DNA from: Lagopus muta | Lineage: Eukaryota; Chordata; Aves; Galliformes; Phasianidae | Reading direction: 5' to 3' | NCBI RefSeq assembly: GCF_023343835.1 | Contig: NC_064467.1 | Coordinates: forward strand, 124,001-188,000 | DNA: 64,000 nucleotides | Shown here: piece after piece, positions 1 through 64,000 of the stretch | Numbering within the stretch: the first letter of the stretch is position 1 | How the letters are laid out: each line of letters starts with the position of its first letter | Translations under genes and position numbers: made by a program | Notes under the pieces: model-generated | The model's database searches: none | Seen by the model: the letters and a program-made list of their open reading frames with translations, nothing else | Told to the model about the DNA's origin: nothing

Positions 1-3000
1 TTATTTTCACAGAAATCCCTGTTTTTCACCTTAAATATCCCTTATTTTCATAGAAATCCCTGTTTTTCCCCTAAAATATCCCTTATTTTCATCGAAATCC
101 CTGTTTTTAACCTTAAATATCCCTTATTTTCATAGAAATCCCTGTTTTTCCCCTTAAATATCCCTTATTTTCATAGAAATCCCTGTTTTTCACCTTAAAT
201 ATCCCTTATTTTCATAGAAATCCCTGTTTTTCACCTTAAATATCCCTTATTTTCATAGAAATCCCTGTTTTTCACCTTAAATATCACTTATTTTCATAGA
301 AATCCCTGTTTTTAACCTTAAATATCCCTTATTTTCCCAGAAATCCCTGTTTTTAACCTTAAATATCCCTTATTTTCATAGAAATCCCTGTTTTTAACCT
401 TAAATATCCCTTATTTTCCCAGAAATCCCTGTTTTTCACCTTAAATATCCCTTATTTTCCCAGAATTCCCTGTTTTTCCCCTTAAATATCCCTTATTTTC
501 CCAGAAATCCCTGTTTTTAACCTTAAATATCCCTTATTTTCAAAGAAATCCCTGTTTTTCCCTTAAATATCCCTTATTTTCATAGAAATCCCTGTTTTTC
601 ACCTTAAATATCCCTTATTTTCCCAGAAATCCCTGTTTTTCACCTTAAATATCCCTTATTTTCCCAGAAATCCCTGTTTTTCCCCTTAAATATCCCTTAT
701 TTTCATAGAAATCCCTGTTTTTCCCCTTAAATATCCCTTATTTTCATAGAAATCCCTGTTTTTCACCTTAAATATCCCTTATTTTCCCAGAAATCCCTGT
801 TTTTCCCCTTAAATATCCCTTATTTTCCCAGAAATCCCTGTTTTTCCCCTTAAATATCCCTTATTTTCCCAGAAATCCCTGTTTTTATCCTTAAATATCC
901 CTTATTTTCCCAGAATTCCCTGTTTTTCCCCTTAAATATCCCTTATTTTCATAGAAATCCCTGTTTTTCCCCTTAAATATCCCTTATTTTCATAGAAATC
1001 CCTGTTTTTCCCCTTAAATATCCCTTATTTTCATAGAAATCCCTGTTTTTAACCTTAAATATCCCTTATTTTCATAGAAATCCCTGTTTTTCACCTTAAA
1101 TATCCCTTATTTTCATAGAAATCCCTGTTTTTCATCTTAAATATCCCTTATTTTCATAGAAATCCCTGTTTTTCCCCTTAAATATCCCTTATTTTCCCAG
1201 AAATCCCTGTTTTTCCCCTTAAACATCCCTTATTTTCATAGAAATCCCTGTTTTTCCCCTTAAATATCCCTTATTTTCATAGAAATCCCTGTTTTTCCCC
1301 TTAAATATCCCTTATTTTCATAGAAATCCCTGTTTTTAACCTTAAATATCCCTTATTTTCATAGAAATCCCTGTTTTTCCCCTCAAATATCCCTTATTTT
1401 CCCAGAAATCCCTGTTTTTCACCTTAAATATCCCTTATTTTCCCAGAAATCCCTGTTTTTAACCTTAAATATCCCTTATTTTCATAGAAATCCCTGTTTT
1501 TCCCCTTAAATATCCCTTATTTTCATAGAAATCCCTGTTTTTCACCTTAAATATCCCTTATTTTCATAGAAATCCCTGTTTTTCCCCTTAAATATCCCTT
1601 ATTTTCATAGAAATCCCTGTTTTTCCCCTTAAATATCCCTTATTTTCATAGAAATCCCTGTTTTTAACCTTAAATATCCCTTATTTTCATAGAAATCCCT
1701 GTTTTCCACTTTAAATATCCCTTATTTTCACAGAAATCCCTGTTTTTCACCTAAAATATCGCTTATTTTCATAGAAATACCTGTTTTTAACCTTAAATAT
1801 CCCTTATTTTCCCAGAAATCCCTGTTTTTCCCCTAAAATATCCCTTATTTTCATAGAAATCCCTGTTTTTCCCCTTAAATATCCCTTATTTTCCCAGAAA
1901 TCCCTGTTTTTCACCTTAAATATCCCTTATTTTCCCAGAAATCCCTCTTTTTCCCCTTAAATATCCCTTATTTTCATAGAAATCCCTGTTTTTCCCCTTA
2001 AATATCCCTTATTTTCCCAGAAATCCCTGTTTTTCACCTTAAATATCCCTTATTTTCATAGAAATCCCTGTTTTTCCCCTTAAATATCCCTTATTTTCAC
2101 AGAAATCCCTGTTTTTAACCTTAAATATCCCTTATTTTCATAGAAATCCCTGTTTTTAACCTTAAATATCCCTTATTTTCCCAGAAATCCCTGTTTTTCC
2201 CCTTAAATATCCCTTATTTTCATAGAAATCCCTGTTTTTCACCTTAAATATCCCTTATTTTCATAGAAATCCCTGTTTTTCACCTTAAATATCCCTTATT
2301 TTCATAGAAATCCCTGTTTTTAACCTTAAATATCCCTTATTTTCATAGAAATCCCTGTTTTTCACCTTAAATATCCCTTATTTTCATAGAAATCCCTGTT
2401 TTTCACCTTAAATATCCCTTATTTTCCCAGAAATCCCTGTTTTTCCCCTTAAATATCCCTTATTTTCATAGAAATCCCTGTTTTTCACCTTAAATATCCC
2501 TTATTTTCATAGAAATTCCTGTTTTTCCCCTTAAATATCCCTTATTTTCATAGAAATCCCTGTTTTTCCCCTTAAATATCCCTTATTTTCCCAGAAATCC
2601 CTGTTTTTAACCTTAAATATCCCTTATTTTCATAGAAATCCCTGATTTTCACCTTAAATATCCCTTATTTTCATAGAAATCCCTGTTTTTCCCCTTAAAT
2701 ATCCCTTATTTGCATAGAAATCCCTGTTTTTCCCCTTAAATATCCCTTATTTTCATAGAAATCCCTGTTTTTAACCTTAAATATCCCTTATTTTCATAGA
2801 AATCCCTGTTTTTCCCCTTAAATATCCCTTATTTTCATAGAAATCCCTGTTTTTAACCTTAAATATCCCTTATTTTCATAGAAATCCCTGTTTTTCCCCT
2901 TAAATATCCCTTATTTTCATAGAAATCCCTGTTTTTCCCCTTAAATATCCCTTATTTTCATAGAAATCCCTGTTTTTCCCCTTAAATATCCCTTATTTTC

Positions 3001-6000
3001 CCAGAAATCCCTGTTTTTAACCTTAAATATCCCTTATTTTCCCAGAAATCCCTGTTTTTCCCCTTAAATATCCCTTATTTTCATAGAAATCCCTGTTTTT
3101 CCCCTTAAATATCCCTTATTTTCATAGAAATCCCTGTTTTTCCCCTTAAATATCCCTTATTTTCATAGAAATCCCTGTTTTTAACCTTAAATATCCCTTA
3201 TTTTCACAGAAATCCCTGTTTTTCACCTTAAATATCCCTTATTTTCACAGAAATCCCTGTTTTTCCCCTTAAATATCCCTTATTTTCATAGAAATCCCTG
3301 TTTTTCCCCTTAAATATCCCTTATTTTCATAGAAATCCCTGTTTTTCACCTTAAATATCCCTTATTTTCATAGAAATCCCTGTTTTTCCCCTTAAATATC
3401 CCTTATTTTCCCAGAAATCCCTGTTTTTAACCTTAAATATCCCTTATTTTCATAGAAATCCCTGATTTTCACCTTAAATATCCCTTATTTTCATAGAAAT
3501 CCCTGTTTTTCCCCTTAAATATCCCTTATTTGCATAGAAATCCCTGTTTTTCCCCTTAAATATCCCTTATTTTCACAGAAATCCCTGTTTTTCCCCTTAA
3601 ATATCCCTTATTTTCATAGAAATCCCCGTTTTTCCCCTTAAATATCCCTTATTTTCACAGAAATCCCTGTTTTTCCCCTTAAATATCCCTTATTTTCATA
3701 GAAATCCCTGTTTTTCACCTTAAATATCCCTTATTTTCATAGAAATCCCTGTTTTTTCCCCTTAAATATCCCTTATTTTCATAGAAATCCCTGTTTTTTC
3801 CCCTTAAATATCCCTTATTTTCATAGAAATCCCTGTTTTTCACCTTAAATATCCCTTATTTTCATAGAAATCCCTGTTTTTCCCCTTAAATTTCCCTTAT
3901 TTTCCCAGAAATCCCTGTTTTTCACCTTAAATATCCCTTATTTTCATAGAAATCCCTGTTTTTAACCTTAAATATCCCTTATTTTCATAGAAATCCCTGT
4001 TTTTCACCTTAAATATCCCTTATTTTCATAGAAATCCCTGTTTTTCCCCTTAAATATCCCTTATTTTCATAGAAATCCCTGTTTTTCCCCTTAAATATCC
4101 CTTATTTTCATAGAAATCCCTGTTTTTAACCTTAAATATCCCTTATTTTCATAGAAATCCCTGTTTTTCCCCTTAAATATCCCTTATTTTCATAGAAATC
4201 CCTGTTTTTCCCCTTAAATATCCCTTATTTTCATAGAAATCCCTGTTTTTAACCTTAAATATCCCTTATTTTCATAGAAATCCCTGTTTTTCCCCTTAAA
4301 TATCCCTTATTTTCCCAGAAATCCCTGTTTTTAACCTTAAATATCCCTTATTTTCATCGAAATCCCTCTTTTTCCCCTTAAATATCCCTTATTTTCATAG
4401 AAATCCCTGTTTTTCCCCTTAAATATCCCTTATTTTCCCAGAAATCCCTGTTTTTCACCTTAAATATCCCTTATTTTCATAGAAATCCCTGTTTTTCCCC
4501 TTAAATATCCCTTATTTTCACAGAAATCCCTGTTTTTAACCTTAAATATCCCTTATTTTCATAGAAATCCCTGTTTTTAACCTTAAATATCTCTTATTTT
4601 CCCAGAAATCCCTGTTTTTCCCCTTAAATATCCCTTATTTTCATAGAAATCCCTGTTTTTAACCTTAAATATCCCTTATTTTCATAGAAATCCCTGTTTT
4701 TCACCTTAAATATCCCTTATTTTCATAGAAATCCCTGTTTTTCACCTTAAATATCCCTTATTTTCATAGAAATCCCTGTTTTTAACCTTAAATATCCCTT
4801 ATTTTCCCAGAAATCCCTGTTTTTCCCCTTAAATATCCCTTATTTTCATAGAAATCCCTGTTTTTCACCTTAAATATCCCTTATTTTCCCAGAAATCCCT
4901 GTTTTTCCCCTTAAACATCCCTTATTTTCATAGAAATCCCTGTTTTTCACCTTAAATATCCCTTATTTTCATAGAAATCCCTGTTTTTCACCTTAAATAT
5001 CCCTTATTTTCATAGAAATCCCTGTTTTTCACCTTAAATATCCCTTATTTTCCCAGAAATCCCTGTTTTTCCCCTTAAATATCCCTTATTTTCATAGAAA
5101 TCCCTGTTTTTCCCCTTAAATATCCCTTATTTTCATAGAAATCCCTGTTTTTCCCCTTAAATATCCCTTATTTTCATAGAAATCCCTGTTTTTAACCTTA
5201 AATATCCCTTATTTTCCCAGAAATCCCTGTTTTTCACCTTAAATATCCCTTATTTTCATAGAAATCCCTGTTTTTCCCCTTAAATATCCCTTATTTTCAT
5301 AGAAATCCCTGTTTTTCACCTTAAATATCCCTTATTTTCCCAGAAATCCCTGTTTTTAACCTTAAATATCCCTTATTTTCATAGAAATCCCTGTTTTTCC
5401 CCTTAAATATCCCTTATTTTCATAGAAATCCCTGTTTTTCCCCTTAAATATCCCTTATTTTCATAGAAATCCCTGTTTTTCCCCCTAAATATCGCTTATT
5501 TTCATAGAAATCCCTGTTTTTCCCCTTAAATATCCCTTATTTTCATAGAAATCCCTGTTTTTCACCTTAAATATCCCTTATTCTCATAGAAATCCCTGTT
5601 TTTAACCTTAAATATCCCTTATTTTCATAGAAATCCCTGTTTTTCACCTTAAATATCCCTTATTTTCATAGAAATTCCTGTTTTTCCCCTTAAATATCCC
5701 TTATTTTCATAGAAATCCCTGTTTTTAACCTTAAATATCCCTTATTTTCATAGAAATCCCTGTTTTTCACCTTAAATATCCCTTATTTTCATAGAAATCC
5801 CTGTTTTTCACCTTAAATATCCCTTATTTTCATAGAAATCCCTGTTTTTCCCCTTAAATATCCCTTATTTTCATAGAAATCCCTGTTTTTCACCTTAAAT
5901 ATCCCTTATTTTCATAGAAATCCCTGTTTTTCACCTTAAATATCCCTTATTTTCATAGAAATCCCTGTTTTTCCCCTTAAATATCCCTTATTTTCATAGA

Positions 6001-9000
6001 AATCCCTGTTTTTCCCCTTAAATATCCCTTATTTTCCCAGAAATCCCTGTTTTTAACCTTAAATATCCCTTATTTTCATAGAAATCCCTGTTTTTAACCT
6101 TAAATATCCCTTATTTTCATAGAAATCCCTGTTTTTAACCTTAAATATCCCTTATTTTCCCAGAAATCCCTGTTTTTCACCTTAAATATCCCTTATTTTC
6201 ATAGAAATCCCTGTTTTTCCCCTTAAATATCCCTTATTTTCCCAGAAATCCCTGTTTTTCACCTTAAATATCCCTTATTTTCCCAGAAATCCCTGTTTTT
6301 CCCCTTAAATATCCCTTATTTTCACAGAAATCCCTGTTTTTCACCTTAAATATCCCTTATTTTCCCAGAAATCCCTGTTTTTCACCTTAAATATCCCTTA
6401 TTTTCCCAGAAATCCCTGTTTTTCCCCTTAAATATCCCTTATTTTCATAGAAATCCCTGTTTTTCCCCTTAAATATCCCTTATTTTCCCAGAAATCCCTG
6501 TTTTTAACCTTAAATATCCCTTATTTTCATAGAAATCCCTGTTTTCAACCTTAAATATCCCTTATTTTCATAGAAATCCCTGTTTTTCACCTTAAATATC
6601 CCTTATTTTCATAGAAATCCCTGTTTTTAACCTTAAATATCCCTTATTTTCATAGAAATCCCTGTTTTTCCCCTTAAATATCCCTTATTTTCCCAGAAAT
6701 CCCTGTTTTTAACCTTAAATATCCCTTATTTTCCCAGAAATCCCTGTTTTTCACCTTAAATATCCCTTATTTTCATAGAAATCCCTGTTTTTCCCCTTAA
6801 ATATCCCTTATTTTCATAGAAATCCCTGTTTTTTCCCCTTAAATATCCCTTATTTTCATAGAAATCCCTGTTTTTAACCTTAAATATCCCTTATTTTCAT
6901 AGAAATCCCTGTTTTTCCCCTTAAATATCGCTTATTTTCCCAGAAATCCCTGTTTTTCCCCTTAAATATCCCTTATTTTCATAGAAATCCCTGTTTTTAA
7001 CCTTAAATATCCCTTATTTTCATAGAAATCCCTGTTTTCCACTTTAAATATCCCTTATTTTCACAGAAATCCCTGTTTTTCACCTAAAATATCGCTTATT
7101 TTCATAGAAATACCTGTTTTTAACCTTAAATATCCCTTATTTTCCCAGAAATCCCTGTTTTTCCCCTAAAATATCCCTTATTTTCATAGAAATCCCTGTT
7201 TTTCCCCTTAAATATCCCTTATTTTCCCAGAAATCCCTGTTTTTCACCTTAAATATCCCTTATTTTCATCGAAATCCCTCTTTTTCCCCTTAAATATCCC
7301 TTATTTTCATAGAAATCCCTGTTTTTCCCCTTAAATATCCCTTATTTTCCCAGAAATCCCTGTTTTTCACCTTAAATATCCCTTATTTTCATAGAAATCC
7401 CTGTTTTTCCCCTTAAATATCCCTTATTTTCACAGAAATCCCTGTTTTTAACCTTAAATATCCCTTATTTTCATAGAAATCCCTGTTTTTAACCTTAAAT
7501 ATCCCTTATTTTCCCAGAAATCCCTGTTTTTTCCCCTTAAATATCCCTTATTTTCATAGAAATCCCTGTTTTTAACCTTAAATATCCCTTATTTTCATAG
7601 AAATCCCTGTTTTTTCCCCTTAAATATCCCTTATTTTCATAGAAATCCCTGTTTTTCACCTTAAATATCCCTTATTTTCATAGAAATCCCTGTTTTTCCC
7701 CTTAAATATCCCTTATTTTCATAGAAATCCCTGTTTTTCACCTTAAATATCCCTTATTTTCATAGAAATCCCTGTTTTTCCCCTTAAATATCCCTTATTT
7801 TCATAGAAATCCCTGTTTTTAACCTTAAATATCCCTTATTTTCATAGAAATCCCTGTTTTTCACCTTAAATATCCCTTATTTTCCCAGAAATCCCTGTTT
7901 TTAACCTTAAATATCCCTTATTTTCATTGAAATCCCTGTTTTTCACCTTAAATATCCCTTATTTTCATAGAAATCCCTGTTTTTAACCTTAAATATCCCT
8001 TATTTTCATAGAAATCCCTGTTTTTAACCTTAAATATCCCTTATTTTCCCAGAAATCCCTGTTTTTCACCTTAAATATCCCTTATTTTCATAGAAATCCC
8101 TGTTTTTTCCCCTTAAATATCCCTTATTTTCATGGAAATCCCTGTTTTTCACCTGAAATATCCCTTATTTTCCCAGAAATCCCTGTTTTTAACCTTAAAT
8201 ATCCCTTATTTTCATAGAAATCCCTGTTTTTCCCCTTAAATATCCCTTATTTTCATAGAAATCCCTGTTTTTCCCCCTAAATATCGCTTATTTTCATAGA
8301 AATCCCTGTTTTTTCCCCTTAAATATCCCTTATTTTCATAGAAATCCCTGTTTTTCACCTTAAATATCCCTTATTTTCATAGAAATCCCTGTTTTTCACC
8401 TTAAATATCCCTTATTTTCATAGAAATCCCTGTTTTTCACCTTAAATATCCCTTATTTTCATAGAAATTCCTGTTTTTTCCCCTTAAATATCCCTTATTT
8501 TCATAGAAATCCCTGTTTTTAACCTTAAATATCCCTTATTTTCATAGAAATCCCTGTTTTTCACCTTAAATATCCCTTATTTTCATAGAAATCCCTGTTT
8601 TTCCCCTTAAATATCCCTTATTTTCATAGAAATCCCTGTTTTTCCCCTTAAATATCCCTTATTTTCATAGAAATCCCTGTTTTTCACCTTAAATATCCCT
8701 TATTTTCATAGAAATCCCTGTTTTTCACCTTAAATATCCCTTATTTTCATAGAAATCCCTGTTTTTCCCCTTAAATATCCCTTATTTTCATAGAAATCCC
8801 TGTTTTTCCCCTTAAATATCCCTTATTTTCCCAGAAATCCCTGTTTTTAACCTTAAATATCCCTTATTTTCATTGAAATCCCTGTTTTTCACCTTAAATA
8901 TCCCTTATTTTCATAGAAATCCCTGTTTTTAACCTTAAATATCCCTTATTTTCATAGAAATCCCTGTTTTTAACCTTAAATATCCCTTATTTTCCCAGAA

Positions 9001-9990
9001 ATCCCTGTTTTTCACCTTAAATATCCCTTATTTTCATAGAAATCCCTGTTTTTCCCCTTAAATATCCCTTATTTTCATAGAAATCCCTGTTTTTCACCTT
9101 AAATATCCCTTATTTTCCCAGAAATCCCTGTTTTTCACCTTAAATATCCCTTATTTTCCCAGAAATCCCTGTTTTTCCCCTTAAATATCCCTTATTTTCA
9201 CAGAAATCCCTGTTTTTCCCCTTAAATATCCCTTATTTTCCCAGAAATCCCTGTTTTTAACCTTAAATATCCCTTATTTTCATAGAAATCCCTGTTTTCA
9301 ACCTTAAATATCCCTTATTTTCATAGAAATCCCTGTTTTTCACCTTAAATATCCCTTATTTTCATAGAAATCCCTGTTTTTCACCTTAAATATCCCTTAT
9401 TTTCATAGAAATCCCTGTTTTTCCCCTTAAATATCCCTTATTTTCCCAGAAATCCCTGTTTTTAACCTTAAATATCCCTTATTTTCATAGAAATCCCTGT
9501 TTTCAACCTTAAATATCCCTTATTTTCATAGAAATCCCTGTTTTTAACCTTAAATATCCCTTATTTTCATAGAAATCCCTGTTTTTCACCTTAAATATCC
9601 CTTATTTTCATAGAAATCCCTGTTTTTAACCTTAAATATCCCTTATTTTCATGGAAATCCCTGTTTTTCACCTTAAATATCCCTTATTTTCATAGAAATC
9701 CCTGTTTTTCCCCTTAAATATCCCTTATTTTCCCAGAAATCCCTGTTTTTCCCCTTAAATATCCCTTATTTTCATAGAAATCCCTGTTTTTAACCTTAAA
9801 TATCCCTTATTTTCCCAGAAATCCCTGTTTTTAACATTAAATATCCCTTATTTTCATAGAAATCCCTGTTTTTCACCTTAAATATCCCTTATTTTCATAG
9901 AAATCCCTGTTTTTCCCCTTAAATATCCCTTATTTTCATAGAAATCCCTGTTTTTAACCTTAAATATCCCTTATTTTCATAGAAATCCCT

Positions 9991-12900
9991 GTTATTCACG
10001 TTAAATATCGCTTATTTTCCCAGAAATCCCTGTTTTTCCCCTTAAATATCCCTTATTTTCATAGAAATCCCTGTTTTTCCCCTTAAATATCCCTTATTTT
10101 CATAGAATTCCCTGTTTTTCACCTTAAATATCCCTTATTTTCCCAGAAATCCCTGTTTTTCCCCTTAAATATCCCTTATTTTCATAGAAATCCCTGTTTT
10201 TAACCTTAAATATCCCTTATTTTCCCAGAAATCCCTTTTTTTAACCTTAAATATCCCTTATTTTCATAGAAATCCCTGTTTTTAACCTTAAATATCCCTT
10301 ATTTTCATAGAAATCCCTGTTTTTAACCTTAAATATCCCTTATTTTCATAGAAATCCCTGTTTTTAACCTTAAATATCCCTTATTTTCATAGAAATCCCT
10401 GTTTTTAACCTTAAATATCCCTTATTTTCACAGAAATCCCTGTTTTTCCCCTTAAATATCCCTTATTTTCCCAGAAATCCCTGTTTTTAACCTTAAATAT
10501 CCCTTATTTTCATAGAAATCCCTGTTTTCCACCTTAAATATCCCTTATTTTCCCAGAAATCCCTGTTTTTCACCTTAAATATCCCTTATTTTCATAGAAA
10601 TCCCTGTTTTTCCACTTAAATATCCTTTATTTTCATAGAAATCCCTGTTTTTCCCCTTAAATATCCCTTATTTTCATAGAAATGCCTGTTTTTAACCTTA
10701 AATATCCCTTATTTTCATAGAAATGCCTGTTTATAACCTTAAATATCCCTTATTTTCATAGAAATCCCTGTTTTTAACCTTAAATATCCCTTATTTTCAT
10801 AGAAATCCCTGTTTTTTCCCCTTAAATATCCCTTATTTTCATAGAAATCCCTGTTTTTAACCTTAAATATCCCTTATTTTCATGGAAATCCCTGTTTTTA
10901 ACCTTAAATATCCCTTAATGTCACAGAAATCCCTGTTTTTAACCTTAAATATCCCTTATTTTCCCAGAAATCCCTGTTTTTAACCTTAAATATCCCTTAT
11001 TTTCATAGAAATCCCTGTTTTTCCCCTTAAACATCCCTTATTTTCATAGAAATCCCTGTTTTTCCCCTTAAATATCGCTTATTTTCATAGAAATCCCTGT
11101 TTTTCCCCTTAAATATCCCTTATTTTCCCAGAAATCCCTGTTTTTAACCTTAAATATCCCTTATTTTCCCAGAAATCCCTGTTTTTCACCTTAAATATCC
11201 CTTATTTTCATAGAAATCCCTGTTTTTCCCCTTAAATATCCCTTATTTTCATAGAAATCCCTGTTTTTAACCTTAAATATCCCTTATTTTCATAGAAATC
11301 CCTGTTATTCACGTTAAATATCGCTTATTTTCCCAGAAATCCCTGTTTTTCCCCTTAAATATCCCTTATTTTCATAGAAATCCCTGTTTTTCCCCTTAAA
11401 TATCCCTTATTTTCATAGAATTCCCTGTTTTTCACCTTAAATATCCCTTATTTTCCCAGAAATCCCTGTTTTTCCCCTTAAATATCCCTTATTTTCATAG
11501 AAATCCCTGTTTTTCCCCTTAAATATCCCTTATTTTCCCAGAAATCCCTTTTTTTAACCTTAAATATCCCTTATTTTCATAGAAATCCCTGTTTTTAACC
11601 TTAAATATCCCTTATTTTCATAGAAATCCCTGTTTTTAACCTTAAATATCCCTTATTTTCATAGAAATCCCTGTTTTTAACCTTAAATATCCCTTATTTT
11701 CATAGAAATCCCTGTTTTTAACCTTAAATATCCCTTATTTTCACAGAAATCCCTGTTTTTCCCCTTAAATATCCCTTATTTTCCCAGAAATCCCTGTTTT
11801 TAACCTTAAATATCCCTTATTTTCATAGAAATCCCTGTTTTTCACCTTAAATATCCCTTATTTTCCCAGAAATCCCTGTTTTTCACCTTAAATATCCCTT
11901 ATTTTCATAGAAATCCCTGTTTTTCCACTTAAATATCCTTTATTTTCATAGAAATCCCTGTTTTTCCCCTTAAATATCCCTTATTTTCATAGAAATGCCT
12001 GTTTTTAACCTTAAATATCCCTTATTTTCATAGAAATGCCTGTTTATAACCTTAAATATCCCTTATTTTCATAGAAATCCCTGTTTTTAACCTTAAATAT
12101 CCCTTATTTTCATAGAAATCCCTGTTTTTCCCCTTAAATATCCCTTATTTTCATAGAAATCCCTGTTTTTAACCTTAAATATCCCTTATTTTCCCAGAAA
12201 TCCCTGTTTTTAACCTTAAATATCCCTTAACGTCACAGAAATCCCTGTTTTTAACCTTAAATATCCCTTATTTTCCCAGAAATCCCTGTTTTTAACCTTA
12301 AATATCCCTTATTTTCATAGAAATCCCTGTTTTTCCCCTTAAACATCCCTTATTTTCATAGAAATCCCTGTTTTTCCCCTTAAATATCGCTTATTTTCAT
12401 AGAAATCCCTGTTTTTCCCCTTAAATATCCCTTATTTTCCCAGAAATCCCTGTTTTTAACCTTAAATATCCCTTATTTTCCCAGAAATCCCTGTTTTTCA
12501 CCTTAAATATCCCTTATTTTCATAGAAATCCCTGTTTTTCCCCTTAAATATCCCTTATTTTCATAGAAATCCCTGTTTTTAACCTTAAATATCCCTTATT
12601 TTCATAGAAATCCCTGTTATTCACGTTAAATATCGCTTATTTTCCCAGAAATCCCTGTTTTTCCCCTTAAATATCCCTTATTTTCATAGAAATCCCTGTT
12701 TTTCCCCTTAAATATCCCTTATTTTCATAGAATTCCCTGTTTTTCACCTTAAATATCCCTTATTTTCCCAGAAATCCCTGTTTTTCCCCTTAAATATCCC
12801 TTATTTTCATAGAAATCCCTGTTTTTCACCTTAAATATCCCTTATTTTCATAGAAATCCCTGTTTTTAACCTTAAATATCCCTTATTTTCCCAGAAATCC

Positions 12901-13470
12901 CTTTTTTTAACCTTAAATATCCCTTATTTTCATAGAAATCCCTGTTTTTAACCTTAAATATCCCTTATTTTCATAGAAATCCCTGTTTTTAACCTTAAAT
13001 ATCCCTTATTTTCATAGAAATCCCTGTTTTTAACCTTAAATATCCCTTATTTTCATAGAAATCCCTGTTTTTAACCTTAAATATCCCTTATTTTCACAGA
13101 AATCCCTGTTTTTCCCCTTAAATATCCCTTATTTTCCCAGAAATCCCTGTTTTTAACCTTAAATATCCCTTATTTTCATAGAAATCCCTGTTTTTCACCT
13201 TAAATATCCCTTATTTTCCCAGAAATCCCTGTTTTTCACCTTAAATATCCCTTATTTTCATAGAAATCCCTGTTTTTCCACTTAAATATCCTTTATTTTC
13301 ATAGAAATCCCTGTTTTTCCCCTTAAATATCCCTTATTTTCATAGAAATGCCTGTTTTTAACCTTAAATATCCCTTATTTTCATAGAAATGCCTGTTTAT
13401 AACCTTAAATATCCCTTATTTTCATAGAAATCCCTGTTTTTAACCTTAAATATCCCTTATTTTCATAGAA
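9991..13470. repeat. 32-unit (1.31 kb) higher-order repeat, domain 1
   Basis: Rare variant units recur in the same order with a spacing of 32 monomers. The GTTATTCACG unit is at 9991, 11304 and 12616 (steps 1313 and 1312). The unit with TCCC followed by seven T is at 10231, 11544 and 12897 (the last step has one extra monomer). The unit with TGTCAC/CGTCAC in place of TTTTCAC is at 10919 and 12231. The third copy is truncated and gives way at 13471 to units led by an AAATACCTG variant. This shows local amplification of a 1.31 kb block inside the 41-bp array. Confidence 0.85.
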
Positions 13471-16199
13471 ATACCTGTTTTTCACCTTAAATATCCCTTA
13501 TTTTCATAGAAATCCCTGTTTTTCCCCTTAAATATCCCTTATTTTCCCAGAAATCCCTGTTTTTCACCTTAAATATCCCTTATTTTCCCAGAAATCCCCG
13601 TTTTTCCCCTTAAATATCCCTTATTTTCATAGAAATCCCTGTTTTTAACCTTAAATATCCCTTATTTTCATAGAAATCCCTGTTTTTCACCTTAAATATC
13701 CTTTATTTTCATAGAAATCCCTGTTTTTCCCCTTAAATATCCCTTATTTTCATAGAAATCCCTGTTTTTCCCCTTAAATATCCCTTATTTTCCCAGAAAT
13801 CCCTGTTTTTCACCTTAAATATCCCTTATTTTCATAGAAATCCCTGTTCTTAACCTTAAATATCCCTTATTTTCATAGAAATCCCTGTTTTTCCCCTTAA
13901 ATATCCCTTATTTTCATAGAAATCCCTGTTTTTCACCTTAAATATCCCTTATTTTCATAGAAATCCCTGTTTTTAACCTTAAATATCCCTTATTTTCCCA
14001 GAAATCCCCGTTTTTCCCCTGAAATATCCCTTATTTTCATAGAAATCCCTGTTTTTAACCTTAAATATCCCTTATTTTCATAGAAATCCCTGTTTTTCAC
14101 CTTAAATATCCCTTATTTTCCCAGAAATCCCTGTTTTTAACCTTAAATATCCCTTATTTTCATAGAAATCCCTGTTCTTAACCTTAAATATCCCTTATTT
14201 TCATAGAAATCCCTGTTTTTCACCTTAAATATCCCTTATTTTCATAGAAATCCCTGTTTTTAACCTTAAATATCCCTTATTTTCCCAGAAATCCCCGTTT
14301 TTCCCCTGAAATATCCCTTATTTTCATAGAAATCCCTGTTTTTAACCTTAAATATCCCTTATTTTCATAGAAATCCCTGTTTTTCACCTTAAATATCCCT
14401 TATTTTCCCAGAAATCCCTGTTTTTCCCCTTAAATATCCCTTATTTTCCCAGAAATCCCTGTTTTTCCCCTTAAATATCCCTTATTTTCATAGAAATCCC
14501 TGTTTTTCACCTTAAATATCGCTTATTTTCATAGAAATCCCTGTTTTTCCCCTTAAATATCCCTTATTTTCATAGAAATCCCTGTTTTTAACCTTAAATA
14601 TCCCTTATTTTCATAGAAATCCCTGTTTTTCACCTTAAATATCGCTTATTTTCATAGAAATCCCTGTTTTTCCCCTTAAATATCCCTTATTTTCATAGAA
14701 ATCCCTGTTTTTCACCTTAAATATCGCTTATTTTCATAGAAATCCCTGTTTTTCCCCTTAAATATCCCTTATTTTCATAGAAATCCCTGTTTTTTTCCCT
14801 TAAATATCCCTTATTTTCATAGAAATCCCTGTTTTTCCCCTTAAATATCCCTTATTTTCATAGAAATCCCTGTTTTTCCACTTAAATATCCCTTATTTTC
14901 ATAGAAATCCCTGTTTTTCCCCTTAAATATCCCTTATTTTCATAGAAATCCCTGTTTTTAACCTTAAATATCCCTTATTTTCCCAGAAATCCCAGTTTTT
15001 CCCCTTAAATATCCCTTATTTTCATAGAAATCCCTGTTTTTCCCCTTAAATATCCCTTATTTTCCCAGAAATCCCTGTTTTTCCCCTTAAATATCCCTTA
15101 TTTTCATAGAAATCCCTGTTTTTCCCCTTAAATATCCCTTATTTTCATAGAAATCCCTGTTTTTCCCCTTAAATATCCCTTATTTTCACAGAAATCCCTG
15201 TTTTTCCCCTTAAATATCCCTTATTTTCATAGAAATCCCTGTTTTTAACCTTAAACATCCCTTATTTTCACAGAAATCCCTGTTTTTCCCCTTAAATATC
15301 CCTTATTTTCACAGAAATCCCTGTTTTTCACCTTAAATATCCCTTATTTTCATAGAAATCCCTGTTTTTCCCCTTAAATATCCCTTATTTTCACAGAAAT
15401 CCCTGTTTTTCCCCTTAAATATCCCTTATTTTCATAGAAATCCCTGTTTTTAACCTTAAACATCCCTTATTTTCACAGAAATCCCTGTTTTTCCCCTTAA
15501 ATATCCCTTATTTTCATAGAAATCCCTGTTTTTCACCTTAAATATCCCTTATTTTCATAGAAATCCCTGTTTTTTCCCCTTAAATATCCCTTATTTTCAT
15601 AGAAATCCCTGTTTTTCCCCTTAAATATCCCTTATTTTCATAGAAATCCCTGTTTTTAACCTTAAATATCCCTTATTTTCATAGAAATCCCTGTTTTTCC
15701 CCTTAAATATCCCTTATTTTCATAGAAATCCCTGTTTTTCCCGTTACATATCCCTTATTTTCCCAGAAATCCCTGTTTTTAACCTTAAATATCCCTTATT
15801 TTCATAGAAATCCCTGTTTTTCCCCTTAAATATCCCTTATTTTCCCAGAATTCCCTGTTTTTCCCCTTAAATATCCCTTATTTTCATGGAAATCCCTGTT
15901 TTTAACCTTAAATATCCCTTATTTTCATAGAAATCCCTGTTTTTAACCTTAAATATCCCTTATTTTCATAGAAATCCCTGTTTTTAACCTTAAATATCCC
16001 TTATTTTCCCAGAAATCCCTGTTTTTCCCCTTAAATATCCCTTATTTTCCCAGAAATCCCTGTTTTTCACCTTAAATATCCCTTATTTTCCCAGAAATCC
16101 CTGTTTTTCACCTTAAATATCCCTTATTTTCATAGAAATCCCTGTTTTTCACCTTAAATATCCCTTATTTTCATAGAAATCCCTGTTTTTAACCTTAAA

Positions 16200-18760
16200 T
16201 ATCCCTTATTTTCCCAGAAATCCCTGTTTTTAACCTTAAATATCCCTTAATGTCACAGAAATCCCTGTTTTTAACCTTAAATATCCCTTATTTTCCCAGA
16301 AATCCCTGTTTTTAACCTTAAATATCCCTTATTTTCATAGAAATCCCTGTTTTTCCCCTTAAACATCCCTTATTTTCATAGAAATCCCTGTTTTTCCCCT
16401 TAAATATCGCTTATTTTCATAGAAATCCCTGTTTTTCCCCTTAAATATCCCTTATTTTCCCAGAAATCCCTGTTTTTAACCTTAAATATCCCTTATTTTC
16501 CCAGAAATCCCTGTTTTTCACCTTAAATATCCCTTATTTTCATAGAAATCCCTGTTTTTCCCCTTAAATATCCCTTATTTTCATAGAAATCCCTGTTTTT
16601 AACCTTAAATATCCCTTATTTTCATAGAAATCCCTGTTATTCACGTTAAATATCGCTTATTTTCCAGAAATCCCTGTTTTTCCCCTTAAATATCCCTTAT
16701 TTTCATAGAAATCCCTGTTTTTCCCCTTAAATATCCCTTATTTTCATAGAATTCCCTGTTTTTCACCTTAAATATCCCTTATTTTCCCAGAAATCCCTGT
16801 TTTTCCCCTTAAATATCCCTTATTTTCATAGAAATCCCTGTTTTTAACCTTAAATATCCCTTATTTTCCCAGAAATCCCTTTTTTTAACCTTAAATATCC
16901 CTTATTTTCATAGAAATCCCTGTTTTTAACCTTAAATATCCCTTATTTTCATAGAAATCCCTGTTTTTAACCTTAAATATCCCTTATTTTCATAGAAATC
17001 CCTGTTTTTAACCTTAAATATCCCTTATTTTCATAGAAATCCCTGTTTTTAACCTTAAATATCCCTTATTTTCACAGAAATCCCTGTTTTTCCCCTTAAA
17101 TATCCCTTATTTTCCCAGAAATCCCTGTTTTTAACCTTAAATATCCCTTATTTTCATAGAAATCCCTGTTTTTCACCTTAAATATCCCTTATTTTCCCAG
17201 AAATCCCTGTTTTTCACCTTAAATATCCCTTATTTTCATAGAAATCCCTGTTTTTCCACTTAAATATCCTTTATTTTCATAGAAATCCCTGTTTTTCCCC
17301 TTAAATATCCCTTATTTTCATAGAAATGCCTGTTTTTAACCTTAAATATCCCTTATTTTCATAGAAATGCCTGTTTATAACCTTAAATATCCCTTATTTT
17401 CATAGAAATCCCTGTTTTTAACCTTAAATATCCCTTATTTTCATAGAAATCCCTGTTTTTCCCCTTAAATATCCCTTATTTTCATAGAAATCCCTGTTTT
17501 TAACCTTAAATATCCCTTATTTTCCCAGAAATCCCTGTTTTTAACCTTAAATATCCCTTAACGTCACAGAAATCCCTGTTTTTAACCTTAAATATCCCTT
17601 ATTTTCCCAGAAATCCCTGTTTTTAACCTTAAATATCCCTTATTTTCATAGAAATCCCTGTTTTTCCCCTTAAACATCCCTTATTTTCATAGAAATCCCT
17701 GTTTTTCCCCTTAAATATCGCTTATTTTCATAGAAATCCCTGTTTTTCCCCTTAAATATCCCTTATTTTCCCAGAAATCCCTGTTTTTAACCTTAAATAT
17801 CCCTTATTTTCCCAGAAATCCCTGTTTTTCACCTTAAATATCCCTTATTTTCATAGAAATCCCTGTTTTTCCCCTTAAATATCCCTTATTTTCATAGAAA
17901 TCCCTGTTTTTAACCTTAAATATCCCTTATTTTCATAGAAATCCCTGTTATTCACGTTAAATATCGCTTATTTTCCCAGAAATCCCTGTTTTTCCCCTTA
18001 AATATCCCTTATTTTCATAGAAATCCCTGTTTTTCCCCTTAAATATCCCTTATTTTCATAGAATTCCCTGTTTTTCACCTTAAATATCCCTTATTTTCCC
18101 AGAAATCCCTGTTTTTCCCCTTAAATATCCCTTATTTTCATAGAAATCCCTGTTTTTAACCTTAAATATCCCTTATTTTCCCAGAAATCCCTTTTTTTAA
18201 CCTTAAATATCCCTTATTTTCATAGAAATCCCTGTTTTTAACCTTAAATATCCCTTATTTTCATAGAAATCCCTGTTTTTAACCTTAAATATCCCTTATT
18301 TTCATAGAAATCCCTGTTTTTAACCTTAAATATCCCTTATTTTCATAGAAATCCCTGTTTTTAACCTTAAATATCCCTTATTTTCACAGAAATCCCTGTT
18401 TTTCCCCTTAAATATCCCTTATTTTCCCAGAAATCCCTGTTTTTAACCTTAAATATCCCTTATTTTCATAGAAATCCCTGTTTTTCACCTTAAATATCCC
18501 TTATTTTCCCAGAAATCCCTGTTTTTCACCTTAAATATCCCTTATTTTCATAGAAATCCCTGTTTTTCCACTTAAATATCCTTTATTTTCATAGAAATCC
18601 CTGTTTTTCCCCTTAAATATCCCTTATTTTCATAGAAATGCCTGTTTTTAACCTTAAATATCCCTTATTTTCATAGAAATGCCTGTTTATAACCTTAAAT
18701 ATCCCTTATTTTCATAGAAATCCCTGTTTTTAACCTTAAATATCCCTTATTTTCATAGAA
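16200..18760. repeat. 32-unit higher-order repeat, domain 2
   Basis: The same ordered markers as in domain 1 recur: GTTATTCACG at 16636 and 17947 (step 1311, explained by a one-base deletion in the TTTTCCAG unit near 16665), the T7 unit at 16875 and 18187, and TGTCAC/CGTCAC at 16251 and 17562. The tract ends at the AAATACCTG unit at 18761. The markers lie about 5,331 bp (130 units) from their domain 1 counterparts, so domains 1 and 2 were probably copied together as a larger block. The left limit is approximate. Confidence 0.8.
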
Positions 18761-21700
18761 ATACCTGTTTTTCACCTTAAATATCCCTTATTTTCATAGA
18801 AATCCCTGTTTTTCCCCTTAAATATCCCTTATTTTCCCAGAAATCCCTGTTTTTCACCTTAAATATCCCTTATTTTCCCAGAAATCCCCGTTTTTCCCCT
18901 TAAATATCCCTTATTTTCATAGAAATCCCTGTTTTTAACCTTAAATATCCCTTATTTTCATAGAAATCCCTGTTTTTCACCTTAAATATCCTTTATTTTC
19001 ATAGAAATCCCTGTTTTTCCCCTTAAATATCCCTTATTTTCATAGAAATCCCTGTTTTTCCCCTTAAATATCCCTTATTTTCCCAGAAATCCCTGTTTTT
19101 CACCTTAAATATCCCTTATTTTCATAGAAATCCCTGTTCTTAACCTTAAATATCCCTTATTTTCATAGAAATCCCTGTTTTTCCCCTTAAATATCCCTTA
19201 TTTTCATAGAAATCCCTGTTTTTCACCTTAAATATCCCTTATTTTCCCAGAAATCCCTGTTTTTAACCTTAAATATCCCTTATTTTCATAGAAATCCCTG
19301 TTCTTAACCTTAAATATCCCTTATTTTCATAGAAATCCCTGTTTTTCACCTTAAATATCCCTTATTTTCATAGAAATCCCTGTTTTTAACCTTAAATATC
19401 CCTTATTTTCCCAGAAATCCCCGTTTTTCCCCTGAAATATCCCTTATTTTCATAGAAATCCCTGTTTTTAACCTTAAATATCCCTTATTTTCATAGAAAT
19501 CCCTGTTTTTCACCTTAAATATCCCTTATTTTCCCAGAAATCCCTGTTTTTCCCCTTAAATATCCCTTATTTTCCCAGAAATCCCTGTTTTTCCCCTTAA
19601 ATATCCCTTATTTTCATAGAAATCCCTGTTTTTCACCTTAAATATCGCTTATTTTCATAGAAATCCCTGTTTTTCCCCTTAAATATCCCTTATTTTCATA
19701 GAAATCCCTGTTTTTAACCTTAAATATCCCTTATTTTCATAGAAATCCCTGTTTTTCACCTTAAATATCGCTTATTTTCATAGAAATCCCTGTTTTTCCC
19801 CTTAAATATCCCTTATTTTCATAGAAATCCCTGTTTTTCACCTTAAATATCGCTTATTTTCATAGAAATCCCTGTTTTTCCCCTTAAATATCCCTTATTT
19901 TCATAGAAATCCCTGTTTTTTCCCTTAAATATCCCTTATTTTCATAGAAATCCCTGTTTTTCCCCTTAAATATCCCTTATTTTCATAGAAATCCCTGTTT
20001 TTCCACTTAAATATCCCTTATTTTCATAGAAATCCCTGTTTTTCCCCTTAAATATCCCTTATTTTCATAGAAATCCCTGTTTTTAACCTTAAATATCCCT
20101 TATTTTCCCAGAAATCCCAGTTTTTCCCCTTAAATATCCCTTATTTTCATAGAAATCCCTGTTTTTCCCCTTAAATATCCCTTATTTTCCCAGAAATCCC
20201 TGTTTTTCCCCTTAAATATCCCTTATTTTCATAGAAATCCCTGTTTTTCCCCTTAAATATCCCTTATTTTCACAGAAATCCCTGTTTTTCCCCTTAAATA
20301 TCCCTTATTTTCACAGAAATCCCTGTTTTTCCCCTTAAATATCCCTTATTTTCATAGAAATCCCTGTTTTTAACCTTAAACATCCCTTATTTTCACAGAA
20401 ATCCCTGTTTTTCCCCTTAAATATCCCTTATTTTCACAGAAATCCCTGTTTTTCACCTTAAATATCCCTTATTTTCATAGAAATCCCTGTTTTTCCCCTT
20501 AAATATCCCTTATTTTCATAGAAATCCCTGTTTTTCCCCTTAAATATCCCTTATTTTCATAGAAATCCCTGTTTTTAACCTTAAATATCCCTTATTTTCA
20601 TAGAAATCCCTGTTTTTCCCCTTAAATATCCCTTATTTTCATAGAAATCCCTGTTTTTCCCGTTACATATCCCTTATTTTCCCAGAAATCCCTGTTTTTA
20701 ACCTTAAATATCCCTTATTTTCATAGAAATCCCTGTTTTTCCCCTTAAATATCCCTTATTTTCCCAGAATTCCCTGTTTTTCCCCTTAAATATCCCTTAT
20801 TTTCATGGAAATCCCTGTTTTTAACCTTAAATATCCCTTATTTTCATAGAAATCCCTGTTTTTAACCTTAAATATCCCTTATTTTCATAGAAATCCCTGT
20901 TTTTAACCTTAAATATCCCTTATTTTCCCAGAAATCCCTGTTTTTCCCCTTAAATATCCCTTATTTTCCCAGAAATCCCTGTTTTTCACCTTAAATATCC
21001 CTTATTTTCCCAGAAATCCCTGTTTTTCACCTTAAATATCCCTTATTTTCATAGAAATCCCTGTTTTTCACCTTAAATATCCCTTATTTTCCCAGAAATC
21101 CCTGTTTTTCACCTTAAATATCCCTTATTTTCACAGAAATCCCTGTTTTTCACCTTAAATATCCCTTATTTTCATAGAAATCCCTGTTTTTAACCTTAAA
21201 TATCCCTTATTTTCATAGAAATCCCTGTTTTTCCCCTTAAATATCCCTTATTTTCATAGAAATCCCTGTTTTTAACCTTAAATATCCCTTATTTTCATAG
21301 AAATCCCTGTTTTTAACCTTAAATATCCCTTATTTTCCCAGAATTCCCTGTTTTTCCCCTTAAATATCGCTTATTTTCATAGAAATCCCTGTTTTTCACC
21401 TTAAATATCCCTTATTTTCATAGAAATCCCTGATTTTAACCTTAAATATCCCTTATTTTCATAGAAATCCATGTTTTTCCCCTTAAATATCCCTTATTTT
21501 CATAGAAATCCCTGTTTTTAACCTTAAATATCCCTTATTTTCCCAGAAATCCCTGTTTTTCCCCTTAAATATCCCTTATTTTCCCAGAAATCCCTGTTTT
21601 TAACCTTAATTATCGCTTATTTTCATAGAAATCCCTGTTTTTTCCCCTTAAATATCCCTTATTTTCATAGAAATCCCTGTTTTTAACATTAAATATCCCT

Positions 21701-23893
21701 TATTTTCATAGAAATCCCTGTTTTTCACCTTAAATATCCCTTATTTTCATAGAAATCCCTGTTTTTCCCCTTAAATATCCCTTATTTTCATAGAAATCCC
21801 TGTTTTTCCCCTTAAATATCCCTTATTTTCCCAGAAATCCCTGTTTTTAACCTTAAATATCCCTTATTTTCATTGAAATCCCTGTTTTTCACCTTAAATA
21901 TCCCTTATTTTCATAGAAATCCCTGTTTTTAACCTTAAATATCCCTTATTTTCATAGAAATCCCTGTTTTTAACCTTAAATATCCCTTATTTTCCCAGAA
22001 ATCCCTGTTTTTCACCTTAAATATCCCTTATTTTCATAGAAATCCCTGTTTTTCCCCTTAAATATCCCTTATTTTCATAGAAATCCCTGTTTTTCACCTT
22101 AAATATCCCTTATTTTCCCAGAAATCCCTGTTTTTAACCTTAAATATCCCTTATTTTCATAGAAATCCCTGTTTTTCCCCTTAAATATCCCTTATTTTCA
22201 TAGAAATCCCTGTTTTTCCCCTTAAATATCCCTTATTTTCATAGAAATCCCTGTTTTTCCCCCTAAATATCGCTTATTTTCATAGAAATCCCTGTTTTTC
22301 CCCTTAAATATCCCTTATTTTCATAGAAATCCCTGTTTTTTCACCTTAAATATCCCTTATTTTCATAGAAATCCCTGTTTTTCACCTTAAATATCCCTTA
22401 TTTTCATAGAAATCCCTGTTTTTCACCTTAAATATCCCTTATTTTCATAGAAATTCCTGTTTTTCCCCTTAAATATCCCTTATTTTCATAGAAATCCCTG
22501 TTTTTAACCTTAAATATCCCTTATTTTCATAGAAATCCCTGTTTTTCACCTTAAATATCCCTTATTTTCATAGAAATCCCTGTTTTTCCCCTTAAATATC
22601 CCTTATTTTCATAGAAATCCCTGTTTTTCCCCTTAAATATCCCTTATTTTCATAGAAATCCCTGTTTTTCACCTTAAATATCCCTTATTTTCATAGAAAT
22701 CCCTGTTTTTCACCTTAAATATCCCTTATTTTCATAGAAATCCCTGTTTTTCCCCTTAAATATCCCTTATTTTCATAGAAATCCCTGTTTTTCCCCTTAA
22801 ATATCCCTTATTTTCATAGAAATCCCTGTTTTTCCCCTTAAATATCCCTTATTTTCATAGAAATCCCTGTTTTTAACCTTAAATATCCCTTATTTTCCCA
22901 GAAATCCCTGTTTTTAACCTTAAATATCCCTTATTTTCATTGAAATCCCTGTTTTTCACCTTAAATATCCCTTATTTTCATAGAAATCCCTGTTTTTAAC
23001 CTTAAATATCCCTTATTTTCATAGAAATCCCTGTTTTTAACCTTAAATATCCCTTATTTTCCCAGAAATCCCTGTTTTTCACCTTAAATATCCCTTATTT
23101 TCATAGAAATCCCTGTTTTTCCCCTTAAATATCCCTTATTTTCATAGAAATCCCTGTTTTTCACCTTAAATATCCCTTATTTTCCCAGAAATCCCTGTTT
23201 TTCACCTTAAATATCCCTTATTTTCCCAGAAATCCCTGTTTTTCCCCTTAAATATCCCTTATTTTCATAGAAATCCCTGTTTTTCACCTTAAATATCCCT
23301 TATTTTCCCAGAAATCCCTGTTTTTCACCTTAAATATCCCTTATTTTCCCAGAAATCCCTGTTTTTCCCCTTAAATATCCCTTATTTTCATAGAAATCCC
23401 TGTTTTTCCCCTTAAATATCCCTTATTTTCCCAGAAATCCCTGTTTTTAACCTTAAATATCCCTTATTTTCATAGAAATCCCTGTTTTCAACCTTAAATA
23501 TCCCTTATTTTCATAGAAATCCCTGTTTTTCACCTTAAATATCCCTTATTTTCATAGAAATCCCTGTTTTTAACCTTAAATATCCCTTATTTTCATAGAA
23601 ATCCCTGTTTTTCCCCTTAAATATCCCTTATTTTCCCAGAAATCCCTGTTTTTCCCCTTAAATATCCCTTATTTTCATAGAAATCCCTGTTTTTAACCTT
23701 AAATATCCCTTATTTTCCCAGAAATCCCTGTTTTTAACATTAAATATCCCTTATTTTCATAGAAATCCCTGTTTTTCACCTTAAATATCCCTTATTTTCA
23801 TAGAAATCCCTGTTTTTCCCCTTAAATATCCCTTATTTTCATAGAAATCCCTGTTTTTAACCTTAAATATCCCTTATTTTCATAGAAATCCCT

Positions 23894-25856
23894 GTTATTC
23901 ACGTTAAATATCGCTTATTTTCCCAGAAATCCCTGTTTTTCACCTTAAATATCCCTTATTTTCATAGAAATCCCTGTTTTTCCCCTTAAATATCCCTTAT
24001 TTTCATAGAATTCCCTGTTTTTCACCTTAAATATCCCTTATTTTCCCAGAAATCCCTGTTTTTCCCCTTAAATATCCCTTATTTTCATAGAAATCCCTGT
24101 TTTTAACCTTAAATATCCCTTATTTTCCCAGAAATCCCTTTTTTTAACCTTAAATATCCCTTATTTTCATAGAAATCCCTGTTTTTAACCTTAAATATCC
24201 CTTATTTTCATAGAAATCCCTGTTTTTAACCTTAAATATCCCTTATTTTCATAGAAATCCCTGTTTTTAACCTTAAATATCCCTTATTTTCATAGAAATC
24301 CCTGTTTTTAACCTTAAATATCCCTTATTTTCACAGAAATCCCTGTTTTTTCCCCTTAAATATCCCTTATTTTCCCAGAAATCCCTGTTTTTAACCTTAA
24401 ATATCCCTTATTTTCATAGAAATCCCTGTTTTTCACCTTAAATATCCCTTATTTTCCCAGAAATCCCTGTTTTTCACCTTAAATATCCCTTATTTTCATA
24501 GAAATCCCTGTTTTTCCACTTAAATATCCTTTATTTTCATAGAAATCCCTGTTTTTCCCCTTAAATATCCCTTATTTTCATAGAAATGCCTGTTTTTAAC
24601 CTTAAATATCCCTTATTTTCATAGAAATGCCTGTTTATAACCTTAAATATCCCTTATTTTCATAGAAATCCCTGTTTTTAACCTTAAATATCCCTTATTT
24701 TCATAGAAATCCCTGTTTTTCCCCTTAAATATCCCTTATTTTCATAGAAATCCCTGTTTTTAACCTTAAATATCCCTTATTTTCCCAGAAATCCCTGTTT
24801 TTAACCTTAAATATCCCTTAATGTCACAGAAATCCCTGTTTTTAACCTTAAATATCCCTTATTTTCCCAGAAATCCCTGTTTTTAACCTTAAATATCCCT
24901 TATTTTCATAGAAATCCCTGTTTTTCCCCTTAAACATCCCTTATTTTCATAGAAATCCCTGTTTTTCCCCTTAAATATCGCTTATTTTCATAGAAATCCC
25001 TGTTTTTCCCCTTAAATATCCCTTATTTTCCCAGAAATCCCTGTTTTTAACCTTAAATATCCCTTATTTTCCCAGAAATCCCTGTTTTTCCCCTTAAATA
25101 TCCCTTATTTTCATAGAAATCCCTGTTTTTCCCCTTAAATATCCCTTATTTTCATAGAATTCCCTGTTTTTCACCTTAAATATCCCTTATTTTCCCAGAA
25201 ATCCCTGTTTTTCCCCTTAAATATCCCTTATTTTCATAGAAATCCCTGTTTTTAACCTTAAATATCCCTTATTTTCCCAGAAATCCCTTTTTTTAACCTT
25301 AAATATCCCTTATTTTCATAGAAATCCCTGTTTTTAACCTTAAATATCCCTTATTTTCATAGAAATCCCTGTTTTTAACCTTAAATATCCCTTATTTTCA
25401 TAGAAATCCCTGTTTTTAACCTTAAATATCCCTTATTTTCATAGAAATCCCTGTTTTTAACCTTAAATATCCCTTATTTTCACAGAAATCCCTGTTTTTC
25501 CCCTTAAATATCCCTTATTTTCCCAGAAATCCCTGTTTTTAACCTTAAATATCCCTTATTTTCATAGAAATCCCTGTTTTTCACCTTAAATATCCCTTAT
25601 TTTCCCAGAAATCCCTGTTTTTCACCTTAAATATCCCTTATTTTCATAGAAATCCCTGTTTTTCCACTTAAATATCCTTTATTTTCATAGAAATCCCTGT
25701 TTTTCCCCTTAAATATCCCTTATTTTCATAGAAATGCCTGTTTTTAACCTTAAATATCCCTTATTTTCATAGAAATGCCTGTTTATAACCTTAAATATCC
25801 CTTATTTTCATAGAAATCCCTGTTTTTAACCTTAAATATCCCTTATTTTCATAGAA
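23894..25856. repeat. 32-unit higher-order repeat, domain 3 (with internal deletion)
   Basis: GTTATTCACG occurs at 23894, T7 units at 24134 and 25283, and TGTCAC at 24822. The T7 step is only 1149 bp (28 units), and no second GTTATTCACG unit precedes 25283, so about four monomers, including that marker, are missing from the second copy. As in domains 1 and 2, the tract ends at an AAATACCTG unit (25857). Confidence 0.75.
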
Positions 25857-27059
25857 ATACCTGTTTTTCACCTTAAATATCCCTTATTTTCATAGAAATC
25901 CCTGTTTTTCCCCTTAAATATCCCTTATTTTCCCAGAAATCCCTGTTTTTCACCTTAAATATCCCTTATTTTCCCAGAAATCCCCGTTTTTCCCCTTAAA
26001 TATCCCTTATTTTCATAGAAATCCCTGTTTTTAACATTAAATATCCCTTATTTTCATAGAAATCCCTGTTTTTCACCTTAAATATCCCTTATTTTCATAG
26101 AAATCCCTGTTTTTCCCCTTAAATATCCCTTATTTTCATAGAAATCCCTGTTTTTCCCCTTAAATATCCCTTATTTTCCCAGAAATCCCTGTTTTTAACC
26201 TTAAATATCCCTTATTTTCATTGAAATCCCTGTTTTTCACCTTAAATATCCCTTATTTTCATAGAAATCCCTGTTTTTAACCTTAAATATCCCTTATTTT
26301 CATTGAAATCCCTGTTTTTAACCTTAAATATCCCTTATTTTCATAGAAATCCCTGTTTTTAACCTTAAATATCCCTTATTTTCCCAGAAATCCCTGTTTT
26401 TCACCTTAAATATCCCTTATTTTCATAGAAATCCCTGTTTTTCCCCTTAAATATCCCTTATTTTCATAGAAATCCCTGTTTTTCACCTTAAATATCCCTT
26501 ATTTTCCCAGAAATCCCTGTTTTTAACCTTAAATATCCCTTATTTTCATAGAAATCCCTGTTTTTTCCCCTTAAATATCCCTTATTTTCATAGAAATCCC
26601 TGTTTTTCCCCTTAAATATCCCTTATTTTCATAGAAATCCCTGTTTTTCCCCCTAAATATCGCTTATTTTCATAGAAATCCCTGTTTTTCCCCTTAAATA
26701 TCCCTTATTTTCATAGAAATCCCTGTTTTTCTCCTTAAATATCCCTTATTTTCATAGAAATCCCTGTTTTTCACCTTAAATATCCCTTATTTTCATAGAA
26801 ATCCCTGTTTTTCACCTTAAATATCCCTTATTTTCATAGAAATTCCTGTTTATAACCTTAAATATCCCTTATTTTCATAGAAATCCCTGTTTTTAACCTT
26901 AAATATCCCTTATTTTCATAGAAATCCCTGTTTTTCACCTTAAATATCCCTTATTTTCATAGAAATCCCTGTTTTTCCTCTTAAATATCCCTTATTTTCA
27001 TAGAAATCCCTGTTTTTCCCCTTAAATATCCCTTATTTTCCCAGAAATCCCTGTTTTTC

Positions 27060-28645
27060 ACCTTAAATATCCCTTATTTTCATAGAAATCCCTGTTTTTC
27101 CACTTAAATATCCTTTATTTTCATAGAAATCCCTGTTTTTCCCCTTAAATATCCCTTATTTTCATAGAAATGCCTGTTTTTAACCTTAAATATCCCTTAT
27201 TTTCATAGAAATGCCTGTTTATAACCTTAAATATCCCTTATTTTCATAGAAATCCCTGTTTTTAACCTTAAATATCCCTTATTTTCATAGAAATCCCTGT
27301 TTTTCCCCTTAAATATCCCTTATTTTCATAGAAATCCCTGTTTTTAACCTTAAATATCCCTTATTTTCCCAGAAATCCCTGTTTTTAACCTTAAATATCC
27401 CTTAACGTCACAGAAATCCCTGTTTTTAACCTTAAATATCCCTTATTTTCCCAGAAATCCCTGTTTTTAACCTTAAATATCCCTTATTTTCATAGAAATC
27501 CCTGTTTTTCCCCTTAAACATCCCTTATTTTCATAGAAATCCCTGTTTTTCCCCTTAAATATCGCTTATTTTCATAGAAATCCCTGTTTTTCCCCTTAAA
27601 TATCCCTTATTTTCCCAGAAATCCCTGTTTTTAACCTTAAATATCCCTTATTTTCCCAGAAATCCCTGTTTTTCACCTTAAATATCCCTTATTTTCATAG
27701 AAATCCCTGTTTTTCCCCTTAAATATCCCTTATTTTCATAGAAATCCCTGTTTTTCCCCTTAAATATCCCTTATTTTCATAGAAATCCCTGTTTTTAACC
27801 TTAAATATCCCTTATTTTCATAGAAATCCCTGTTATTCACGTTAAATATCGCTTATTTTCCCAGAAATCCCTGTTTTTCCCCTTAAATATCCCTTATTTT
27901 CATAGAAATCCCTGTTTTTCCCCTTAAATATCCCTTATTTTCATAGAATTCCCTGTTTTTCACCTTAAATATCCCTTATTTTCCCAGAAATCCCTGTTTT
28001 TCCCCTTAAATATCCCTTATTTTCATAGAAATCCCTGTTTTTAACCTTAAATATCCCTTATTTTCCCAGAAATCCCTTTTTTTAACCTTAAATATCCCTT
28101 ATTTTCATAGAAATCCCTGTTTTTAACCTTAAATATCCCTTATTTTCATAGAAATCCCTGTTTTTAACCTTAAATATCCCTTATTTTCATAGAAATCCCT
28201 GTTTTTAACCTTAAATATCCCTTATTTTCATAGAAATCCCTGTTTTTAACCTTAAATATCCCTTATTTTCACAGAAATCCCTGTTTTTCCCCTTAAATAT
28301 CCCTTATTTTCCCAGAAATCCCTGTTTTTAACCTTAAATATCCCTTATTTTCATAGAAATCCCTGTTTTTCACCTTAAATATCCCTTATTTTCCCAGAAA
28401 TCCCTGTTTTTCACCTTAAATATCCCTTATTTTCATAGAAATCCCTGTTTTTCCACTTAAATATCCTTTATTTTCATAGAAATCCCTGTTTTTCCCCTTA
28501 AATATCCCTTATTTTCATAGAAATGCCTGTTTTTAACCTTAAATATCCCTTATTTTCATAGAAATGCCTGTTTATAACCTTAAATATCCCTTATTTTCAT
28601 AGAAATCCCTGTTTTTAACCTTAAATATCCCTTATTTTCATAGAA
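27060..28645. repeat. 32-unit higher-order repeat, domain 4
   Basis: The order GTTTATAACC (about 27210), CGTCAC (27406), GTTATTCACG (27832), T7 unit (28072), second GTTTATAACC (about 28570) and AAATACCTG (28646) repeats the domain 1 order. The distance from GTTATTCACG to AAATACCTG is 814 bp, identical to domains 2 and 7. The left limit is approximate. Confidence 0.75.
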
Positions 28646-31600
28646 ATACCTGTTTTTCACCTTAAATATCCCTTATTTTCATAGAAATCCCTGTTTTTCC
28701 CCTTAAATATCCCTTATTTTCCCAGAAATCCCTGTTTTTCACCTTAAATATCCCTTATTTTCCCAGAAATCCCCGTTTTTCCCCTTAAATATCCCTTATT
28801 TTCATAGAAATCCCTGTTTTTAACCTTAAATATCCCTTATTTTCATAGAAATCCCTGTTTTTCACCTTAAATATCCTTTATTTTCATAGAAATCCCTGTT
28901 TTTTCCCCTTAAATATCCCTTATTTTCATAGAAATCCCTGTTTTTCCCCTTAAATATCCCTTATTTTCCCAGAAATCCCTGTTTTTCACCTTAAATATCC
29001 CTTATTTTCATAGAAATCCCTGTTCTTAACCTTAAATATCCCTTATTTTCATAGAAATCCCTGTTTTTCCCCTTAAATATCCCTTATTTTCATAGAAATC
29101 CCTGTTTTTCACCTTAAATATCCCTTATTTTCCCAGAAATCCCTGTTTTTAACCTTAAATATCCCTTATTTTCATAGAAATCCCTGTTCTTAACCTTAAA
29201 TATCCCTTATTTTCATAGAAATCCCTGTTTTTCACCTTAAATATCCCTTATTTTCATAGAAATCCCTGTTTTTAACCTTAAATATCCCTTATTTTCCCAG
29301 AAATCCCCGTTTTTCCCCTGAAATATCCCTTATTTTCATAGAAATCCCTGTTTTTAACCTTAAATATCCCTTATTTTCATAGAAATCCCTGTTTTTCACC
29401 TTAAATATCCCTTATTTTCCCAGAAATCCCTGTTTTTCCCCTTAAATATCCCTTATTTTCCCAGAAATCCCTGTTTTTCCCCTTAAATATCCCTTATTTT
29501 CATAGAAATCCCTGTTTTTCACCTTAAATATCGCTTATTTTCATAGAAATCCCTGTTTTTCCCCTTAAATATCCCTTATTTTCATAGAAATCCCTGTTTT
29601 TAACCTTAAATATCCCTTATTTTCATAGAAATCCCTGTTTTTCACCTTAAATATCGCTTATTTTCATAGAAATCCCTGTTTTTCCCCTTAAATATCCCTT
29701 ATTTTCATAGAAATCCCTGTTTTTCACCTTAAATATCGCTTATTTTCATAGAAATCCCTGTTTTTCCCCTTAAATATCCCTTATTTTCATAGAAATCCCT
29801 GTTTTTTCCCTTAAATATCCCTTATTTTCATAGAAATCCCTGTTTTTCCCCTTAAATATCCCTTATTTTCATAGAAATCCCTGTTTTTTCCACTTAAATA
29901 TCCCTTATTTTCATAGAAATCCCTGTTTTTCCCCTTAAATATCCCTTATTTTCATAGAAATCCCTGTTTTTAACCTTAAATATCCCTTATTTTCCCAGAA
30001 ATCCCAGTTTTTCCCCTTAAATATCCCTTATTTTCATAGAAATCCCTGTTTTTCCCCTTAAATATCCCTTATTTTCCCAGAAATCCCTGTTTTTTCCCCT
30101 TAAATATCCCTTATTTTCATAGAAATCCCTGTTTTTCCCCTTAAATATCCCTTATTTTCATAGAAATCCCTGTTATTCACGTTAAATATCGCTTATTTTC
30201 CCAGAAATCCCTGTTTTTCCCCTTAAATATCCCTTATTTTCATAGAAATCCCTGTTTTTAACCTTAAACATCCCTTATTTTCACAGAAATCCCTGTTTTT
30301 CCCCTTAAATATCCCTTATTTTCACAGAAATCCCTGTTTTTCACCTTAAATATCCCTTATTTTCATAGAAATCCCTGTTTTTCCCCTTAAATATCCCTTA
30401 TTTTCATAGAAATCCCTGTTTTTCCCCTTAAATATCCCTTATTTTCATAGAAATCCCTGTTTTTAACCTTAAATATCCCTTATTTTCATAGAAATCCCTG
30501 TTTTTTCCCCTTAAATATCCCTTATTTTCATAGAAATCCCTGTTTTTCCCGTTACATATCCCTTATTTTCCCAGAAATCCCTGTTTTTAACCTTAAATAT
30601 CCCTTATTTTCATAGAAATCCCTGTTTTTCCCCTTAAATATCCCTTATTTTCCCAGAATTCCCTGTTTTTCCCCTTAAATATCCCTTATTTTCATGGAAA
30701 TCCCTGTTTTTAACCTTAAATATCCCTTATTTTCATAGAAATCCCTGTTTTTAACCTTAAATATCCCTTATTTTCATAGAAATCCCTGTTTTTAACCTTA
30801 AATATCCCTTATTTTCCCAGAAATCCCTGTTTTTCCCCTTAAATATCCCTTATTTTCCCAGAAATCCCTGTTTTTCACCTTAAATATCCCTTATTTTCCC
30901 AGAAATCCCTGTTTTTCACCTTAAATATCCCTTATTTTCATAGAAATCCCTGTTTTTCACCTTAAATATCCCTTATTTTCCCAGAAATCCCTGTTTTTCA
31001 CCTTAAATATCCCTTATTTTCACAGAAATCCCTGTTTTTCACCTTAAATATCCCTTATTTTCATAGAAATCCCTGTTTTTAACCTTAAATATCCCTTATT
31101 TTCATAGAAATCCCTGTTTTTCCCCTTAAATATCCCTTATTTTCATAGAAATCCCTGTTTTTAACCTTAAATATCCCTTATTTTCATAGAAATCCCTGTT
31201 TTTAACCTTAAATATCCCTTATTTTCCCAGAATTCCCTGTTTTTCCCCTTAAATATCGCTTATTTTCATAGAAATCCCTGTTTTTCACCTTAAATATCCC
31301 TTATTTTCATAGAAATCCCTGATTTTAACCTTAAATATCCCTTATTTTCATAGAAATCCATGTTTTTTCCCCTTAAATATCCCTTATTTTCATAGAAATC
31401 CCTGTTTTTAACCTTAAATATCCCTTATTTTCCCAGAAATCCCTGTTTTTCCCCTTAAATATCCCTTATTTTCCCAGAAATCCCTGTTTTTAACCTTAAT
31501 TATCGCTTATTTTCATAGAAATCCCTGTTTTTCCCCTTAAATATCCCTTATTTTCATAGAAATCCCTGTTTTTAACATTAAATATCCCTTATTTTCATAG

Positions 31601-33799
31601 AAATCCCTGTTTTTCACCTTAAATATCCCTTATTTTCATAGAAATCCCTGTTTTTCCCCTTAAATATCCCTTATTTTCATAGAAATCCCTGTTTTTCCCC
31701 TTAAATATCCCTTATTTTCCCAGAAATCCCTGTTTTTAACCTTAAATATCCCTTATTTTCATTGAAATCCCTGTTTTTCACCTTAAATATCCCTTATTTT
31801 CATAGAAATCCCTGTTTTTAACCTTAAATATCCCTTATTTTCATAGAAATCCCTGTTTTTAACCTTAAATATCCCTTATTTTCCCAGAAATCCCTGTTTT
31901 TCACCTTAAATATCCCTTATTTTCATAGAAATCCCTGTTTTTCCCCTTAAATATCCCTTATTTTCATAGAAATCCCTGTTTTTCACCTTAAATATCCCTT
32001 ATTTTCCCAGAAATCCCTGTTTTTAACCTTAAATATCCCTTATTTTCATAGAAATCCCTGTTTTTCCCCTTAAATATCCCTTATTTTCATAGAAATCCCT
32101 GTTTTTCCCCTTAAATATCCCTTATTTTCATAGAAATCCCTGTTTTTCCCCCTAAATATCGCTTATTTTCATAGAAATCCCTGTTTTTCCCCTTAAATAT
32201 CCCTTATTTTCATAGAAATCCCTGTTTTTCACCTTAAATATCCCTTATTTTCATAGAAATCCCTGTTTTTCACCTTAAATATCCCTTATTTTCATAGAAA
32301 TCCCTGTTTTTCACCTTAAATATCCCTTATTTTCATAGAAATTCCTGTTTTTCCCCTTAAATATCCCTTATTTTCATAGAAATCCCTGTTTTTAACCTTA
32401 AATATCCCTTATTTTCATAGAAATCCCTGTTTTTCACCTTAAATATCCCTTATTTTCATAGAAATCCCTGTTTTTCCCCTTAAATATCCCTTATTTTCAT
32501 AGAAATCCCTGTTTTTCCCCTTAAATATCCCTTATTTTCATAGAAATCCCTGTTTTTCACCTTAAATATCCCTTATTTTCATAGAAATCCCTGTTTTTCA
32601 CCTTAAATATCCCTTATTTTCATAGAAATCCCTGTTTTTCCCCTTAAATATCCCTTATTTTCATAGAAATCCCTGTTTTTCCCCTTAAATATCCCTTATT
32701 TTCATAGAAATCCCTGTTTTTCCCCTTAAATATCCCTTATTTTCATAGAAATCCCTGTTTTTAACCTTAAATATCCCTTATTTTCCCAGAAATCCCTGTT
32801 TTTAACCTTAAATATCCCTTATTTTCATTGAAATCCCTGTTTTTCACCTTAAATATCCCTTATTTTCATAGAAATCCCTGTTTTTAACCTTAAATATCCC
32901 TTATTTTCATAGAAATCCCTGTTTTTAACCTTAAATATCCCTTATTTTCCCAGAAATCCCTGTTTTTCACCTTAAATATCCCTTATTTTCATAGAAATCC
33001 CTGTTTTTCCCCTTAAATATCCCTTATTTTCATAGAAATCCCTGTTTTTCACCTTAAATATCCCTTATTTTCCCAGAAATCCCTGTTTTTCACCTTAAAT
33101 ATCCCTTATTTTCCCAGAAATCCCTGTTTTTTCCCCTTAAATATCCCTTATTTTCATAGAAATCCCTGTTTTTCACCTTAAATATCCCTTATTTTCCCAG
33201 AAATCCCTGTTTTTCACCTTAAATATCCCTTATTTTCCCAGAAATCCCTGTTTTTCCCCTTAAATATCCCTTATTTTCATAGAAATCCCTGTTTTTCCCC
33301 TTAAATATCCCTTATTTTCCCAGAAATCCCTGTTTTTAACCTTAAATATCCCTTATTTTCATAGAAATCCCTGTTTTCAACCTTAAATATCCCTTATTTT
33401 CATAGAAATCCCTGTTTTTCACCTTAAATATCCCTTATTTTCATAGAAATCCCTGTTTTTAACCTTAAATATCCCTTATTTTCATAGAAATCCCTGTTTT
33501 TCCCCTTAAATATCCCTTATTTTCCCAGAAATCCCTGTTTTTCCCCTTAAATATCCCTTATTTTCATAGAAATCCCTGTTTTTAACCTTAAATATCCCTT
33601 ATTTTCCCAGAAATCCCTGTTTTTAACATTAAATATCCCTTATTTTCATAGAAATCCCTGTTTTTCACCTTAAATATCCCTTATTTTCATAGAAATCCCT
33701 GTTTTTCCCCTTAAATATCCCTTATTTTCATAGAAATCCCTGTTTTTCACCTTAAATATCCCTTATTTTCATAGAAATCCCTGTTTTTCCCCTTAAATA

Positions 33800-35664
33800 T
33801 CCCTTATTTTCATAGAATTCCCTGTTTTTCACCTTAAATATCCCTTATTTTCCCAGAAATCCCTGTTTTTTCCCCTTAAATATCCCTTATTTTCATAGAA
33901 ATCCCTGTTTTTAACCTTAAATATCCCTTATTTTCCCAGAAATCCCTTTTTTTAACCTTAAATATCCCTTATTTTCATAGAAATCCCTGTTTTTAACCTT
34001 AAATATCCCTTATTTTCATAGAAATCCCTGTTTTTAACCTTAAATATCCCTTATTTTCATAGAAATCCCTGTTTTTAACCTTAAATATCCCTTATTTTCA
34101 TAGAAATCCCTGTTTTTAACCTTAAATATCCCTTATTTTCATAGAAATCCCTGTTTTTCACCTTAAATATCCCTTATTTTCCCAGAAATCCCTGTTTTTC
34201 ACCTTAAATATCCCTTATTTTCATAGAAATCCCTGTTTTTCCACTTAAATATCCTTTATTTTCATAGAAATCCCTGTTTTTCCCCTTAAATATCCCTTAT
34301 TTTCATAGAAATCCCTGTTTTTAACCTTAAATATCCCTTATTTTCATAGAAATGCCTGTTTATAACCTTAAATATCCCTTATTTTCATAGAAATCCCTGT
34401 TTTTAACCTTAAATATCCCTTATTTTCATAGAAATCCCTGTTTTTTCCCCTTAAATATCCCTTATTTTCCCAGAAATCCCTGTTTTTAACCTTAAATATC
34501 CCTTATTTTCCCAGAAATCCCTGTTTTTAACCTTAAATATCCCTTAATGTCACAGAAATCCCTGTTTTTAACCTTAAATATCCCTTATTTTCCCAGAAAT
34601 CCCTGTTTTTAACCTTAAATATCCCTTATTTTCATAGAAATCCCTGTTTTTCCCCTTAAACATCCCTTATTTTCATAGAAATCCCTGTTTTTCCCCTTAA
34701 ATATCGCTTATTTTCATAGAAATCCCTGTTTTTCCCCTTAAATATCCCTTATTTTCCCAGAAATCCCTGTTTTTAACCTTAAATATCCCTTATTTTCCCA
34801 GAAATCCCTGTTTTTCACCTTAAATATCCCTTATTTTCATAGAAATCCCTGTTTTTCCCCTTAAATATCCCTTATTTTCATAGAAATCCCTGTTTTTAAC
34901 CTTAAATATCCCTTATTTTCATAGAAATCCCTGTTATTCACGTTAAATATCCCTTATTTTCCCAGAAATCCCTGTTTTTCCCCTTAAATATCCCTTATTT
35001 TCATAGAAATCCCTGTTTTTAACCTTAAATATCCCTTATTTTCCCAGAAATCCCTTTTTTTAACCTTAAATATCCCTTATTTTCATAGAAATCCCTGTTT
35101 TTAACCTTAAATATCCCTTATTTTCATAGAAATCCCTGTTTTTAACCTTAAATATCCCTTATTTTCATAGAAATCCCTGTTTTTAACCTTAAATATCCCT
35201 TATTTTCATAGAAATCCCTGTTTTTAACCTTAAATATCCCTTATTTTCCCAGAAATCCCTGTTTTTAACCTTAAATATCCCTTATTTTCACAGAAATCCC
35301 TGTTTTTCCCCTTAAATATCCCTTATTTTCCCAGAAATCCCTGTTTTTAACCTTAAATATCCCTTATTTTCATAGAAATCCCTGTTTTTCACCTTAAATA
35401 TCCCTTATTTTCCCAGAAATCCCTGTTTTTCACCTTAAATATCCCTTATTTTCATAGAAATCCCTGTTTTTCCACTTAAATATCCTTTATTTTCATAGAA
35501 ATCCCTGTTTTTCCCCTTAAATATCCCTTATTTTCATAGAAATGCCTGTTTTTAACCTTAAATATCCCTTATTTTCATAGAAATGCCTGTTTATAACCTT
35601 AAATATCCCTTATTTTCATAGAAATCCCTGTTTTTAACCTTAAATATCCCTTATTTTCATAGAA
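33800..35664. repeat. 32-unit higher-order repeat, domain 5 (rearranged)
   Basis: T7 units occur at 33942 and 35050 (27 units apart), TGTCAC at about 34548 and GTTATTCACG at 34933. The GTTATTCACG unit here is followed by ATCCC rather than ATCGC, a sub-lineage difference shared with domain 6. GTTATTCACG to AAATACCTG (35665) is 732 bp, two monomers shorter than in domains 2, 4 and 7. Limits are approximate. Confidence 0.7.
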
Positions 35665-38600
35665 ATACCTGTTTTTCACCTTAAATATCCCTTATTTTCA
35701 TAGAAATCCCTGTTTTTCCCCTTAAATATCCCTTATTTTCCCAGAAATCCCTGTTTTTCACCTTAAATATCCCTTATTTTCCCAGAAATCCCCGTTTTTC
35801 CCCTTAAATATCCCTTATTTTCATAGAAATCCCTGTTTTTAACATTAAATATCCCTTATTTTCATAGAAATCCCTGTTTTTCACCTTAAATATCCCTTAT
35901 TTTCATAGAAATCCCTGTTTTTCCCCTTAAATATCCCTTATTTTCATAGAAATCCCTGTTTTTCCCCTTAAATATCCCTTATTTTCCCAGAAATCCCTGT
36001 TTTTAACCTTAAATATCCCTTATTTTCATTGAAATCCCTGTTTTTCACCTTAAATATCCCTTATTTTCATAGAAATCCCTGTTTTTAACCTTAAATATCC
36101 CTTATTTTCATAGAAATCCCTGTTTTTAACCTTAAATATCCCTTATTTTCCCAGAAATCCCTGTTTTTCACCTTAAATATCCCTTATTTTCATAGAAATC
36201 CCTGTTTTTCCCCTTAAATATCCCTTATTTTCATAGAAATCCCTGTTTTTCACCTTAAATATCCCTTATTTTCCCAGAAATCCCTGTTTTTAACCTTAAA
36301 TATCCCTTATTTTCATAGAAATCCCTGTTTTTCCCCTTAAATATCCCTTATTTTCATAGAAATCCCTGTTTTTCCCCTTAAATATCCCTTATTTTCATAG
36401 AAATCCCTGTTTTTCCCCCTAAATATCGCTTATTTTCATAGAAATCCCTGTTTTTCCCCTTAAATATCCCTTATTTTCATAGAAATCCCTGTTTTTCACC
36501 TTAAATATCCCTTATTTTCATAGAAATCCCTGTTTTTCACCTTAAATATCCCTTATTTTCATAGAAATCCCTGTTTTTCACCTTAAATATCCCTTATTTT
36601 CATAGAAATTCCTGTTTTTCCCCTTAAATATCCCTTATTTTCATAGAAATCCCTGTTTTTAACCTTAAATATCCCTTATTTTCATAGAAATCCCTGTTTT
36701 TCACCTTAAATATCCCTTATTTTCATAGAAATCCCTGTTTTTCCTCTTAAATATCCCTTATTTTCATAGAAATCCCTGTTTTTCCCCTTAAATATCCCTT
36801 ATTTTCATAGAAATCCCTGTTTTTCACCTTAAATATCCCTTATTTTCATAGAAATCCCTGTTTTTCACCTTAAATATCCCTTATTTTCATAGAAATCCCT
36901 GTTTTTCCCCTTAAATATCCCTTATTTTCATAGAAATCCCTGTTTTTCCCCTTAAATATCCCTTATTTTCATAGAAATCCCTGTTTTTCCCCTTAAATAT
37001 CCCTTATTTTCATAGAAATCCCTGTTTTTAACCTTAAATATCCCTTATTTTCCCAGAAATCCCTGTTTTTAACCTTAAATATCCCTTATTTTCATTGAAA
37101 TCCCTGTTTTTCACCTTAAATATCCCTTATTTTCATAGAAATCCCTGTTTTTAACCTTAAATATCCCTTATTTTCATAGAAATCCCTGTTTTTAACCTTA
37201 AATATCCCTTATTTTCCCAGAAATCCCTGTTTTTCACCTTAAATATCCCTTATTTTCATAGAAATCCCTGTTTTTTCCCCTTAAATATCCCTTATTTTCA
37301 TAGAAATCCCTGTTTTTCACCTTAAATATCCCTTATTTTCCCAGAAATCCCTGTTTTTCACCTTAAATATCCCTTATTTTCCCAGAAATCCCTGTTTTTC
37401 CCCTTAAATATCCCTTATTTTCATAGAAATCCCTGTTTTTCACCTTAAATATCCCTTATTTTCCCAGAAATCCCTGTTTTTCACCTTAAATATCCCTTAT
37501 TTTCCCAGAAATCCCTGTTTTTCCCCTTAAATATCCCTTATTTTCATAGAAATCCCTGTTTTTCCCCTTAAATATCCCTTATTTTCCCAGAAATCCCTGT
37601 TTTTAACCTTAAATATCCCTTATTTTCATAGAAATCCCTGTTTTCAACCTTAAATATCCCTTATTTTCATAGAAATCCCTGTTTTTCCCCTTAAATATCC
37701 CTTATTTTCATAGAAATCCCTGTTTTTCACCTTAAATATCCCTTATTTTCCCAGAAATCCCTGTTTTTAACCTTAAATATCCCTTATTTTCATTGAAATC
37801 CCTGTTTTTCACCTTAAATATCCCTTATTTTCATAGAAATCCCTGTTTTTAACCTTAAATATCCCTTATTTTCATAGAAATCCCTGTTTTTAACCTTAAA
37901 TATCCCTTATTTTCCCAGAAATCCCTGTTTTTCACCTTAAATATCCCTTATTTTCATAGAAATCCCTGTTTTTCCCCTTAAATATCCCTTATTTTCATAG
38001 AAATCCCTGTTTTTCACCTTAAATATCCCTTATTTTCCCAGAAATCCCTGTTTTTAACCTTAAATATCCCTTATTTTCATAGAAATCCCTGTTTTTCCCC
38101 TTAAATATCCCTTATTTTCATAGAAATCCCTGTTTTTCCCCTTAAATATCCCTTATTTTCATAGAAATCCCTGTTTTTTCCCCCTAAATATCGCTTATTT
38201 TCATAGAAATCCCTGTTTTTCACCTTAAATATCCCTTATTTTCATAGAAATCCCTGTTTTTCACCTTAAATATCCCTTATTTTCATAGAAATCCCTGTTT
38301 TTCACCTTAAATATCCCTTATTTTCATAGAAATTCCTGTTTTTCCCCTTAAATATCCCTTATTTTCATAGAAATCCCTGTTTTTAACCTTAAATATCCCT
38401 TATTTTCATAGAAATCCCTGTTTTTCACCTTAAATATCCCTTATTTTCATAGAAATCCCTGTTTTTCCTCTTAAATATCCCTTATTTTCATAGAAATCCC
38501 TGTTTTTCCCCTTAAATATCCCTTATTTTCATAGAAATCCCTGTTTTTCACCTTAAATATCCCTTATTTTCATAGAAATCCCTGTTTTTCACCTTAAATA

Positions 38601-38779
38601 TCCCTTATTTTCATAGAAATCCCTGTTTTTCCCCTTAAATATCCCTTATTTTCATAGAAATCCCTGTTTTTCCCCTTAAATATCCCTTATTTTCATAGAA
38701 ATCCCTGTTTTTAACCTTAAATATCCCTTATTTTCCCAGAAATCCCTGTTTTTAACCTTAAATATCCCTTATTTTCATA

Positions 38780-39766
38780 GAAATCCCTGTTTTTCCCCTT
38801 AAACATCCCTTATTTTCATAGAAATCCCTGTTTTTCCCCTTAAATATCGCTTATTTTCATAGAAATCCCTGTTTTTCCCCTTAAATATCCCTTATTTTCC
38901 CAGAAATCCCTGTTTTTAACCTTAAATATCCCTTATTTTCCCAGAAATCCCTGTTTTTCACCTTAAATATCCCTTATTTTCATAGAAATCCCTGTTTTTC
39001 CCCTTAAATATCCCTTATTTTCATAGAAATCCCTGTTTTTAACCTTAAATATCCCTTATTTTCATAGAAATCCCTGTTATTCACGTTAAATATCCCTTAT
39101 TTTCCCAGAAATCCCTGTTTTTCCCCTTAAATATCCCTTATTTTCATAGAAATCCCTGTTTTTAACCTTAAATATCCCTTATTTTCCCAGAAATCCCTTT
39201 TTTTAACCTTAAATATCCCTTATTTTCATAGAAATCCCTGTTTTTAACCTTAAATATCCCTTATTTTCATAGAAATCCCTGTTTTTAACCTTAAATATCC
39301 CTTATTTTCATAGAAATCCCTGTTTTTAACCTTAAATATCCCTTATTTTCATAGAAATCCCTGTTTTTAACCTTAAATATCCCTTATTTTCACAGAAATC
39401 CCTGTTTTTCCCCTTAAATATCCCTTATTTTCCCAGAAATCCCTGTTTTTAACCTTAAATATCCCTTATTTTCATAGAAATCCCTGTTTTTCACCTTAAA
39501 TATCCCTTATTTTCCCAGAAATCCCTGTTTTTCACCTTAAATATCCCTTATTTTCATAGAAATCCCTGTTTTTCCACTTAAATATCCTTTATTTTCATAG
39601 AAATCCCTGTTTTTCCCCTTAAATATCCCTTATTTTCATAGAAATGCCTGTTTTTAACCTTAAATATCCCTTATTTTCATAGAAATGCCTGTTTATAACC
39701 TTAAATATCCCTTATTTTCATAGAAATCCCTGTTTTTAACCTTAAATATCCCTTATTTTCATAGAA
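38780..39766. repeat. 32-unit higher-order repeat, domain 6 (partial)
   Basis: The TTAAACATCC unit (about 38810), GTTATTCACG (39076, again with ATCCC), the T7 unit (39193), GTTTATAACC (about 39690) and AAATACCTG (39767) keep the order seen in the other domains. Only about three quarters of one 1.31 kb copy is present, and GTTATTCACG to AAATACCTG is 691 bp. It shares the ATCCC variant with domain 5, suggesting the two are direct duplicates. Confidence 0.7.
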
Positions 39767-42700
39767 ATACCTGTTTTTCACCTTAAATATCCCTTATTTT
39801 CATAGAAATCCCTGTTTTTCCCCTTAAATATCCCTTATTTTCCCAGAAATCCCTGTTTTTCACCTTAAATATCCCTTATTTTCCCAGAAATCCCCGTTTT
39901 TCCCCTTAAATATCCCTTATTTTCATAGAAATCCCTGTTTTTAACATTAAATATCCCTTATTTTCATAGAAATCCCTGTTTTTCACCTTAAATATCCCTT
40001 ATTTTCATAGAAATCCCTGTTTTTTCCCCTTAAATATCCCTTATTTTCATAGAAATCCCTGTTTTTCCCCTTAAATATCCCTTATTTTCCCAGAAATCCC
40101 TGTTTTTAACCTTAAATATCCCTTATTTTCATTGAAATCCCTGTTTTTCACCTTAAATATCCCTTATTTTCATAGAAATCCCTGTTTTTAACCTTAAATA
40201 TCCCTTATTTTCATAGAAATCCCTGTTTTTAACCTTAAATATCCCTTATTTTCCCAGAAATCCCTGTTTTTCACCTTAAATATCCCTTATTTTCATAGAA
40301 ATCCCTGTTTTTCCCCTTAAATATCCCTTATTTTCATAGAAATCCCTGTTTTTCACCTTAAATATCCCTTATTTTCCCAGAAATCCCTGTTTTTAACCTT
40401 AAATATCCCTTATTTTCATAGAAATCCCTGTTTTTCCCCTTAAATATCCCTTATTTTCATAGAAATCCCTGTTTTTCCCCTTAAATATCCCTTATTTTCA
40501 TAGAAATCCCTGTTTTTCCCCCTAAATATCGCTTATTTTCATAGAAATCCCTGTTTTTCCCCTTAAATATCCCTTATTTTCATAGAAATCCCTGTTTTTC
40601 ACCTTAAATATCCCTTATTTTCATAGAAATCCCTGTTTTTCACCTTAAATATCCCTTATTTTCATAGAAATCCCTGTTTTTCACCTTAAATATCCCTTAT
40701 TTTCATAGAAATTCCTGTTTTTCCCCTTAAATATCCCTTATTTTCATAGAAATCCCTGTTTTTAACCTTAAATATCCCTTATTTTCATAGAAATCCCTGT
40801 TTTTCACCTTAAATATCCCTTATTTTCATAGAAATCCCTGTTTTTCCTCTTAAATATCCCTTATTTTCATAGAAATCCCTGTTTTTCCCCTTAAATATCC
40901 CTTATTTTCATAGAAATCCCTGTTTTTCACCTTAAATATCCCTTATTTTCATAGAAATCCCTGTTTTTCACCTTAAATATCCCTTATTTTCATAGAAATC
41001 CCTGTTTTTCCCCTTAAATATCCCTTATTTTCATAGAAATCCCTGTTTTTCCCCTTAAATATCCCTTATTTTCATAGAAATCCCTGTTTTTCCCCTTAAA
41101 TATCCCTTATTTTCATAGAAATCCCTGTTTTTAACCTTAAATATCCCTTATTTTCCCAGAAATCCCTGTTTTTAACCTTAAATATCCCTTATTTTCATTG
41201 AAATCCCTGTTTTTCACCTTAAATATCCCTTATTTTCATAGAAATCCCTGTTTTTAACCTTAAATATCCCTTATTTTCATAGAAATCCCTGTTTTTAACC
41301 TTAAATATCCCTTATTTTCCCAGAAATCCCTGTTTTTCACCTTAAATATCCCTTATTTTCATAGAAATCCCTGTTTTTCCCCTTAAATATCCCTTATTTT
41401 CATAGAAATCCCTGTTTTTCACCTTAAATATCCCTTATTTTCCCAGAAATCCCTGTTTTTCACCTTAAATATCCCTTATTTTCCCAGAAATCCCTGTTTT
41501 TCCCCTTAAATATCCCTTATTTTCATAGAAATCCCTGTTTTTCACCTTAAATATCCCTTATTTTCCCAGAAATCCCTGTTTTTCACCTTAAATATCCCTT
41601 ATTTTCCCAGAAATCCCTGTTTTTCCCCTTAAATATCCCTTATTTTCATAGAAATCCCTGTTTTTCCCCTTAAATATCCCTTATTTTCCCAGAAATCCCT
41701 GTTTTTAACCTTAAATATCCCTTATTTTCATAGAAATCCCTGTTTTCAACCTTAAATATCCCTTATTTTCATAGAAATCCCTGTTTTTCCCCTTAAATAT
41801 CCCTTATTTTCATAGAAATCCCTGTTTTTCACCTTAAATATCCCTTATTTTCCCAGAAATCCCTGTTTTTAACCTTAAATATCCCTTATTTTCATTGAAA
41901 TCCCTGTTTTTCACCTTAAATATCCCTTATTTTCATAGAAATCCCTGTTTTTAACCTTAAATATCCCTTATTTTCATAGAAATCCCTGTTTTTAACCTTA
42001 AATATCCCTTATTTTCCCAGAAATCCCTGTTTTTCACCTTAAATATCCCTTATTTTCATAGAAATCCCTGTTTTTCCCCTTAAATATCCCTTATTTTCAT
42101 AGAAATCCCTGTTTTTCACCTTAAATATCCCTTATTTTCCCAGAAATCCCTGTTTTTAACCTTAAATATCCCTTATTTTCATAGAAATCCCTGTTTTTCC
42201 CCTTAAATATCCCTTATTTTCATAGAAATCCCTGTTTTTCCCCTTAAATATCCCTTATTTTCATAGAAATCCCTGTTTTTCCCCCTAAATATCGCTTATT
42301 TTCATAGAAATCCCTGTTTTTCCCCTTAAATATCCCTTATTTTCATAGAAATCCCTGTTTTTCACCTTAAATATCCCTTATTTTCATAGAAATCCCTGTT
42401 TTTCACCTTAAATATCCCTTATTTTCATAGAAATCCCTGTTTTTCACCTTAAATATCCCTTATTTTCATAGAAATTCCTGTTTTTCCCCTTAAATATCCC
42501 TTATTTTCATAGAAATCCCTGTTTTTAACCTTAAATATCCCTTATTTTCATAGAAATCCCTGTTTTTCACCTTAAATATCCCTTATTTTCATAGAAATCC
42601 CTGTTTTTCCTCTTAAATATCCCTTATTTTCATAGAAATCCCTGTTTTTCCCCTTAAATATCCCTTATTTTCATAGAAATCCCTGTTTTTCACCTTAAAT

Positions 42701-43799
42701 ATCCCTTATTTTCATAGAAATCCCTGTTTTTCACCTTAAATATCCCTTATTTTCATAGAAATCCCTGTTTTTCCCCTTAAATATCCCTTATTTTCATAGA
42801 AATCCCTGTTTTTCCCCTTAAATATCCCTTATTTTCATAGAAATCCCTGTTTTTCCCCTTAAATATCCCTTATTTTCATAGAAATCCCTGTTTTTAACCT
42901 TAAATATCCCTTATTTTCCCAGAAATCCCTGTTTTTAACCTTAAATATCCCTTATTTTCATTGAAATCCCTGTTTTTCACCTTAAATATCCCTTATTTTC
43001 ATAGAAATCCCTGTTTTTAACCTTAAATATCCCTTATTTTCATAGAAATCCCTGTTTTTAACCTTAAATATCCCTTATTTTCCCAGAAATCCCTGTTTTT
43101 CACCTTAAATATCCCTTATTTTCATAGAAATCCCTGTTTTTCCCCTTAAATATCCCTTATTTTCATAGAAATCCCTGTTTTTCACCTTAAATATCCCTTA
43201 TTTTCCCAGAAATCCCTGTTTTTCACCTTAAATATCCCTTATTTTCCCAGAAATCCCTGTTTTTCCCCTTAAATATCCCTTATTTTCATAGAAATCCCTG
43301 TTTTTCACCTTAAATATCCCTTATTTTCCCAGAAATCCCTGTTTTTCACCTTAAATATCCCTTATTTTCCCAGAAATCCCTGTTTTTCCCCTTAAATATC
43401 CCTTATTTTCATAGAAATCCCTGTTTTTCCCCTTAAATATCCCTTATTTTCCCAGAAATCCCTGTTTTTAACCTTAAATATCCCTTATTTTCATAGAAAT
43501 CCCTGTTTTCAACCTTAAATATCCCTTATTTTCATAGAAATCCCTGTTTTTCACCTTAAATATCCCTTATTTTCATAGAAATCCCTGTTTTTAACCTTAA
43601 ATATCCCTTATTTTCCCAGAAATCCCTGTTTTTCCCCTTAAATATCCCTTATTTTCATAGAAATCCCTGTTTTTAACCTTAAATATCCCTTATTTTCCCA
43701 GAAATCCCTGTTTTTAACATTAAATATCCCTTATTTTCATAGAAATCCCTGTTTTTCACCTTAAATATCCCTTATTTTCATAGAAATCCCTGTTTTTCC

Positions 43800-46042
43800 C
43801 CTTAAATATCCCTTATTTTCATAGAAATCCCTGTTTTTAACCTTAAATATCCCTTATTTTCATAGAAATCCCTGTTATTCACGTTAAATATCGCTTATTT
43901 TCCCAGAAATCCCTGTTTTTCCCCTTAAATATCCCTTATTTTCATAGAAATCCCTGTTTTTCCCCTTAAATATCCCTTATTTTCATAGAATTCCCTGTTT
44001 TTCACCTTAAATATCCCTTATTTTCCCAGAAATCCCTGTTTTTCCCCTTAAATATCCCTTATTTTCATAGAAATCCCTGTTTTTAACCTTAAATATCCCT
44101 TATTTTCCCAGAAATCCCTTTTTTTAACCTTAAATATCCCTTATTTTCATAGAAATCCCTGTTTTTAACCTTAAATATCCCTTATTTTCATAGAAATCCC
44201 TGTTTTTAACCTTAAATATCCCTTATTTTCATAGAAATCCCTGTTTTTAACCTTAAATATCCCTTATTTTCATAGAAATCCCTGTTTTTAACCTTAAATA
44301 TCCCTTATTTTCACAGAAATCCCTGTTTTTCCCCTTAAATATCCCTTATTTTCCCAGAAATCCCTGTTTTTAACCTTAAATATCCCTTATTTTCATAGAA
44401 ATCCCTGTTTTTCACCTTAAATATCCCTTATTTTCCCAGAAATCCCTGTTTTTCACCTTAAATATCCCTTATTTTCATAGAAATCCCTGTTTTTCCACTT
44501 AAATATCCTTTATTTTCATAGAAATCCCTGTTTTTCCCCTTAAATATCCCTTATTTTCATAGAAATGCCTGTTTTTAACCTTAAATATCCCTTATTTTCA
44601 TAGAAATGCCTGTTTATAACCTTAAATATCCCTTATTTTCATAGAAATCCCTGTTTTTAACCTTAAATATCCCTTATTTTCATAGAAATCCCTGTTTTTC
44701 CCCTTAAATATCCCTTATTTTCATAGAAATCCCTGTTTTTAACCTTAAATATCCCTTATTTTCCCAGAAATCCCTGTTTTTAACCTTAAATATCCCTTAT
44801 TTTCATAGAAATCCCTGTTTTTAACCTTAAATATCCCTTAATGTCACAGAAATCCCTGTTTTTCACCTTAAATATCCCTTATTTTCCCAGAAATCCCTGT
44901 TTTTAACCTTAAATATCCCTTATTTTCATAGAAATCCCTGTTTTTCCCCTTAAACATCCCTTATTTTCATAGAAATCCCTGTTTTTTCCCCTTAAATATC
45001 GCTTATTTTCATAGAAATCCCTGTTTTTTCCCCTTAAATATCCCTTATTTTCCCAGAAATCCCTGTTTTTAACCTTAAATATCCCTTATTTTCCCAGAAA
45101 TCCCTGTTTTTCACCTTAAATATCCCTTATTTTCATAGAAATCCCTGTTTTTCCCCTTAAATATCCCTTATTTTCATAGAAATCCCTGTTTTTAACCTTA
45201 AATATCCCTTATTTTCATAGAAATCCCTGTTATTCACGTTAAATATCGCTTATTTTCCCAGAAATCCCTGTTTTTCCCCTTAAATATCCCTTATTTTCAT
45301 AGAAATCCCTGTTTTTCCCCTTAAATATCCCTTATTTTCATAGAATTCCCTGTTTTTCACCTTAAATATCCCTTATTTTCCCAGAAATCCCTGTTTTTCC
45401 CCTTAAATATCCCTTATTTTCATAGAAATCCCTGTTTTTAACCTTAAATATCCCTTATTTTCCCAGAAATCCCTTTTTTTAACCTTAAATATCCCTTATT
45501 TTCATAGAAATCCCTGTTTTTAACCTTAAATATCCCTTATTTTCATAGAAATCCCTGTTTTTAACCTTAAATATCCCTTATTTTCATAGAAATCCCTGTT
45601 TTTAACCTTAAATATCCCTTATTTTCATAGAAATCCCTGTTTTTAACCTTAAATATCCCTTATTTTCACAGAAATCCCTGTTTTTCCCCTTAAATATCCC
45701 TTATTTTCCCAGAAATCCCTGTTTTTAACCTTAAATATCCCTTATTTTCATAGAAATCCCTGTTTTTCACCTTAAATATCCCTTATTTTCCCAGAAATCC
45801 CTGTTTTTCACCTTAAATATCCCTTATTTTCATAGAAATCCCTGTTTTTCCACTTAAATATCCTTTATTTTCATAGAAATCCCTGTTTTTCCCCTTAAAT
45901 ATCCCTTATTTTCATAGAAATGCCTGTTTTTAACCTTAAATATCCCTTATTTTCATAGAAATGCCTGTTTATAACCTTAAATATCCCTTATTTTCATAGA
46001 AATCCCTGTTTTTAACCTTAAATATCCCTTATTTTCATAGAA
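43800..46042. repeat. 32-unit higher-order repeat, domain 7
   Basis: GTTATTCACG is at 43874 and 45229 and T7 units at 44114 and 45469; both steps are 1355 bp, or 33 units plus two bases. One extra AAC-type monomer sits just before the TGTCAC unit at about 44841, and two 42-bp units follow near 44990-45030. The tract ends at the AAATACCTG unit at 46043. No GTTATTCACG or T7 marker was found to the right of this domain. Confidence 0.75.
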
Positions 46043-49000
46043 ATACCTGTTTTTCACCTTAAATATCCCTTATTTTCATAGAAATCCCTGTTTTTCCCCT
46101 TAAATATCCCTTATTTTCCCAGAAATCCCTGTTTTTCACCTTAAATATCCCTTATTTTCCCAGAAATCCCCGTTTTTCCCCTTAAATATCCCTTATTTTC
46201 ATAGAAATGCCTGTTTTTAACCTTAAATATCCCTTATTTTCATAGAAATCCCTGTTTTTCACCTTAAATATCCTTTATTTTCATAGAAATCCCTGTTTTT
46301 TCCCCTTAAATATCCCTTATTTTCATAGAAATCCCTGTTTTTTCCCCTTAAATATCCCTTATTTTCCCAGAAATCCCTGTTTTTCACCTTAAATATCCCT
46401 TATTTTCATAGAAATCCCTGTTCTTAACCTTAAATATCCCTTATTTTCATAGAAATCCCTGTTTTTTCCCCTTAAATATCCCTTATTTTCATAGAAATCC
46501 CTGTTTTTCACCTTAAATATCCCTTATTTTCCCAGAAATCCCTGTTTTTAACCTTAAATATCCCTTATTTTCATAGAAATCCCTGTTCTTAACCTTAAAT
46601 ATCCCTTATTTTCATAGAAATCCCTGTTTTTCACCTTAAATATCCCTTATTTTCATAGAAATCCCTGTTTTTAACCTTAAATATCCCTTATTTTCCCAGA
46701 AATCCCCGTTTTTCCCCTGAAATATCCCTTATTTTCATAGAAATCCCTGTTTTTAACCTTAAATATCCCTTATTTTCATAGAAATCCCTGTTTTTCACCT
46801 TAAATATCCCTTATTTTCCCAGAAATCCCTGTTTTTCCCCTTAAATATCCCTTATTTTCCCAGAAATCCCTGTTTTTCCCCTTAAATATCCCTTATTTTC
46901 ATAGAAATCCCTGTTTTTCACCTTAAATATCGCTTATTTTCATAGAAATCCCTGTTTTTCCCCTTAAATATCCCTTATTTTCATAGAAATCCCTGTTTTT
47001 AACCTTAAATATCCCTTATTTTCATAGAAATCCCTGTTTTTCACCTTAAATATCGCTTATTTTCATAGAAATCCCTGTTTTTCCCCTTAAATATCCCTTA
47101 TTTTCATAGAAATCCCTGTTTTTCACCTTAAATATCGCTTATTTTCATAGAAATCCCTGTTTTTCCCCTTAAATATCCCTTATTTTCATAGAAATCCCTG
47201 TTTTTTCCCTTAAATATCCCTTATTTTCATAGAAATCCCTGTTTTTCCCCTTAAATATCCCTTATTTTCATAGAAATCCCTGTTTTTCCACTTAAATATC
47301 CCTTATTTTCATAGAAATCCCTGTTTTTCCCCTTAAATATCCCTTATTTTCATAGAAATCCCTGTTTTTAACCTTAAATATCCCTTATTTTCCCAGAAAT
47401 CCCAGTTTTTCCCCTTAAATATCCCTTATTTTCATAGAAATCCCTGTTTTTCCCCTTAAATATCCCTTATTTTCCCAGAAATCCCTGTTTTTCCCCTTAA
47501 ATATCCCTTATTTTCATAGAAATCCCTGTTTTTCCCCTTAAATATCCCTTATTTTCATAGAAATCCCTGTTTTTCCCCTTAAATATCCCTTATTTTCACA
47601 GAAATCCCTGTTTTTCCCCTTAAATATCCCTTATTTTCATAGAAATCCCTGTTTTTAACCTTAAACATCCCTTATTTTCACAGAAATCCCTGTTTTTCCC
47701 CTTAAATATCCCTTATTTTCACAGAAATCCCTGTTTTTCACCTTAAATATCCCTTATTTTCATAGAAATCCCTGTTTTTCCCCTTAAATATCCCTTATTT
47801 TCATAGAAATCCCTGTTTTTCCCCTTAAATATCCCTTATTTTCATAGAAATCCCTGTTTTTAACCTTAAATATCCCTTATTTTCATAGAAATCCCTGTTT
47901 TTCCCCTTAAATATCCCTTATTTTCATAGAAATCCCTGTTTTTCCCCTTAAATATCCCTTATTTTCATAGAAATCCCTGTTTTTAACCTTAAATATCCCT
48001 TATTTTCATAGAAATCCCTGTTTTTCACCTTAAATATCCCTTATTTTCATAGAAATCCCTGTTTTTCATCTTAAATATCCCTTATTTTCATAGAAATCCC
48101 TGTTTTTCCCCTTAAATATCCCTTATTTTCCCAGAAATCCCTGTTTTTAACCTTAAATATCCCTTATTTTCATAGAAATCCCTGTTTTTAACCTTAAATA
48201 TCCCTTATTTTCCCAGAATTCCCTGTTTTTCCCCTTAAATATCCCTTATTTTCATAGAAATCCCTGTTTTTAACCTTAAATATCCCTTATTTTCATAGAA
48301 ATCCCTGTTTTTCACCTTAAATATCCCTTATTTTCCCAGAAATCCCTGTTTTTCACCTTAAATATCCCTTATTTTCATAGAAATCCCTGTTTTTCCCCTT
48401 AAATATCCCTTATTTTCATAGAAATCCCTGTTTTTAACCTTAAATATCCCTTATTTTCATAGAAATCCCTGTTTTTAACCTTAAATATCCCTTATTTTCC
48501 CAGAATTCCCTGTTTTTCCCCTTAAATATCGCTTATTTTCATAGAAATCCCTGTTTTTCACCTTAAATATCCCTTATTTTCATAGAAATCCCTGTTTTTA
48601 ACCTTAAATATCCCTTATTTTCATAGAAATCCATGTTTTTCCCCTTAAATATCCCTTATTTTCATAGAAATCCCTGTTTTTAACCTTAAATATCCCTTAT
48701 TTTCCCAGAAATCCCTGTTTTTCCCCTTAAATATCCCTTATTTTCCCAGAAATCCCTGTTTTTAACCTTAATTATCGCTTATTTTCATAGAAATCCCTGT
48801 TTTTCCCCTTAAATATCCCTTATTTTCCCAGAAATCCCTGTTTTTCACCTTAAATATCCCTTATTTTCATAGAAATCCCTGTTTTTTCCCCTTAAATATC
48901 CCTTATTTTCCCAGAAATCCCTGTTTTTCACCTTAAATATCCCTTATTTTCATAGAAATCCCTGTTTTTAACCTTAAATATCCCTTATTTTCATAGAAAT

Positions 49001-52000
49001 CCCTGTTTTTCACCTTAAATATCCCTTATTTTCATAGAAATCCCTGTTTTTCCCCTTAAATATCCCTTATTTTCATAGAAATCCCTGTTTTTCACCTTAA
49101 ATATCCCTTATTTTCATAGAAATCCATGTTTTTCCCCTTAAATATCCCTTATTTTCATAGAAATCCCTGTTTTTAACCTTAAATATCCCTTATTTTCATA
49201 GAAATCCCTGTTTTTAACCTTAAATATCCCTTATTTTCATAGAAATCCCTGTTTTTCCTTAAATATCCCTTATTTTCATAGAAATCCCTGTTTTTAACCT
49301 TAAATATCCCTTATTTTCATAGAAATCCCTGTTTTTAACCTTAAATATCCCTTATTTTCCCAGAAATCCCTGTTTTTCACCTTAAATATCCCTTATTTTC
49401 ATAGAAATCCCGGTTTTTCCTCTTAAATATCCCTTATTTTCATAGAAATCCCTGTTTTTAACCTTAAATATCCCTTATTTTCATAGAAATCCCTGTTTTT
49501 CACCTTAAATATCCCTTATTTTCATAGAAATCCCTGTTTTTCACCTTAAATATCCCTTATTTTCCCAGAAATCCCTGTTTTTCACCTTAAATATCCCTTA
49601 TTTTCATAGAAATCCCTGTTTTTAACCTTAAATATCCCTTATTTTCATAGAAATCCCTGTTTTTCACCTTAAATATCCCTTATTTTCATAGAAATCCCTG
49701 TTTTTAACCTTAAATATCCCTTATTTTCCCAGAAATCCCTGTTTTTCCCCTTAAATATCCCTTATTTTCCCAGAAATCCCTGTTTTTCCCCTTAAATATC
49801 CCTTATTTTCATAGAAATCCCTGTTTTTCCCCTTAAATATCCCTTATTTTCATAGAAATCCCTGTTTTTCCCCTTAAATATCCCTTATTTTCATAGAAAT
49901 CCCTGTTTTTCCCCTTAAATATCCCTTATTTTCATAGAAATCCCTGTTTTTAACCTTAAATATCCCTTATTTTCCCAGAAATCCCTGTTTTTCACCTTAA
50001 ATATCCCTTATTTTCATAGAAATCCCGGTTTTTCCTCTTAAATATCCCTTATTTTCATAGAAATCCCTGTTTTTCCCCTTAAATATCCCTTATTTTCATA
50101 GAAATCCCTGTTTTTCACCTTAAATATCCCTTATTTTCATAGAAATCCCTGTTTTTCACCTTAAATATCCCTTATTTTCCCAGAAATCCCTGTTTTTCCC
50201 CTTAAATATCCCTTATTTTCATAGAAATCCCTGTTTTTAACCTTAAATATCCCTTATTTTCATAGAAATCCCTGTTTTTCACCTTAAATATCCCTTATTT
50301 TCATAGAAATCCCTGTTTTTCACCTTAAATATCCCTTATTTTCATAGAAATCCCTGTTTTTCACCTTAAATATCCCTTATTTTCATAGAAATCCCTGTTT
50401 TTCCCCTTAAATATCCCTTATTTTCATAGAAATCCCTGTTTTTCCCCTTAAATATCCCTTATTTTCCCAGAAATCCCTGTTTTTCCCCTTAAATATCCCT
50501 TATTTTCACAGAAATCCCTGTTTTTCCCCCTTAAATATCCCTTATTTTCATAGAAATCCCTGTTTTTCCCCTTAAATATCCCTTATTTTCATGGAAATCC
50601 CTGTTTTTAACCTTAAATATCCCTTATTTTCATAGAAATCCCTGTTTTTAACCTTAAATATCCCTTATTTTCCCAGAAATCCCTGTTTTTTCCCCTTAAA
50701 TATCCCTTATTTTCCCAGAAATCCCTGTTTTTCCCCTTAAATATCCCTTATTTTCATAGAAATCCCTGTTTTTTCCCCTTAAATATCCCTTATTTTCATA
50801 GAAATCCCTGTTTTTCCCCTTAAATATCCCTTATTTTCATTGAAATCCCTGTTTTTAACCTTAAATATCCCTTATTTTCATAGAAATCCCTGTTTTTCAC
50901 CTTAAATATCCCTTATTTTCATAGAAATCCCTGTTTTTCACCTTAAATATCCCTTATTTTCATAGAAATCCCTGTTTTTCCCCTTAAATATCCCTTATTT
51001 TCATAGAAATCCCTGTTTTTCCCCTTAAATATCCCTTATTTTCATAGAAATCCCTGTTTTTAACCTTAAATATCCCTTATTTTCATAGAAATCCCTGTTT
51101 TTCCCCTTAAATATCCCTTATTTTCATAGAAATCCCTGTTTTTCCCCTTAAATATCCCTTATTTTCATAGAAATCCCTGTTTTTAACCTTAAATATCCCT
51201 TATTTTCATAGAAATCCCTGTTTTTCCCCTTAAATATCCCTTATTTTCATAGAAATCCCTGTTTTTCACCTTAAATATCCCTTATTTTCCCAGAAATCCC
51301 TGTTTTTCACCTTAAATATCGCTTATTTTCATAGAAATCCCTGTTTTTAACCTTAAATATCCCTTATTTTCATAGAAATCCCTGTTTTTCCCCTTAAATA
51401 TCCCTTATTTTCATAGAAATCCCTGTTTTTCCCCTTAAATATCCCTTATTTTCATAGAAATCCCTGTTTTTCACCTTAAATATCCCTTATTTTCATAGAA
51501 ATCCCTGTTTTTCACCTTAAATATCCCTTATTTTCATAGAAATCCCTGTTTTTCCCCTTAAATATCCCTTATTTTCATAGAAATCCCTGTTTTTCCCCTT
51601 AAATATCCCTTATTTTCATAGAAATCCCTGTTTTTCACCTTAAATATCCCTTATTTTCCCAGAAATCCCTGTTTTTCCCCTTAAATATCCCTTATTTTCA
51701 TAGAAATCCCTGTTTTTCCCCTTAAATATCCCTTATTTTCACAGAAATCCCTGCTTTTCACCTTAAATATCCCTTATTTTCATAGAAATCCCTGTTTTTA
51801 ACCTTAAATATCCCTTATTTTCATAGAAATCCCTGTTTTTCCCCTTAAATATCCCTTATTTTCATAGAAATCCCTGTTTTTCACCTTAAATATCCCTTAT
51901 TTTCCCAGAAATCCCTGTTTTTCCCCTTAAATATCCCTTATTTTCATAGAAATCCCTGTTTTTCCCCTTAAATATCCCTTATTTTCATAGAAATCCCTGT

Positions 52001-53779
52001 TTTTAACCTTAAATATCCCTTATTTTCCCAGAAATCCCTGTTTTTCCCCTTAAATTTCCCTTATTTTCCCAGAAATCCCTGTTTTTCACCTTAAATATCC
52101 CTTATTTTCATAGAAATCCCTGTTTTTAACCTTAAATATCCCTTATTTTCATAGAAATCCCTGTTTTTCCCCTTAAATATCCCTTATTTTCATAGAAATC
52201 CCTGTTTTTAACCTTAAATATCCCTTATTTTCATAGAAATCCCTGTTTTTCCCCTTAAATATCCCTTATTTTCCCAGAAATCCCTGTTTTTCCCCTTAAA
52301 TATCCCTTATTTTCACAGAAATCCCTGTTTTTCCCCTTAAATATCCCTTATTTTCATAGAAATCCCTGTTTTTAACCTTAAATATCCCTTATTTTCATAG
52401 AAATCCCTGTTTTTCCCCTTAAATATCCCTTATTTTCATAGAAATCCCTGTTTTTCCCCTTAAATATCCCTTATTTTCATAGAAATCCCTGTTTTTCACC
52501 TTAAATATCCCTTATTTTCATAGAAATCCCTGTTTTTCCCCCTAAATATCCCTTATTTTCATAGAAATCCCTGTTTTTAACCTTAAATATCCCTTATTTT
52601 CCCAGAAATCCCTGTTTTTCCCCTTAAATATCCCTTATTTTCATAGAAATCCTTGTTTTTAACCTTAAATATCCCTTATTTTCATAGAAATCCTTGTTTT
52701 TAACCTTAAATATCCCTTATTTTCCCAGAAATCCCTGTTTTTAACCTTAAATATCCCTTATTTTCAGAGAAATCCCTGTTTTTCACCTTAAATATCCCTT
52801 ATTTTCATAGAAATCCCTGTTTTTCCCCTTAAATATCCCTTATTTTCATAGAAATCCCTGTTTTTCCCCTTAAATATCCCTTATTTTCCCAGAAATCCCT
52901 GTTTTTCCCCTTAAATATCCCTTATTTTCATAGAAATCCCTGTTTTTCACCTTAAATATCCCTTATTTTCATAGAAATGCCTGTTTTTAACCTTAAATAT
53001 CCCTTATTTTCCCAGAAATCCCTGTTTTTAACCTTAAATATCGCTTATTTTCATAGAAATCCCTGTTTTTAACCTTAAATATCCCTTATTTTCATAGAAA
53101 TCCCTGTTTTTAACCTTAAATATCCCTTATTTTCATAGAAATCCCTGTTTTTCCCCTTAAATATCCCTTATTTTCATAGAAATCCCTGTTTTTCCCCTTA
53201 AATATGCCTTATTTTCATAGAAATCCCTGTTTTTCACCTTAAATATCCCTTATTTTCATAGAAATCCCTGTTTTTAACCTTAAATATCCCTTATTTTCAT
53301 AGAAATCCCTGTTTTTCCCCTTAAATATCCCTTATTTTCATAGAAATCCCTGTTTTTCACCTTAAATATCCCTTATTTTCATAGAAATCCCTGTTTTTCC
53401 CCTTAAATATCCCTTATTTTCCCAGAAATCCCTGTTTTTAACCTTAAATATCGCTTATTTTCATAGAAATCCCTGTTTTTAACCTTAAATATCCCTTATT
53501 TTCATAGAAATCCCTGTTTTTTCCCCTTAAATATCCCTTATTTTCATAGAAATCCCTGTTTTTCCCCTTAAATATCCCTTATTTTCATAGAAATCCCTGT
53601 TTTTCCCCTTAAATATCCCTTATTTTCATAGAAATCCCTGTTTTTAACCTTAAATATCCCTTATTTTCATAGAAATCCCTGTTTTTCCCCTTAAATATCC
53701 CTTATTTTCATAGAAATCCCTGTTTTTCCCCTTAAATATCCCTTATTTTCATAGAAATCCCTGTTTTTCCCCTTAAATA

Positions 53780-56700
53780 TCCCTTATTTTCATTGAAATC
53801 CCTGTTTTTCTCCTTAAATATCCCTTATTTTCATAGAAATCCCTGTTTTTCCCCTTAAATATCCCTTATTTTCATAGAAATCCCTGTTTTTCCCCTTAAA
53901 TATCCCTTATTTTCATAGAAATCCCTGTTTTTCCCCTTAAATATCCCTTATTTTCATAGAAATCCCTGTTTTTAACCTTAAATATCCCTTATTTTCATAG
54001 AAATCCCTGTTTTTCTCCTTAAATATCCCTTATTTTCATAGAAATCCCTGTTTTTCCCCTTAAATATCCCTTATTTTCATTGAAATCCCTGTTTTTCACC
54101 TTAAATATCCCTTATTTTCATAGAAATCCCTGTTTTTCACCTTAAATATCCCTTATTTTCATTGAAATCCCTGTTTTTCTCCTTAAATATCCCTTATTTT
54201 CCCAGAAATCCCTGTTTTTCCCCTTAAATATCCCTTATTTTCATAGAAATCCCTGTTTTTCACCTTAAATATCCCTTATTTTCATAGAAATCCCTGTTTT
54301 TCACCTTAAATATCCCTTATTTTCATAGAAATCCCTGTTTTTAACCTTAAATATCCCTTATTTTCATAGAAATCCCTGTTTTTCCCCTTAAATATCCCTT
54401 ATTTTCATAGAAATCCCTGTTTTTCACCTTAAATATCCCTTATTTTCCCAGAAATCCCTGTTTTTCCCCTTAAATATCCCTTATTTTCATAGAAATCCCT
54501 GTTTTTCCCCTTAAATATCCCTTATTTTCACAGAAATCCCTGTTTTTAACCTTAAATATCCCTTATTTTCATAGAAATCCCTGTTTTTCCCCTTAAATAT
54601 CCCTTATTTTCCCAGAAATCCCTGTTTTTCCCCTTAAATATCCCTTATTTTCCCAGAAATCCCTGTTTTTAACCTTAAATATCCCTTATTTTCATAGAAA
54701 TCCCTGTTTTTCACCTTAAATATCCCTTATTTTCATAGAAATCCCTGTTTTTAACCTGAAATAACCCTTATTTTCATAGAAATCCCTGTTTTTCCCCTTA
54801 AATATCCCTTATTTTCATAGAAATCCCTGTTTTTCCCCTTAAATATCCCTTATTTTCATAGAAATCCCTGTTTTTAACCTTAAATATCCCTTATTTTCAT
54901 AGAAATCCCTGTTTTTCCCCTTAAATATCCCTTATTTTCATAGAAATCCCTGTTTTTAACCTTAAATATCCCTTATTTTCATAGAAATCCCTGTTTTTCC
55001 CCTTAAATATCCCTTATTTTCCCAGAAATCCCTGTTTTTCCCCTGAAATATCCCTTATTTTCATAGAAATCCCTGTTTTTCACCTTAAATATCCCTTATT
55101 TTCCCAGAAATCCCTGTTTTTCCCCTTAAATATCCCTTATTTTCATAGAAATCCCTGTTTTTCCCCTTAAATATCCCTTATTTTCCCAGAAATCCCTGTT
55201 TTTCCCCTGAAATATCCCTTATTTTCATAGAAATCCCTGTTTTTCCCCTTAAATATCCCTTATTTTCCCAGAAATCCCTGTTTTTAACCTTAAATATCCC
55301 TTATTTTCATAGAAATCCCTGTTTTTAACCTTAAATATCCCTTATTTTCATAGAAATCCCTGTTTTTAACCTTAAATATCCCTTATTTTCATAGAAATCC
55401 CTGTTTTTCCCCTTAAATATCCCTTATTTTCATAGAAATCCCTGTTTTTCCTCTTAAATATCCCTTATTTTCATAGAAATCCCTGTTTTTCCCCTTAAAT
55501 ATCCCTTATTTTCATAGAAATCCCTGTTTTTCCCCTTAAATATCCCTTATTTTCATAGAAATCCCTGTTTTTCCCCTTAAATATCCCTTATTTTCATAGA
55601 AATCCCTGTTTTTCCCCTTAAATATCCCTTATTTTCCCAGAAATCCCTGTTTTTCCCCTTAAATATCCCTTATTTTCATAGAAATCCCTGTTTTTAACCT
55701 TAAATATCCCTTATTTTCATAGAAATCCCTGTTTTTCCCCTTAAATATCCCTTATTTTCATAGAAATCCCTGTTTTTCCCCTTAAATATCCCTTATTTTC
55801 ATAGAAATCCCTGTTTTTCCCCTTAAATATCCCTTATTTTCATTGAAATCCCTGTTTTTCTCCTTAAATATCCCTTATTTTCATAGAAATCCCTGTTTTT
55901 CCCCTTAAATATCCCTTATTTTCATAGAAATCCCTGTTTTTCACCTTAAATATCCCTTATTTTCATAGAAATCCCTGTTTTTAACCTTAAATATCCCTTA
56001 TTTTCATAGAAATCCCTGTTTTTCTCCTTAAATATCCCTTATTTTCATAGAAATCCCTGTTTTTCCCCTTAAATATCCCTTATTTTCATAGAAATCCCTG
56101 TTTTTCACCTTAAATATCCCTTATTTTCATTGAAATCCCTGTTTTTCACCTTAAATATCCCTTATTTTCATAGAAATCCCTGTTTTTCACCTTAAATATC
56201 CCTTATTTTCATTGAAATCCCTGTTTTTCTCCTTAAATATCCCTTATTTTCCCAGAAATCCCTGTTTTTCCCCTTAAATATCCCTTATTTTCATAGAAAT
56301 CCCTGTTTTTCACCTTAAATATCCCTTATTTTCATAGAAATCCCTGTTTTTCACCTTAAATATCCCTTATTTTCATAGAAATCCCTGTTTTTAACCTTAA
56401 ATATCCCTTATTTTCATAGAAATCCCTGTTTTTCCCCTTAAATATCCCTTATTTTCATAGAAATCCCTGTTTTTCACCTTAAATATCCCTTATTTTCCCA
56501 GAAATCCCTGTTTTTCCCCTTAAATATCCCTTATTTTCATAGAAATCCCTGTTTTTCCCCTTAAATATCCCTTATTTTCACAGAAATCCCTGTTTTTAAC
56601 CTTAAATATCCCTTATTTTCATAGAAATCCCTGTTTTTCCCCTTAAATATCCCTTATTTTCATAGAAATCCCTGTTTTTCACCTTAAATATCCCTTATTT

Positions 56701-57200
56701 TCATAGAAATCCCTGTTTTTTCCCCTTAAATATCCCTTATTTTCCCAGAAATCCCTGTTTTTCCCCTTAAATATCCCTTATTTTCCCAGAAATCCCTGTT
56801 TTTAACCTTAAATATCCCTTATTTTCATAGAAATCCCTGTTTTTCACCTTAAATATCCCTTATTTTCATAGAAATCCCTGTTTTTAACCTGAAATAACCC
56901 TTATTTTCATAGAAATCCCTGTTTTTCCCCTTAAATATCCCTTATTTTCATAGAAATCCCTGTTTTTCCCCTTAAATATCCCTTATTTTCATAGAAATCC
57001 CTGTTTTTTAACCTTAAATATCCCTTATTTTCATAGAAATCCCTGTTTTTCCCCTTAAATATCCCTTATTTTCATAGAAATCCCTGTTTTTAACCTTAAA
57101 TATCCCTTATTTTCATAGAAATCCCTGTTTTTCCCCTTAAATATCCCTTATTTTCCCAGAAATCCCTGTTTTTCCCCTGAAATATCCCTTATTTTCATAG
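53780..57200. repeat. Two copies of a ~2.05-2.13 kb block of the 41-bp array
   Basis: CATTGAAATC followed by a CTCC-type unit occurs near 53791 and 54160 and again near 55841 and 56211, a displacement of 2050 bp (50 units). The rare AACCTGAAATAACCC unit occurs at 54751 and 56884, a displacement of 2133 bp (52 units). The shift between the two offsets implies that two monomers were gained in the right copy between those markers. These markers were not seen elsewhere in the array, so this is a local duplication independent of the 32-unit system. Outer limits are approximate. Confidence 0.7.
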
Positions 57201-58866
57201 AAATCCCTGTTTTTCACCTTAAATATCCCTTATTTTCCCAGAAATCCCTGTTTTTCCCCTTAAATATCCCTTATTTTCATAGAAATCCCTGTTTTTCCCC
57301 TTAAATATCCCTTATTTTCCCAGAAATCCCTGTTTTTCCCCTGAAATATCCCTTATTTTCATAGAAATCCCTGTTTTTCCCCTTAAATATCCCTTATTTT
57401 CCCAGAAATCCCTGTTTTTAACCTTAAATATCCCTTATTTTCATAGAAATCCCTGTTTTTTCCCCTTAAATATCCCTTATTTTCATAGAAATCCCTGTTT
57501 TTCCCCTTAAATATCCCTTATTTTCATAGAAATCCCTGTTTTTCCCCTTAAATATCCCTTATTTTCCCAGAAATCCCTGTTTTTTCCCCTTAAATATCCC
57601 TTATTTTCATAGAAATCCCTGTTTTTAACCTTAAATATCCCTTATTTTCATAGAAATCCCTGTTTTTCCCCTTAAATATCCCTTATTTTCATAGAAATCC
57701 CTGTTTTTCCCCTTAAATATCCCTTATTTTCATAGAAATCCCTGTTTTTCCCCTTAAATATCCCTTATTTTCATAGAAATCCCTGTTTTTCCCCTTAAAT
57801 ATCCCTTATTTTCCCAGAAATCCCTGTTTTTCCCCTTAAATATCCCTTATTTTCATAGAAATCCCTGTTTTTCCCCTTAAATATCCCTTATTTTCATAGA
57901 AATCCCTGTTTTTCCCCTTAAATATCCCTTATTTTCATAGAAATCCCTGTTTTTCCCCTTAAATATCCCTTATTTTCATAGAAATCCCTGTTTTTCCCCT
58001 TAAATATCGCTTATTTTCCCAGAAATCCCTGTTTTTCACCTTAAATATCCCTTATTTTCATAGAAATCCCTGTTTTTCCCCTTAAATATCCCTTATTTTC
58101 CCAGAAATCCCTGTTTTTCACCTTAAATATCCCTTATTTTCATAGAAATCCCTGTTTTTCCCCTTAAATATCGCTTATTTTCCCAGAAATCCCTGTTTTT
58201 CCCCTTAAATATCCCTTATTTTCATAGAAATCCCTGTTTTTCCCCTTAAATATCCCTTATTTTCCCAGAAATCCCTGTTTTTCACCTTAAATATCCCTTA
58301 TTTTCATAGAAATCCCTGTTTTTCCCCTTAAATATCCCTTATTTTCATAGAAATCCCTGTTTTTCACCTTAAATATCCCTTATTTTCATAGAAATCCCTG
58401 TTTTTAACCTTAAATATCCCTTATTTTCCCAGAAATCCCTGTTTTTCACCTTAAATATCCCTTATTTTCATAGAAATCCCTGTTTTTCCCCTTAAATATC
58501 CCTTATTTTCATAGAAATCCCTGTTTTTCCCCTTAAATATCCCTTATTTTCATAGAAATCCCTGTTTTTCACCTTAAATATCCCTTATTTTCACAGAAAT
58601 CCCTGTTTTTCACCTTAAATATCCCTTATTTTCCCAGAAATCCCTGTTTTTCACCTTAAATATCCCTTATTTTCATAGAAATCCCTGTTTTTCCCCTTAA
58701 ATATCCCTTATTTTCCCAGAAATCCCTGTTTTTCACCTTAAATATCCCTTATTTTCATAGAAATCCCTGTTTTTCCCATTAAATATCCCTTATTTTCATA
58801 GAAATCCCTGTTTTTAACCTTAAATATCCCTTATTTTCATAGAAATCCCTGTTTTTAACCTTAAAT

Positions 58867-59995
58867 TTCCCCTATTTCCGTCCCAAAATCCCCATTTTTG
58901 ACCCAAAATTGCCATTTTTCCCCCAATTTCTGCCCCCAAAATCACCATTTTTGACCCAAAATTGACATTTTTATCCCAATTTGACCCAAAATCACCATTT
59001 TTCCCCAATTTCTGTCCCCAAATCACCGTTTTTGACCAAAAATCACCATTTTTATCCCAATTTGACACAAAAAAGCCATTTTTGACCCAAAAGTGACATT
59101 TTTCCTCAAGTCCTGACCCCAAAAATGTCATTTTTGACCCCAAAACGTCCATTTTTGTCCCAAAATTGTCATTTTTACCCCAATTTGACCCAAAATCACC
59201 ATTTCTACCCATATTTCTGCTCCAAAAATCACCATTTTTGACCCAAAATGACATTTTTACCCCAAACGGACCCAAAAATCACCATTTTTGATACAAAAAT
59301 GTCCATTTTTGACCCAAAATTGCCATTTTTAGCACCATTTCTGCCCCTAAATCCCCATTTTTGACCCAAAATTGCCATTTTTAGCACAATTTCAGCCCCA
59401 AAATCCCCATTTTTGACCCAAAATTGCCATTTTTAGCACCATTTCTGTCCAAAATCCCCATTTTTGACCCAAAATTGCCATTTTTAGCACCATTTCCGCC
59501 CCAAAATCACCATTTTTGACCCAAAATTGCCATTTTTAGCACCATTTCTACCCCAAAATCCCCATTTTTGACCCAAAATTGCCATTTTTCCCCCAATTTC
59601 TGCCCCAAAATCCCCATTTTTGACCCAAAATTGCCATTTTTACCCCAATTTCTGTCCCAAAATCCCCATTTTTGACCCCAAATTGCCATTTTTAGCACCA
59701 TTTCTGTCCCAAAATCACCATTTTTGACCCAAAATTGCCATTTTTCCCCCAATTTCTGCCCCCAAAATCCCCATTTTTGACCCAAAATTGCCATTTTTCC
59801 CCCAATTTCTGCCCCAAAATCCCCATTTTTGACCCAAAATTGCCATTTTTAGCACCATTTCTGCCCCAAAATCCCCATTTTTGACCCAAAATTGCCATTT
59901 TTAGCACCATTTTTGACCCAAAATCCCCATTTTTGACCCAAAATCCCCATTTTTGACCCCAAATTCCCCCCCCCCCCCCCCCAATTTGCCCAAAT
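58867..59995. repeat. 51-52 bp minisatellite of T5/A4 clusters
   Basis: After the 41-bp array degrades, the sequence becomes a degenerate repeat of CCCCATTTTTGACCCAAAAT, TGCCATTTTTAGCACCATTT, CTGCCCCAAAAT. CCCCATTTTT starts at 59353, 59405 and 59456, giving steps of 52 and 51 bp. The left part (58870-59280) is more diverged, with extra half-units. On the minus strand this is the kind of GGGGATTTTGGG / AAAAATGGC sequence common in introns of avian dot chromosomes (recollection). It lies within the intron downstream of the SUPT16H exon at 60029-60094. Minus-strand open frames rich in W, G, F, K and N across this stretch are translations of the repeat, not genes. Confidence 0.9.
59966..59982. 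repeat. 17-base C run
   Basis: A homopolymer of 17 C closes the 52-bp minisatellite, about 45 bp downstream (on the minus strand) of the donor of the exon at 60029-60094. On the SUPT16H sense strand it is G17, which could form G-quadruplex structure and is prone to sequencing and length error. Confidence 0.95.
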
Positions 59996-60028
59996 TCGCC
60001 CTTTTTTCGCCCCAAATTCGGCTCCGAC
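59983..60028. other. Short non-repeat start of the downstream SUPT16H intron
   Basis: Read on the minus strand, these 46 bp are the first intronic bases after the 66-nt exon. They contain two related AATTTGGG strings around an A-rich GCGAAAAAAGGGCG. The sequence does not resemble the expected acidic (Glu/Asp-rich) continuation of SPT16, which supports a splice donor at 60028-60027 rather than exon read-through. Confidence 0.6.
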
Positions 60029-60094
60029 CTTGAGGAAAATCCCGACGTTTTTCACCTTCTTCTTCACCGCCGTCAGCAGCACCGCGGGGCCGTC
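60029..60094 (-). CDS. SUPT16H: SUPT16H internal exon (FACT subunit SPT16), 22 codons
   Basis: On the minus strand this 66-nt exon begins GAC GGC CCC in phase 0 after CTGCAG (AG at 60096-60095) and ends CTC AAG before GT (60028-60027). It translates to DGPAVLLTAV, KKKVKNVG, IFLK. I recognise this as vertebrate SPT16, where the corresponding segment (from memory) is DGPATVLTSV followed by KKKVKNVGIFLK. SPT16 pairs with SSRP1 in the FACT histone chaperone, which handles H2A-H2B during transcription and replication in the nucleus. This piece ends the N-terminal aminopeptidase-like domain; the next residues should be an acidic run, which is absent here because the frame runs into repeat. Third positions are almost all G or C. 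The donor GTCGGA is weak but has G at +5. The acceptor lacks a pyrimidine tract. The minus-strand frame is also open into the flanking minisatellite, which is not evidence of coding there. Confidence 0.87.
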
Positions 60095-60096
60095 CT
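60095..60096 (-). other. 3' splice site of the 66-nt SUPT16H exon
   Basis: The AG of CTGCAG precedes GAC GGC CCC. The upstream sense sequence is minisatellite (GGGGCACTTGTGGGTCG), so no pyrimidine tract is visible within about 40 nt. Placement is fixed by protein homology on both sides and by frame. Confidence 0.75.
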
Positions 60097-61435
60097 GCAG
60101 CGACCCACAAGTGCCCCATAGCGACCCATAGCCGCCCCATAAGTGCCCCATTGCTGCCCTATAGCGACCCATAGCGACCCATAGCCGCCCCATAGCGACC
60201 CCATAAGTGCCCCATTGCTGCCCCATAGCCACCCCATAGCCGCCCCATAAGTGCCCCATAGCGACCCCATAAGTGCCCCATAGCCGCCCCATAGCGACCC
60301 CATAAGTGCCCCATAGCCGCCCTACAGTTACCCATAGCCACCCCATAGCGACCCATAGCCGCCCCATAAGTGCCCCATAGCGACCCATAGCCACCCCATA
60401 GCGACCCCATAAGTGCCCCATTGCTGCCCTATAGCGACCCATTGCTGCCCCATAGCGACCCCACAAGTGCCCCATAGCGACCCATAGCCACCCCATAGCA
60501 ACCCCACAAGTGCCCCATAGCGACCCATAGCGACCCCATAGCCGCCCCATAGCGACCCCACAAGTGCCCCATTGCTGCCCTATAGTGACCCATAGCCACC
60601 CCATAGCGACCCATAGCCACCCCATAAGTGCCCCATAGCGACCCATAGCCACCCCATAGCAACCCCACAAGTGCCCCATAGCCGACCCATAGCGACCCCA
60701 TAAGTGCCCCATAGCCAACCCATAGCGACCCATAGACGCCCCATAAGTGCCCCATTGCTGCCCTATAGCGACCCATAGCGACCCATAGCCGCCCTATGTG
60801 CCCCATAGCGACCCATAGCCGACCCATAGCCGCCCCACAAGTGCCCCCATAGCGACCCATAGCCGCCCCATAGCGCCCCACAAGTGCCCCATAGCAACCC
60901 ATAGCCACCCCATAGTGACCCCACAAGTGCCCCATTGCTGCCCCATAGCCACCCCATAGCGACCCCATAAGTGCCCCATAGCCGCCCTATAGTGACCCAT
61001 AGCCACCCCATAGCGACCCATAGCCACCCCATAGCGACCCATAGCCGCCCCATAAGTGCCCCATAGCGACCCATAGCAACCCCATAAGTGCCCCATTGCT
61101 GCCCTATAGTGACCCATAGCCACCCCATAGCGACCCATAGCCGCCCCATAAGTGCCCCATAGCGACCCATAGCCACCCCATAAGTGCCCCATAGCCACCC
61201 TATAGTGACCCATAGCCACCCCATAGCGACCCATAGCCGCCCCATAAGTGCCCCATAGCGACCCATAGCCACCCCATAAGTGCCCCATTGCTGCCCTATA
61301 GCGACCCATAGCCGCCACATAAGTGCCCCATTGCTGCCCCATAGCAACCCATAGCGACCCACACCCGCCCCATAGCAACCCATAGCCGCCCCATTGCCAC
61401 CCCATAAGTGCCCCATAGCAACCCATATCCGTCTC
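60095..61435. repeat. 10/11-bp minisatellite filling the SUPT16H intron
   Basis: Submonomers of 10-11 bp follow one another: CCCCATAAGTG, CCCCATAGCGA, CCCATAGCCA, CCCCATAGCCG and TGCTGCCCTATAG-type variants. Irregular higher-order groupings are punctuated by the CATAAGTG submonomer. The sense (minus) strand reads as GGG/GGGG runs separated by mostly 7-nt loops such as CACTTAT and CGGCTAT. No TTA, CTA or TCA occurs in the common submonomers, so all three minus-strand frames stay open for long stretches. CCCAT supplies ATG on the minus strand, generating spurious MG-L/R-W/Y-G proteins. The whole intron between the two exons (60095-61657) is 1,563 bp and holds no other recognisable element. Confidence 0.93.

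Positions 61436-64000
<2,565 letters not shown>

Follow-up and report, generated by a model that had tools for sequence, protein, structure and literature searches.

The fifth recovered intron of SUPT16H in the ptarmigan Lagopus muta is filled almost entirely with a satellite that also occurs elsewhere in the genome. The window analysed is a stretch of 64,000 nucleotides, C43:124001-188000, and genome-wide searches covered the 1.03-Gb assembly. Intron 5 measures 64,390 bp (C43:119639-184028, with positions 1-60028 in the window), is in phase 0 with GT-AG borders, and is occupied over 62,533 bp, or 97% of its length, by an uninterrupted array of 1,524 units of 41 bp; making SPT16 protein thus apparently requires reading through about 62,500 letters of satellite. 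An earlier note on this DNA had proposed an intron of at least 60 kb, with about 1,435 satellite units in the window, and an array of heterochromatin type embedded in a housekeeping gene. The length was borne out once the left side was included, TRF counted 1,435 copies in the window with 94% matches, and exons lie in order on both sides of the array on one contig. We consider it quite probable that a CNM/TM-type satellite entered SUPT16H by seeding of a short stuttering intron, was amplified in place and is now a passenger.

Two exons of the gene lie in the window on the minus strand, as had been noted. Exon 4 of the 20 recovered (61658..61755; 32 residues, from an SPT16 search and translation) and exon 5 (60029..60094; peptide DGPAVLLTAVKKKVKNVGIFLK) give a joined peptide that matched chains of the FACT subunit SPT16 in PDB (E 1.2e-18), and a Pfam search with the 53-residue peptide of exons 4 and 5 returned no match. 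Between them is intron 4 (60095..61657, minus strand), 1,563 bp of minisatellite with periods of 11, 21, 43 and 96 by TRF. Intron 3 (C43:185756-188022, minus strand; 61756..64000 in the window) also consists of minisatellite, with TRF periods of 20, 38 and 77, and exon 3 (C43:188023-188096, minus strand) is just beyond the window edge. From the donor at 60028 to the left edge there is almost only tandem repeat, and an SPT16 search found zero matches in window positions 1-60028, both in agreement with the earlier description. Exon 6, the next after intron 5, is at C43:119543-119638 on the minus strand, left of the window, where a search that the note had proposed recovered the acidic, middle-domain and C-terminal exons on the same strand, in order to the stop codon. 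SUPT16H on C43 comprises 20 exons in order, with 2,311 coding bases, a single, terminal stop and GT-AG borders in 19 of 19 introns, over a recovered span of 141,817 bp. Compared with a human SPT16 sequence, with exon borders set by hand, 704 of 786 aligned columns were identical (89.6%, 17 gaps), and intron 5 presumably falls at about the junction of K433 and N434 of the human protein. SPT16 residues 1-261 were not found in the assembly search, an empty result that proves no absence, and C43 terminates 878 bp past the first recovered exon. With 19 of 19 matches of a full-length SPT16 query on C43 (20 candidates scored), the gene appears to be intact from residue 262 onward and single-copy. TTC5 is its neighbour, an adjacency that we take to fit the human 14q11.2 gene block; HNRNPC is presumably another, and one peptide of this candidate tried against PDB gave no match. 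C43, a 196-kb scaffold of which 95.5% is tandem repeat by TRF, is numbered among other small contigs and is probably a dot-microchromosome scaffold of this galliform bird.

The array (1..58877 in the window, C43:120345-182877 as a whole), which was delimited by TRF and monomer cutting, is assigned the minus strand after the gene and has the unit TTATTTTCATAGAAATCCCTGTTTTTCACCTTAAATATCCC, with about 31% G+C. Monomer cutting gave a spacing of 41 in 1,479 of 1,523 intervals and no insertions, and the orientation is single, with 0 reverse-strand units on C43 at 3 mismatches or fewer. The array edges are sharp, with no graded transition; higher-order repeats were looked for in the C43 array and none was found at high identity, and a local duplication of 1,763 bp is the source of its longest exact repeat. 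The first 60 bases of the intron (59969..60028, minus strand) include the donor GTCGGA (60028-60023, its GT at 60028-60027) and most of a 17-C run at 59966-59982. On the donor side the array is followed by a local minisatellite of about 52 bp (58878..59968, minus strand, by blastn and a 35-mer search; 58882-59962 by TRF), and the same minisatellite flanks the other side of the array at C43:119740-120344. Left and right flanks align at 74.5% over 581 columns (blastn, E 3.6e-101), and all nine genome matches of the minisatellite 35-mer are in intron 5, one to the left and eight to the right of the array, with exact copies 63.5 kb apart across it.

The earlier note had named an assembly join and a truncated gene copy as alternatives, and both are disfavoured by these results. 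That satellite and gene were wrongly joined, or the array greatly mis-sized, is very unlikely because SPT16 continues in order and phase on both array sides to the stop, there is no N between exons 5 and 6 (the sole C43 gap is 500 N at 49194-49693), the same private minisatellite stands on both sides, and the longest exact repeat in the array is 1,721 bp, none reaching 2 kb. This weighs against the circumstances that misjoins typically fall in satellites, that C43 is so short and that some ptarmigan microchromosomes are likely unresolved in the assembly (PMC10320755). For stretches of 2, 5 and 10 kb, the best ungapped self-matches of the array are 99.35%, 95.6% and 94.5%, respectively, and at these values its units are distinguishable over HiFi-like lengths. 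Nor is the array a stray piece of another array, because it is a private subfamily. A relic on C43, with a working SUPT16H elsewhere, has an even slimmer chance: the unrecovered residues 1-261 and the low scores of some splice sites would suit it, but the reading frame runs uninterrupted from residue 262 to its terminal stop at high identity to the human protein, no second copy was found, every full-length-query match is on C43, and the neighbour TTC5 presumably reflects the human gene block. SPT16, like FACT, is essential in eukaryotes.

At 3 mismatches or fewer, the 41-mer has 32,904 genome matches, 1,413 of them on C43, and the reversed control has 0; exact consensus copies number 206 genome-wide and 201 on C43. 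By this measure the intron 5 array is a private subfamily of a genome-wide family, which, among the matches listed, is present on two large contigs (C9 and C23), on three small ones (C4, C103 and C135) and on C43. A terminal array on C9 (a 59.6-Mb contig) spans 16.9 kb to at least 97 kb and, in the 4 kb sampled, contains a higher-order repeat of 2,945 bp at 99.9%; the 41-mer is also present at the end of C23, 30 kb in. Within-array monomer identity was 0.937 on C43, 0.839 on C9, 0.847 on C4, 0.890 on C103 and 0.958 on C135, and because C135 is more homogeneous, homogeneity alone does not date the C43 array.

CNM/TM is a 41-bp centromere satellite of galliform microchromosomes (Huang et al. 2023, PMC9974502; Uno et al. 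2019, PMC6435179), characterised by T3-5 and A3-5 clusters 6-7 bp apart (PMC6435179). The array unit contains AAA-6-TTTTT and TTTTT-6-AAA, and the family further resembles CNM/TM in its 41-bp unit, its presence on several chromosomes, the terminal arrays of C9 and C23, a kind of array known from acrocentric centromeres of Galliformes, and the higher-order repeats of C9, a likeness at the level of unit length, cluster spacing and array organisation. The C43 array differs in its interstitial position within a gene, its status as a private subfamily and its lack of higher-order repeats, which are frequent in chicken CNM and comprise 26-98 units (PMC9974502); a non-centromeric CNM cluster has been described on chicken chromosome 3 (PMC12470241). 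The 41-bp family is probably CNM/TM-type and centromeric, although the centromeric label is thin because the 41-mer was present at few sampled contig-end points, namely 2 of 40 lying 30 kb from contig ends and 1 of 20 at 3.0-3.8 kb, three of these 20 being all N. PO41, a 41-bp galliform tandem repeat that is transcribed and located on gene-bearing microchromosome 16 (PMC4301066, PMC3091757), was ruled out as the family by base composition, with 63% G+C (PMC3091757) versus about 31%.

The 19 recovered introns of SUPT16H total 139,506 bp and are 99.05% TRF-covered, and the other 18 are 0.9-9.3 kb long, versus the 64,390 bp of intron 5. In chicken dot chromosomes, "sequence stuttering" of introns has been reported, with repeats described as local (Hron et al., Genome Biol Evol 2026, PMC12954441). 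SUPT16H resembles this in having its own tandem repeat in each intron, intact exons and very high TRF coverage, and differs from it in that intron 5 is filled with 62.5 kb of genome-wide satellite instead of a local repeat. Local origin was seen in the flanks of the 41-bp array and in a repeat of introns 10-11 (22 of 24 genome matches on C43), and not in the array itself. The main text of that article does not mention SUPT16H, SPT16 or CNM; our literature search found no paper linking SUPT16H with microchromosomes, and the excerpts on the CNM repeat and introns report no array of such kind. In Drosophila, the Y-linked genes kl-3 and kl-5, which are expressed in spermatocytes, have megabase introns whose satellite DNA, about 99% of the gene, has to be transcribed and then removed by splicing (PMC6508621, PMC11207136). 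SUPT16H is like them in the repeat content of its introns and in carrying satellite within a protein-coding gene, but has a single 64-kb intron of this kind in place of megabase introns and is needed in all cells, whereas those are Y-linked fertility genes.

In the explanation that we favour, intron 5 would originally have been short, some 1.9 kb of stuttering local minisatellite, into which a piece of the genome-wide CNM/TM-type satellite was seeded from elsewhere; the seeded satellite would then have expanded and been homogenised in place to the present private subfamily. RNA polymerase II would copy the whole 64-kb intron, and splicing across the array, which is most likely a passenger, would pair a weak donor with a strong acceptor. 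The opposite direction, in which the satellite was born in dot-chromosome intron minisatellites and then spread to centromeres, is unlikely: C43 has just 1,413 of the 32,904 family copies, the sampled C9 and C4 arrays are more diverse, the array edges are sharp, and in alignments to the 41-mer the left flank scores only z 1.0 against shuffles and none of 17 other sampled introns exceeds z 2.8. In favour of such an origin, the right flank (z 6.3) and, in reverse orientation, the beginning of intron 19 (z 17.7) align to the 41-mer better than shuffles do, and in 13 of 19 introns the leading repeat period departs from a multiple of 10.4 by no more than about 1 bp.

SPT16 is a histone chaperone that aids polymerase past nucleosomes. 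The array could, in the least probable of the readings weighed here, be a past or present centromere-competent site, at which FACT-aided transcription would block centromere formation and low FACT would close the array, tying how much FACT is supplied to the condition of SUPT16H itself; in fission yeast, SPT16 helps keep CENP-A off transcribed chromatin (PMC3447972). We also give little credence to a function of the array in place, such as regulating SUPT16H output via transcription time or local chromatin. FACT has been linked with centromere chromatin (PMC3447972, PMC4911930) and the array orientation is acceptor-free, though with even odds; against this, every recovered intron is repeat-filled, as dot-chromosome instability predicts, and the search for a specific signal was negative: poly(A)-signal depletion was unspecific, and the sense RNA of three array units had an ordinary fold (z 0.28). 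The seeded passenger remains the reading that we prefer.

Splice sites were scored with approximate matrices against the median of the gene's true sites. Acceptor-like AG at or above the median numbered 0 of 4,547 on the sense strand of the array versus 1,483 of 1,495 on the antisense strand, and the other 18 introns had no such strand preference (61 sense versus 74 antisense). By this scoring the array offers no pseudo-exons, because the RNA of its orientation is purine-rich and free of acceptor-like sites. Within it, 372 donor-like sites equal or exceed the median donor score of the gene, and the intron's own donor scores low (0.25), as do some other splice sites; from these scores, donor-like sites in the array and the weak own donor could lead to mis-splicing. 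Purging of poly(A) signals was considered and dropped as strand composition. AATAAA plus ATTAAA occurred 18 times on the sense strand of the array (shuffles 631) and, in the 18 other introns, 2 times on the sense strand (shuffles 43) and 108 times on the antisense strand (shuffles 149), but tandem units are not independent and sense-strand control hexamers in those introns were similarly low (AAAATA 5, AAATAA 5, ATAAAA 2 and TAAAAA 7, against AATAAA 2).

The locus may provide a clean natural test of a vertebrate cell's ability to transcribe and splice an essential gene across tens of kb of centromere-type satellite, beyond the Y and the germ line, and it suggests that repeat-filled introns of dot chromosomes may take up and amplify genome-wide satellite, besides stuttering local sequence. 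RNA mapping with intron limits of, for example, 40 kb (the setting in PMC9974502) would miss the intron 5 splice.

A G-rich sense strand was considered as a bias and judged unconvincing, GC skew being positive in 14 of 19 introns. TRF repeat calls also cover exon 7 entirely and 42 of the 130 bases of exon 18, and copies of exon edges are present on the C43 scaffold.

Intron 5 of SUPT16H, the gene encoding the FACT subunit SPT16, extends on the minus strand from C43:184028 to C43:119639 (64,390 bp; C43 is contig NC_064467.1), interrupts the coding sequence in phase 0 (K/N), and is bounded by the donor AAG/GTCGGA and the acceptor TTTTTTTCCCTCAG/AAT, with slashes marking the exon borders. TRF placed a 41-bp array at C43:120345-182877 (62,533 bp), which makes up 97% of the intron; the earlier claim of a SUPT16H intron of at least 60 kb, nearly all satellite, is thus confirmed, and the embedding of a satellite array in this gene holds as far as the assembly goes. 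Monomer cutting of the array gave 1,524 units, with a spacing of exactly 41 in 1,479 of 1,523 cases, zero insertions, and a single orientation (0 reverse units). Both borders are abrupt: the mismatch count of the best 41-bp match runs 21, 7, 1 at the left border and 2, 18 at the right.

Genome-wide searches were performed on the Lagopus muta assembly (1,026,658,476 bases, 165 contigs), in which C43 measures 196,355 bp and the window is C43:124001-188000. This assembly is probably bLagMut1, which was produced by hifiasm from PacBio HiFi data, with Hi-C added (PMC10320755). Its three lysozyme matches share 90, 81, and 86% identity with hen lysozyme, and the peptide joined from them has turkey lysozyme as its top-scoring PDB chain, so that a galliform other than chicken is the probable source. 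By using the full-length human SPT16 protein as query with E up to 10, we obtained 19 matches from 20 scored candidates in the assembly search, all 19 of them on the minus strand of C43 in protein order. Exon borders were set by hand via the human protein and the closest GT and AG, and the final exon was spotted by eye. The earlier note had proposed looking left of the window for the rest of the gene, and further SPT16 exons were indeed found there, on the minus strand and in order, down to C43:53661 and a stop. The 20 exons run from C43:195477 to C43:53661 and hold 2,311 coding bases with the sole stop at the end, and the peptide was identical to human SPT16 in 704 of 786 aligned columns (17 gaps; human residues 262-1047). 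GT...AG and compatible phase were seen in 19/19 introns, a count that is partly by construction because the borders were set to the closest GT and AG. A search of the whole assembly for residues 1-261 yielded no exons; C43 terminates 878 bp past the first recovered exon (right end, 195478-196355), in a G-rich repeat.

A TTC5-like exon of 68 residues lies on the plus strand of C43 at ~9.8-10.1 kb, with TTC5 as its best natural protein (E 1.9e-14, a single stretch matched); engineered tetratricopeptide-repeat proteins outscored TTC5 through summed repeats. Exons at ~32-43 kb are presumably those of HNRNPC. In human, SUPT16H, TTC5, and HNRNPC all map to 14q11.2, and their company on C43 fits orthology. 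Within an HNRNPC-like intron (C43:33699-36201, outside the window), the exon edge occurs 15 times when up to 4 substitutions are allowed and the exon is included in the count, and a donor comes next in the six copies displayed (...GTAATTAA); these copies look like the exon stuttering described in chicken.

An assembly error would also place a satellite beside these exons, but four results argue against it. The sole N run in C43 (500 bp, 49194-49693) lies outside the intron 5 region. No exact repeat within the array reaches 2 kb, the longest being 1,721 bp, and the ungapped best self-match at any offset falls from 99.35% for 2 kb to 95.6% for 5 kb and 94.5% for 10 kb; HiFi reads of usual length should therefore suffice for placing the units, although lengths in this assembly may differ. 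In addition, the array is flanked by 605 bp of minisatellite on its left and 1,091 bp on its right, which align with each other at 74.5% (581 columns, E 3.6e-101), and a 35-mer from this flanking minisatellite (up to 3 mismatches) has 9 genome matches, 9/9 in intron 5, 1 left and 8 right of the array. The array therefore sits within the remains of a single minisatellite intron of ~1.86 kb.

The 19 SUPT16H introns sum to 139,506 bp with a TRF coverage of 99.05%; those other than intron 5 span 909-9,308 bp each, and their repeats differ between introns. The top-scoring period (8-130 bp) lay no more than ~1 bp away from a multiple of the helical repeat of DNA (10.4 bp) in 13/19 introns (C43:53771-195304), the sole comparison being that ~21% of integers in this range qualify. 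Long-period repeats occur in intron 19 (862-bp unit x 5.5, 95%; C43:55713-60498) and intron 11 (381-bp unit x 8.5, 91%; C43:84786-88014), and intron 3 (window 61909-64000) carries a repeat rich in G-runs of the CATTAATTAGGGGGGGGTCC type. Repeat-filled introns are an already known, lately published phenomenon, and those of SUPT16H are "sequence stuttering" as Hron et al. describe it for chicken dot chromosomes, with stress on a local origin of the repeats (PMC12954441). A repeat common to introns 10 and 11 agrees with such an origin (22 of 24 genome matches on C43), whereas the 41-bp array departs from it: its unit (up to 3 mismatches) matches the genome 14,817 times in forward and 18,087 times in reverse orientation, against 0 for the reversed control, and 1,413 of the matches are on C43. 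As far as searches of the open literature go, the novelty is that SUPT16H, an essential and apparently single-copy gene, harbours 62.5 kb of a satellite that is genome-wide and probably centromeric, in the form of a private subfamily.

This satellite is probably centromeric. In chicken, acrocentric centromeres almost always carry the 41-bp CNM repeat, often arranged as higher-order repeats of 26-98 units (PMC9974502); CNM families have T3-5/A3-5 clusters in common (PMC6435179), and the array unit likewise shows such clusters, 6 bp apart. A related unit ending in CGC has 3,193 exact genome copies, 11 of them on C43; among the matches listed, it occupies 2.2-35.6 kb of contig C4 (230 kb) and 16.9 kb to at least 97 kb of C9 (59.6 Mb; C9:16881-97319), where a 4-kb sample showed a higher-order repeat of 2,945 bp (99.9%). 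This terminal array of C9 is possibly a partly assembled centromere. Each of 20 contigs (C8-C27) was sampled for 300 bp at a distance of 30 kb from either end, and the unit was present in 2/40 samples, namely at the C9 start and C23 end; when C1-C20 were sampled for 800 bp each (3.0-3.8 kb), it was present on C4 only, with three samples all N. Position, period, and motif thus suggest that the family is centromeric.

The exact C43 consensus has 206 genome copies, 201 of them on C43, and the unit ends in CCC there versus CGC in the sampled arrays of C103, C135, and C4. Mean ungapped monomer identity was 0.937 in C43, 0.839 in C9, 0.847 in C4, 0.890 in C103, and 0.958 in C135. One seeding event, followed by in-place amplification and homogenisation, would be the simplest account of this private subfamily. 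It is possible, instead, that the family was born in an intron of this kind and spread later: the right flank aligns to the 41-bp unit above shuffles (z 6.3), and so, in reverse, does the beginning of intron 19 (z 17.7), but no such signal is seen in the left flank (z 1.0), and the maximum among 17 further introns sampled is z 2.8.

Splice sites across the array were scored with splice-site matrices, the median of SUPT16H's own sites (20 true acceptors) serving as yardstick. On the sense strand, 0/4,547 AG sites attained the median true-acceptor score, versus 1,483/1,495 that would do so in the opposite orientation; intron 5 outside the array has one such site, and the other 18 introns have no strand preference (61 sense, 74 antisense). 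Median true-donor scores were reached by 372/997 sense-strand GT sites. Since decoy donors should fail to define exons where acceptors are lacking, the present orientation should, by predicted sites, be the tolerable one for splicing, which amounts to consistency and not proof because the prior odds are even. Folding of the array RNA unit showed nothing unusual, and a depletion of poly(A) signals was dropped as a composition effect. Of the 19 donors, that of intron 5 (0.25) ranks in the bottom four, and of the 20 acceptors, its own (7.9) ranks in the top three. Introns 1, 3, and 11 have acceptors ending in ATTAG.
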